Positions 1 to 49,064 of a stretch of DNA of 49,064 nt are shown in pieces. The position numbers were made by a program, and so were the translations under genes. Numbering within the stretch: the stretch's first letter is position 1; the number at the start of each line of letters is the position of its first letter. The notes under the pieces are model-generated. The model ran no database searches, had not been told where the DNA came from, and worked only from the letters and a program-made list of their open reading frames with translations. This DNA is from a virus, in IMG/VR virus record IMGVR_UViG_3300006790_000028, positions 1 to 49,064 of that record; one strand, given 5' to 3'.

Positions 1-1
1 A

Positions 2-124
2 AATCCTAAGAATAAAAATAAAACTACCAATACTAATACTACTACTGCTAATCAACAGCAGCCTCTTCTTAGAAATGGTGGTTATGTTTTAGCTAGTATG
101 ATGTATCCTTTTAATAACTATTAA
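2..124 (+). CDS. C-terminal end of an upstream late gene (partial)
   Basis: An open frame enters from the left edge and stops at TAA 122-124, leaving 40 residues. The visible part is low complexity (Asn, Lys, Thr and Gln rich) and ends in a hydrophobic/aromatic tail, NGGYVLASMMYPFNNY. Strand and position put it in the same late, virion-type operon as the giant genes that follow. The start and most of the protein lie outside the window, so no function can be given. It could be the end of a structural or cargo protein. Confidence 0.6.
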   Translation, partial: NPKNKNKTTNTNTTTANQQQPLLRNGGYVLASMMYPFNNY

Positions 125-189
125 ACTTAAAAGGTTTAATAAACTTATAAAATGTTAATATATTTATAATTTAAAAAATATTTGATAAA

Positions 190-3100
190 ATGGCAAGATA
201 TCCACAAGGTGTAACCTCATTTGTTCCAAGTTATCAGGCTTATGAACCTGATTTTACTACTATGGGTAAAATGTTAAGCATTAGACAAAATCAGTATGAC
301 CAAAATTGGGATAGACTAAATCAGGTATACGGTTCATTATTATATGGAAATACTACACATGAGCAAAGTCAGAAAGTAAAAGATCAATTAAAAAATGAAA
401 TTGATTTCAACTTAAGAAGAGTTGCAGGATTAGATCTTTCTAGAGAACAAAATGTACAACAGGCATTACAAGTTTTTCAACCATTTTATGAAAATAAAAA
501 TTTAATGTATGATATGGCAGCTACTAAAAATAGAGAGACTGCTATATCTAAAGGGATGGGTTATAAGAATGCAACTGATCCAAACTTAAAAGGTTTATGG
601 TGGGCAGGAGGATTGCAAGCTATTGAAGAAAAAACTAAAGATTTTCAAGCAACTCCATATGATCAAATTAGAGAATCTGGATTTAATAATATATCATATA
701 CTCCATGGGTAGACATTAACGGTAGAGCTGAAGAAATAGCAAAAGACTTTGGTGATAGAGTTACTCCAAGCTTTAGTGCAGATGGTAAATGGGTTATTCA
801 TACTAAAAATGGTGAGCAACTAACTGAACCCTTACAAGAGTTATTTAGACTTAGATTAGGAAGTGACCCTGCTGTACAAGAGTTATATTCTACAAAGGCT
901 TATTTAAAAAGAAAAAACTTTATGAATGAGAGAGCTGGAGAATATGGAGGAGATCCTAAAGCAGCTGAGAAAGAATATCTTAAAGAACGTTATGATTTTT
1001 ATAAACAAAGTGTAGAGAATAGAAATAAATCTTTAAGAGAAAGAAAGTCTTATTATGATAATAATATTAACTTATTAAATCAAAGTATTAAGAATAATAC
1101 TGCAACTGCAAATTCTGCAAGCACTCTTAGAGATTTAGAATTAAACAGACAAGTTCTACAAAATTCTTTAGATGAATCTGATCATGCATTAAAAATGGTT
1201 CAGGATGGTCAAAATATATTATCAGGATCACAAGGTCAAAATACTCCTGATTATAAACAATTAGAAACTTTTGTTGATTCATTAGAAGCTAATCAACTTC
1301 TAGGAAATGATTTAGGATTGGCAGCAAGTACTTTTGCTAAAAGAAACTATGAACAAACTATAAAACAAAATCCTTATAAGGTTCAAGAAATAGCTTTTGC
1401 TAATAGTAAGGCATTGAAAAAAATGCAGTTTGAGCATGATGAAAACCAAAGGAGGTTAAAAAATAATGATGCTTTAACACAAGCATATTATAAGAATTTG
1501 GTAGAGGTGCAAAAAACACATCAATACTATATGGATGAAAATGGAGCTATGAGTGTTGTTCCAATAAAGGGAGTTAATGAACCTTATAGTGTACAAGATC
1601 CTAACACTACTCCTCCATCAACAGATTTTCAAGAAGCTGCTGCTGATTATAATACTAAAAAGTTTAGAGATGCAAGTCAATCTGTAAATGAAGGTATAGG
1701 ATTATTAGCACCTTTAGGTCTTACTGAAGAACAACAAAAATCTATATTAGGTGATGGTTACACTTTTGAAACTTTTGATAAGTTACTACAAGAAACTCAA
1801 AAGAAAGGTGCTTCTAATGTTTGGGATATGAAAAGACCTAATGGTGAATCTGTTGGAGACATATCATTTTTATTAGCTGATAAGCTTGAAAGGATGAGAG
1901 TTGCAATCTTTGAAAATAAAGATTATAATGATTTAATAAGTAACAGAGAAACACAACCACGTCTAGATGAATTTGAAATAAAGGTTCAAGAAAACTTTTT
2001 GGATTTGCAGAACATGAATTCCAACTTAACTTGGATGAATAAAACTCATGCAGCAGTAGCAGAGCATGCATCTAAATCAACTAATCCTTCTGAACAAGCT
2101 TATGCATATGCCTATGATGATTTTGGAAATAAAGTAGGTGAAGAACAGTATATACAAAACTTAATAAATAGTAAAGCTATTAGTGCAGAAGCTATGGAAA
2201 AATTTAAAGATCTGGCACGAATGAGAGGCAGGCAAGATCTTATAGATGCTACATCTGAAATAGCTTGGGAGCAGGGACAGTATGGTATGTCTGTTGCAAT
2301 GAAGTTTGGAAATCTTCTTGGAATAGGTACTATAACAGAAGAGGGTCCTGTTCAATGGGGAAAAAATATATTAAGTGTAATTACAGAAAATTGGGATTAC
2401 CCGTCATATGAAGATGTTATAGAAGCCGGTGATGAACTGTGGAAAAATAATAATATAATAGGTAAAGATAGACCTATCTATTACGGAACATCAGTAGGAG
2501 AGGGGGGAGCAGGAGCTGCATCAAGAACAACTTTTATGAATGTTATGCCTAATGGTACTAATTCATCTGTTTATAAATATACATATGGAGGAAATACTGT
2601 AAAGAGATCTATTTATGACAATGTAAATCAAATGGACTTAGGTGATTCATCAAGATTTTTAATATCTCTAAATGGTGTAGGAAGAAGTGCTGGTGATAAA
2701 GTAAATAAAGATGATGCTACTTCAGATAGAAATGCTGGAATGAGTGCTATTTCATTAATGCTAAACAATAGAGAAATGGCAAAATATGATGAGGATGCTT
2801 TAAGAGTTGGAGTATATGGAACTATAGGCTATGAAGGTAATAAATCAGCATACACTTTTAAACCCGGTAAAGAATTTATTGATGCTTATACAACCAAAGT
2901 TGATTCAGAGGGTAATGTGACTCAAGCAGGTTTATGGAGTGCAGAGCAGGGTCAGGCAATACTTACAAATGGTGTTTCTATAATAGGTGATCAAGATATG
3001 TTTGATTCAGATGTTTATGATAAATATTATGGTAGCAGCATTGGTACTCATTTAAATACACAACAAATGAACGATCCTACAAAACCTGCAACATTAACTT

Positions 3101-3432
3101 ACACACATGCTCCAGGATATACACAGACTTTTACAAAAGTTCCTGTTTCAGATTCTTATGAGGTATCTTATACAATGCCTGTTTTTGATATACAACAATA
3201 TTTATTATCTGGAACAATGCCTTCAAGAACAACTTATAATACACAAGCTGGTCAAGGTTCTCTTGATCAACAGTTTGCACAATTTCCAAGTCAGATGAAA
3301 CAGTTTCAACAGTTTAATAATCAAAATGCACAAGCAGTAAGAGGATTTAAAGATAATGGCTTTACAGATAAACAAATTATAGAACTCTGGAATAAGTCAG
3401 GTGGTAACTTTAGTGGTGTAAATAGATATTAA
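190..3432 (+). CDS. P1: 1080-aa putative virion/cargo protein of crAss-like phage
   Basis: This is the first complete rightward gene, 65 bases after the preceding stop. ATG 190 follows an A/T-rich leader, as is usual for Bacteroidetes phages, with no strong Shine-Dalgarno. The protein is polar and rich in Gln, Asn, Tyr and Lys. Helical, coiled-coil-prone stretches occupy about residues 30-460, more beta-like sequence follows, and the C-terminus is Gln-rich (SQMKQFQQFNNQNAQ). I see no catalytic motif and no cysteine. The gene lies directly upstream of the giant RNA polymerase genes, where crAss-like phages encode muzzle and capsid-cargo proteins. A structural or ejected role is therefore inferred from context only. 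Confidence 0.75.
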   Translation: MARYPQGVTSFVPSYQAYEPDFTTMGKMLSIRQNQYDQNWDRLNQVYGSLLYGNTTHEQSQKVKDQLKNEIDFNLRRVAGLDLSREQNVQQALQVFQPFYENKNLMYDMAATKNRETAISKGMGYKNATDPNLKGLWWAGGLQAIEEKTKDFQATPYDQIRESGFNNISYTPWVDINGRAEEIAKDFGDRVTPSFSADGKWVIHTKNGEQLTEPLQELFRLRLGSDPAVQELYSTKAYLKRKNFMNERAGEYGGDPKAAEKEYLKERYDFYKQSVENRNKSLRERKSYYDNNINLLNQSIKNNTATANSASTLRDLELNRQVLQNSLDESDHALKMVQDGQNILSGSQGQNTPDYKQLETFVDSLEANQLLGNDLGLAASTFAKRNYEQTIKQNPYKVQEIAFANSKALKKMQFEHDENQRRLKNNDALTQAYYKNLVEVQKTHQYYMDENGAMSVVPIKGVNEPYSVQDPNTTPPSTDFQEAAADYNTKKFRDASQSVNEGIGLLAPLGLTEEQQKSILGDGYTFETFDKLLQETQKKGASNVWDMKRPNGESVGDISFLLADKLERMRVAIFENKDYNDLISNRETQPRLDEFEIKVQENFLDLQNMNSNLTWMNKTHAAVAEHASKSTNPSEQAYAYAYDDFGNKVGEEQYIQNLINSKAISAEAMEKFKDLARMRGRQDLIDATSEIAWEQGQYGMSVAMKFGNLLGIGTITEEGPVQWGKNILSVITENWDYPSYEDVIEAGDELWKNNNIIGKDRPIYYGTSVGEGGAGAASRTTFMNVMPNGTNSSVYKYTYGGNTVKRSIYDNVNQMDLGDSSRFLISLNGVGRSAGDKVNKDDATSDRNAGMSAISLMLNNREMAKYDEDALRVGVYGTIGYEGNKSAYTFKPGKEFIDAYTTKVDSEGNVTQAGLWSAEQGQAILTNGVSIIGDQDMFDSDVYDKYYGSSIGTHLNTQQMNDPTKPATLTYTHAPGYTQTFTKVPVSDSYEVSYTMPVFDIQQYLLSGTMPSRTTYNTQAGQGSLDQQFAQFPSQMKQFQQFNNQNAQAVRGFKDNGFTDKQIIELWNKSGGNFSGVNRY

Positions 3433-3439
3433 TTAAGAT

Positions 3440-6400
3440 ATGGCTGAAGAATTAGAAAATCAGAATATGCAAGATGTTGCTAATGAGCAAATGAATCAAC
3501 AAATGATGCCTCAGCAAGATCAAGCAAATCAACAAGAGCAATCTGTTGAGCAAAAGGTATTTAATCTTGACAATACTCAAAACGAACCTGTAGATCCAAA
3601 TGTAACATCAACACTTGGTGCAGCACAATTAATGAATAATTTAAATACTTCATTTCCAGCTTTACCTGTAGATAATAAATTTGATATACCAGCTCCTCAA
3701 GTACAAGAAAATGTTGTAGGTCTTCCTGATCAACCTCCTGGACCTTATGCTGTTAAAACTCAAGGGGATGCTTTAGTACAGATGCTTCGTGATCAAAGTG
3801 AACGTACAAGTAGAACAGAAAACAAAGATTTTGGAATGTTCTATAATTATGACAATGGTCCTGATGGAAATGCTTTTTATAAAAGGTATGCTGCATTAGT
3901 TGGTACTTCTGATTCTTTGTTTGGAGGAAAAACTTTTGATAATAAAACATTTGATCAAATAGGGTTTTCTCCATTAAGAAATAATGAAGCTAACTTTAAT
4001 GCACATACTACAGGATGGAATGACTGGGGTAGAATGTATAGACATTCATTTCCTGTTTTATTTAAAAGAGGTTTTGTAGATGGACCTAAAAGTATGATAA
4101 AAGCATTTAGTGGAGATTTTAGAGGTGCTGATCTTGCTGATGCAAAAGAGTATGAAGAAGCCGCAGCTATAGGAATGTCAAGTAAAGATGGTGTTGGCCC
4201 ATGGTTTAATAATACTGTAATGAACTTTGGTTATACTGCAGGTATAATTTTGGAAGCCATAGCAGAAGAATTTGCTCTGAGTGCTATGACTCTTGGTTCT
4301 GGAGGACTAGGAGCTGGAGTACAAGCATCAAGAACTGCTCAACTTATAAAAGGTATTGGAAAAGGTCTTGGTAAATTTGGATCTGGTGGTAAAGCTGTGA
4401 AAGATTTATTAAAAGCAACTAGTACCGTACCTGGTGCAAGAGGTTTATTTAATGGAGTTAAAAAAACTGGAAAGTTTTTCAACCCTTTAGAAAATACTAC
4501 AAGTACTATATCTGCTTTATATAAAGGTTCTAATGGTGGAAAGTATGTAACAGGAATAGCAGCGATGTCAAAAACTGCAGGTGCTTTATATAGAGATATG
4601 AGAGCATTGAACATGGCTGTATCTGAGTCTAGATTAGAAGCAGGAATGGTTGAGAACAAAGTGTTTGATAAACTTTATAAAAAGCACTACAAAGATTTTG
4701 GAGTTAGACCTACTGCAAAACAGCAAGCTGATATGAGAGAGCAAGCTAAAGTAGCTTCTTTATCTACATTTAACTCTAATGCTCCTATAATATATTTAAC
4801 TAATAGATTAACTTTTAGAAACGTGGTATCTCCTAAAGGAGGTTTAAGAAATTTTATAAAAAATACAAGAGAAGATATTTATAAAATTGGTGCTACTGCA
4901 GGTGAAAGAAATTTTGGAACTTTAGGTAAAGTTATTTATAACAATAGTAAAAAAGCTTTTGAGTTTGAAGCTAATAACTTAAAAGGTTTAGCTAAAAGTT
5001 GGTGGAAAAATCCAGGTTATAAAACAGCTGCTAAAACATTAGGCTATTTTAAATCTAATTTCTCAGAAGGATTTCAAGAAAACTTTCAAGAAATAGTAGC
5101 ACGGTCTACTGAAAAATATTACACTGAGGCATTTGAAACAAATGTTGTTTCTTCAAGTTTGTATGCTAATGCAGTAAATGACATGACATTTAAAATACAA
5201 ACAGGAAGTGTACCAACAAATGTTTATAGAGATGAAATTAAGAATGAACTTAGTGCTGAAGGATTTAAAACCTTTGCTTCAGGTTTTGCAATGGGTATGT
5301 TCTCAGCACCTTTAAATCAAGCAATACCTTTTTTAAGTACTCAGTATAATAGAATATATCATAAAGATGAATATGTTAAATGGAAAAGAGATAAATTAAA
5401 AATTACTAAAGAGTTAGCTAAAGACTTAAATAATATAAATACAGGAGATCTTTTAAATCAGAGATTAATGAATGTTGGCATGCAAGATATAATAGCTGAC
5501 ATTTATAAAAATGGTAGCAAAAAAGAAGCTCTTGATGCAGAATTAGAAGGTTTTGTTAAAACTGTTTCTGTAATGAGTAAGACAGGAACGTTTGGTGTCT
5601 TCATTGATAAGTTGGAAGAAATGAAAACTCAAACAGATGAGGAATTAATAGATGATGTTGGTTCATCTGATATCAAAGAAGCTCCAAAGTATAGAGAAAG
5701 AATTGATAGAACTATTGCTAGGTTAAAGTCTATTGATGAAAATCTTAAAACTGCTAGAGAAAAATTAGAAAATCCTGTAACAGATGAAATGATAGAAACT
5801 GCTGCTGATAATAAAGAGAAAGAATCTCTTAAAACATTACAATCAGCTTGGAATAAATCTGTAACAAATTTTGTTTTCTTTAATGAAAGTTTTAAGGATA
5901 CATTACAAAGAATGAATTCTATTCAAACCAACTATTTAAAAGGTGATCTTTTATCAGATGTTGATTATGCTGCTTCTAAAGTAATATTTGAACCAACCAA
6001 AAGAATTAAAGGTCAGATAAATATTTTAAAATCAGAAATAGAAATAGAAGAAAATAAAGATGACACTAATAAAACAAAAGTAAGAGACCTTAAAAATCAA
6101 ATTAAATATTTAGAGGAGTATGAAAAAGCTTACACTGAATTTAATAAGTTTTATAATAGAGGTCCACTTGTTGCAGCTGCAGTTAAGTCTTTAAAAGAAT
6201 CTGGAGTAAAAGAACCTACTGAAGAGCAAATTGAAAAAGAAGTAAATAAGAAAGTAGGGAAGATAGATGATGAAAAGAAACAAGTTTTAATTTTAGGAAA
6301 TCTTAAAAAAGCACATGATGAATATATAAAATCTCTTGCAACAGATGCTGCTGTTCCAATGCTTCAAGAAAATTTAGATAAAGCTTTTAATGAACTTCTT

Positions 6401-9400
6401 GATTTCTATAAGCTTGGAGAAGAGTCATCAATGATGGCTAACTATATAAATATTCTACATGATCCAGGAGAGTTTTTAAAACTTGTAACTGAAACTCAAA
6501 AAGCTCAAGAAGAAGCTCAAGCTAAAATGGAAAGTCTTATAAAAAACTTAATTGATAAACAAGTAAAAAATGTAGAGCATAATCAATTATTAAATACTTT
6601 AGCAAGCCATGCTCCTCCACTATTTTTTGCAGAAGGTCAGTTTATTGACTTTTATAATAATGGTATTGAGCCAACTCATTTCTTAGGTATTGATGGTGAA
6701 AGATATGAAAAAGGATCTCCTGAATATGGTTCAGGATTAGCTCTAGTTAAAAAACAATTAGAGCTTAACAAGATTAAATTATCAAATGTAGATACTGCAA
6801 AAAATATTGAGATGACTCCTGAGATGAAAAAGTCTGTAGAAATGATCAAAGCAGTATTTGCTGATTCTATGGATATAATATCAAGCCAAGGAGTCTATAA
6901 GTTCCAAGGTGTTGACTTTGAAAGAGTTTCTAATATAGTTAATAGTATATATGGTGATTATGGTTATCAAGATATAAATAATAGATTATTTGGTGTAGAG
7001 TTTAATGAGAGTTTTAGTGATCCTGTATTTAATGAAAAATTACAAAGACAGGTAAATAGAGTAGATGAGTCTGGTAATGAAATATTTAACTTTAATGAAG
7101 CTACTATAAACTCTTACATAGATAAGCTTGCTGCAGCTAACTTACCTGGATTTAATACAGCAACAATAAATAATTTAAGATCAGAGCTTTTAAGTTTAGC
7201 AGAAGGTAATATTTTAAATTCAAATCAAAAAGAAATTGATAAGCTTACTAAGCTGAAAGAAAATGAACAGTCTCAGTTTAGAAAAGAAAATTTAGATAGA
7301 GAGATTAAAAAATTGCAAGAAGAGTCTACTATAACTGAAGATTTAAATTTAGAACGTGTAAAACAAGTCATAACAGATATAATTCCAAGAATTACTTATG
7401 AGTCTGGTAGACAAAGAGGGGATACTCTGGATGCTTTGGTTAGAGACTTTTTTGATGCTAGTATTACAGATTTTACTTATGACTCAACTAAAATTACTAA
7501 AGAAGCTTTTGAAACATTGTTTGGTGAAAACGGTTTTTTAACTAAATTAAAAGAAGCTGAGTCTAGAGGTGATATTTATGTATTCTCAAAAAATTTAACA
7601 TTAGCAGATAATAATTTATCAGATAAAGATGGTAATTTATTGCCACCTGCTGCAGGTTCTTTAGATTTAGTTATTGTAGATAAGAGTGGTAAAGTTTATA
7701 TTGCTGATTTAAAAACGGGTTCATTAAATAAATGGAATAGTTATCAGGTAGCATCACCGGGAACTAAACAACAATATAATTATAAAAAGTATTTCCAAAA
7801 TAGTATGCAGCAAAGAGCATATGCAAATCTTCTTTACAATAAAAGTAACGGAATGATTGATGCTGAAACTTTAATACTTCCTGTACAAACTAAAGAAGAT
7901 CCTGAAACTGGTAAAGTTACATTAGCTAGCAAACCTGAACAAGGTGACTTAGTAGCAATTCCTGAAATTCTTGAAGAGGAAATGTTTATTTATGCTGATA
8001 AAGATCTTAAATATATAGACGAAGATAATAATCTTTACATGGTTCTTCAGATTGATAAGAAAATACCTAGAATAGATAAAGGTACTGATCAAAAAGAAAT
8101 GAATGATGAAGAGGTTTTAAATGATGCTATAAAAGAACTACAGTCTGAATTAGAAGAATTAAGAAAAGATGAAACTCCTTCACAAAAAAGAATTAATGAA
8201 GTAGAGTTAGAACTTAAGCAAACTAGAAGTATACTTGCAGAATCAAAATTAACACCTGAACAAAAAGCAAAAAGAGACGCTGATGCTGAACGTACTGCTT
8301 ATAACAAAGCTGTAACTAAAAGAAAAAATAAAGCCTTTAAAGAAATAAAAGAAACTAAATTAATTATAAGTGATAGAAATTCTTCAGGTTACAAAACTAC
8401 TTATACAGATAGTAATGGTGAAGTTTATATTTTAAATGAAATCATTCTTCCTCAAAAAGATAAAGAAACCGGAAAATATAAACCTATTACTGAAGCAGAT
8501 AAACAACGTGCTTATAAAAAAATACAAAGAAGAATATTAAATTTAGCTGACTTTGATAAGAGTGATTATAAAAGACAAGCTAAAGTAGACAATACTATTG
8601 ATAATATTACAGGTAGAACTTTTCCATTCTTTGTTGGTAAAGATGCATTAGGAAATCCTTATGAACACAACCTTACAGTACTCAGTGTTTATGTAATGGA
8701 TGATGGTAACTATAGAATAAGAGCTAAAAATAATGTTAACCAGAATGGTTATGATATGGTTGTTACACCTGACGGTGATGTTGTAAAACATTTTAGAGAA
8801 GGTAGATTTAGTCCATCTGAAAATGAAATAATTTTTAGTGCTGATAGTTTTGCTAGACAAAAAACTGAAGCTGAAAAAGAAGAAGAAAAAGATTCTGTTA
8901 CAGATAAGAGAGCTGACATAGAAAAAAGAAGAGAAATAAGTTTAATAGTAGTAGATCAGCTTTCAGAGGAAGAAGTTAAAGAATTAGATAAATACGATGA
9001 AATTGAAGCAGCAATGCCTATAGCTGGAGATTCTGAAACTGGTTATGAAGCTTACTATTACCCAAATATTAATGAAGAAGTTTATTCAACTGATGACCTT
9101 AGTGAAGAAGATAGTAAAGATATAAACAAAGTAAAAGCTTGGGTAAACGCTAAATATGATGCAGAATTAGCTGCTTTAGAAGCTAAAGGCAAACCTGTTG
9201 CTGAACCAGAATCTTATAAAAATGCTGTTGAAGAATACAAAAAAACAGATTTAGGAGGTGGTACAGAAGCACAAATAGCAAAAGATAATCTTATAAAAGA
9301 AGCTAAAACTAAAGAAGGAAAAGCTTTTGTAGAAGATCAAGTTGATAGATTAGAAAAAAATGATGATGGTACTATTACAGTTTATAGAGCTGGAACTATA

Positions 9401-10390
9401 CAGGAGGGTAATATTCCTGTAACAACAAGTAAACAAACTGCAGAACTTATAGCTGAAGAAAGAAAAGGACAAGGATTAAGTTCAGAAATTCAAGAGTTTA
9501 AGGTTATGCCGAGTGATGTTGCAGCAGTAGTTCCAGGAATAGAATCTGAACTTTTAATAAATATTAATACTGGTAATATTAATAGAATTTCAAATACCGC
9601 TAATAAACAAGAGAAAGCTTTAGAAGAACTTCTAAGTGAAAAAGAACAAATTCAAAATGAGCTTTCTAAAGTAGAAGCTGATTTAGCAAAAACTAAAAAA
9701 GATAAAAGTGAAGGAACTTTTCCTTTTGCAGATAGCATATATAACAAAGCTGTAAAAGACAAGACTACTAAAATTAAAAATTTAAAATATCAAATAGTAA
9801 AGCTTGATAAACAAATAGCTGCTTTAGATAAAAATAAAATAGATTCTACTGACTATGTTGCAAGTATTGAAAACATGCAAGATACTGGAGTCTATGATAA
9901 TTTATTTGATACCTATCAGGCACTAGATAGAGATAAAGTAAACTTAAAACCATCTGAGTATAATATGTATAAATCTCAACTTGATGATTTAGCTACTTTA
10001 GCATTTAATCTAACAGAGTCTGAAAAAATTGATAGCTTTAAAAAGTATGATGTGGTAAATGTTCTTCAAGATAAAAATGGTAAACCTTATTTATCAAGTG
10101 GTGATCAGTTTAGAGTTGTTAATGCAAATGTAAAAGACAATACTATAACTGTTAAGAAAGCAGGTAAAGGAAATAATAAAACAAAAACTATAACTCTTGA
10201 TGGTTATAAGAAAGCTATTCAAGTTTCTGATCCAGGAACTGGAGATAGAAGTTCATCTGAAATAGATAATAATAAAGAATCTAAAACAAAGTTTGAAGAT
10301 TATATAGCAGATAAAGAAAATTTAGATAAATTAGATGGTCAGAATAATCAGCCTGAAGATTATAATGATGACAGTATTTTTAAATGTTAG
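3440..10390 (+). CDS. P2: 2316-aa putative ejected protein with PD-(D/E)XK nuclease-like and ADP-ribosyltransferase-like regions
   Basis: ATG 3440 is 7 bases after the P1 stop and the gene ends in TAG. The N-terminal 100 residues are Gln/Asn/Pro-rich. Residues about 265-350 contain Gly/Ala-rich hydrophobic stretches that might contact membrane. Long charged helices follow at about 640-1100. Residues about 1404-1465 look like a PD-(D/E)XK nuclease: D1409 in GSLDLVIVD, then D1423-L-K1425 in YIADLKTG, then QQRAYANLLY. Residues about 1980-2040 show an R-S-E type ADP-ribosyltransferase pattern: R1983 in VYRAG, T1995-T-S1997, and E2035-S-E2037 followed by LLIN. The only cysteine is the last residue. 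Family context suggests a capsid-packaged protein delivered with the DNA. The two enzyme assignments are motif-based inference. Confidence 0.75.
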   Translation: MAEELENQNMQDVANEQMNQQMMPQQDQANQQEQSVEQKVFNLDNTQNEPVDPNVTSTLGAAQLMNNLNTSFPALPVDNKFDIPAPQVQENVVGLPDQPPGPYAVKTQGDALVQMLRDQSERTSRTENKDFGMFYNYDNGPDGNAFYKRYAALVGTSDSLFGGKTFDNKTFDQIGFSPLRNNEANFNAHTTGWNDWGRMYRHSFPVLFKRGFVDGPKSMIKAFSGDFRGADLADAKEYEEAAAIGMSSKDGVGPWFNNTVMNFGYTAGIILEAIAEEFALSAMTLGSGGLGAGVQASRTAQLIKGIGKGLGKFGSGGKAVKDLLKATSTVPGARGLFNGVKKTGKFFNPLENTTSTISALYKGSNGGKYVTGIAAMSKTAGALYRDMRALNMAVSESRLEAGMVENKVFDKLYKKHYKDFGVRPTAKQQADMREQAKVASLSTFNSNAPIIYLTNRLTFRNVVSPKGGLRNFIKNTREDIYKIGATAGERNFGTLGKVIYNNSKKAFEFEANNLKGLAKSWWKNPGYKTAAKTLGYFKSNFSEGFQENFQEIVARSTEKYYTEAFETNVVSSSLYANAVNDMTFKIQTGSVPTNVYRDEIKNELSAEGFKTFASGFAMGMFSAPLNQAIPFLSTQYNRIYHKDEYVKWKRDKLKITKELAKDLNNINTGDLLNQRLMNVGMQDIIADIYKNGSKKEALDAELEGFVKTVSVMSKTGTFGVFIDKLEEMKTQTDEELIDDVGSSDIKEAPKYRERIDRTIARLKSIDENLKTAREKLENPVTDEMIETAADNKEKESLKTLQSAWNKSVTNFVFFNESFKDTLQRMNSIQTNYLKGDLLSDVDYAASKVIFEPTKRIKGQINILKSEIEIEENKDDTNKTKVRDLKNQIKYLEEYEKAYTEFNKFYNRGPLVAAAVKSLKESGVKEPTEEQIEKEVNKKVGKIDDEKKQVLILGNLKKAHDEYIKSLATDAAVPMLQENLDKAFNELLDFYKLGEESSMMANYINILHDPGEFLKLVTETQKAQEEAQAKMESLIKNLIDKQVKNVEHNQLLNTLASHAPPLFFAEGQFIDFYNNGIEPTHFLGIDGERYEKGSPEYGSGLALVKKQLELNKIKLSNVDTAKNIEMTPEMKKSVEMIKAVFADSMDIISSQGVYKFQGVDFERVSNIVNSIYGDYGYQDINNRLFGVEFNESFSDPVFNEKLQRQVNRVDESGNEIFNFNEATINSYIDKLAAANLPGFNTATINNLRSELLSLAEGNILNSNQKEIDKLTKLKENEQSQFRKENLDREIKKLQEESTITEDLNLERVKQVITDIIPRITYESGRQRGDTLDALVRDFFDASITDFTYDSTKITKEAFETLFGENGFLTKLKEAESRGDIYVFSKNLTLADNNLSDKDGNLLPPAAGSLDLVIVDKSGKVYIADLKTGSLNKWNSYQVASPGTKQQYNYKKYFQNSMQQRAYANLLYNKSNGMIDAETLILPVQTKEDPETGKVTLASKPEQGDLVAIPEILEEEMFIYADKDLKYIDEDNNLYMVLQIDKKIPRIDKGTDQKEMNDEEVLNDAIKELQSELEELRKDETPSQKRINEVELELKQTRSILAESKLTPEQKAKRDADAERTAYNKAVTKRKNKAFKEIKETKLIISDRNSSGYKTTYTDSNGEVYILNEIILPQKDKETGKYKPITEADKQRAYKKIQRRILNLADFDKSDYKRQAKVDNTIDNITGRTFPFFVGKDALGNPYEHNLTVLSVYVMDDGNYRIRAKNNVNQNGYDMVVTPDGDVVKHFREGRFSPSENEIIFSADSFARQKTEAEKEEEKDSVTDKRADIEKRREISLIVVDQLSEEEVKELDKYDEIEAAMPIAGDSETGYEAYYYPNINEEVYSTDDLSEEDSKDINKVKAWVNAKYDAELAALEAKGKPVAEPESYKNAVEEYKKTDLGGGTEAQIAKDNLIKEAKTKEGKAFVEDQVDRLEKNDDGTITVYRAGTIQEGNIPVTTSKQTAELIAEERKGQGLSSEIQEFKVMPSDVAAVVPGIESELLININTGNINRISNTANKQEKALEELLSEKEQIQNELSKVEADLAKTKKDKSEGTFPFADSIYNKAVKDKTTKIKNLKYQIVKLDKQIAALDKNKIDSTDYVASIENMQDTGVYDNLFDTYQALDRDKVNLKPSEYNMYKSQLDDLATLAFNLTESEKIDSFKKYDVVNVLQDKNGKPYLSSGDQFRVVNANVKDNTITVKKAGKGNNKTKTITLDGYKKAIQVSDPGTGDRSSSEIDNNKESKTKFEDYIADKENLDKLDGQNNQPEDYNDDSIFKC

Positions 10391-10403
10391 TAAATAAAAG
10401 GTA

Positions 10404-13400
10404 ATGATAAAGTGTACACTTGGACAACCACAATTTGATTGGCTTTACGGTTCTACTAAAGCTGCAATAAAAGCTGAATTAGATAATGGTAAGTCTTTTA
10501 ATGTTAGTTCATATATGGATTTCTTATATGAAAGAATTAAAAAGGCTGAAGATGCTGATAGAGCTGCTCAATTTTTAGCAGTTACTCCTGATATATTAGA
10601 CCTTGTTATATCTAGAAATTATGCAGATAATATTGATAATATAACTGGAGTAGAGCAGTTAACTAAGTTAAGAGCTAAGTTCTCTAATCCTGAAAGTAAC
10701 ATTGATAATGTAATTGAATTTTTTGAAAAAGATAATAAAGTTAATTTAGAAATAAATAAACAAAATAAAATCAATACTAAAGGAGCTACAGTAAATAAAG
10801 TTGATACTAAATATAAATCAGGTGGTCCAAGACTTTTAGCTAATACAATTTTATCTGCAACTTTTCCTGAGTATAAATCTGAAGGAGGAAAGTTTGATCC
10901 AGAAACTATTAATCCTGAAAGAAATCTTATAAATAAAACATTAAGTAAGATAGCTGAGTCAATTGATTTACAAAGTTCTCTTTTGCAGTTTCCTGAATAT
11001 CAAGGTAAGAAGATTGCACTTAGAGCAGTTAACATGTCTAGTTTTACTTATGGTGGTACAGCAGAAGGTAGAACTAACTTTAGTAAATTAGATTCTACTA
11101 CACAAGATGAGATCATGAGATCTAGAAAATTATCTAGTGCTGCTATAGCTAAATCTGATGTGACTCAAGTTAACAAAAGAGCTTTAATTGTAGTCATTGA
11201 TGCAGAGACTGGTAAACCTTTGTCATTTAATTTTAATGGAGATATTGTTGATTCTAAAGATATAAATGGAAAATATGTTTTTCAGTTTATGAGAGACATA
11301 CAAAAAGTTGGAAATACTTATACTGTAAAAGATATTTATGGTATAGAAGATAGAGTTGATACATCAAACGTTGACCAAAAAGACCTTGAAGATGCTTATA
11401 AGTTAAAACAAAAAGCTTTAAGAGGTGATGGTGTAGTTCTAAACTTTTTAGGAATGACAGAAGGTGTAGATTCACAACTTACTAAAAAAGAGTTTAGTCT
11501 TAAAGAGCTTATGGATCAAGGACAGATAAAGGAAAAAGACTTAAGTACTTTAAAAGTTTTACCTAAAGATTCTTTTGGTTTTAAAGCTGGATCAACTGTT
11601 ATAAAAATTAACGGTACTTATTATAAGTTAAAAGGAAATAGAGTAACACCTGTAGTAGATCAAATTATAGATGTGCTCTTTTCTAAAAAGGTTGGAAGAA
11701 AACAGAAGATTGAATTCTATTCTCAGTTTATTCCGGAAAATAATAAACATAGATTAACTTATACAGCAAGGAGACATGTTATAACACCACTGAAAAACGG
11801 TAGAATAGCAATACAAATATTTGATAAAGTTGCTAAAACAGAAGAAGGTTGGCCGACTGTTGATGGTAAAACAGAAGGTTTAACACATACTTTCTTTATT
11901 GCTGAAAACGGAGATGTAATTGATAAAACTCCTATGGGTGAAGTTGTAGTTACTAATCCTGAATCAGTAGAAGAACTAAAAAATATATTTAGAGATGCAT
12001 TAAATAATGCTTATGCTCCACCAAAAGGAGGTGCTAGTTTTATGCATTATGATACAGATCTTATAGAGAGACCTAATGACTTTTTAGAATATAGAGATGG
12101 AAAATTCCCATCTAGAAACTATATAGATTTTTTAATGTCTCAACCTTCTATAGTAGAAATACAAGCTTCACAAAAAGGTTTCTTTAATAAGCAAATACTA
12201 TTTGAAGAATCAAATAAAGAAGTTAAAAAGGAAGATCCTAATGCAGATCTTATGGGTCCTAAAAGAACTTTAAGTGCAGAAGAATTAGCATTGATTGACC
12301 TTTCTGAAAATTTAGAAAAGTATAGAAAACTTTTACCAAAACAAACTACAGAAAACTATGCTGTTCTTTCATATATTTTAGATCAAGTAACTGGAAATAG
12401 ATATAGTGAACAACTTGCTAGAGATGTATTTGATCTTTATAATGGGCCTTTACAAAATACTTTTACTAGTGCACAAGTAAAAGAATTTAATAGAAAGTTA
12501 AATAGTTTATTCCCACCTATTACACCTGAGCAAAATAAAAAAGATATTGAAGATAATCAGGATGATATAAGTGGTCAAACATCTTTAGATCTTGATTTAG
12601 ATAGATCTGGAAACTTAACTTCAGATACTATTTCAAAAGAAGATTTAAAGAATGCAAATGACTTTTGGAAGAATAGTAAATTAGGTAAAAAGTTAAGTAA
12701 ATATATTGAGCTTAACCGTGCTGCAAATATTGCAAACTCTGATGCATATGCAAAGTTCATTATTGATGGAGCACAATTATTAAATCCAGATGTCTTAGGT
12801 AGAATAGACATAAATAAAGCTAAGGGAACTTTAGTAGATGTGTATCATGAAGCTTTTCATGGATTTACACAGCTGTTTTTATCTAAACAAGAAAAGATTG
12901 ATTTATATAATGCTGTTTTAAATTATAAAGATAAGTCTGGAAGAAAGCCTTATGAAAATATGAGTGAGTTAGAAATTGAAGAATTTCTTGCAGAAGACTT
13001 CAGAACTTACATGAAAGGTAACTATAAAAGAAAAAGCACTTTAATAAATAGAATTTTTAGAAGAATCTTAAATATTTTAAAAGCTATATTTGGTGTAAAA
13101 AGTAAACCAGTTGTATCTAGCTTAAAGGTTGATGCAATGGCTATACCTGCTGTAAATGAACTTTATACAAAACTTAATTTTTCTGAAAAGTATCCTGGCT
13201 TTTTAAATAAGTATAAAGCTAGTATAGATAATGTTATGTTTTATCAACTAGACCGTGGTGTTACTGCTGTTGATAAATTAAAGAATGAAAAATATAGAAG
13301 AACTGTATTATCTAAACAAGATTCTGACTTTATGTCTAGTAATATAGATTCTATCATATCAGAAGAAATTGATAAGTTTTACGATGTTAAAGTTGGTAAG

Positions 13401-16400
13401 TCAACAAATTCAGAATTAATTGCTAAATATAAAGGAGCTAATATATCTGCTTTATTAAAACCAGGAAATAGAGCACAGATTTATAAAGAAGTTTTAAAAA
13501 GATTAAAAGACACTTTAGCTGAGTTGACTGATAAACATTCTACTAGTGAAAACACTATAAGTAAAATAGAAGATTTTGAAGGAATAGAAACTGCTGCCGT
13601 TGCAACCTTAGTAGTAAATGAAGACGACTCTACTAAAGATCCTAATAAATATTTTTTCTTAAGTTCTCAAATTGATTCATTTGATAATCTAACTCCTAAT
13701 ATGAAAAGAGGAGATAGAATTAAAGGTGAAACTTGGCAAGGTGTTAAAATAGTAGGTGATTACTATGTGCATAATACTATTAAAGATGGTAGCAATAGAA
13801 AAGCAGAAATAATTGTAATATCTGAATTAGAAGATGCTGAAATTCAATTTGATAATTATATAAAAGCTGGTGCAAAAAAATATGAGAGAGTAGATGTTAA
13901 AGAAGCTACAGAGCCTGAATTAACAATTGAAGATGAGAATGTTTTAAATAACATGCGTCTTTTAGAAACCTCAATAAAAAACTTTGGTGATCCTTTCTAT
14001 GAATCAAAAGGTGGTAAACCCACAGGTCTTATTAAATATCATTTACAAAATTCAGATTTTGAATTTGGTAAAGTTAAGTATGTTGTTGAGGAAGAAGTAA
14101 ATGAAAAAGGAGATGAATTAGGAGAATCAGACTCACCAGTATCTGAAGGTCTTGAAAGTATGGATCCTGAATATTATGATAATAAAAAGTCATTATATGA
14201 TTTAGCAGATAGTGAAGTTATTTATCTACTAAAAGGATTATTTAAAGTTGATTCTAATGGAAAGCCTATAAAGAATTCTTTAGGATTTAATGAAAGAGAA
14301 GACTTTAGAAGTACTTGGAACTTGGTTTCTAAAAGTATTGGAGGTATTCAAGATAGACAAAAAGCATTTGATATTTTAAAAGAAGAAGCAGAATTATTTC
14401 CTGCTTTAAAACAATTAGTTGATTATAAACTGCCAGGCCCAGAAGGTATTAAGAATACTTATGCATTTGATATTAGCTCATCTTTTTGGCATACATTTGC
14501 TAGACCATCTGCAAAGTTTTGGCAAGTATCAGTTATAGAGGGTGAACCTGTACTACAAGAATCTTCTCCAGCAGCAGCTAAAGTATTAACTAATTTTAAA
14601 AGTTACTTTAAAAGCTTTCCTAATCCTTATGTTAAAGATCAAACTTTAAACTTAGAGAAGCTTGTTAAGTCTTTTAGCAATAACAATGGAGAGATTAACT
14701 CTAAAGATTTTAAAAGTTTTTTAAATGCTTTAGGTATTATTCTTGACAATACTAAAAAAATTAATACTGCAATAGATAACTCTGATGTTCAAATAAATAA
14801 ATTATTTGATTTAGTTAAAGACATAGAAACTATTTCGCAAAAAGAAACTTTAAGTAAGAATGAAAAAATACTAGTAAGTAGATTTACACAAGATCCTATT
14901 ACTACATTACAAACTTTAGAATGGAGTAAATTTATGTATTTACTTCCTAGTTTTAAAACAGTTCAGATATTAGCACCAGTATCAACTATTAATTTATTTG
15001 CTAATTTGCAGTCTAAGTATGGATTTGATTCTCCTGTAGAAAATATAATTCTTCCTGATGGCAATAAAGCTTTTGCTGTTACAAATCATAGTTCAGTTAG
15101 TTCTATGGTAGATGGTATAAATAATTTAGATGAATTAGATAATGCTTGGGCAGATACTAATTCACATATGTCTTTTCTAGATCCTTCTAAAAACTTCTTT
15201 ACAAATAGGTCAAAACTAATAGCATCTATTTTTGATCCAGTTACCGGTAAAAAAATTAAAGGTAGAGAATTAAACTTTTTAGCTTTTGCAGGTTTAGAAG
15301 TGGTTGATGAAATGGTTGCTCAGGGAATTAATACTCCAGATCTAGTTCCTATAGATAAATTTTACTTAGCATATAATACAATGATGCAAAAAGGAATTGG
15401 TGAGTTTATTAGACATGCTGAGAAAAGAATGGCTTTTGGTATAGCACCAAATGAAAAAAGTCAAGTGATTTTAGATAATGGTTTAAAGTCCGGGACAGAT
15501 GGTCTATGGATTTCTAAAGATTTATTTCAAAATGAATTAGAAGTTAGTGAAGGTGAGTTAATGGCTATTGAAGGTTACTTACTAGATTATATAGGTGTTG
15601 AGTTTGATAGAATTAGTTTCTTTAAAAAGAATCCAGAAGTATTGAAAAATACAATAGGATTTAATAGAGATGTAAGAGGTACTAAAGCTGGTTTAACTTT
15701 TGGTTTAACAGATGATCTTTTAACTAAAGATATTAAAAAGACTTTAACTGGATTAGCTGAAACTTTAGATGAGAATGAAGACATTGTTGAATACATAAAA
15801 GCAGATTCTAAACTTTATGATGAAATTTCAAAAAGCATCACAAATTATTTTAATCAAGTAGCAGAAGAAACTTATAAAAACTATGTAAGTAAAATAAAAT
15901 CTATACCTCAAGACATGGTTTCAGTAAAAGCTTTTGTCTATAATGATTACATTAATAAGTTTGAAATGTTTAATCTAATACATGGTGATGCTGTTCAGTT
16001 TAATCATAGTAAAGAACAAGCTACTAAACGTGCACCAGGTTCTACATCTAATGGAGATAGCTTTGTTTATGATGAGTATGCACAAGACTTTATTAATCAG
16101 GTGTTTCAGGGAGAAAATGTTAACACATATGCTAAAGAGCTTAGTAAAGAACTAGATGATGAAACTATACAAGACTTTAACTTTGATGGTACTCTTAATA
16201 CAGGAGTTATAAAAGACCCTAAAAGAAAGACTGTATATATGGATGAACTAGTTGAGGGTTGGACAGAAGCTTATGAAAAAGCAGGACTGACTCCACAGGA
16301 AATAAAATACAGACTTGAAAAAGATCGTGATCCATATGAAGGAATTGAAGAAGCTGATGGAGCTGCATTTGCAACGTTAGATGCATACAGGATGCTTAAA

Positions 16401-19400
16401 AAATTAGGAGGTCCAAATGAATGGACTAGTGAACAAGAAAACTTATATCAGCAAGTAATTAAAGGTGAAGATACTGATCCATTAAAAGTAAAGGAAGCAT
16501 TTCCGGTTTATAAACTGCATTATTATGGTCCCTTAATGAACAGTGAAATTAATACAACTCTTATGTATAAATTTGCTGTTGCACCTATCATACCTACAAT
16601 TGCTAAATCAGATACAGAATTGTATAAATTGCAGAAGTACATGATTGAAAATAATTTTCAAATGATTACAATGAGTACTGGTTCAAAAGTATCTACTTTA
16701 ACAATGAATGGTGAATTTGATGATATATATCTACCTTCTGATAATGATTATTTTAAAGATAAATATATTAATCCAAATGCTAAATTAGCAAATAATAAGA
16801 TTCATATTAGATATTTAAAAAATGTTACTAAGGTAGCATCTAAATTAAAAAAGACTATAACTAAACCAACTCAAGAAAGAATAATGACCATTAGTGGTTT
16901 ATTCAAAGAAGGTGAAATTAATGATAAACATAGAGAATTTTATAATGAATATAAGAATGCTGTTGATGCTTTAACAGATGCCTATGAACAAGAATTTTTA
17001 GATGAGATTGGTTATGAATTTAAAGATGGTAAATATGTCGGTAAGCTAGATAACTTAATAAGAGTTATAAGAGATGAGCTTGAATTAAAAGATGTACCTG
17101 TACAATTACGAGCTGCACTAGATGTAGATCTTAATGAACAACTTAGTAAAGATTTTTCATTACATCCTGAAGCAGGGTTAGTTGAAAAAATTGTAATTAA
17201 TAGAATAGCAAAAGCACTTGTAAGACAAAAAGTAAAAGGAGAAAAAGACATACAAGTTCCAAGTACTTTTTATAATGGACTATGGAGTTCTGAATATGAA
17301 CAGGATCCAAAGATTATTAATGATCCTAAAGAAATAAAAAAGTTTTTAGGTAGTAATAATTTACCTAGTTATAGAAGAGGTGATATATTAAAAGGTAAAA
17401 ACGGTAAGATATTAAAAGATAAAGATGGATATCCTCTAAGAGAAAAAACAAAGTTAGCTAAAATTGCTGTTTCTATTAACCATGGTGATTTTATTAATTT
17501 ATTAAACCTTGAATACAAAGGTAAAAAGATTGGAACAAGACAAAACTTAAATAAACTTATAAAAGATGATAAGTTTTTAGAAGAGCATGGTGATAAAGTT
17601 AGAATAACAGGACCTAGGATTCCTGTAGATGATTTGAATCTAAAGGATGGTTTTGAAGTGTGGCACTTTTTAGATGCTTCTTCTGCTAATACTGTAGTAG
17701 TTCCTACAGAAATTGTTGCAAAAGAAGGTTCTGACTTTGATGTTGATGCATTATTTTTATCTTTTCCTACTATAAATAAAGATGGATCTTTTCCAATTAA
17801 AGTTGACTTTAAGAAAGAGTATGCAAAACTAAAGGCAGAAAATAAAAGTACTAAAGCATTAATTGAAAACCAAATAGGTTATGCTCAAAATGAATTAATT
17901 AGAACTGAGCTAAATATATTAACATTAGCAGACAACTATGCAAATCTTACAAAACCAAATGCAACTTATCTAATATCTGATGAAGCTGAAGGTTTTTATA
18001 AAGAGTATGCTCAAGAGTTTGATCCTTTAGCTAATAAGAATACTACAGAAAGATATGTTAGTCCTACAACAGTAACTAATATTAATTATGATGTTAATAA
18101 GTTTGCTCAGTTATTAGGAGGTGCTAAACCTTTAGGGATGCTTGCTAAGAAAAAGAAACAACATGTTCTATATAAATATGCAGGTATGGCAATGCCTGGA
18201 CAAATTCTTATTGATGATGATGTTTCATATAATTATGTACCTAACTTTAAGTTTGAATATCAAAAAACATCTGATGGTAGAATATCTTTTTCTCACGAGA
18301 ATTCTGTAACAAATCAAGATATTTCAACTACATTTTCTCATAGCTTTCAAGGAGTTCTTGATAGAGGAAATAACCCATTCCCTGCATATGTGAACTTTAC
18401 AAAAGATTCACTTCCTGTATTTAATAGAATGTTAGAATCAGGAATAGATAAAAGCATTGCTTTAGCACTTATAAACCAACCAATAATTAAAAGGTTTCTT
18501 AATGATTTAAATGAAACTAAAGGTATAGTGGCTGTATTAAATGGTCAGCAAAGCACTAAAGGTGAAGTTTTAGAAAACATTTTATTAGGTCTTTCAGATA
18601 ATTTAAGAGCTATTGTATATAATGCAGTGGATGTTGCTAATGAAAACAGACTTGATAAAATATTAGATAGCAATGAGGTATCTGCACTAGATGGTAAGTT
18701 TTCTGTAAAATATCTTGATGGTTACACTGAACAAACCGAATGGAAAACTTATAAAACTCTAAAGGGTTTAAAAACTTTCATTAAGAAAAATTCAGATAAT
18801 AGTTATGAACTTGTTATTAATGAAAGTAAACTAGGAAATAAAACTAGAGTTTATCAAGAAAAAGGTTTAAGATTTTTTGCTTGGTCACCTAATGAGTTGG
18901 CAGATGTTTTATGGAAAGATTCATATGGTAGTAATGCTCCTACTGTAGAAGAGTTACAAAATAATATTTCTAAACTTGAACCAATTGCTTCTCAAAAATA
19001 TTTGATGGATCAAGCTGCTTTATTACTTTACTTTTTACAAATTCAAAACTTGTCTTCAGATTTTGAACAGTTTGAAATTGACTTTAATCCAGATACTAGT
19101 ATTTTAGATACTATGGCTTCATTAGATATTTATGAAAGAAATTTAAATAGATTACTGAAGGATCCTTTTAGTAAATTAGATACAGCTGGTGCTAATAGAT
19201 TAATGAAAGAGTCAGTTTTATCTTCAATGAATAAGTATGAGATTTATAAAGATATAGTAATTCCTTTATTTCCATTAAGATTAAATTCTAGAATAAACTT
19301 CTTCTTAGTAAATTCTCTTTTGGATAAAAAATTTAAGAAAAGAGTTACTGATGTATATGGTACAAGAAAAGAAGATGTAGATAGATTTATTTCAAACTTT

Positions 19401-21992
19401 AATAATGCTATAGTAGATTACATTTATCAAAATACAATGTCAGGAATGCCTGATACTGTAGGATTACCTCAAACTATTCCTAATGAAAATCCTTATAACC
19501 TACCTGTTGAGTCTGCAGAATTAAGTTATGAAAAACCTGTTGAATTTACAGATAGTAAAATTAAAGTAGACTTTAAAAAGATTGATGCAATTTTTAAAAC
19601 TAAAAGATATCTATCAAATAATAAAAGCAGTACATCTTTTGCTGAATTAGGTTTGGATACATTTAAACAGAATGAAGATCCTTTTACAAATAAAGATTCT
19701 TTTGTAAAATATTTAATTGAGAAAGAATCTTTGTATAATCAATATGATGTAAAGGATTTTAAAAATAAAACTGAATATGAACAATTTATTTCTAAAAGAG
19801 CTTTATTAAATAACTTTAATCATAAATACATAATGGGTAGAACTAAGTATTCTTATACTCAAGATGTTGTAAAGATGATACAGTCTAATAAATTACTTAT
19901 GGAAAGATATCCTGTATTAAAACAATTGAATAGTTCATTCTTTATGAAAGGTGTTGGATATAATCTATTAGAATTAAGAGATAAAGGTATAATTGATTCA
20001 AGTACTTCAAACTTATACAGCAAACAGTTAACTCAACTTGGAGATGTGACAGTTAAGAAAGTAAAAGATAAAGCTAAAAATAAAGAGATTAGTGATATAT
20101 TTAAAAACTTTTTCTTAATAACCCTATATCAGCATGGTATTGGAAGAGGTATTATAAACTTTCCACAGATACAGAATCCAGAAACTTTTATGGAAATTAT
20201 GAGTAATACTACTAATTCTTTCTTAAATAAGACTCTTGAATCTAAAGGTAGTGGTGAGATTTTCAACTTTATTACCAATAGACTTTTAGCTCCTAATGTT
20301 TATAAGAACTATGTTCAAAGTGCTAATGCATTTAATGGTACAAATATAGAAACTGACTCAATTCCTACAGAGGATTCTCAGTTACAAAAGTTAGAAGAAG
20401 ATATTACACTCATAGAGTTTGGTATTTCTATAGGGGCTGCTACTGAAGCTGAGTTAAATGCAGCTAGGGAAAGACTTAATAAGTATTTGGATCAAAATAA
20501 ACCTAAACGTCCTAATAACTTAAATGTTAAAAAAGGTAGTGGAGTTAAAATTATATCTGAACCTTATGGAGTGGCAGTTATTGAAACAAATCCAACAAAA
20601 ACATTACAGTCTAAGTTTTTAGATCTTATTAAACCTCAAATAAAAGCTCAAGCTATAAAAGAGAATAAAGGTAGAAATGCTAACTTGATGTTCCAATTTG
20701 GATTAAGATGGGCTAGAGTAGAACTTTCTGCTCAACCTTTAGAAATTAATTCTCCATCATATGATTCTAATGCTAGAAAGAAAGAGATTGCAGCACTAGA
20801 AAAATCTAATAAAGATAAAACTGATAAGTTTGTGTATGCATATCATCAACTAGATCAGAATGGAACTCTATTACCGGAACTATCAGAACTACAACCTATA
20901 ATAGATGATATACAAAAATCTTTAGGAATAGATATGTCTAATTATGATGCAATGATTGGTAACATATATTTACCAGGACAAGCTGTAGCTACACATAAAG
21001 ATGTTACTGAAAGTAAATCTGCAGAAAATTATCCTGTAATAGTATATACACTTGGTGCAGGAAATGCAATAAACATTTATGAAAATGTTAAAGATCCAGG
21101 TAAAGCATCATTCGCATCTGATAAAAAAGTTACTATACCAACTAAAGCAGGTACTATATATACATTTGGTTTAGAAGGAAAAGGTAGATTTGAATTAGCA
21201 CATGATACACCAAGAGCTATACAGAAAGGTGAAGCATTAGAACCTATCACTCTTCCTGATGGTAAAGTAGTAAAAGATTATACTATTACACTTACTTTTA
21301 GAAGAGCAGCTGATTTAGATCCAGGAATGCCTAAGACACCTAAATCATTAATATCTACTCCAACTGAAGAAGTTGAAGAAGTAGATATACAACCTATTGA
21401 TATATCATCTAATAGTAGAGGTCTTGGAGGTGCTCTTACTAACCCTACAGAATTATCTAAATCAAAAGGTAATATTGCTATGTCATATCCTGTTGAAGTT
21501 AGAGGTAAAAAATATCAAGATGCTGAGGCAGCATACCAAGCTTTAAAAGATAAAAAAGAGAGTACTACTAAACCTTCTAAAGATAAAAGTAGTAACTTTG
21601 CATTGATGACAGAAATATTAACTAATAAACTAGATACTTATCCAAATCTATTTTCAGAGATTCAAAACAGAGGAGGTCTAGCATTTCTTAATGTATCAGT
21701 TCATCAACCTACTAATAAGAACACTGTATGGGAAAGTGGAGGTCAGAATTGGTTTATAGAATCTTTGGCTGAAGCCTTTGTTGCAACTCAAGCAACATAT
21801 AACTTGCAATCTATACAAGGTAGTTTATTTATTGATCCTTCAATATCTAATTATTATAATAGCTTAAGTAAGAAAGAAAAAGAAGATCTTGAATTAAGAT
21901 ATGGAAATGAACAGTTTGCTCAAGCTCAATGGGATAGTGCTCCTGCAAGTTTCACAATGGAACAATTTATTGAAATATTAAAATGTAAGTAA
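10404..21992 (+). CDS. P3: 3862-aa multidomain virion RNA polymerase of crAss-like phage
   Basis: ATG 10404 is 13 bases after the P2 stop. The core signature is D2444-F-D-V-D2448, preceded by a GPRIP segment about 45 residues upstream. This matches the DxDxD metal-binding loop of the second double-psi beta-barrel in crAss-like/YonO-type single-chain RNA polymerases, which transcribe phage early genes from within the injected virion cargo. Other regions, in order: a zincin-type H815-E-A-F-H819 with a downstream acidic helix (residues 857-866); an AlkB-like 2OG-Fe(II) oxygenase with H3531-K-D3533, H3600 and R3633/R3634; and a C-terminal domain at about 3670-3800 with EAAYQALK. Only two cysteines occur, at residues 4 and 3861. 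The RNA polymerase call is strong. The other activities are inferred from motifs. Confidence 0.85.
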   Translation: MIKCTLGQPQFDWLYGSTKAAIKAELDNGKSFNVSSYMDFLYERIKKAEDADRAAQFLAVTPDILDLVISRNYADNIDNITGVEQLTKLRAKFSNPESNIDNVIEFFEKDNKVNLEINKQNKINTKGATVNKVDTKYKSGGPRLLANTILSATFPEYKSEGGKFDPETINPERNLINKTLSKIAESIDLQSSLLQFPEYQGKKIALRAVNMSSFTYGGTAEGRTNFSKLDSTTQDEIMRSRKLSSAAIAKSDVTQVNKRALIVVIDAETGKPLSFNFNGDIVDSKDINGKYVFQFMRDIQKVGNTYTVKDIYGIEDRVDTSNVDQKDLEDAYKLKQKALRGDGVVLNFLGMTEGVDSQLTKKEFSLKELMDQGQIKEKDLSTLKVLPKDSFGFKAGSTVIKINGTYYKLKGNRVTPVVDQIIDVLFSKKVGRKQKIEFYSQFIPENNKHRLTYTARRHVITPLKNGRIAIQIFDKVAKTEEGWPTVDGKTEGLTHTFFIAENGDVIDKTPMGEVVVTNPESVEELKNIFRDALNNAYAPPKGGASFMHYDTDLIERPNDFLEYRDGKFPSRNYIDFLMSQPSIVEIQASQKGFFNKQILFEESNKEVKKEDPNADLMGPKRTLSAEELALIDLSENLEKYRKLLPKQTTENYAVLSYILDQVTGNRYSEQLARDVFDLYNGPLQNTFTSAQVKEFNRKLNSLFPPITPEQNKKDIEDNQDDISGQTSLDLDLDRSGNLTSDTISKEDLKNANDFWKNSKLGKKLSKYIELNRAANIANSDAYAKFIIDGAQLLNPDVLGRIDINKAKGTLVDVYHEAFHGFTQLFLSKQEKIDLYNAVLNYKDKSGRKPYENMSELEIEEFLAEDFRTYMKGNYKRKSTLINRIFRRILNILKAIFGVKSKPVVSSLKVDAMAIPAVNELYTKLNFSEKYPGFLNKYKASIDNVMFYQLDRGVTAVDKLKNEKYRRTVLSKQDSDFMSSNIDSIISEEIDKFYDVKVGKSTNSELIAKYKGANISALLKPGNRAQIYKEVLKRLKDTLAELTDKHSTSENTISKIEDFEGIETAAVATLVVNEDDSTKDPNKYFFLSSQIDSFDNLTPNMKRGDRIKGETWQGVKIVGDYYVHNTIKDGSNRKAEIIVISELEDAEIQFDNYIKAGAKKYERVDVKEATEPELTIEDENVLNNMRLLETSIKNFGDPFYESKGGKPTGLIKYHLQNSDFEFGKVKYVVEEEVNEKGDELGESDSPVSEGLESMDPEYYDNKKSLYDLADSEVIYLLKGLFKVDSNGKPIKNSLGFNEREDFRSTWNLVSKSIGGIQDRQKAFDILKEEAELFPALKQLVDYKLPGPEGIKNTYAFDISSSFWHTFARPSAKFWQVSVIEGEPVLQESSPAAAKVLTNFKSYFKSFPNPYVKDQTLNLEKLVKSFSNNNGEINSKDFKSFLNALGIILDNTKKINTAIDNSDVQINKLFDLVKDIETISQKETLSKNEKILVSRFTQDPITTLQTLEWSKFMYLLPSFKTVQILAPVSTINLFANLQSKYGFDSPVENIILPDGNKAFAVTNHSSVSSMVDGINNLDELDNAWADTNSHMSFLDPSKNFFTNRSKLIASIFDPVTGKKIKGRELNFLAFAGLEVVDEMVAQGINTPDLVPIDKFYLAYNTMMQKGIGEFIRHAEKRMAFGIAPNEKSQVILDNGLKSGTDGLWISKDLFQNELEVSEGELMAIEGYLLDYIGVEFDRISFFKKNPEVLKNTIGFNRDVRGTKAGLTFGLTDDLLTKDIKKTLTGLAETLDENEDIVEYIKADSKLYDEISKSITNYFNQVAEETYKNYVSKIKSIPQDMVSVKAFVYNDYINKFEMFNLIHGDAVQFNHSKEQATKRAPGSTSNGDSFVYDEYAQDFINQVFQGENVNTYAKELSKELDDETIQDFNFDGTLNTGVIKDPKRKTVYMDELVEGWTEAYEKAGLTPQEIKYRLEKDRDPYEGIEEADGAAFATLDAYRMLKKLGGPNEWTSEQENLYQQVIKGEDTDPLKVKEAFPVYKLHYYGPLMNSEINTTLMYKFAVAPIIPTIAKSDTELYKLQKYMIENNFQMITMSTGSKVSTLTMNGEFDDIYLPSDNDYFKDKYINPNAKLANNKIHIRYLKNVTKVASKLKKTITKPTQERIMTISGLFKEGEINDKHREFYNEYKNAVDALTDAYEQEFLDEIGYEFKDGKYVGKLDNLIRVIRDELELKDVPVQLRAALDVDLNEQLSKDFSLHPEAGLVEKIVINRIAKALVRQKVKGEKDIQVPSTFYNGLWSSEYEQDPKIINDPKEIKKFLGSNNLPSYRRGDILKGKNGKILKDKDGYPLREKTKLAKIAVSINHGDFINLLNLEYKGKKIGTRQNLNKLIKDDKFLEEHGDKVRITGPRIPVDDLNLKDGFEVWHFLDASSANTVVVPTEIVAKEGSDFDVDALFLSFPTINKDGSFPIKVDFKKEYAKLKAENKSTKALIENQIGYAQNELIRTELNILTLADNYANLTKPNATYLISDEAEGFYKEYAQEFDPLANKNTTERYVSPTTVTNINYDVNKFAQLLGGAKPLGMLAKKKKQHVLYKYAGMAMPGQILIDDDVSYNYVPNFKFEYQKTSDGRISFSHENSVTNQDISTTFSHSFQGVLDRGNNPFPAYVNFTKDSLPVFNRMLESGIDKSIALALINQPIIKRFLNDLNETKGIVAVLNGQQSTKGEVLENILLGLSDNLRAIVYNAVDVANENRLDKILDSNEVSALDGKFSVKYLDGYTEQTEWKTYKTLKGLKTFIKKNSDNSYELVINESKLGNKTRVYQEKGLRFFAWSPNELADVLWKDSYGSNAPTVEELQNNISKLEPIASQKYLMDQAALLLYFLQIQNLSSDFEQFEIDFNPDTSILDTMASLDIYERNLNRLLKDPFSKLDTAGANRLMKESVLSSMNKYEIYKDIVIPLFPLRLNSRINFFLVNSLLDKKFKKRVTDVYGTRKEDVDRFISNFNNAIVDYIYQNTMSGMPDTVGLPQTIPNENPYNLPVESAELSYEKPVEFTDSKIKVDFKKIDAIFKTKRYLSNNKSSTSFAELGLDTFKQNEDPFTNKDSFVKYLIEKESLYNQYDVKDFKNKTEYEQFISKRALLNNFNHKYIMGRTKYSYTQDVVKMIQSNKLLMERYPVLKQLNSSFFMKGVGYNLLELRDKGIIDSSTSNLYSKQLTQLGDVTVKKVKDKAKNKEISDIFKNFFLITLYQHGIGRGIINFPQIQNPETFMEIMSNTTNSFLNKTLESKGSGEIFNFITNRLLAPNVYKNYVQSANAFNGTNIETDSIPTEDSQLQKLEEDITLIEFGISIGAATEAELNAARERLNKYLDQNKPKRPNNLNVKKGSGVKIISEPYGVAVIETNPTKTLQSKFLDLIKPQIKAQAIKENKGRNANLMFQFGLRWARVELSAQPLEINSPSYDSNARKKEIAALEKSNKDKTDKFVYAYHQLDQNGTLLPELSELQPIIDDIQKSLGIDMSNYDAMIGNIYLPGQAVATHKDVTESKSAENYPVIVYTLGAGNAINIYENVKDPGKASFASDKKVTIPTKAGTIYTFGLEGKGRFELAHDTPRAIQKGEALEPITLPDGKVVKDYTITLTFRRAADLDPGMPKTPKSLISTPTEEVEEVDIQPIDISSNSRGLGGALTNPTELSKSKGNIAMSYPVEVRGKKYQDAEAAYQALKDKKESTTKPSKDKSSNFALMTEILTNKLDTYPNLFSEIQNRGGLAFLNVSVHQPTNKNTVWESGGQNWFIESLAEAFVATQATYNLQSIQGSLFIDPSISNYYNSLSKKEKEDLELRYGNEQFAQAQWDSAPASFTMEQFIEILKCK

Positions 21993-22864
21993 TGGCTTGT
22001 ATAAATAAATCAAATAAAACATATCAAAATATAGAGAAACGTTATGGTGTATTCTTAGCTGAAGTCTATACAAGAAGTCATCCTAAGAATCTTTCTATGA
22101 AAGCTAATGATGATTTTTATATTCCTTCATTAAGTGAGGTATCTAAAATTGTTAAAGCTGAAGGTATTGATACTATAGAAAACTTTGATGCAAATATGAA
22201 ACAAAATCCTTATATGACTGAAGAGTTTATAAGGGATTCATTAAAAGGAGTTATTAGAAAGCATAGAGGTGAATACTATGTAATTAAAGGTATAGATGTA
22301 GGACCTTTGCAAACAGCAATCTCTATAAAAGAAATCTTTGAAAAAAATTATAGAGTAATGAATACTCTACAATCAAAGTATCCTCAAATAATATCTTTAA
22401 GACAAGGACGTAAGCCAAGAAGTTTTAAAGTTATTATAACTCCTCAGCAAAAACCTGAAGAGGTTGAAGAAAGAACTATAGAACCTAGCTTAAGAGCATA
22501 TGCTAGATTAGTAGAGCTTAATGATGGAGCACAACCCAAGATGTTTCAGAGTGGTCCGCATAGATGGCAAAGAGTCGGAAATAATCTATATACTCTTATA
22601 GATGAAGACACTGGAGCTGTGTTTATGCCAAATGTTAATTTAGTAACAGGGATGCAAGAAGTTGAATCAAATACAACTCCTGTAAATCCTGAATATAAAA
22701 AGTATGTACTAAACCAAGTTAAACCACTTAATACATCAGCTATGCAAGTATACTTAGCTGAAAGGGGTTATAATATGAATTTAATTATAAAAAACTTAGA
22801 ATCTGCAGAAACTCAAGAAGAACTTCTTAGAGTATATAAAGATTTTGTTAAAACTGTATGTTGA
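21992..22864 (+). CDS. P4: 290-aa conserved late protein of unknown function
   Basis: Its ATG overlaps the P3 stop by one base (TAATG), so translation is probably coupled. The product starts MACINKSNKTY and ends KTVC, and its only two cysteines are residue 3 and the last residue. The sequence is basic and mixed alpha/beta, with no recognised catalytic motif, signal peptide or membrane segment. Its size and place between the RNA polymerase gene and P5 match a small accessory or cargo protein of the polymerase block. It may be a split-off piece of the neighbouring giant proteins, since crAss-like phages differ in how this region is divided into genes. No function is proposed. Confidence 0.75.
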   Translation: MACINKSNKTYQNIEKRYGVFLAEVYTRSHPKNLSMKANDDFYIPSLSEVSKIVKAEGIDTIENFDANMKQNPYMTEEFIRDSLKGVIRKHRGEYYVIKGIDVGPLQTAISIKEIFEKNYRVMNTLQSKYPQIISLRQGRKPRSFKVIITPQQKPEEVEERTIEPSLRAYARLVELNDGAQPKMFQSGPHRWQRVGNNLYTLIDEDTGAVFMPNVNLVTGMQEVESNTTPVNPEYKKYVLNQVKPLNTSAMQVYLAERGYNMNLIIKNLESAETQEELLRVYKDFVKTVC

Positions 22865-22865
22865 T

Positions 22866-25800
22866 ATGGCAACTTGTCCTAATAAAAATAGTAAAGAATG
22901 GAAAGAGATTCTTTCAGAAGCACAAAACAATGAACAAATTGCAATGGATCTTTGGATTAAAAAAGGATTCAATCAGCAAGAGGATTTAAACGAAGATGCT
23001 AAAGAGGGAGATCTAACTAATGAGGAAATAGAAGCACTGCAAGAGCTTGATCCTATGCAAAGATTAGCTCAAAAGACTAAAGTATATCTTCAAAAAAGAA
23101 TTAATATTCTTTCAAATCAGAAAGTTAAAGACGTAGATAGAAAAACAAATAGGCTCAAAGAACTTTTACAAAACATGAAAGCTGTAGAGGAAGTTGAGTC
23201 AATAAATCTATTTATCGAAGAAGCATATAAAATGTCTCAACAGTTAAAGCAAAGAACAAAACAATTTTTGATTGATGTAAAGAAAGAGGATGTTGATAGA
23301 AAAGAACTTATAGAAGCTTTAACTAATATAAACGAGTATGCAAACAGTTATAATATATTAGATGAGATATCTAGTGAAGATCTTTTTGATTTCTTTCAGT
23401 TAGACGAAGACGCTGAACAAAAAATGTTTGAAGAAGATGAAGAAGGGAATGTGAAATTAAGTATGAAAGAAAAACTAGAAAGAGCAGTAACTACTAGAAA
23501 TATCATACGACAAAGAATGCTGGATGAAGGCATACCTTTATTAGCAGAGTTTTTATTAGATGCAAGATCAAAATACAGTGCTGAAGGTTTAGAAAAAGAA
23601 ATTGCAGCAAAACGAGCAGAGATTGAAAAAATAAAGAATGATGTAACTAATGAAAAAAGAAGAGATAGACTTATTCAAAAAGTAGAAAGACAAATAGATC
23701 TTTTAAGCACGAAGGCTCAAGATAAAGATGGTATGATTAAGATACTAAAAGAAGCTGCTATAGAAGAAGGAGTCTTAGACTTTTTAGTAGGGCCCTTAAT
23801 TAGTTCACCTGATAGTGCTGTTGCATTATTTGCTAAAGCAATTAAAGATCAGTTAGAGTTTGCTAGATTAAAAGATATTAATATTAAAAGAGAATTGACT
23901 GACGAATATTTAGAATACAGAAGTCAAGCTCCGGGATCAACTGACAATCCTCAAAAATTTAATGAAGGTTTATATACTGTAGTAGAAGTACCTGTATATG
24001 AAACGGTGCAATCAAAAAAGAATCCTAACTATTATTATAAGACGGTTAAGAAAGATGAGGCTGGTAATATAGTATATAAGAAAGAGGTACACTTTGTTGA
24101 AAGAATAGATAGAAAGAAATTTAAAGCTGCACAAGCCCAATGGTGGGCTGAAAACCCTAAGCCGCATGCAGATAAAATACCTGAGCAATTAACATCATCA
24201 GAAAAACAAGATGTTAGAAATTGGGAAAATAAAAAGAAGCAATGGTATAAAGAAAACATGACAGAGAAATCTGCAGAAGCTATTAAAGCTATTGATGATA
24301 AGATGAAGAATGAAAGAGATGCAGAAATCATTAGTAAAAAACAATACGCAAACTGGTTTAACAATGAAAGGTTTAAAGAGATACAAGAACCTTCTTCAAA
24401 GTATATAAGTGAGAAGTGGTTAGCAATGTATAACAAAGATGGTAAGCCTAAGAATGCAATGGGAGAATATCACAAAGCACTTACCGATACTTACTACGGT
24501 GCTCAAGAGTTATTACCTGAATCACAACGAACAGGTTCTAGAATACCATCTATTCCTAAGAAAGATTTAGAAAGGTTATTAGATGAAGGAATTAGTAATC
24601 TAGTAAAGACTAACATTAAAGAAACTATTTCTATACAAGCTTATGATACAGAATACGGTGGTAACATTGCAACTTTGGGAGGGGAAGCTGTGAAGTTCTT
24701 ACCTATATTCTTTACACAAAATATTGATGAATCAGATATAAGCTATGATTTATTAAGTTCTGTTTTATTATTTAGTCAAATGGCAAATAAGTATGACGCA
24801 CTAAATGAAGTTAATGGTGAGATATCTTTAATGAAACAAGTTATATCTAAAAGAGCTAATCCGAAATTTGATGAGGTATCTGGTAAGAAACAATTTGATG
24901 TAGTGGCTAAGAGATTTGGCCTTGAAGAATTTATTGTTAAGAGTGGAGAAAGTTTTACTAAAAAACATTTAGATGCATTTATTGATATGATTGTATATGG
25001 AGAGATGCAAAAGAAAGAAGTTCTCTTGGGTTTACAGTTTGATAAAATAACTAACACAATAACCGGATTTTCTGCACTAACATCTATTGCAGCTGATTTA
25101 CTTAAAGGTGTGGCTAATAACTTACAAGGTAATATACAATTAATTATAGAAGCATCGGGAGCAGAATTCTTTAGTGCTGCTGACTTAGCAAAATCTAAAG
25201 TTCAGTTCATGGAGAATGTTGCGGGAACATTAGGAGACTTTGGTAAACCTAGTCCTACAAGTTGGATGGGTAGACTTAATGAGTTATATGACCCTATACA
25301 AGGAGACTTTACTGATAAGTATGGAAGAATTGTTTCTGCAAGTGTAGCAAATAAACTATTTAGAACTAATACATTATTCTTTAATCAGTACTTTGGGGAA
25401 TATGAAATACAAGTTTCAGGAATGCTAGCATTAATGAATGCTACAGAAGTTAGAGATAAGGAGAATGGTACTAATATAACTATGTATGAAGCACATAAGA
25501 AATATGGTCCTGATTCAGGTGATTTAAATGGGAAAGTTGAGTGGATTACTCAGGATAAAGATGGGAATAATGTTTATGAGGATTTTAATGAAAAGCATAG
25601 GAGATCTTTTCAAGATAGAGTTCATGCATTAAGTAAAAAAATGCATGGTATATACAATACCTTTGATAAAGGTACTGCACAAAAGCAATCTTTGGGCCGT
25701 CTAGCTTTGATGTATAGAAAGCATATGTATCCTGGATTTAAAAGAAGATGGAAACAGTATTCTTGGGATGAGGAACTTGGTTCAGGGACTGAGGGTCACT

Positions 25801-26327
25801 ATAGAACCTTTTGGAATACTTTTGTTAGAGATTTAAGAACTTATAAATTAAATGTTGCAAAAGAATGGAGTACATATACTCCTATGCAAAAAGCAAATAT
25901 CAGAAGAACTCTTTCTGAGATAGGTGTGTTCTTAACAATTGTAGGTTTGATAGGTATTCTTTCAGCTATGGCTTCTGATGATGGAGAGGATAAAGAAAAG
26001 TATAAAGACAATTATCTTTATAACTTTCTTCTGTATGAAATGGTTAGGATGAGATCAGAGACAGCTCAGTATATTTCTCCTAAAGATATGTGGAGAACTA
26101 TAAAATCACCTTCTGCAGCTTTAAGTACCTTAAGTAGATTCATAAGATTTACAAATCAGATACTACCTTGGAATATTACAGAAGAGTATAAAAGAAAGTC
26201 AGGTATTTGGGAGAAAGGAGATAACAAAGCATGGGCATACTTTATTAAATTAATTGGTCTTCCTGGTTATAATATTAAACCACAAGATGCAGTTAAAGTT
26301 TATGAGAACTTATCTAGAGCAATTTAA
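22866..26327 (+). CDS. P5: 1153-aa putative cargo protein with a C-terminal membrane segment
   Basis: I chose ATG 22866, one base after the P4 stop, over an upstream TTG at 22845. This gives MATCPNKNSKEWK, which resembles the P4 N-terminus. Residues about 50-290 are strongly charged and coiled-coil-prone. The middle is mixed. Residues about 1017-1040 form one clear hydrophobic segment, GVFLTIVGLIGILSAMA, followed by an acidic stretch and aromatic, basic helices. The only cysteine is residue 4. This is the last gene of the rightward block. A membrane segment in a late cargo-type protein suits a role in ejection or in making a path through the host envelope, but that is inference. Confidence 0.75.
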   Translation: MATCPNKNSKEWKEILSEAQNNEQIAMDLWIKKGFNQQEDLNEDAKEGDLTNEEIEALQELDPMQRLAQKTKVYLQKRINILSNQKVKDVDRKTNRLKELLQNMKAVEEVESINLFIEEAYKMSQQLKQRTKQFLIDVKKEDVDRKELIEALTNINEYANSYNILDEISSEDLFDFFQLDEDAEQKMFEEDEEGNVKLSMKEKLERAVTTRNIIRQRMLDEGIPLLAEFLLDARSKYSAEGLEKEIAAKRAEIEKIKNDVTNEKRRDRLIQKVERQIDLLSTKAQDKDGMIKILKEAAIEEGVLDFLVGPLISSPDSAVALFAKAIKDQLEFARLKDINIKRELTDEYLEYRSQAPGSTDNPQKFNEGLYTVVEVPVYETVQSKKNPNYYYKTVKKDEAGNIVYKKEVHFVERIDRKKFKAAQAQWWAENPKPHADKIPEQLTSSEKQDVRNWENKKKQWYKENMTEKSAEAIKAIDDKMKNERDAEIISKKQYANWFNNERFKEIQEPSSKYISEKWLAMYNKDGKPKNAMGEYHKALTDTYYGAQELLPESQRTGSRIPSIPKKDLERLLDEGISNLVKTNIKETISIQAYDTEYGGNIATLGGEAVKFLPIFFTQNIDESDISYDLLSSVLLFSQMANKYDALNEVNGEISLMKQVISKRANPKFDEVSGKKQFDVVAKRFGLEEFIVKSGESFTKKHLDAFIDMIVYGEMQKKEVLLGLQFDKITNTITGFSALTSIAADLLKGVANNLQGNIQLIIEASGAEFFSAADLAKSKVQFMENVAGTLGDFGKPSPTSWMGRLNELYDPIQGDFTDKYGRIVSASVANKLFRTNTLFFNQYFGEYEIQVSGMLALMNATEVRDKENGTNITMYEAHKKYGPDSGDLNGKVEWITQDKDGNNVYEDFNEKHRRSFQDRVHALSKKMHGIYNTFDKGTAQKQSLGRLALMYRKHMYPGFKRRWKQYSWDEELGSGTEGHYRTFWNTFVRDLRTYKLNVAKEWSTYTPMQKANIRRTLSEIGVFLTIVGLIGILSAMASDDGEDKEKYKDNYLYNFLLYEMVRMRSETAQYISPKDMWRTIKSPSAALSTLSRFIRFTNQILPWNITEEYKRKSGIWEKGDNKAWAYFIKLIGLPGYNIKPQDAVKVYENLSRAI

Positions 26328-26437
26328 GATGGTTCTAGAATTTTCTATATATTGGCCCCATGATAGATGTATGTTGGGATGGGAACATATAGGTTCAACA
26401 GATGAAGAACCTATAAACTCCTATATCTTACACTTAA
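26328..26437. other. Convergent intergenic region with inverted repeats
   Basis: This stretch separates the end of the rightward late block from the end of the leftward block. It holds CCCAT (26357-26361) facing ATGGG (26379-26383), then a perfect 9-bp inverted repeat: TATAGGTTC (26388-26396) and GAACCTATA (26407-26415) around a 10-base loop. No T-run follows either arm, so it is not a classical intrinsic terminator. It could be a transcript-end structure serving both strands or a small structured RNA. The GGTTCAA in the loop region recalls a tRNA T-loop, but no acceptor or anticodon stem can be built. Confidence 0.4.
26388..26415. repeat. Perfect 9-bp inverted repeat in the convergent region
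   Basis: TATAGGTTC and GAACCTATA are exactly complementary around the 10-base loop AACAGATGAA. The repeat lies about 60 bases beyond the last late gene (+) and about 20 bases beyond the last leftward gene. It is a candidate stabilising or terminating hairpin for transcripts from either side. Confidence 0.55.
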
Positions 26438-26650
26438 CTATCCTGACACTGAGCCTTCATCTGCCGGATAATTCATAGTAGCAAATCTTTTAAATTTATT
26501 TAAATTTCTTTTATTTAAACCTTCAAGATCTTCTACATCTACTTTATAAATTTTAAATGTTTTACTTTCATCTTCAGTAACTAGTGCATACTTATGATCT
26601 GAAGATACATATTTTACATAAACAGTTTTGTTATTATGTTTTAGTTTCAT
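26438..26650 (-). CDS. Small basic protein of unknown function (70 aa)
   Basis: I chose the ATG at 26650, giving MKLKHNNKTVYVKYV. It has an A-rich leader on the minus strand and overlaps the upstream gene by only 17 bases. A start at 26680 would add ten residues and more overlap. The protein has an alternating beta-like N-terminal half (VYVKYV, YALVTED, FKIYKV) and a basic C-terminal half (NKRNLNKFKRF). It could be a small nucleic-acid-binding or regulatory protein, but no family is recognised. It is the last gene of the leftward block. Confidence 0.55.
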   Translation of the reverse strand: MKLKHNNKTVYVKYVSSDHKYALVTEDESKTFKIYKVDVEDLEGLNKRNLNKFKRFATMNYPADEGSVSG

Positions 26651-26813
26651 TCTTGATTTTTTTAGGATTAGATAACTCATCTCTCATATCAGAGAGGATT
26701 TTGTTGAACATCATTTTCTCATTACTATTCAGCTTTTCATACCATGATGCAAAATCTCCGGACTTAATTTTAAGATATTCTTTGTGTAAATCATATAAGC
26801 TTCTACTTTTCAT
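26634..26813 (-). CDS. Small protein of unknown function (59 aa)
   Basis: A complete frame runs from ATG 26813 to TAA 26634 and starts MKSRSLYDLHKEYLKIKSG. It is helical and charged, with a central KLNSNEKMMFNKIL segment and a Lys-rich end. It overlaps the next gene by 17 bases, the same arrangement as other real gene pairs in this block. A terminator-like hairpin (26832-26853) lies just upstream of its start and no clear promoter lies between, so it probably depends on readthrough. No family is recognised. Confidence 0.5.
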   Translation of the reverse strand: MKSRSLYDLHKEYLKIKSGDFASWYEKLNSNEKMMFNKILSDMRDELSNPKKIKNETKT

Positions 26814-26831
26814 AATATAAATATATGAAAA

Positions 26832-26853
26832 AAGGAGGACTTACATCCTCCTT
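26832..26853 (-). terminator. Intrinsic terminator-like hairpin
   Basis: AAGGAGG (26832-26838) pairs with CCTCCTT (26847-26853) around an 8-base loop. Read on the minus strand the stem is followed by a T-rich tract (TTTTTTCATATA), the form of a rho-independent terminator. It is the second of two such hairpins after the DUF932-like gene and lies about 19 bases upstream of the start codon at 26813. Confidence 0.65.
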
Positions 26854-26916
26854 CTCCCCTAATTAATCAAATAAATAATATGAGACACTATAAATATAGT
26901 AAAATTTTCTTTAAAT
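26854..26916. other. AT-rich spacer between two terminators, with a small palindrome
   Basis: There is no gene here. The palindrome ACTATA-AA-TATAGT occupies 26887-26900 and might be an operator. On the minus strand 26875-26868 reads TTTATTTG, one base from the Bacteroidetes -7 consensus TAnnTTTG. A promoter there would still lie upstream of the terminator at 26832-26853. Confidence 0.25.
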
Positions 26917-26917
26917 A

Positions 26918-26943
26918 AAAAGGAGACATTACATCTCCCTTTT
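26918..26943 (-). terminator. Intrinsic terminator-like hairpin, possibly bidirectional
   Basis: AAAAGGAGA (26918-26926) pairs with TCTCC...TTTT (26934-26943) with one bulged C and a 7-base loop. T-rich tracts lie on both outer sides, so it could work on either strand. It stands 17 bases after the stop of the DUF932-like gene, which makes termination of that leftward transcript its likely job. Confidence 0.6.
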
Positions 26944-26960
26944 ATTTTTTGAACTTTAAA

Positions 26961-28106
26961 CTAAAATAGATCAGGTAAGTCACCCTCTTCCACTTCAGTA
27001 TCTTCATCAGAACTCTCAGTATTAGATACACTAAAGTCTAAATCAAAATCAGCATCTTCTGTAATATCCGTTACAGATTCTTCAGCTATTTGCTTATCTA
27101 CGATTACTTGACCTTTAATTAATTCATCTAACTCTTTGAGTTCTTCATCTTCTTGATGCTCTGGACATGAATTCATATCATCAGAGCCCAGGGGTGGGCT
27201 TGATGGTTCATCACATACTTCTGCCACTGCAGCTTCATCTTCTGCTATCTGCTCTTCAATTGTAAGTTCAGGAGTAGTTTCAACTTCTGTAGATTCGGTA
27301 ACAGTTGTTTCCTCTTCAGCCTCAACCTCTGCAATCATATCTTCTAGATCTACTTGATTAGGATCTACTTCAGGCTCTACCTCTTCTGCTTTATCAAATT
27401 TAAAAGCATCAGATATAAACCAATGAAGAACTCTTTGATCCTCCATCCAAGTTTTAGGATGTGACTGTTGTAAAGCTAGAGTAACATGATTATAAAATGC
27501 CCATAAGCTATCAGGATTTCCATACTTAAAACTAGGTCTAGACATTTGTTGTCTGATGATGCTAGCTTGTTCAGTAGTTAGAATCTCATGTTCAGCAAAC
27601 AGGATACCAAGTAACTGAGCTTGTTGTCTTTTACTAATATGAATTTCCTTCATACTTTCTTTATCTTTAACAAGCTGCTTATAATACATATTAGCATCTT
27701 TGATTTGCTCTTTAATGGTCTCTTCAGTTTCTGTATCTGCAGTACCTGTGTGTTTACGGGCCCAAGAACCCATGTCTCCACAAACCATACTACTACCAGT
27801 TTGATTTATGTAAGCTCCAATACCACACTTAAACCTCATCTGTTTGTTATAACTGTTAGACCAGGCAAACATCATGGACAACTCAGGGTCATCCATAAAC
27901 GTTAATCTATATACTCCTTGTGCTATATTTCCATTTCCTGTACATCTATAATGCTCTTGATTAACTTTAAATCCGGCATTCTCTAGACATTCAATTGATA
28001 GATCTACAACTGACTTATGACTGATTACAGTATAAGTACTTGTCTGATTTGGTAAAGCAACATCAAACAGATGCTGCTTTGTACATTCTTTAATTTTTGT
28101 TGGCAT
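26961..28106 (-). CDS. DUF932-like protein with a long acidic C-terminal tail (381 aa)
   Basis: Residues about 25-250 resemble the phage/plasmid DUF932 family: a VISHKSVVDLSIECLENAGF segment, a FAWSNSYNKQMRFKCG segment, and a later VCGDMGSWARKHTG Cys/His stretch. The function of that family is not established. The last 130 residues are almost all Glu, Asp, Thr, Val and Ser and end in EEGDLPDLF. This is an acidic linker plus hydrophobic tip that resembles the SSB protein-interaction tail. The gene lies 2 bases after polB, suggesting a role near replication. The tail may mimic SSB or DNA (inference). Confidence 0.55.
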   Translation of the reverse strand: MPTKIKECTKQHLFDVALPNQTSTYTVISHKSVVDLSIECLENAGFKVNQEHYRCTGNGNIAQGVYRLTFMDDPELSMMFAWSNSYNKQMRFKCGIGAYINQTGSSMVCGDMGSWARKHTGTADTETEETIKEQIKDANMYYKQLVKDKESMKEIHISKRQQAQLLGILFAEHEILTTEQASIIRQQMSRPSFKYGNPDSLWAFYNHVTLALQQSHPKTWMEDQRVLHWFISDAFKFDKAEEVEPEVDPNQVDLEDMIAEVEAEEETTVTESTEVETTPELTIEEQIAEDEAAVAEVCDEPSSPPLGSDDMNSCPEHQEDEELKELDELIKGQVIVDKQIAEESVTDITEDADFDLDFSVSNTESSDEDTEVEEGDLPDLF

Positions 28107-28108
28107 AA

Positions 28109-30091
28109 TTAAAATAATTGTAATTGTGTTTTAACAGGTTGCAAGAGCTCTATCTCCCGCATAACCTTTTTAAGATAAAAATCATAATTTATATCATATT
28201 CTTCAAATGGCTTTTCTATGTGATTAATAAACACAGTTTGTAACCATTTACCTGCTTCTACTTGTACAGATCTTCCATCAACATTGTTAACTTTCATAAT
28301 TTTAGAACCTGTGTTTGAGATGTAGTATCTGACAGTTCCTTGAAGTTTATCAATTTTATGTTCACCATTGATAACATATTCTTCATTGAACTCCCAATTA
28401 CCTCTCTTCTTAACTCCTCCACAAAAATCAAATATATTTTTGTTAGACTTAAGAGATTCTTCAGGGTCTATGTTTTTAATTAAGTAATCATATATTGCTT
28501 TCTTAACACATAAGAAACTCTTGTTTTTATGTAAAGGAAGATCTTCAAATACAAAACGTCCCTTGGACTTAACACCTGCAAAATAATACTTATCATTAAG
28601 TATCTTATACAAATAGTTAGGATTTGACTTTCTTAAATCTTCAAATACATCTTTGTGAACTTCTTTATATTCATTTATAGCAATATAGTTGTTGACATCT
28701 GCCAGTAGAACTTTCTGGTATGTATCATGTTCAAGTTGCAAGTTTGTAATCTTTTCCCATTCTTTACAAATTTCCATATACTTATCTACATAGTTCCGTG
28801 GTATTCTTGTTTCAAGACCATCAGTATTATGCATCAAAGGAACAGCATTTGGGATACCTTCACATATCATTTCATGTAACATCATTAGACTCAATTGTCC
28901 ATTGATAGTTATCTTCATTGTAAGTTCAGGGTCATATAGAAAACTATTTGCATCATTACTTAAACCATAAGTACTATTTAATACAATCTTATAAACATAA
29001 TTTCTAGGGTCAGATTTAGGAATCTTTTTTCTTTCTTTGAAAAACCATTCATACTGATCAGTGAACTCTTCTTTAGGAAGATGTAATGGTGCCCACTTGT
29101 TTTTAATAGCTAGATTAGGATAAAAACTTGTAACATCTGAAGACATTATAACATGATTATCATCAGAAACATATACTTCTTTTCTAGCTCCGTGTACACC
29201 ACCGAGACCAAAATGAGTTGTTATATTCTTATATCTAACTTTATATTTGAAATTACCTTTTAGATCATTTGCATCTAGTACCAGGTCATTAAACTTATTA
29301 ACTAATCTTTGAAATGTAGCTGTCTTAAAATTAATATAAGGCAGAATTAAATCTTTAACTATAAGTTCATTACGATATGTTCTCAATTGCTTGAGGTCAT
29401 ATTTCTTTATACCTGTTTTCTCACTAAGGAAAAGTGAAAACAGTTCTTTAGCTATTCTTGGTTCAGATGCACTATATAAATCTATATTATATTCTTCTGT
29501 CAATGCTCTCCTAAGTTCTATCTGTTTTTTACTTTTAAACATGATAGCTTTAGTTGACTTGACATCATTAATACAATAAGTTATTATGTCATCTACCTGC
29601 TCTTTAGTTTTAATTTCAGTACTGTGATGGATAGGCATATCTTGTATGTTCTTCCAATCCATAGTATACTGAATCCACTTAAGACTAGACCTCTTAGCTG
29701 CATTATCCCAATGATTTAGTTTAAATACATCTACTTGTCTGATCTGTAAGTGCCAAGGTGCAAATTCAGAGAATTCTCCTTCATTCTGCCTTTGAATTAT
29801 ACTTTGAGCTTTTCCATATAAAAATAAAGCTATTTCCTCCCCTGGCATTTCCAGGAGTTGTTCTTTATTTCTTAATACATGTTCTGTAATTTGAGCATCA
29901 AAAGACAAACCATTAAAAGATACATGCCATTCATTCAATAAAATATTCTTTTCTAGAAATGTAATAAATTCTAGAATATCATTTCTTGAATTATGAATAA
30001 CAAATATCTCACGGTCATCACTTTTGATATCTTCAAATACTCCTATGAAACAATTGAGTAAAGTTTCATAGTCCATAACATAATGACTCAT
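28109..30091 (-). CDS. Family B DNA polymerase (660 aa)
   Basis: This is the replicative DNA polymerase with 3'-5' proofreading. Exonuclease motifs: D7-Y-E9 (Exo I), NGLSFD with D65 (Exo II), YCIND with Y172 and D176 (Exo III). Polymerase motifs: D319 in SDVTSFYP (A), K368/N372/Y375 in KIVLNSTYG (B), and HNTDG with D424 (C). Motif C has Asn at the first position of the usual DTD, while the second Asp is kept. The protein is short for family B. It ends in QLQLF, which matches the bacterial beta-clamp-binding pentapeptide, and E. coli Pol II ends in a similar QLGLF. No clamp gene is visible here, so the host clamp is the likely partner. Confidence 0.92.
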   Translation of the reverse strand: MSHYVMDYETLLNCFIGVFEDIKSDDREIFVIHNSRNDILEFITFLEKNILLNEWHVSFNGLSFDAQITEHVLRNKEQLLEMPGEEIALFLYGKAQSIIQRQNEGEFSEFAPWHLQIRQVDVFKLNHWDNAAKRSSLKWIQYTMDWKNIQDMPIHHSTEIKTKEQVDDIITYCINDVKSTKAIMFKSKKQIELRRALTEEYNIDLYSASEPRIAKELFSLFLSEKTGIKKYDLKQLRTYRNELIVKDLILPYINFKTATFQRLVNKFNDLVLDANDLKGNFKYKVRYKNITTHFGLGGVHGARKEVYVSDDNHVIMSSDVTSFYPNLAIKNKWAPLHLPKEEFTDQYEWFFKERKKIPKSDPRNYVYKIVLNSTYGLSNDANSFLYDPELTMKITINGQLSLMMLHEMICEGIPNAVPLMHNTDGLETRIPRNYVDKYMEICKEWEKITNLQLEHDTYQKVLLADVNNYIAINEYKEVHKDVFEDLRKSNPNYLYKILNDKYYFAGVKSKGRFVFEDLPLHKNKSFLCVKKAIYDYLIKNIDPEESLKSNKNIFDFCGGVKKRGNWEFNEEYVINGEHKIDKLQGTVRYYISNTGSKIMKVNNVDGRSVQVEAGKWLQTVFINHIEKPFEEYDINYDFYLKKVMREIELLQPVKTQLQLF

Positions 30092-30097
30092 ATTTTA

Positions 30098-30436
30098 TTA
30101 TTTATAAAGTTGTAGTTCTCTTAACCTACGTTTTACGGGAATCTTTAAATGTGAATCTACAAAAGACTGCTTACTTAACCATTCTAAGTATTGTTCATCT
30201 TTACAGTTTCTTATTAAAGAACCTTTATGTTTTCCAAAAGGAAATCTTCTAACTTTAAATGTACGAGTTTCTTTTACAGTAGAATATCTGAATCTATATT
30301 TTTTATTATTAAAATTTAGTTCAATATTCTTTTCTGCACTCTCTTTAATTTTAGATGCAGGTATATTAAGAACTTCTCCCGCTAACTTCATTGATTCAAA
30401 GTTTTGCCGGGAGTAGACATCATATACAGCTATCAT
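30098..30436 (-). CDS. Small protein with NUMOD1-like and DUF3820-like halves (112 aa)
   Basis: The N-terminal half (MKLAGEVLNIPASKIKESAE, then NNKKYRFRY) has the order of a NUMOD1/IENR1 DNA-binding repeat from homing-endonuclease tails. The C-terminal half (FPFGKHKGSLI, then EQYLEWL) matches the FGKxKG...YLxWL pattern of DUF3820-type proteins, often found with exonucleases. I do not know this combination as a named family. It sits between PolB and an unknown gene that it overlaps by 4 bases, so it is translated within the replication operon. DNA binding is a reasonable guess. Confidence 0.5.
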   Translation of the reverse strand: MIAVYDVYSRQNFESMKLAGEVLNIPASKIKESAEKNIELNFNNKKYRFRYSTVKETRTFKVRRFPFGKHKGSLIRNCKDEQYLEWLSKQSFVDSHLKIPVKRRLRELQLYK

Positions 30437-30819
30437 ACTTTTTCAACAACTGCAGCTACTGAGGGTTTATCTTTTTTACTTTCTAAAAAACTTTTAAGAC
30501 TAAACTTTTTAGCATTCACAGCAAAGATGTTTACAATTTCTTTTATAGAGTCTGCATCTTCAATGTAGTACTCTTGAAAAGTTTCAATTGATGTTCTTTG
30601 TTGTTTAGCTCCTCTATTACCGCTGATAGCTTTTCCATACTCATCTAGTTTAGGTAACATATGTAATGCAGTTTTAACTGTCTTACCTATAATTACAAAA
30701 ACTTTTGATGTTGGATCAAATATACATTCTACATATGGACAATCATTACTGATAGGTACCATTTTAAAAGTTTGTGTTTCTTGCCAGGTTGATTTAACCA
30801 GGATCATTGAATTTTCCAT
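30433..30819 (-). CDS. Conserved-looking protein of unknown function (128 aa)
   Basis: It starts MENSMILVKSTWQETQTFKM. The first 55 residues look beta-rich (ECIFDPTSKVFVIIGKTVKT). A basic segment (GNRGAKQQRTS) follows, then a helical, Lys-rich end. There is no signal peptide, membrane segment or catalytic motif. It overlaps the next gene by 4 bases and follows an A/T-rich leader, so expression with polB is likely. Its small size, basic patch and setting make a DNA-associated accessory role possible, but it is unassigned. Confidence 0.6.
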   Translation of the reverse strand: MENSMILVKSTWQETQTFKMVPISNDCPYVECIFDPTSKVFVIIGKTVKTALHMLPKLDEYGKAISGNRGAKQQRTSIETFQEYYIEDADSIKEIVNIFAVNAKKFSLKSFLESKKDKPSVAAVVEKV

Positions 30820-30839
30820 GTTGATTTTTTTTTATAAAA

Positions 30840-31406
30840 TTAATCAATAATTTTGATATTATCTAAATTAGCTACCTCCATTACTAACTTTTCTTTCTCA
30901 AGGTCAGGTTTGCTACAGAGTTCACCTACAGATTCTATCATTTTTACGTCTACATTTAAACAGTTTGCATAGTCTTCAAAGTACTTTTCTGGATACAAAT
31001 AACTTTTCATATATACATAGTTACCTGTATGAGGATTAAAGAAGCTCATGATATCTCCTTTTACTTTTGTACTAATCATACTATACTTACCATCTAAAAA
31101 CAATTGCCAATCATATTCTAAATCAGAAAAATCAAACACAAAAATTCTATTTGATTTGTCAACCATTATACAATCATGTAACCGGTTATGTTTGAGTAAT
31201 ATATTCTTCTCAAACTTTTTATACTCAACATCTTCTCTTGGATGATATAAACATACTAGCTTCATATCATTAGGAGAAACTGAATCATTCCAAGCAAGAT
31301 AAGTCTCACTTGGAATAACACTTGTACCTCTTTTAATTCCAAGGAGTGGGTACAAGAACACCTTAGATTTTTGAAAATATTTCTTATATACTGATTTTAT
31401 TCCCAT
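30840..31406 (-). CDS. Protein of unknown function in the replication block (188 aa)
   Basis: It begins MGIKSVYKKYFQKSKVFLYP and shows mixed alpha/beta sequence with aromatic-rich strands (IMVDKSNRIFVFDFSDLEYD, then YVYMKSYLYPEKYFEDY). No known motif was recognised and there is no signal peptide or membrane helix. It lies between the PD-(D/E)XK nuclease gene (4 bases) and the 128-aa gene (20 bases) in one leftward transcript. Confidence 0.6.
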   Translation of the reverse strand: MGIKSVYKKYFQKSKVFLYPLLGIKRGTSVIPSETYLAWNDSVSPNDMKLVCLYHPREDVEYKKFEKNILLKHNRLHDCIMVDKSNRIFVFDFSDLEYDWQLFLDGKYSMISTKVKGDIMSFFNPHTGNYVYMKSYLYPEKYFEDYANCLNVDVKMIESVGELCSKPDLEKEKLVMEVANLDNIKIID

Positions 31407-31410
31407 GTTT

Positions 31411-32445
31411 TTATAATTTAATAGTTCCTGTTGCTAATTCATAAGGCAGATCATAATTTTTATTTACATAATGAAAATCTAATACCGGTAGTACTAAATT
31501 TCTAAAGTCAACCAACCATTCTTTCATAGTTTTAGCACTTACTTGAAATGGATATACTTGATTATATTTGTCTATTACAACAAAAGTAAAGTTAATTGTC
31601 CACTCCAACTTATCTTTTCTATTGTTTATATACTTATAAAACGCAAGTTGATAGTAAATAGATGCTTGGATCCAATATTTATAGTAGTCTACTGAATCAG
31701 GAAATTCTACTAGTGGTTTACCCGTAGTCTTTAAATCATTAATAAATAAATTCTTAGTGTCTTCATCTATAACAACGTTATCTAAGATACCTTTAAATCC
31801 AAAGGGTGCATCATTAAAGAATAAATTTTCATCAGATATCAATCCTATTTCATTATAAACAGTTATATGAGTATCCTCTTCACTTTTATTAAATCCTAAC
31901 AAAGTTTTTACATTATCATTTGCATTTAGAGCATTAACACTTTCCTGACAATAGTCTATTGTTTCATTATCTACTAAAGTTTTACCTTTAGCCTTCTTTA
32001 AGAAATCAAAATATTTAACATTATCATCTGTTAGAATTTTCTTTAACCTTGCTTCATCAGTTTTAAGCTTTTGGTGCAAGTTTATCTTTTCTAATAAATC
32101 TAATATTTCTTTTTCAAAAAGTCGTAATGATAATGATTCATCTGCAAGCTCTGTATAGATTTTAAAAATCTCATCTACAATCATTCTATTATTACCTGAA
32201 GGTAATTTGCTAGGAATTGTTATAAATTCCTTATCAAAGTCTTCAGGATTCAAAAGCAAGCAGTGAATGACCCTACCTTTTACAAGGTGAGGGTCAACAC
32301 TATCTTCTCTTTCATTTAAAATATAATGAGAATAAAACATTCTTGGTGAGAACAAGAGTTTATTTATTCCACTGTAACTAAAATAAAATTTATTTTTATA
32401 AAATTGTTCTAATTCACTAGAACCAGTCAAAGTCTGTGTCTGCAT
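31411..32445 (-). CDS. PD-(D/E)XK exonuclease, RecE/RecB/Cas4-like (344 aa)
   Basis: The protein has the layout of phage RecE-type or PDDEXK exonucleases. An N-terminal YSGINKLLFSPRMFYSHY segment is followed by G...D222 in GILDNVVID, then D237-L-K239 in INDLKTTG, and YWIQASIYYQL carrying the motif-IV Gln. These residues build the metal site that cuts DNA, probably trimming double-stranded ends for annealing-type recombination with the Sak4-like ATPase and ssDNA-binding protein downstream. The start overlaps the upstream gene by 29 bases. A Cas4-like role is less likely because no Fe-S cysteines flank the domain. Confidence 0.8.
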   Translation of the reverse strand: MQTQTLTGSSELEQFYKNKFYFSYSGINKLLFSPRMFYSHYILNEREDSVDPHLVKGRVIHCLLLNPEDFDKEFITIPSKLPSGNNRMIVDEIFKIYTELADESLSLRLFEKEILDLLEKINLHQKLKTDEARLKKILTDDNVKYFDFLKKAKGKTLVDNETIDYCQESVNALNANDNVKTLLGFNKSEEDTHITVYNEIGLISDENLFFNDAPFGFKGILDNVVIDEDTKNLFINDLKTTGKPLVEFPDSVDYYKYWIQASIYYQLAFYKYINNRKDKLEWTINFTFVVIDKYNQVYPFQVSAKTMKEWLVDFRNLVLPVLDFHYVNKNYDLPYELATGTIKL

Positions 32446-33904
32446 TTTTAGTTTGTGTTTTTGAATTATTAGGTTGTGATCCTGTTTCTACCAGGGACCT
32501 TTCTGGTTCAGAAACTACTTCTTCTTCAGTAATTTCTTCTTCTGTGTCTTCATTAGACTCTACTACAGGTACTACTTCTTCTATAGCTTCAATAGATGCT
32601 TTTTCTTCAACATTTGCTGAATCCGGATCACCAGTCTCATGATCTGAATTTTCTGAAATAGTTGGGTCTTCTTCAGGAATTCTTTCAACATCACTTCTTT
32701 CATAAGAATACTGTGTATCCTTTGTCCAATAGAAACCTGTGTTTGCTGCAGTCTCAGTACTAAGTGTGTAAGTCTTAGGTTTAATGAACTCACTATACCC
32801 ACCCCTATTAAAAAACTCAACATTTTCTTCCATTATGATTTCTAAAGCTTCCTTACTTAATGCATCATGATTTATTAAACCTCTAATCAGTGTATCCACA
32901 TGTTGATTGTAATAATTATCCTTACCCAAATAACTTTTAAGAGACTTAAAGTTTACATGATTTTTAGATCTACAATATTGTATATGATGGTTATGATGAT
33001 AATATAAAAGTTCTAACCACAGGATGCTTTCTTTATAATTACAATTAGCCATAATTTCCATAGCAAGAACATGATTTTCATTATCAGAACTCATAAACAT
33101 ATTTCTTAAATTCTGATAGGTATCCTTATCAATAGTTGTAGAGTCTTCACCATTAACTACCTCAAGCAAACCATTCTGATCAATTATTGTTTTATCACCT
33201 ATGTTTTCAAGAAATTCAAGGTTATGATCACTTATAACAAAGCAGTGTTGACTATTTCTTTGTACATTATGTTGAGGATTAGCATTAGTTAAAAGATGAT
33301 CTTTCCAAGCTTGTTCTTTGAGCTTTAAAAATTCACTAGGATTATGAGTATTACCTTTACTATATAATCTTGAAGCACTCCAGTCACATAATATATAAAA
33401 GTTTTCACCATTCTCTTCTACATATGCTTCTAAGACTTTATTAAAAGCTTTAACTTCTTTTTGACAATAATAACCACCGTGTTCCTCCCACTGATCTTTC
33501 ATATAGTCTATACATGCTGCATATACCTTATATGGTATTTTATAATACCATTCAGCTTTTACTAATTTATCATTAGCAGCAGAACTTCCCACAACAACAG
33601 TTGCTTTATCTATTTCAGTAGTTGTTCTAATTTTATACTTTACAGATAAGTCTTTAAGTTTTACTCTAGGGACAGTACATCCCTTCATAAAATAAATTCT
33701 ATCTTTCATTTGAGGAACATATGTTTTTGCCTCAAGGTCTACAAGATTTCTAGGTGTATCAAAACCCTCTTCATCTTTTTGTACAACATTAATAAGATAT
33801 TGATTTTCACTTTCATAGTTTAACTCAGTAAACTCTACGTTATTATACTCATCTCTTCTGGCATTCCAGGTCAGTTTTAAAAAAGGTATTTTCTTTGTTT
33901 TCAT
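32417..33904 (-). CDS. Unknown protein with SSB-like acidic tail (495 aa)
   Basis: Residues 1-390 are soluble, mixed alpha/beta sequence rich in Tyr, His and Asn, with no motif I recognise. The last 100 residues are an acidic, Glu/Val/Ser-rich linker ending in NADTDFDWF. An acidic linker with an Asp-rich, aromatic tip is the form of the bacterial SSB C-terminus (DDDIPF-like), which recruits replication and repair proteins. The start follows closely on a terminator-like hairpin (33923-33944). It may be a replication accessory protein or scaffold. The function of the main domain is unknown. Confidence 0.6.
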   Translation of the reverse strand: MKTKKIPFLKLTWNARRDEYNNVEFTELNYESENQYLINVVQKDEEGFDTPRNLVDLEAKTYVPQMKDRIYFMKGCTVPRVKLKDLSVKYKIRTTTEIDKATVVVGSSAANDKLVKAEWYYKIPYKVYAACIDYMKDQWEEHGGYYCQKEVKAFNKVLEAYVEENGENFYILCDWSASRLYSKGNTHNPSEFLKLKEQAWKDHLLTNANPQHNVQRNSQHCFVISDHNLEFLENIGDKTIIDQNGLLEVVNGEDSTTIDKDTYQNLRNMFMSSDNENHVLAMEIMANCNYKESILWLELLYYHHNHHIQYCRSKNHVNFKSLKSYLGKDNYYNQHVDTLIRGLINHDALSKEALEIIMEENVEFFNRGGYSEFIKPKTYTLSTETAANTGFYWTKDTQYSYERSDVERIPEEDPTISENSDHETGDPDSANVEEKASIEAIEEVVPVVESNEDTEEEITEEEVVSEPERSLVETGSQPNNSKTQTKNADTDFDWF

Positions 33905-33922
33905 TTTTAATAGTTGGTTAAA

Positions 33923-33944
33923 AAGGGAGACTTGAGCCTCCCTT
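33923..33944 (-). terminator. Intrinsic terminator-like hairpin after the MoxR gene
   Basis: AAGGGAG (33923-33929) pairs with CTCCCTT (33938-33944) around an 8-base loop and is followed on the minus strand by TTTTTAACC. It lies about 58 bases after the stop of the MoxR-like gene and only about 15 bases upstream of the next start codon, leaving little room for a separate promoter. Confidence 0.65.
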
Positions 33945-34001
33945 ATCTGTTGATTAAAATTGTTTAATAATTAGTAAAAAAGGAAGCTGTCTAACTGTGA
34001 T

Positions 34002-35174
34002 TTACTTCACAGCCATTGCCACCACCTTTTGATTTAACATTAGTTTTGAGAACTTAGCTTTATTACCATTTATGATTTCCTTAACCATATAGTATCTCAA
34101 ATCATCAGTAAAGGCTTTACTATCTGTAGTTAATTGAACAAGTCTGTCAATCATCTTTTGAGGTATAGAACCTTTGCTAGCTTTAATTAAAGAATAGTTA
34201 ATAATTCTAGTTGTAATTATACTAGATATATCAGCTCTGAATTCATCTCCTGTTCCAATACAAGAGTTTAAGCTTCCACTTACATATTCCCAATTATCAT
34301 TTTCTAGAATTTGCTGAGGACTAATAATCTTATCAAGTTGATTATTAATAAACATAGTAAACATGCTACTAAATTCATCTCCTACAGATCCTTCACCAAT
34401 CATTTGAATTAGAGGTAATTGCTCTTCAAACTTTTCAATAGAACTGATAGAGTTAAAGAATGTAGTTACACTTCTAGGATTAACATCCTTACTAACTAGT
34501 TCAGGATGCATTAATAAGAAGTTAATACATCTACCATCAATCTTTACAGTCTCAGCCCACTTAGCCCATACATCTGCATCAAACTTTACTGCAGTAGAAA
34601 TAAATCTAGTTCTCTGAGCTGTATCTAATGCTGTAACATTATAGTCACCATTGTCTGGATTAGTAGTAAGAAGTACATGCCAGTTCTTTGGAAGACTCCA
34701 AGAAATATACTCTTGTCTGTCAATCAATTCCATAGTAGCTTGCATGAATCTATGGTCAGCTCTAGTATAATCATCTAATACTAAGAACCCACCTTCACCT
34801 TTACCTTGAATCCACTCAGGTGCAGCATGAGACATTCTCTTGTCTACAACTTTGTAACCTTTCTTCATAGCAACATCTACTTGAGCTTCATTTATCCAAG
34901 TAGTTTTACCATCTTTATTTTGAATTTGGAATTCTTTAACAGGAAAACCAACAAGATCACCTAACTCCTCTATCTGTGATAAGTTAATCTTAACTACATC
35001 CATCTCAAGTTCTTCTCCTAATTGCATAATAGCAGAAGTTTTACCAAGACCAGCATCACCTTCAATATTTACAGCAACAGGAACTTTTCCTTCTGCTTGA
35101 ATGTGCTGATTGTTTTTTACCATGTGCTTTAAAAAGTCTTTTAATTCATTAACGTTTAATTGTGTCTCACTCAT
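34002..35174 (-). CDS. MoxR-like AAA+ ATPase (390 aa)
   Basis: Walker A is GDAGLGKT (residues 39-46). Walker B is FLVLDDYTRAD at about residues 131-141. A sensor region reads LLTTNPDNGDYNVTALDTAQRTRF. This order is typical of MoxR-type AAA+ ATPases, which remodel or load metals into partner proteins together with VWA-domain proteins. The next gene upstream in the same transcript is a VWA protein, the usual genetic partner. The target is unknown. A terminator-like hairpin follows the stop, so this gene closes a sub-operon. Confidence 0.85.
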   Translation of the reverse strand: MSETQLNVNELKDFLKHMVKNNQHIQAEGKVPVAVNIEGDAGLGKTSAIMQLGEELEMDVVKINLSQIEELGDLVGFPVKEFQIQNKDGKTTWINEAQVDVAMKKGYKVVDKRMSHAAPEWIQGKGEGGFLVLDDYTRADHRFMQATMELIDRQEYISWSLPKNWHVLLTTNPDNGDYNVTALDTAQRTRFISTAVKFDADVWAKWAETVKIDGRCINFLLMHPELVSKDVNPRSVTTFFNSISSIEKFEEQLPLIQMIGEGSVGDEFSSMFTMFINNQLDKIISPQQILENDNWEYVSGSLNSCIGTGDEFRADISSIITTRIINYSLIKASKGSIPQKMIDRLVQLTTDSKAFTDDLRYYMVKEIINGNKAKFSKLMLNQKVVAMAVK

Positions 35175-35184
35175 CTTTTTTAAT

Positions 35185-36396
35185 TTAAAGTTCTAATTTA
35201 ATTTGTTTACCAGGCAAGCTTTCATTATAACTGGATCTCTCCGATAATACCCAAAGTACTTGCTTCTTTGGTTTAATGTCTGTAAATGCTTCACCATCAG
35301 TGAAATATATAAGACTTGTATATTTATTATGCTCATTGTAATATTCAAGAACAGGGTTAAATTCAGTTCCACCTCTACCGGAAACTTCTAACTCAAATTT
35401 CCCATCATATTCTTTTATAGACTGTATTCTAGTATCACACTGTATAATTGTAATACTCACTCCACACTTATATAAATGATATATTTCATTCATAAACTCC
35501 TTTAACTCTTCATCTTCTACTGAAGCTGATGTATCAATTGCTAATAACATCTGTTGCCTCATCTTTATCTTAAGTCCGGGATTATCAGAAAATCTTCTAT
35601 TCTCTTTTCTCCTCAACTTTCTAGTAAAGATCTTTGTACTTATACCTGTGAATCTTTTAATATATGCTTTCCAATTAAACTTAGGTGGAATAATCTCTTC
35701 TAGTTTAATTAAACCCTCAATCTCACCTGGTATATAACCTCTCTTCTTAATTGTCTGTTCCTTAGCTTCAGTAAGAACTCTTTGAATTTGTTTTTCAATA
35801 AGTTTCTTTTCAGCTTCAGGCATGTCTTCAAACTCACCCCATGCATGATCAGGGATTTCTACATCACCTTTTTCATCTAGAGTAACTGTCATCTGACCTT
35901 GTTCCATACCATCAAGAACTTTATCCATGTTCTTATCTCCACAAGTACCATTACACTTCTTATCTTCTTGAGCTTGTTTAAGCTGATCATAATAATATCT
36001 AGAACCAGCTCTCCTATCTAGATCAAGATCATCATAATCATCTATATCTATACCACCTTCAGGCAGCCAATCTTTAGATATATACTGATTAATCTCCATA
36101 TCCATTGCAATATTAGCCAACTTCTTGTCTTCAAATAATTCAAAGGCAGTCAGGTGATTAAATGCAATATGAAGTAATTCATGTTTAAGAAGACCCAGTT
36201 TCTTGATATCTTCTAAACCTTGCCAAAATGTTTCATTAATAATCAACTGAAAATTAATTCCATTTTTACAAACTCCTGCAGTAGGAATTTTATCTTTTGT
36301 CCATACTTTATTTAACATAAGTAGAAAGAAACCATAGTATGGTTCCCTCAGCATCAGATCTTTTGATATTCTGCTTAACGAATCTTGTTTATTCAT
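35185..36396 (-). CDS. DUF2201-like protein: metallopeptidase-like HELLH plus VWA domain (403 aa)
   Basis: The N-terminal domain has H72-E-L-L-H76 in KHELLHIAFNH, the zinc-binding motif of metallopeptidases and the layout of DUF2201. The C-terminal domain is a VWA fold with the MIDAS sequence D288-T-S-A-S292, followed by a GRGGTEF segment and YFTDGEAF. It lies 10 bases upstream of the MoxR-like ATPase and shares its transcript. Such MoxR/VWA pairs are thought to act as ATP-driven chaperone or metal-insertion machines. Whether the HELLH site is proteolytic is unknown. It overlaps the upstream gene by 8 bases. Confidence 0.82.
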   Translation of the reverse strand: MNKQDSLSRISKDLMLREPYYGFFLLMLNKVWTKDKIPTAGVCKNGINFQLIINETFWQGLEDIKKLGLLKHELLHIAFNHLTAFELFEDKKLANIAMDMEINQYISKDWLPEGGIDIDDYDDLDLDRRAGSRYYYDQLKQAQEDKKCNGTCGDKNMDKVLDGMEQGQMTVTLDEKGDVEIPDHAWGEFEDMPEAEKKLIEKQIQRVLTEAKEQTIKKRGYIPGEIEGLIKLEEIIPPKFNWKAYIKRFTGISTKIFTRKLRRKENRRFSDNPGLKIKMRQQMLLAIDTSASVEDEELKEFMNEIYHLYKCGVSITIIQCDTRIQSIKEYDGKFELEVSGRGGTEFNPVLEYYNEHNKYTSLIYFTDGEAFTDIKPKKQVLWVLSERSSYNESLPGKQIKLEL

Positions 36397-36769
36397 ACAC
36401 TATTTTAAATTTTACTTCTTGACCTATAGTTTTAAATATTCTTTTTAAGTCTTTCATATGCTCCTCTATTAATAGCTCCTTCATATAAGGTTTATTATCA
36501 TGTATACACAGATGCCAATTATGAGTTGCTATTAAACTGTTTTTAAGAGATACTCCTACTCTGATTTTTTCACATAATAATTCACTAGAAGCTTTAAAAT
36601 TTTCTTGCCACTCTCCTAGAGCAGGTGCTGCATACATATACAAATAGAATATTTCTTCTTCAATCTTATTTACATCATAAGATTCCAAAATCTTGAAACC
36701 CATATACATATTATCCTTATCTGAAGAGTTTAACATATTGTAAATCTTCACCAACTTTTCTTTATCCAT
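36389..36769 (-). CDS. Unknown helical protein before the VWA gene (126 aa)
   Basis: It starts MDKEKLVKIYNMLNSSDKDN and is mostly helical, with three cysteine/histidine positions (LLCEKI, NWHLCIH) and no known motif. The stop overlaps the VWA gene start by 8 bases, so translational coupling is likely. This makes it a candidate third part of the MoxR/VWA unit, by position only. Confidence 0.6.
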   Translation of the reverse strand: MDKEKLVKIYNMLNSSDKDNMYMGFKILESYDVNKIEEEIFYLYMYAAPALGEWQENFKASSELLCEKIRVGVSLKNSLIATHNWHLCIHDNKPYMKELLIEEHMKDLKRIFKTIGQEVKFKIVYE

Positions 36770-36772
36770 AAT

Positions 36773-37234
36773 TTATTTTTGTTTATAGAATCTACCTAAG
36801 ATATTAGCATTTAAGAATTCATCTTTTTCTAAAACTTCATTGATAAACTGTAGCTTAGTTTCTTGATATGTAAGTTCTGTTTTAGAGTAACATATCTTTA
36901 GAATATTTCGATGTACTACTATTCCTTTTTTATGAGCATCTTTTAACACTTTGTTACTACTAAAGTATTTTTGATAATCAAGTTTAGTGACTATCTCATA
37001 CTTTTTAGTTCTTTTATCTGTTATAGCAGCTAGAGCTTTCTTACCAAACTTTTTCTTTCTTTTAGAATAAAAGTTTTTCTTGCCAATATATTTAACATGC
37101 TTACCATCTATAATAGCTTGCATTTCATATACAAACCCCACAGCATCTTCAGGTATCATTTCTTCTAGAAACTCTTTACCTTTGTATAACCACGGATGTT
37201 TCATTGAATTCTTAATTCTAGTTCTTAAATGCAT
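36773..37234 (-). CDS. GIY-YIG-like nuclease (153 aa)
   Basis: A GFVY strand (residues 33-36) and KYIGKKNFYSKR with YIG at 49-51 give the two-part GIY-YIG signature. LDYQKYFSSNKVL and a later CYSKTELTYQETKLQF, with a candidate catalytic Glu, follow as in phage-encoded single-domain GIY-YIG endonucleases. Such enzymes nick or cut DNA and act in homing, host DNA breakdown or repair. The N-terminus is basic and would suit DNA binding. It overlaps the primase gene by 10 bases. The match is to the motif order, not to a named protein. Confidence 0.62.
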   Translation of the reverse strand: MHLRTRIKNSMKHPWLYKGKEFLEEMIPEDAVGFVYEMQAIIDGKHVKYIGKKNFYSKRKKKFGKKALAAITDKRTKKYEIVTKLDYQKYFSSNKVLKDAHKKGIVVHRNILKICYSKTELTYQETKLQFINEVLEKDEFLNANILGRFYKQK

Positions 37235-38214
37235 AACTCTTTTAATAAAGGTAATAAAGTTTCTCTAGTTTTAGTAAGACCATGTGCTTTTATAGAGTCA
37301 GATAAATCTTTCTCCATATTTAAAATTACATAATCAAAACCGTATTTCTCTTTATACTTTTTCATAGATGTGATACCTGCTTCATCATTGTCAAATAAAA
37401 CAAATACTTTTTCATACTTTGATATTATACCTTTAAGCATGCTCTCTGGTATTAAAGTATTCTCACTGTCAGGAGCAATTGATTCTGCATCACTTAACTT
37501 AAGCCTGTTAAAGGCCATTAAGTCTTTTAATGAAGATGTAATCACAAGATATTTCTTATCATATTTTAATTGTTCAGATCCTTGTATATAATTTTTAATC
37601 TTTATAAACTTCTTTTTAGAAACTTTAGGTTGATAAATTTTATATATAGAGCCATCATTTTTAAAATATCCGTATATACTGAAACCTTTAATAGTTATTG
37701 ACTTTTCAATAATACCTTCTTCATTCTTCTTTTCCATCTTATAATACTCCAAAGGAGCTACATTATATTTCTCAAGAAGTCTAGAACCAATATTAAACTT
37801 AGTCCAATACTTCTGATCAATTGTAGTCCAATGTCTAATCTCATAATCAGTAACTTTATACTTACTATAAGACTTATATTGTATTATAGGATTATGACCA
37901 TTATTTAAGATATGCTCATTATAATCAGCCATCAACTTTATTACTGCTTCTCCACGAGATTTTAAGTCAAAAACTATTTTTACAAGTTCTAAAGAATCTC
38001 CATATAATCCCGAAGAGAAATCTTTAAACTTATATATACCTTTATTTACGTCAAAATAAATAAACATTGAAGGAGTTTTCTCTCTTGTGTTTATTATAGA
38101 TCTTATCTTTACATCTTGACCATCAAGGTTCTCAGATAGTCCTAAATAATGTTCAAAAGGCCAACCTGCAGGTATATCATTTAAATCAGAAATTAAGTTT
38201 TTTGTTGAAATCAT
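37225..38214 (-). CDS. DnaG-type DNA primase with TOPRIM domain (329 aa)
   Basis: The TOPRIM core is visible as LVITSSLKDLMAF, followed by VFVLFDNDEAG with D275 and D277 and a later KDLSD. The N-terminal TPSMFIYFDVNKGIYKFKDF stretch matches the zinc-finger (CHC2) region of primases but has lost the zinc ligands. The usual TOPRIM Glu (TEGxKD) is replaced by Ser-Ser. It would make RNA primers for the PolB/DnaB replisome. A terminator-like hairpin lies 22 bases upstream of its start. The primase call is strong, and the lost residues are unusual compared with cellular DnaG. Confidence 0.85.
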   Translation of the reverse strand: MISTKNLISDLNDIPAGWPFEHYLGLSENLDGQDVKIRSIINTREKTPSMFIYFDVNKGIYKFKDFSSGLYGDSLELVKIVFDLKSRGEAVIKLMADYNEHILNNGHNPIIQYKSYSKYKVTDYEIRHWTTIDQKYWTKFNIGSRLLEKYNVAPLEYYKMEKKNEEGIIEKSITIKGFSIYGYFKNDGSIYKIYQPKVSKKKFIKIKNYIQGSEQLKYDKKYLVITSSLKDLMAFNRLKLSDAESIAPDSENTLIPESMLKGIISKYEKVFVLFDNDEAGITSMKKYKEKYGFDYVILNMEKDLSDSIKAHGLTKTRETLLPLLKELCI

Positions 38215-38235
38215 AATGTTTAATTTAAAATAAAA

Positions 38236-38265
38236 AAGGGGAAGACTTATTTTATGCTTCCCCTT
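38236..38265 (-). terminator. Strong intrinsic terminator-like hairpin
   Basis: AAGGGGAAG (38236-38244) and CTTCCCCTT (38257-38265) form a perfect 9-bp stem around a 12-base loop, followed on the minus strand by TTTTTTATTTT. It lies after the putative ssDNA-binding protein gene and about 20 bases before the primase start codon. It is the strongest of the five similar hairpins. Confidence 0.75.
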
Positions 38266-38273
38266 GTAACCAA

Positions 38274-38957
38274 TTAATCTAAATTAAAATCAGAAGAAGT
38301 CTTCATAGGGATTGATAAGTCATCATCACTTTCAAAAGAATTTACAGGTTTATTTTCAATTTTTCTGAGATGTTTTTCTTCATTATATTTTATAATGTTC
38401 TCTTCACTCTTGTTAAAACCATATTTTTTATTTTCAACTTTAGCAAACCAACAGTCATATGCTATATAACCTGATTTGTTTTCATATTCTTTACCTGCAA
38501 CGCAAGTATGTATATATTTATCTTGATAAGGTGCATCATCATTGAAAGCTTTTATAAAATCTTCAATTGTTTCATGCTTCTTATCTTGAGCTTGGAACCA
38601 ATCAGAAATCTCAAGAGCATCAGACATGTTCTTTAAGAACATCATAATAGCATTATCTCTATTAATTTTAATACCTGATTTAGTTTCACCATCAGCAAAT
38701 GCATACTGACTTGCTTTTACTCTACCTATTTGACCTTTAAATCTACCTTTAGATTCATCATTTCTGTCAATCATAAAACCTTCAAAATCATCAATAGGTT
38801 CTGTTTCCATTTCTAACATAATATAATATGCATTATCAATAAACTTGAAAGGTTCCAATCTCATACTGTTCATTTTCAGTTTATGATTACCTGGAGCAAT
38901 TGTCTTAGGCATTGATGATCCACTACTTGTTGTCAAATTTGTTGTACTTAAAGCCAT
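38274..38957 (-). CDS. Putative ssDNA-binding protein of crAss-like type (227 aa)
   Basis: The N-terminus is Ser/Thr-rich. It is followed by an OB-fold-like beta-rich core (YYIMLEMETEPIDDFEGFMI, then GQIGRVKASQYAF) and an acidic tail ending FESDDDLSIPMKTSSDFNLD. Genes of this size and pattern beside a Sak4-like ATPase and a primase are annotated as ssDNA-binding proteins in crAss-like phages. It would coat single strands during replication and annealing. I see no classical bacterial SSB signature, so the call rests on pattern and neighbourhood. A strong terminator follows, which would favour its abundance. Confidence 0.6.
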   Translation of the reverse strand: MALSTTNLTTSSGSSMPKTIAPGNHKLKMNSMRLEPFKFIDNAYYIMLEMETEPIDDFEGFMIDRNDESKGRFKGQIGRVKASQYAFADGETKSGIKINRDNAIMMFLKNMSDALEISDWFQAQDKKHETIEDFIKAFNDDAPYQDKYIHTCVAGKEYENKSGYIAYDCWFAKVENKKYGFNKSEENIIKYNEEKHLRKIENKPVNSFESDDDLSIPMKTSSDFNLD

Positions 38958-38987
38958 TTTTTTTACTTTTTTTAATTAATAATTGAT

Positions 38988-39713
38988 TTATTTATATATT
39001 TTATTCCAGTGAGTTTTTATCTCACCTTTTTCATTCATTTCAGAAATTACTATTTCTTCATTTCTTAGGTGTTCAGGTCTAGCCCCGCAGGTAACAGCAT
39101 CATTATTCTTGAAACTAAGAATAGTTTTGTTACCTTTTCTATACATATATCCTATAGCATCTGCATTAGCACAGATAAGAGATTTTATCTTACCAGTTAA
39201 GTCAATATTAGCAGACATAACCATCTCTCCTGTATCATCAACTACCTTATCTTTTATGTGTCCAGATAAAATAATATGGGGTGCTAATGTATCAATAAAA
39301 TCTAAAACTTGAAAAAATGCTTGCCTAATATACAAATATCCTGCACCATTTGGTAAAGTTATTACATCATTTCCTTGATAATTTTTCCCCATAGATGTCT
39401 GTTTGTATAATTTTACAGCTAATGGTTTAACCATTTCTTCTAATGCTGTTACAGTATCTATAGTTACACAATTATAAGGTTTTCCTTGTTCTTTGATTTC
39501 TTTTCCTGCATTTAATAAATCTTGAAGATTATCAACTTTTATTTTCAATGCTTCCACATACTCTGAACCATTTTCTAAATCTATAATAAGATTATTATCT
39601 AGTCCTGCATATGCAGTTGTCTTACCTGTCTTAGGCTTACTGTAAATAATTAATCTCTTAGGATTAACTCTTTCAGCTTTTACTTTTTTTGTTGGTAAAG
39701 TGATTGTATTCAT
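38988..39713 (-). CDS. Sak4-like RecA-family ATPase (241 aa)
   Basis: RLIIYSKPKTGKTTAYAG carries the P-loop (residues 24-32), followed by NNLIIDLENGSEYVEAL. This opening is typical of phage nucleotide-binding proteins of the AAA_24/Sak4 type. Later elements include VTIDTVTALEEM (Walker B region) and HIILSGHIKDKVV. Sak4 proteins are single-domain RecA-like ATPases that promote annealing with the phage SSB. The neighbouring gene is the putative SSB, which fits. It overlaps the upstream gene by 4 bases. Confidence 0.8.
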   Translation of the reverse strand: MNTITLPTKKVKAERVNPKRLIIYSKPKTGKTTAYAGLDNNLIIDLENGSEYVEALKIKVDNLQDLLNAGKEIKEQGKPYNCVTIDTVTALEEMVKPLAVKLYKQTSMGKNYQGNDVITLPNGAGYLYIRQAFFQVLDFIDTLAPHIILSGHIKDKVVDDTGEMVMSANIDLTGKIKSLICANADAIGYMYRKGNKTILSFKNNDAVTCGARPEHLRNEEIVISEMNEKGEIKTHWNKIYK

Positions 39714-40285
39714 ATTTTCTTTTCTATTTTTTCTAATGCTGATGCTATTCTATCCAAAGTATTTAACCACTCTGGAAAGTTCTTCATCTCTTCTTCAGGT
39801 TTAACTTCTTCTTCTTTTTTCTTCAATCCTACATTAAGATATTCTTCAGCAAAATTTGGAAAATCAGCAGGTTTAGTTTCTACTTGTGGATTCTTTAGTT
39901 GTTCTTGATATTCATTATATGGTACTTCTTTACCATCCGGTTTAACTGCAACTAAATTCTCTAATCCAACAAGATAAACTCCATACTCTCTTCCATCTTT
40001 TGTTCTTTTCTCTTCAAAAGGATATTCTTCTTTATAAAACGGATTATGTTTTAATTTATACAAGGTGTGTGTAGGATCTTCTGACTTACCTTTAAAGTCA
40101 CTAAACTCTGTATAGATATCTACATCTCTTTCAAATTCACTTGGAAAGATTTGTAATCTAAGCTCTTCACCTGGAGGAGCCCATGCAGATTTAGCAACAA
40201 AGAAAGGGTCAATTATTCCTAACTTTTGAAATGTAGGCAAGTGAGTTGCCATAAGAATCTTTTGATTCTCTTGTCTTTCTGTCAT
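39710..40285 (-). CDS. Protein of unknown function between helicase and Sak4 genes (191 aa)
   Basis: It starts MTERQENQKILMATHLPTFQ. The first 130 residues contain aromatic, proline-rich strands (PFFVAKSAWAPPGEELRLQI, then YGVYLVGLENLVAV). The rest is an acidic linker and a short helix (WLNTLDRIASALEKIEKKI). There is no recognised motif. It overlaps both neighbours by 4 bases, so it is tightly coupled to the DnaB-like helicase. A helicase or recombination accessory role is a guess from position. Confidence 0.6.
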   Translation of the reverse strand: MTERQENQKILMATHLPTFQKLGIIDPFFVAKSAWAPPGEELRLQIFPSEFERDVDIYTEFSDFKGKSEDPTHTLYKLKHNPFYKEEYPFEEKRTKDGREYGVYLVGLENLVAVKPDGKEVPYNEYQEQLKNPQVETKPADFPNFAEEYLNVGLKKKEEEVKPEEEMKNFPEWLNTLDRIASALEKIEKKI

Positions 40286-41295
40286 ACTCTAATTTTTGAA
40301 TTTTGATTCATACTGTTACTAGGTGTATTCAATTCTACTATTCTTATAGTATCTCTATCTAACTTAAAGAAACTCATTCTAGTATCTCCATTTCTACATT
40401 TTAAGAAATGAAATACAAGAGTATCTGGGTCAGTGATTTGAAACTTTTCCGGGCCATAAAATCTAATCTTTTTAGCAGCAGGTTTATTAATACCTAATAC
40501 TATATCAGCATGTTGTAATAATGCATCTGCACCAAACAAATCAGAATCAAGTACATAGTTTCCATATGTACCTTCTACAGCTCTTTTAGGGTCATCAATA
40601 TTTCTATTTAATTGACTTAATACAATAAATGATAAAGGATAACTCCTCTTCATATATGTTAAAGCCTCACCTAAATTATATAACATTTCAAATCTATCCT
40701 TCTCATGTTTAGCTCTTTTAAATAAAGCTGAGTGATCTACTGTTACTAGTAGTTTTGGATACACTTTTTTGTCATTTATAATTTTAAAATTTTGGTCAAA
40801 GTGATAATGTATACTTGCACAAAATTCATCTACAGTACATGGTCTATATATACTATGTACTTTGTTATTAGCACTTAAATTACTAACATATTGTTTACAT
40901 TTTTCATAGACAGCTTCATCAAGTGGTGTATACTTACTATGTAATACACCATAGTCTTGCTGAGTTACTTGAGAAAATGCTCTCATACCAAGTGTCTTTT
41001 CAGGCATTTCAAATTGAAATTGCAATACTTGAAAATCCTGGTCTTGATTTAGAGCCATAACTTCTGTAACTAATTGCTCCATAAACAAAGTCTTACCTAC
41101 ACCGGGTCTAGCTCCAACTACAGTTAGAGTATTCCACTCTAAACCATTTAGTGTAGCATCATTAAACTTTGGCCATGCTGTTTTTAAACTCTTGACTCTA
41201 CCATCCATTCTAGCTCTCATTTCCATAAGAGCTTTTTCATAAGCACGAACTTTACTAATAGCCTTTAAAGGCTTTGCATTATTAAACTGTTCCAA
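40282..41295 (-). CDS. DnaB-like replicative helicase, RecA-fold core (337 aa)
   Basis: Walker A is GARPGVGKT (residues 61-69). FQFEMPEKTLGMRAFSQ follows (DnaB motif 1a region), then LLVTVDHSALF (Walker B region) and FIVLSQLNRNIDDPKRAVEG (motif 3). These are the SF4 DnaB signatures. The protein is shorter than cellular DnaB (about 450-500 residues) because the N-terminal collar domain is nearly absent. It would unwind DNA ahead of PolB. The next gene upstream may be its loader. Confidence 0.9.
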   Translation of the reverse strand: MEQFNNAKPLKAISKVRAYEKALMEMRARMDGRVKSLKTAWPKFNDATLNGLEWNTLTVVGARPGVGKTLFMEQLVTEVMALNQDQDFQVLQFQFEMPEKTLGMRAFSQVTQQDYGVLHSKYTPLDEAVYEKCKQYVSNLSANNKVHSIYRPCTVDEFCASIHYHFDQNFKIINDKKVYPKLLVTVDHSALFKRAKHEKDRFEMLYNLGEALTYMKRSYPLSFIVLSQLNRNIDDPKRAVEGTYGNYVLDSDLFGADALLQHADIVLGINKPAAKKIRFYGPEKFQITDPDTLVFHFLKCRNGDTRMSFFKLDRDTIRIVELNTPSNSMNQNSKIRV

Positions 41296-41297
41296 AC

Positions 41298-41888
41298 TTA
41301 AACTATTTTTTCTCTAAAGATTTCTTCTACAGTATCTTCTCCATTAAGATATTGTTCACAAAAGTTTGCAAGATCAGATTCAAAAGTTTTATCTGAGTTG
41401 TTTTGTTTTCTAATAAAATACTGTGATGTTCTCATATATTCATAGTTTTTAAGTTGGTATTCTTCTACATAGAGTTTTGTAGCACTCATAATAGTATCCC
41501 AACTATAATCATAATTTTCAAAAAACCATCTAAATGCAGTTTCTAAATTCTTAGCATTAGTTCTTGCATATTTACCACTACCAAGTTTCTTAGCAGGAAA
41601 TACTTCATTATACATTTTAATACGTAATGTAAAGTTATCTCCAAGTAAATCTTTAGATGTTTTCTTTTTACTTTTTCTAAAGAAAGAGTTTAATTCTTCT
41701 AATAAGATAATGCTCTTTCCTGTTAATTCCAAATCATTCTTTATCCAATCATTTGCTTTTAATTTCTGAATTTCTAAGCTAGCACTAACAAGCTTATTTA
41801 CAGAAATTTTATTTTGTATACAGTGTAAAACGTAAAGTGAATTAGGGGTTAGACTTTCTTTAATAAGTCTATTAAATATCTCATTCAT
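41298..41888 (-). CDS. Possible helicase loader or replisome organiser (196 aa)
   Basis: The N-terminal 70 residues look like a winged helix (TPNSLYVLHCIQ, then LKANDWIKNDLELTGKSIIL). A middle segment is Lys/Arg-rich, and the C-terminal part (FRWFFENYDYSWDTIMSATK, then YMRTSQYFIRKQ) recalls the DnaD-like domain of phage replisome organisers. It lies 2 bases upstream of the DnaB-like helicase gene, the usual place for a loader. No ATPase motif is present, so a DnaC-type loader is excluded. The call is inference from layout. Confidence 0.5.
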   Translation of the reverse strand: MNEIFNRLIKESLTPNSLYVLHCIQNKISVNKLVSASLEIQKLKANDWIKNDLELTGKSIILLEELNSFFRKSKKKTSKDLLGDNFTLRIKMYNEVFPAKKLGSGKYARTNAKNLETAFRWFFENYDYSWDTIMSATKLYVEEYQLKNYEYMRTSQYFIRKQNNSDKTFESDLANFCEQYLNGEDTVEEIFREKIV

Positions 41889-41889
41889 T

Positions 41890-42603
41890 TTACCAAGTTA
41901 ATGATAAATTATTATTTTCCAATAAAATTTTATTAGTTTTATTAAAGACATCATTACAATCCCACTTTTGACCTTTATTATATACAGCACTTGCTGGATG
42001 ATTAACCATAAATTTATAGCTAGTATCATTAACACACTCAGCCCAATCTTGGGCTTGCTTACCCATGTATATATAGATAAGTCCTGGATTATGCCAAGTT
42101 AACCAATCAAATACATATGCTAAGAAAGGTTTCCATATAGGAATATGTTGTCCTACTTTACCTACAGTAGTTGTAAGTGCAGTATTCAGTAATAATATTC
42201 CTTGATTAGACCATCTCTTAAGATCTGGATCATGTGACTGACCAACACCATCATATACAGTTCTGTTAACTTCATCTAATATGAACTTCAAACTTGGTTG
42301 TTGCTTCATTGTATTACTACAACTAAATGCAATACCATCTGCTACTCCTAATTTAGGGTATGGATCTTGTCCTACTATAACAACTTTTAATTCATCATAT
42401 GGACATTCTTCAAATGCTCTAAATAATTGTCTAAGTGTAGGAGTAAATCTTTGATTATCTTTTGAATTCTTAATTAAATGTTTAATTATATTTTCAAAAT
42501 CACTGCTAAATATAAAAGATTTAAGTATTCTAGACCAACCTGATGACTCTAGATTTTTAAATATTTTTTGTTTAATTTCATTAATATCAATTGTTTTAGT
42601 CAT
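41890..42603 (-). CDS. ung: Uracil-DNA glycosylase, family 1 (237 aa)
   Basis: The signature GQDPYP is at residues 78-83 with the catalytic Asp at 80. LLLNTALTT is central, and HPAS (202-205) stands where family-1 UDGs have HPSP. The enzyme removes uracil from DNA. I chose ATG 42603 because the protein then starts MTKTIDINEIKQ, close to the usual family length. A start at 42690 would add a hydrophobic leader reading through the opposite-strand gene. UDG is a recurrent member of the crAss-like replication block. The Pro-to-Ala change in the HPSP loop is a minor oddity. Confidence 0.92.
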   Translation of the reverse strand: MTKTIDINEIKQKIFKNLESSGWSRILKSFIFSSDFENIIKHLIKNSKDNQRFTPTLRQLFRAFEECPYDELKVVIVGQDPYPKLGVADGIAFSCSNTMKQQPSLKFILDEVNRTVYDGVGQSHDPDLKRWSNQGILLLNTALTTTVGKVGQHIPIWKPFLAYVFDWLTWHNPGLIYIYMGKQAQDWAECVNDTSYKFMVNHPASAVYNKGQKWDCNDVFNKTNKILLENNNLSLTW

Positions 42604-42619
42604 TTTTTTCTTAAGTTTG
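42591..42619 (+). promoter_or_regulatory. Bacteroidetes-type promoter for the lone rightward gene
   Basis: TAAGTTTG at 42612-42619 matches the -7 consensus TAnnTTTG exactly. TTG at 42591-42593 stands 18 bases upstream as the -33 element. Transcription would start a few bases before ATG 42635, giving a very short leader. The -33 element lies inside the first codons of ung on the other strand. Confidence 0.5.
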
Positions 42620-42634
42620 TAAAAATTAATAATT

Positions 42635-42979
42635 ATGAATAAAGAAGATTTAAAAAACAAAGTTATTAAAGATGATGCTTTAATTGACATTCAAGTTAAT
42701 AAAACTTATTACATGATGTGCAAAGCTTCTTTATTTACTTTATTTAAAAATATTCATTCTCAATCTACAGAAAATGCTGAAGAGTTCATCAAAGAAGTTA
42801 CTTCTAAAGGTTATGAAAACCTTGATGAAACACAAAGAATATTCTATACTTTAACATTATTAGTAGGTGAAATAGAAAAGCAAGCTTTTAATAATAATCT
42901 TTTTGTAGATAAAAAAGATAATGAAAAAATTAAAGAAACTTTAGAAGAAGATTCTAAGGACAAATCTAGTGAAGATTAA
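42635..42979 (+). CDS. Lone rightward gene, small acidic protein (114 aa)
   Basis: This is the only rightward gene in the leftward block. It starts 31 bases from the divergent ung start and ends overlapping the convergent gene by 14 bases. The product is helical (MNKEDLKNKVIKDDALIDIQ, then FIKEVTSKGYENLDETQRIF) with a highly charged end (LEEDSKDKSSED). A promoter of Bacteroidetes type directly precedes it. Separate control of one small gene suggests a regulatory, early takeover or defence-related role, but no family is recognised. Antisense overlap with its neighbours could also matter. Confidence 0.65.
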   Translation: MNKEDLKNKVIKDDALIDIQVNKTYYMMCKASLFTLFKNIHSQSTENAEEFIKEVTSKGYENLDETQRIFYTLTLLVGEIEKQAFNNNLFVDKKDNEKIKETLEEDSKDKSSED

Positions 42980-43334
42980 GTCCATAGAATTCTCCTATTT
43001 CTATACAAGTTTGAATAACACTACTTAATTCTGTTTTTGAACAATCAGCAAATGATTTAACATTATTATTTATAACCAATCCTGATTTACCTTTTACCAA
43101 TGTTTTCATGTCATCAAAGCTATAACCTATGTCATTAGCTAACTCACGAATACATTTATGTATTTTTGCAATTTGTGCATTACTACCTTTTTCTTCAGAG
43201 ATAGACATAAATACTTCTACCTCTTGACCATCACCAAGTTGTTCTAAAAAAACTTTATATGCTGTTTTAGTTTTTTCATCTGGACATACTAATTTACCAT
43301 CAGTATATACCAGCTTATGAGTAAACATACTCAA
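42966..43334 (-). CDS. Phage protein of possible NinB-like recombination type (122 aa)
   Basis: The protein has a YKVFLEQLGDGQEVEVFMSI segment, then NAQIAKIHKCIRELANDIGY and TLVKGKSGL, and ends KTELSSVIQTCIEIGEFYGL. This helix order recalls phage NinB/Orf-type recombination proteins, which load ssDNA recombination functions, but the similarity is weak. It overlaps the convergent rightward gene by 14 bases and the upstream gene by 4. If NinB-like, it would act with the Sak4/SSB/exonuclease set. Otherwise it is unknown. Confidence 0.5.
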   Translation of the reverse strand: MSMFTHKLVYTDGKLVCPDEKTKTAYKVFLEQLGDGQEVEVFMSISEEKGSNAQIAKIHKCIRELANDIGYSFDDMKTLVKGKSGLVINNNVKSFADCSKTELSSVIQTCIEIGEFYGLNLH

Positions 43335-43582
43335 GACTTCCAGGATTTTGCTAAAGATGCTAAACTTTCAATAGATTCAGCATCTTTTATTTTAGCATGA
43401 GGCCATTCATGGTTCATAACATACCAAGTGCCATCTTCTACTTCATCATCAGCAATTGATGTCAAAGACAGTCCTTCTATTATATCTACAACATAGTAGT
43501 AATAGTCATAACCATTACCACTTTCTTCATCCTTAACTATAATTTTCTTAAAGCCAAGGTCAATTAATTCTTGTTCTGTCAT
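43331..43582 (-). CDS. Small acidic protein of unknown function (83 aa)
   Basis: It starts MTEQELIDLGFKKIIVKDEE and contains a Tyr-rich strand (YDYYYYVVDIIEGL) and GTWYVMNHEWPHAKI. Compact acidic proteins of this kind are common in phage early regions. The 4-base overlaps at both ends show it is translated as part of the cluster. No function is recognised. Confidence 0.6.
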   Translation of the reverse strand: MTEQELIDLGFKKIIVKDEESGNGYDYYYYVVDIIEGLSLTSIADDEVEDGTWYVMNHEWPHAKIKDAESIESLASLAKSWKS

Positions 43583-43986
43583 GCTACTTTAACTTTATAA
43601 TCTTTAAAAATATCTGCATTAAGTATTTTATGCTCATAGTCTTTAACAACATTATCATAAGCTTCATTTTCAGGATGGTATTCACCAAATCTTTTAATTC
43701 TTTCTTTTCTAAATGTGTTAATTGCTAAAGCAGCCACAAAAGTATTCTCTTTATCTATAGATTCAAAGAGTTTTATCATACTTTCTATTTGTTCTTTTTT
43801 AACTATACCTAAATAATTTAATAGTTGGAGTTCTGCAAAGAACATAAAAGGTTTATAAGTACCTTTCTTTACTCCATTTTTATACATCCACCATAAATAA
43901 TGCATGTTACCTGCATTTCCGTTTTCACATATACTATGGTGTTCATCAATAATTTTAGTTACTAAATTCTTTATTTTCCTCTCCAT
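43579..43986 (-). CDS. Helical protein of unknown function (135 aa)
   Basis: It starts MERKIKNLVTKIIDEHHSIC, with aromatic NMHYLWWMYKNGV and a charged helical remainder. There is no signal peptide, clear membrane helix or motif. It overlaps the next gene by 4 bases and the previous one by 16. It belongs to the cluster of small, early-type genes between ung and the membrane-protein cassette. Confidence 0.6.
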   Translation of the reverse strand: MERKIKNLVTKIIDEHHSICENGNAGNMHYLWWMYKNGVKKGTYKPFMFFAELQLLNYLGIVKKEQIESMIKLFESIDKENTFVAALAINTFRKERIKRFGEYHPENEAYDNVVKDYEHKILNADIFKDYKVKVA

Positions 43987-44168
43987 TCTTTTAATAGTGT
44001 TCTAACTCTTTTTCCGAGTTCATAATCATTAGGTGTATCTTCAGCCATGTTCTCCATCTCTTTTATAACTGCAATAGCTCTAATCTTTGCAGTTTGTCTT
44101 GCTCTAGTGTTCTCATAAACAGAGTCTTTAACTTGTCTGTGTCCATTCAAGTCTACTTTTTTTGCCAT
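43971..44168 (-). CDS. Small basic protein of unknown function (65 aa)
   Basis: I chose ATG 44168 (MAKKVDLNGHRQVKDSVYEN), which has an A-rich leader (TATTAGAAAG). An in-frame start at 44279 would overlap the 35-residue membrane-protein gene and add a Lys/Asn-rich stretch. The product is basic and helical with many Arg and Lys (ENTRARQTAKIRAIAVI), so nucleic-acid binding is possible. No family is recognised. Confidence 0.5.
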   Translation of the reverse strand: MAKKVDLNGHRQVKDSVYENTRARQTAKIRAIAVIKEMENMAEDTPNDYELGKRVRTLLKEWRGK

Positions 44169-44250
44169 CTTTCTAATATTTTTTAAGTTTAATATTCTTG
44201 TATACAAATTTAAATTAAAATTATCCCAATAAGTTACTATATTTTCTTTT

Positions 44251-44358
44251 TTACTTTTTTTCATCTTTGGATCTATCATTGTGGTTTAAATCAAAAACAA
44301 TAATCCATGCTAATGGAATTAGTATTAAAAATGCTACCGATAATATAATTACTGCCAC
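44251..44358 (-). CDS. Putative 35-aa single-pass membrane protein, GTG start
   Basis: A frame from GTG 44358 to TAA 44251 starts one base after the stop of the lipoprotein gene. The product, MAVIILSVAFLILIPLAWII and then a short hydrophilic DRSKDEKK tail, is one membrane helix with a charged end. The tight spacing after the lipoprotein gene and the clean hydrophobic/charged layout argue for a real gene. The short length and GTG start argue against. It could belong to a lysis or envelope cassette. Confidence 0.4.
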   Translation of the reverse strand: MAVIILSVAFLILIPLAWIIVFDLNHNDRSKDEKK

Positions 44359-44359
44359 T

Positions 44360-44752
44360 TTAATCTGTTCTATATCTGTTATACAATTCTTGTAAAATTC
44401 TAGAGCCTCCTGGTTGAAACTCTATTTCACCTAAAATAGATGAAAATAGTTGATTTTCTTCTGTAACCTCATCTAACTCCTTTTGACAAAGTTCTAAATT
44501 AACTTCAGCTAACATAGTTCTTCTTTGAAGTTTTCCTAATTCTGTATTTGTGTCACCAATACAAGGAAAGGCAAAATGATGTTTAATTTCATCAATTTGA
44601 AGACCACTATCTGCTGTAATAACATACTGATATCCATTTATTGTATCTTTATAAATAAATGTTTTTTTACTTACAGAATCAGAAGTTGATTCTTTACATC
44701 CTATCAACACTAATAAGATAACTAAAAATTTTAAAAGTTTAAACTTATTCAT
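44360..44752 (-). CDS. Putative lipoprotein with coiled coil (130 aa)
   Basis: The N-terminus MNKFKLLKFLVILLVLIGC is a lipoprotein signal peptide with lipobox LIGC (Cys19). The mature part has a short beta-like section, then a charged helical section (LGKLQRRTMLAEVNLELCQK) that could form a coiled coil. An outer-membrane or inner-membrane lipoprotein encoded by a phage next to two small membrane proteins could be a spanin-like lysis protein or a superinfection-exclusion protein. I cannot choose between them. Confidence 0.65.
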   Translation of the reverse strand: MNKFKLLKFLVILLVLIGCKESTSDSVSKKTFIYKDTINGYQYVITADSGLQIDEIKHHFAFPCIGDTNTELGKLQRRTMLAEVNLELCQKELDEVTEENQLFSSILGEIEFQPGGSRILQELYNRYRTD

Positions 44753-44760
44753 AACATTTT

Positions 44761-44949
44761 TTATTTTTCTGAATTTTTATAATCTAAAATGAATCCTATT
44801 AATACAATCAAATTCATACCAACTGATGCTAATATTTCATGTACATCTTCATAAATATTAGTTGATAGATGCACATGTCCTATTATCCAAAATGGAATAG
44901 CCAAGTTCTGACTGACCCATATTAAAGTGAATTTAATAAAATTTTTCAT
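44761..44949 (-). CDS. Small two-helix membrane protein (62 aa)
   Basis: It has two hydrophobic segments, FTLIWVSQNLAIPFWIIGHV and ILASVGMNLIVLIGFIL, separated by a short acidic loop, and ends in a charged tail (DYKNSEK). This size and layout are holin-like, but small phage membrane proteins of other function look the same. It lies 8 bases upstream of the lipoprotein gene and 1 base after the radical-SAM gene. Confidence 0.6.
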   Translation of the reverse strand: MKNFIKFTLIWVSQNLAIPFWIIGHVHLSTNIYEDVHEILASVGMNLIVLIGFILDYKNSEK

Positions 44950-44950
44950 T

Positions 44951-45793
44951 TTAAAATATATATCTAATTGTATCTAAATCAAAGTACTGTGAGTAAAGTT
45001 CTTTAAACTCTTCAAGTAACCTTGTTTTGTGTTTAAGAGGATATCTCATTACACCTGATTTATTTTTAATCTCATAGCTCAGACTCATTAATTCTTTAGC
45101 TTGCCTGGAAGATCTTTTCATCTGATTAGCATGATTAGTTAATGCAATTACCTCACATTTATTTTCTCCTGCTATATCTTTAACCATCTTAAACAACTCT
45201 CTGTAGTCTTCTTTCCATTTTTTATAGAAAATAAGAGGACTATAATTAACGTGCACTTCCCACCCAAGGTTCTTAAGTCTATTAATCTCAGGTATTCTAT
45301 CTGCAACCTTCTGCATCTTAGGTTCTAATACATCTGCAAATCTTTGTGGCATTAGACTAACTCTTACCCTTGGCTTTTTGTTAAACTTTTTAACATCAAG
45401 TTTCAACAAACTAGGATACTTAGTTGCCATAGTGCTATTAAGCTGCGGATGATTATCATATCTCTTAAGATAATCTATCAAAGGTTCAGGTAAATGTTTT
45501 TGCATTAGTACTAAATCACTATTACATGCAATATCTACCATAGTATATATAGGATCCTGTTGGTCTGGGGTTTTGGTAAAACCTTTCTCCCACTCTACAA
45601 CAGAATTAAATATATCATCTACATTCTCATTAACAAAAACTCTCTTACCATTGTACCTAGACATATAACAATAGGTATCTACACAACCACCAAAACATCC
45701 ATAGATAAGATTTGGTGCTATGCAGTTAGCACTATTGTTATTGTCTTTTGTAACTAAGGTCTTTGTTTTCTGAACTTTAATTACCCCACTCAT
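44951..45793 (-). CDS. Spore-photoproduct-lyase-like radical SAM protein (280 aa)
   Basis: A cysteine cluster near the N-terminus, C33-F-G-G-C37-V-D-T-Y-C42-Y-M, looks like a radical SAM [4Fe-4S] site. The RVRVSLMPQRFADVLEPKMQ and WEVHVNYSPLIFYKKW segments match the layout of spore photoproduct lyase-like proteins, which reverse UV-induced thymine lesions. The Cys spacing is x3 then x4, not the usual x3-x2, with C24 just upstream. A DNA-repair role fits a phage exposed to UV, but another radical SAM chemistry is possible. Confidence 0.6.
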   Translation of the reverse strand: MSGVIKVQKTKTLVTKDNNNSANCIAPNLIYGCFGGCVDTYCYMSRYNGKRVFVNENVDDIFNSVVEWEKGFTKTPDQQDPIYTMVDIACNSDLVLMQKHLPEPLIDYLKRYDNHPQLNSTMATKYPSLLKLDVKKFNKKPRVRVSLMPQRFADVLEPKMQKVADRIPEINRLKNLGWEVHVNYSPLIFYKKWKEDYRELFKMVKDIAGENKCEVIALTNHANQMKRSSRQAKELMSLSYEIKNKSGVMRYPLKHKTRLLEEFKELYSQYFDLDTIRYIF

Positions 45794-45804
45794 TATTTAC
45801 ATAA

Positions 45805-46062
45805 TTAAAAGGGGGCACCCGGACTCCACTCTGCTGGACTGTTGGAACCCTTCTCATCTTTTTTAATTCTCTTGTTCTTCTCTGCCTTCCATGCATGAGG
45901 GTTATCCGTTTTCTTAAGTTTCTCAATCTCAAACTCATATAATCTCCAATTATAAATTTCTAATTCTTTCATTCTTGCAACATCTGCTATAGTCATTTCT
46001 GTAGGTATTTCACCATCATTATGTCTACGGATGTCCATAAATATTTCTTTCATTCTACCCAT
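45805..46062 (-). CDS. Small charged protein of unknown function (85 aa)
   Basis: It starts MGRMKEIFMDIRRHNDGEIP, has a helical middle (ADVARMKELEIYNWRLYEFE) and ends in a basic, Pro/Ser-rich tail (NSPAEWSPGAPF). An internal ATG at residue 4 is an alternative start. It overlaps the upstream gene by 8 bases. No family is recognised. Confidence 0.55.
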   Translation of the reverse strand: MGRMKEIFMDIRRHNDGEIPTEMTIADVARMKELEIYNWRLYEFEIEKLKKTDNPHAWKAEKNKRIKKDEKGSNSPAEWSPGAPF

Positions 46063-46348
46063 TGTCCCAATCTTTTAGTTTAATGTGAACTTCATGTCTG
46101 TAATCTATTGAACCTTCTATTCTCTTACATGCATGATGAGAAACAGTTTCAAATAGTTTTTCTCCTTCTTCATCTTTTAATAAGTCAAGGACATCCCAAT
46201 GAAATACATCATCAGTAATATAATCAAGGACCATAAATCTTGCTCCTTTTCTAGCACCTTCTTTCATTTGCTCATAGCATTTGTCAGCTGCATCTCTAAG
46301 TCTTCTTTCTCTAAGTTCTTTTCTAATGTTTAATCTTGGATATGCCAT
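46055..46348 (-). CDS. Small protein of unknown function (97 aa)
   Basis: It starts MAYPRLNIRKELRERRLRDA, a basic helix, followed by FMVLDYITDDVFHWDVLDLL and a His-rich end. It lies 5 bases after the DnaA-like HTH gene and overlaps the next one by 8 bases. The basic helix may bind nucleic acid. No family is recognised. Confidence 0.55.
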   Translation of the reverse strand: MAYPRLNIRKELRERRLRDAADKCYEQMKEGARKGARFMVLDYITDDVFHWDVLDLLKDEEGEKLFETVSHHACKRIEGSIDYRHEVHIKLKDWDNG

Positions 46349-46353
46349 AATAA

Positions 46354-46851
46354 TTATAAATCAAATTCAACATTGATAGGTTTACTTACTACTTTAGTTT
46401 CATTTAAACCTATTCCTATTAATGCCTTCAAAGCTTCATCAGTGTCACTTATGTTAAATTTATTCTTAAATAATTCTATCTTATTTAAGGTTGACAAATT
46501 TAAATAAATTTGTTTAAGCTTGTAAGGTCTTTTCTTTTTAAGTTCTACTGGGAACTTAAATGGATACTTATGTGCCAGGTGTAGTGTGTTAATCTCAAAA
46601 GTCCAATCATCTTCTTTTTCTAAACTTAAGATGACTCTCTTCTTTGCATAACAAACACTTGACCTTTCTATGTTTACTAATTCTGAAATAAATTCTTCAG
46701 TAAAACCAAACTTATAATACAATACAGAGATTAAATAATTTCTCTGGTCAATATGAAATCTTGTTTTAGTTTTCTTCTCTAGTGTTGGAAGAAGCCTCTT
46801 GATGTCATTCATGATATCAGAAGCTGTATACTTTCTATTAAATTTTTTCAT
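46354..46851 (-). CDS. Protein with DnaA domain IV-like helix-turn-helix (165 aa)
   Basis: Residues about 37-75 (RNYLISVLYYKFGFTEEFIS, then IERSSVCYAKKRV) have the order of the DnaA C-terminal DNA-binding domain: a helix, a glycine turn, and a recognition helix with SSV.YA. The rest is basic and ends in an acidic VEFDL. It could be a phage transcription regulator or bind a replication origin, but it has no ATPase domain, so it is not a DnaA. It overlaps the upstream membrane-protein gene by 4 bases. Confidence 0.55.
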   Translation of the reverse strand: MKKFNRKYTASDIMNDIKRLLPTLEKKTKTRFHIDQRNYLISVLYYKFGFTEEFISELVNIERSSVCYAKKRVILSLEKEDDWTFEINTLHLAHKYPFKFPVELKKKRPYKLKQIYLNLSTLNKIELFKNKFNISDTDEALKALIGIGLNETKVVSKPINVEFDL

Positions 46852-47030
46852 ATAAAAAACGGAAACAGGAATCCTTTTATTTCAGAAACAAAAGGTCCTA
46901 TAATTAATGTTTTAATAAAACTATGATTTTGACTGTAGTTATACCAAAAGTATAACATAAATCCTTGTGATAAAAATAAATATAAGTATACCAACACTAC
47001 AACTAAAGTTTTAAAGTTGTAATTGTTCAT
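46848..47030 (-). CDS. Small membrane protein (60 aa)
   Basis: It is very hydrophobic and aromatic: FKTLVVVLVYLYLFLSQGF is one membrane helix, and FIKTLIIGPFVSEIKGFLFP a second. Start and stop fit tightly between neighbours, with a 4-base overlap at its 3' end. Envelope location is likely. The function is unknown, and superinfection control or lysis are options. Confidence 0.5.
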   Translation of the reverse strand: MNNYNFKTLVVVLVYLYLFLSQGFMLYFWYNYSQNHSFIKTLIIGPFVSEIKGFLFPFFI

Positions 47031-47034
47031 TTAG

Positions 47035-47319
47035 TTAATTTAATTTAGATAGATCTGCAGAATCTGTATTAATAAAATATTCTTCTCTATTTTCAATTTC
47101 AATATCAAATGGAAAAATTATAAATCTTTCTGCATCATATGATTCATAGGGCATAGACTTTGAAGATAGTTCAACTTCTTTTAATAAAACCCCATACTTA
47201 CCAGCCTGAAAACCTAATCTTACTATACTTCTAACAGTATATACAACACCAGCTTCTATCCATTCCTCTTCAGGAATTTCAGGTGGTTTATTTTCATCAT
47301 CAATACAAATTGCTTTCAT
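47035..47319 (-). CDS. Small acidic phage protein of unknown function (94 aa)
   Basis: It starts MKAICIDDENKPPEIPEEEW and continues with beta-like GVVYTVRSIVRLGF, YGVLLKEVEL and YDAERF. It looks like a compact SH3- or barrel-like fold common in phage early genes, but this is an impression. It overlaps the ClpS-like gene by 20 bases, so the two are likely co-translated. Confidence 0.55.
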   Translation of the reverse strand: MKAICIDDENKPPEIPEEEWIEAGVVYTVRSIVRLGFQAGKYGVLLKEVELSSKSMPYESYDAERFIIFPFDIEIENREEYFINTDSADLSKLN

Positions 47320-47560
47320 TCTCTAATTGTTCTATAGAAGCTTCAATATTTAATTCAGAAAATGTACTTACAATGTCATACATATCATCAAAGCTCCCTG
47401 ATTTTATATCAACTTTACCAGTTGTATCTGCTATTATAGCACATTGCTCTGCTTGTATAGGAGTATGGTTACATAATCTAACTAAGCAGGACATTATATA
47501 TTGAAACGAATGATTATCATCATTATATAAAGTAACTTTATGTGTTTTCTCTATTGCCAT
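47300..47560 (-). CDS. ClpS-like N-degron adaptor (86 aa)
   Basis: KVTLYNDDNHSFQYI (N13-D14-D15) followed by CLVRLCNHTPIQAEQCAII, T-G48-K49 and a SGSFDDMYD segment follows the whole ClpS fold. ClpS delivers proteins with bulky hydrophobic N-termini to ClpAP or ClpCP. The sequence resembles Bacteroidetes ClpS, pointing to capture from a host. The His that contacts the substrate alpha-amino group in ClpS (H66 of E. coli, in HYxGK) is Asp45 here. The phage could redirect or block host Clp proteolysis. It starts 16 bases after a terminator-like hairpin. Confidence 0.72.
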   Translation of the reverse strand: MAIEKTHKVTLYNDDNHSFQYIMSCLVRLCNHTPIQAEQCAIIADTTGKVDIKSGSFDDMYDIVSTFSELNIEASIEQLENESNLY

Positions 47561-47581
47561 TATAATATAATATACTAAAAA

Positions 47582-47607
47582 AGGCTGAGAAAATGAAGAC
47601 TCAGCCT
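47582..47607 (-). terminator. Intrinsic terminator-like hairpin containing a stop codon
   Basis: AGGCTGAG (47582-47589) pairs with CTCAGCCT (47600-47607) around a 10-base loop, followed on the minus strand by TTTTTTAG. The TGA stop of the SF2 helicase gene (47601-47603) is inside the upstream stem arm, so the terminating ribosome would overlap the hairpin. The next start codon is 16 bases beyond the T-run. Confidence 0.7.
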
Positions 47608-48710
47608 AGGTTTATGTTATAGTTTGACCACACTATTTTGGAATCATCAAAAGTATTTAAGGCCTCTTTGACCCACTTTTCATCAACAGTTCCTGTATAG
47701 CATAGTATATGAATTATTGCTTTCTCATCAGGATTTAATCTCAATAGTCTACCAATTCTTTGGGCAGACTTTCTTTCATTACCATATGCATGCATAATAA
47801 TACCTTGTCTTAATTCTGGTATGTTTACACCTTCATTTAACTGCAATACGGCTGATAGTTTTTTAATTAAACCTGACTTGAACATTTCTAGATTAGATTC
47901 TGATTCATCATTACCGCTATGATAACTATGACTGACTAATCTATCTGCTTGATCTTTTGTATTAGCAAACACAATACATTTATCATTGATTGCTTCCAAA
48001 AGTTTCTTGGTGTATTTCTCTTTACTAGGATACTCCATCATGGCTTTCATTCTCATAACTCTCATCATATGAGAACCTTTTCCAGTAGAAGTATCTATTC
48101 TTGTACCCCAATAGTTATAGTTATTAAGTTCACTAGTTCTAAATGATTTATTTTTAGTCTGAACTAAATAATTTGATTTAGTTCCTAAACTTAACTCATG
48201 AACTATAATTTGATAATCATTAAGAATATTATTTTCTACTGCATTATCAGTAACAAACTCATAAACTATAGGACAGAATTCATTCACAAGTTGACCCTTC
48301 TCAAACTTTGTACTTTTAGGTTTAGTACCTGTTAATCCAAGTATTTTACCGTTATAGTTATCTAAAAAGGCTCTGTGTGAGTTTAATAGGCTATGACATT
48401 CATCTAGATAGATTATATCATAATCTTTAGGATTCTGCTTTACAAGGCTCCTATATGTTGTAAAGGTTACATTGTTTAATAAGTTTTCTTTATCAAACTT
48501 TTTAGCTTCAGCTCTCCAGGAGTCAAATAATACAATCTTTGGAGCTACTACAAGTACATTAAGTAGTGGTGAATAGTTATATTCTAAATGTTTTAAAGCA
48601 ACAAGTGTTTTACCTACACCGGTTGCTAAACCTATACCACATCTTTCTTTACCTTGAGTAGCTTTTAAAGCTTCTTCTTGGACACTGTCCCTGTTAACTA
48701 CTGCTTCCAT
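47601..48710 (-). CDS. Superfamily 2 DNA helicase (369 aa)
   Basis: Motif I is ATGVGKT (residues 29-35). LVVAPKIVLFDSW (Ia) follows, then YLDECHS (II, DECH), LGLTGT (III), and QRIGRLLRL (VI). This is a compact SF2 helicase of the UvsW/type III restriction subunit kind, which unwinds or anneals DNA in recombination and repair. The N-terminus is very short, so no extra domain is present. It overlaps the upstream gene by 17 bases and ends inside a terminator stem. A translocase without unwinding is an alternative. Confidence 0.85.
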   Translation of the reverse strand: MEAVVNRDSVQEEALKATQGKERCGIGLATGVGKTLVALKHLEYNYSPLLNVLVVAPKIVLFDSWRAEAKKFDKENLLNNVTFTTYRSLVKQNPKDYDIIYLDECHSLLNSHRAFLDNYNGKILGLTGTKPKSTKFEKGQLVNEFCPIVYEFVTDNAVENNILNDYQIIVHELSLGTKSNYLVQTKNKSFRTSELNNYNYWGTRIDTSTGKGSHMMRVMRMKAMMEYPSKEKYTKKLLEAINDKCIVFANTKDQADRLVSHSYHSGNDESESNLEMFKSGLIKKLSAVLQLNEGVNIPELRQGIIMHAYGNERKSAQRIGRLLRLNPDEKAIIHILCYTGTVDEKWVKEALNTFDDSKIVWSNYNINLG

Positions 48711-48924
48711 TTTCTAAAGTTTTTAAGTAGTTAAATACTCTATACCATATAGCAGCACCGGTAACTTTAACTAATTCATTAGAAGTTACAAGTGAAGCTT
48801 GTATAGCTGCATCCCATTCTTTTTTTGTACCTGCATTTTCATTATTATTATGCAGTTTAATCAATCTTGTTGCTGCTGCAATGATTGTAGATTCATCTAT
48901 TTCAGTAGTTTTTTGTTCTAACAT
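48694..48924 (-). CDS. Small helical protein of unknown function (76 aa)
   Basis: It starts MLEQKTTEIDESTIIAAATR and is acidic and helical, with KKEWDAAIQASLVTSNELVK and a Ser-rich end. It overlaps the SF2 helicase start by 17 bases, so the two are probably co-translated. No family is recognised. Confidence 0.55.
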   Translation of the reverse strand: MLEQKTTEIDESTIIAAATRLIKLHNNNENAGTKKEWDAAIQASLVTSNELVKVTGAAIWYRVFNYLKTLENGSSS

Positions 48925-48928
48925 AGTG

Positions 48929-49064
48929 TTATTTTAAATAGTTTAACTTTCTTGATTCTTCTGGATGACTATGTATCCAATTATGACAATTCCTACAAAC
49001 AGGAATCCAAGTACTTTGAATTAAATAATATACATCTCTGTTGCTTCCAGCATAAGTGTGATGT
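48929..49064 (-). CDS. HNH-type endonuclease, C-terminal part (partial)
   Basis: The frame enters from the right edge and ends at TAA 48929-48931. The visible 45 residues start with HHTYAGSNR and continue with PVCRNCHNWIHSHPEES. A His-His pair, a CxxC and CH..IH is the layout of phage HNH endonucleases with a structural zinc. The N-terminal part is outside the window. Such enzymes act in homing, packaging or DNA degradation, and which applies here cannot be said. Confidence 0.6.
   Translation of the reverse strand, partial: HHTYAGSNRDVYYLIQSTWIPVCRNCHNWIHSHPEESRKLNYLK

Follow-up and report, generated by a model that had tools for sequence, protein, structure and literature searches.

Cysteines in the giant cargo proteins of this crass-like phage occur only at protein ends that face one another, and we put at roughly 70% the probability that P2, the RNA polymerase (RNAP), P4 and P5 are coupled head-to-tail by these terminal residues, most likely through disulfides, for packaging and ejection. 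In the window, by which we mean the whole 49,064-nucleotide stretch analysed (IMG/VR virus record IMGVR_UViG_3300006790_000028), the translations of P1-P5, all on the + strand, hold six Cys in 8,701 residues. All are no more than four residues from an ORF end, and they pair across three consecutive junctions, P2/P3, P3/P4 and P4/P5, exactly as the initial annotation had described. P1 (1080 aa; 190 to 3,432) has no Cys and lies outside the proposed chain. P2 (2316 aa; 3,440 to 10,390), which would be the first member, has a sole Cys as its last residue (Cys2316, codon 10,385 to 10,387). P3 (3862 aa; 10,404 to 21,992), the virion RNAP, has only Cys4 (10,413 to 10,415), the proposed partner of P2 Cys2316, and Cys3861 (21,984 to 21,986), the penultimate residue in a KCK terminus. 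P4 (290 aa; 21,992 to 22,864), an adaptor between RNAP and P5, has only Cys3 (21,998 to 22,000) and Cys290, its last residue (22,859 to 22,861), and P5 (1153 aa; 22,866 to 26,327), the putative last member, has only Cys4 (22,875 to 22,877). By a hand calculation over the 8,701 residues, random placement would put all six Cys within the 40 end-near residues with a probability of ~9e-15. Furthermore, if P1-P5 had the Cys frequency of the remaining ORFs of these loci (6.9 per 1000), they would be expected to hold ~60 Cys versus the 6 observed, and most other window genes use Cys normally.

The window is part of the 113-kb IMG/VR contig 3300025093_000011, and its P1-P5 block is the virion-RNA-polymerase cargo of a crassvirus. 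An RNAP core HMM matches P3 at residues 1956-3013, and P3 holds a crass-type RNA polymerase core with the catalytic GSDFDVD (DFDVD at residues 2444-2448; 17,733 to 17,747). P5 belongs to the gp49/g065 RNAP-associated family, with tblastn matches to the crAss001 and phi14:2 'RNA polymerase subunit/associated protein' (E down to 3e-55) and HMM agreement. P2 belongs to the gp47/g067 family, whose HMM, for which the window P2 was itself a seed, spans crAss001, phi14:2, DAC15 and window members. By HMM, P1 falls in the families of gp46 from crAss001 and g068 from phi14:2, making it a C2/gp46-like cargo protein; members of this family hold 1 Cys in 19,649 residues. Searches of P1-P5 in Pfam and PHROGs returned nothing useful. 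P4 is a lineage-specific link with relatives in IMG/VR, and both of its Cys are invariant in orthologues from six loci (L002, L003, L010, L205, L207 and L208); tblastn of P4 against phages gave no match, and its AlphaFold model, of middling confidence (pLDDT 78, pTM 0.44), matched no known fold in PDB or BFVD. Mass spectrometry of crAss001 virions detected gp45, gp46, gp47, gp49 and gp50, and the masses given for gp47, gp50 and gp49 are 262.5, 276.9 and 154.5 kDa (PMC10172136). P2-P5 of the window are probably virion proteins as well.

The terminal-Cys pattern holds in 227 related loci, including those of the cultured phages crAss001 (host Bacteroides intestinalis), phi14:2 (host Cellulophaga baltica) and DAC15. 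The initial annotation had named orthologues with scattered internal Cys and none at the termini as evidence against its own proposal, and this check did not refute it: TAG-recoded relatives have internal Cys yet retain the terminal ones. The nearest relatives, at 37-54% protein identity, retain all of the terminal Cys and have none elsewhere; four of them cover the P3 C terminus (ending KCKL or KCL), P4 and P5 (L002, L003, L010, L011), and L007 covers the P2 C terminus and the P3 N terminus. In crAss001 the residues are Cys2339 of 2341 in gp47, Cys5 and Cys2404 of 2412 in RNAP (gp50), which also has Cys1334, and Cys5 in gp49; in phi14:2 they are Cys1797 (the last residue) in g067, Cys3 and Cys2179 of 2180 in RNAP, and Cys3 in g065. 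DAC15 and cr128_1 also retain the terminal Cys; their RNAPs contain a few internal Cys, and DAC15 P5 contains one. Across the full set, an N-terminal Cys is present in 177/177 complete P5 homologues, and a C-terminal Cys within 10 residues of the end in 38/41 P2 homologues. The remaining three P2 homologues have their single Cys at −18, −24 and −32, so the exact position is not fixed. The outer ends of the chain, namely the P2 N termini and P5 C termini, as well as P1, are free of Cys. Since it is kept at 37-54% identity and throughout crass-like phages, the P1-P5 pattern cannot be put down to chance or to the peculiarity of a single genome.

Most of these junctions are tight or overlapping, and a nucleotide-level effect such as start/stop overlap or translational coupling could in principle place TGT or TGC there. 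We regard this as hardly credible. In crAss001, cr128_1 and DAC15 the P2 gene lies on the strand opposite to RNAP and its C-terminal Cys is still present, so the effect is on the protein and not on an mRNA junction. Furthermore, the codon position shifts among relatives (MATC/MAATC, KCK/KCKL), and terminal Cys are absent from unrelated genes that interrupt the RNAP-P5 junction.

The dearth of internal Cys is shared with other injected proteins, in keeping with the initial suggestion that Cys had been removed elsewhere in the chain. In table-11 loci, P2, RNAP and P5 have 0.17 internal Cys per 1000 residues versus 6.3 in other ORFs; in loci treated as TAG-recoded, a few of them misassigned, the rates are 2.7 versus 11.5, and the terminal Cys persist. 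N4 vRNAP (3,500 aa), gp51 and gp52, as well as T7 gp15 and gp16, have none, and could be taken to mean that Cys is simply purged from injected proteins, the terminal ones being leftover, harmless, or marks of breaks in an ancestral polyprotein. This explanation is very improbable: purging would not spare one Cys at precise termini in 177/177 P5 proteins and 61/61 RNAPs, the N4 and T7 proteins just named keep no Cys at all, and pairs arise at new breaks and in unrelated adaptors, as described below. Depletion is thus common to injected proteins, and the terminal couplers are the special part here.

Gene boundaries vary from lineage to lineage, and in some loci neighbouring members are fused into one polypeptide. 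RNAP loci were gathered from IMG/VR, GTDB genomes and GenBank phages, and domains were called by HMMs blind to Cys, with a second batch of loci scored by HMMs built on the first. The final dereplicated set of 195 loci includes metagenomic contigs, with ORF starts taken at the first ATG and P2 being poorly conserved. In this set the RNAP N-terminal Cys is present in 61/61 loci with a separate P2 and in 0/33 P2-RNAP fusions (Fisher 4e-26). The RNAP C-terminal Cys is present in 155/156 loci with a separate P5, the sole exception being a broken ORF, and in 0/7 RNAP-P5 fusions (Fisher 1.5e-11, with few fusions); neither a Cys nor a CPN-like motif occurs at the junction of these RNAP-P5 fusions. Indeed, one locus (L097) encodes a single 5,005-aa P2+RNAP+P5 protein with 0 Cys. 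The comparison of orthologues with fused genes that the initial annotation had proposed therefore finds the Cys pair missing exactly at fusions.

The full set includes 60 loci with a complete RNAP N terminus in which P2 was not called by HMM. In all 33 of these with an RNAP N-terminal Cys and an upstream neighbour that could be checked, the upstream ORF ends in Cys, and in all 23 whose RNAP lacks one, the upstream ORF likewise lacks a terminal Cys. Two apparent exceptions (L176, L200) are broken ORFs, with Cys at the end of the downstream piece, and one partial contig (L183) is the only unmatched N terminus in the full set; two odd MAG contigs with many Cys (L186, L191) were left out. Some candidate fusions were rejected. 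In L244, L246 and L254, fused by a length rule, the upstream ORF ends in Cys. In L038, L081, L093 and L217, which appear fused when a single TAG is read as Gln, a Cys pair flanks the TAG, which is a real stop between separate proteins.

On an RNAP-core tree, 6 changes in P2 state stand against 6 changes in N-terminal Cys, and 7 changes in P5 state against 7 in C-terminal Cys, with all independent pairs in agreement. Restricted to well-supported branches, 4 P2/N-Cys and 6 P5/C-Cys pairs remain (sign tests 0.125 and 0.03). The tree was built quickly, and the phylogenetic test is perfect in direction and modest in size. A fused ancestor of the window's clade, suggested by an early tree, is not shown by the larger tree.

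True splits inside RNAP have gained a Cys pair. In L061 a cut at profile position 323 divides the RNAP core into a first piece ending NNKCGE and a second starting MAKC. In L052 the core is cut near 450-486, with the first piece reading IENCKGG before an extension and the second starting MGC. No pair was gained at the intron or frameshift breaks in L146, L051, L176 and L200; in L146 an inserted ORF interrupts the catalytic motif, as an intron would. The origin of the pairs as remnants of one ancestral polyprotein, raised initially, gives no reason for pairs at the new splits in L052 and L061 or on an opposite-strand P2, and junction-specific processing, also raised, finds no shared cleavage motif and residues that are already at termini.

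Inserted members follow the same rule. Nineteen adaptor ORFs of 89-1,214 aa, from several groups including that of P4, have exactly two Cys, one per end; all 19 map to the interval from RNAP to P5, where L273 carries two, one after the other. In genes that simply break up the cluster (L025, L028, L029, L146, L156), Cys usage is ordinary. Homotypic disulfides, such as P2-P2 or P5-P5, or bonds to portal or tail rings, have some appeal because several copies of the cargo probably surround a 12-fold portal and because crAss001 tail proteins form disulfides (PMC10172136), although such bonds fail to explain the use of the upstream C terminus and the downstream N terminus or the Cys-free outer ends, and they leave the two-Cys adaptors and the loss of both halves on fusion without explanation. 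We consider them improbable; the preference for head-to-tail over homotypic pairing comes from the pattern only. The head-to-tail linkage first proposed from a single genome is in this way strongly supported by comparison, through fusions without the pair, new breaks with it and adaptors with two Cys.

The surroundings of the facing residues bear on how they would be joined. A second Cys within 40 residues occurs at 2/289 N termini and 0/238 C termini, and the terminal context is variable (starts such as MACK, MSCT and MAKKC; ends such as CK, CVPF and CNS), with Cys as the constant feature. A single Cys on each side makes a disulfide the simplest way to join them. The residues could instead be docking residues in a non-disulfide contact (a shared metal, a thioester or packing) that fusion makes needless. 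P5, adaptors and some RNAPs share N-terminal surroundings of the type C[PI]NKN....W, and a helix is predicted just ahead of the C-terminal Cys of P4; both would suit docking, and fusion would replace docking as well. Against it, Cys is constant while its context varies widely, and we judge docking unlikely, though the likeliest of the alternatives. For a metal in particular, His lies within 25 residues in only 56/289 N termini and 25/238 C termini, so that a lone Cys at each terminus, with His this scarce, supplies too few ligands for an ordinary zinc site; at least two Cys/His ligands per side, as a metal site would call for, are not found, and a metal site shared within an oligomer is possible. 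The initial annotation had offered a disulfide or a metal as the link; the comparison supports the linkage and argues against an ordinary zinc site.

The Cys pair can trade places with a peptide bond, lies on facing ends and leaves the outer ends bare, and inserted links have Cys at both ends, all of which argues for head-to-tail coupling. In the window, P2-C would be joined to RNAP-N, RNAP-C to P4-N and P4-C to P5-N, giving one chain of ~7,600 residues whose N-to-C order is the same as in the polyproteins of relatives. Such a chain would be packed and ejected in order as one train, every member in the same number, and would be partly unfolded on its way through the tail channel and periplasm; the reducing host cytoplasm would then break the bonds and release the individual proteins. 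Exclusion of internal Cys would leave the terminal thiols no partners but each other. The comparison itself shows where the Cys lie, how well they are conserved and how they go with fusion and true splitting. Disulfides in the virion, coupling for ejection and release by reduction are what we infer from sequence comparison. In crAss001, disulfides join tail proteins, and partly unfolded cargo has been proposed to be ejected through the narrow tail; the RNAP cargo is unresolved in the cryo-EM maps (PMC10172136). As a counterpoint, the disulfides would have to form during or after assembly, and some lineages have anaerobic hosts. With somewhat less assurance than for the coupling itself, we favour the broader idea that the early-transcription machinery is injected as a disulfide-strung, reducible polyprotein with swappable couplers, in which links may be split, fused or inserted.

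The cargo of crAss001 (gp47/gp49/gp50) and phi14:2 (g065-g067) shares families, presumed role and terminal Cys with that of the window, which has P4 as an extra link. Crass-like phages of the Epsilon group are reported to be without the RNAP block (PMC7886860). The N4 (Schitoviridae) vRNAP and gp50-gp52 are likewise a giant injected RNAP and co-injected proteins with no internal Cys; N4 differs in having no terminal Cys, a single-chain RNAP and no coupler that we could see. T7 gp14/gp15/gp16 and similar podoviral ejection proteins are internal and ejected in order, but there are no paired terminal Cys, and the gp14 Cys at position 2 has no partner in gp15 or gp16. The disulfides of the crAss001 tail and portal vertex lie between folded structural subunits and not at serial termini of cargo enzymes (PMC10172136). 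The accessible literature on crassviruses and ejection proteins, which excludes Drobysheva et al. 2020, makes no mention of Cys in the cargo, and the literature covered, short on subscription papers, holds no report of coupled cargo. To our knowledge, terminal couplers freely swapped with peptide fusion have no counterpart. Against that literature the proposed coupling principle appears new; the proteins themselves belong to known families.

Crassviruses are the most abundant human gut viruses. For them, as for N4-like phages, it is an open question how giant enzymes pass the tail in order and in correct proportion and go on to act separately. The rule predicts which cargo proteins join, in what order and at what place, and makes the joining testable on the cultured phages crAss001, phi14:2 and DAC15. 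In recoded or broken phage genomes, Cys pairs furthermore mark true protein boundaries, as at the real TAG stop in four loci. Separately, in Leptolyngbya phage Lbo-JY46 a P2 homologue ending in Cys is followed by a P5-domain protein with Cys4, and no RNAP core is recognisable.

A sequence context around the N-terminal Cys, C[PI]N(K/I)(N/S)....W/Y, is shared by P5, the adaptors and some virion RNAPs, and is found in P4, the adaptor (window 21992), in P5 (window 22866) and in the related RNAP loci L050, L091 and L275; this could be an exchangeable docking motif. At the C-termini, the tail C(V)PF* or CVVPF* recurs in L026, L030, L161, L166 and L174, and its recurrence on P2, adaptor and RNAP alike suggests a common C-terminal coupler motif.

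A single in-frame TAG separates a Cys-ended protein from a Cys-started one in L038, L081, L093 and L217. The flanking Cys pair marks this TAG as a true stop, and Cys pairs around TAG could aid the annotation of recoded crassviruses.

In the cyanophage Lbo-JY46 (L016 8771-21677), the P2- and P5-family proteins carry the Cys pair and no RNAP core is recognisable; the coupling may therefore predate the RNAP or have a wider distribution. Crass-type RNAP cargo genes are also present in two bacterial isolates, Chitinophaga sp. YR573 (L188; NZ_FOJF01000001.1, 4.8 Mb contig), where RNAP and P5 form a single 5,485-aa protein with no Cys, and Spirosoma oryzae DSM 28354 (L199; 229 kb contig), both candidate integrated crass-like prophages. 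A single Cys-rich ORF with RNAP- and P5-like sequence in the archaeal Candidatus Aenigmatarchaeota MAG CP070801.1 (L186) may be either contamination or a decayed element. In L146, the RNAP gene is split within the catalytic GSD/FDVD motif by an ORF (11314-12257), probably an intron-borne endonuclease.

Elsewhere in the window, a gene with weak AAA-ATPase matches (34002-35174) adjoins one encoding a DUF2201 putative metallopeptidase and VWA-like domain (PF13203/PF09967; 35185-36396), and the protein encoded at 44951-45793 matches spore photoproduct lyase (PF20903, 1.3e-18), which is surprising in a phage.
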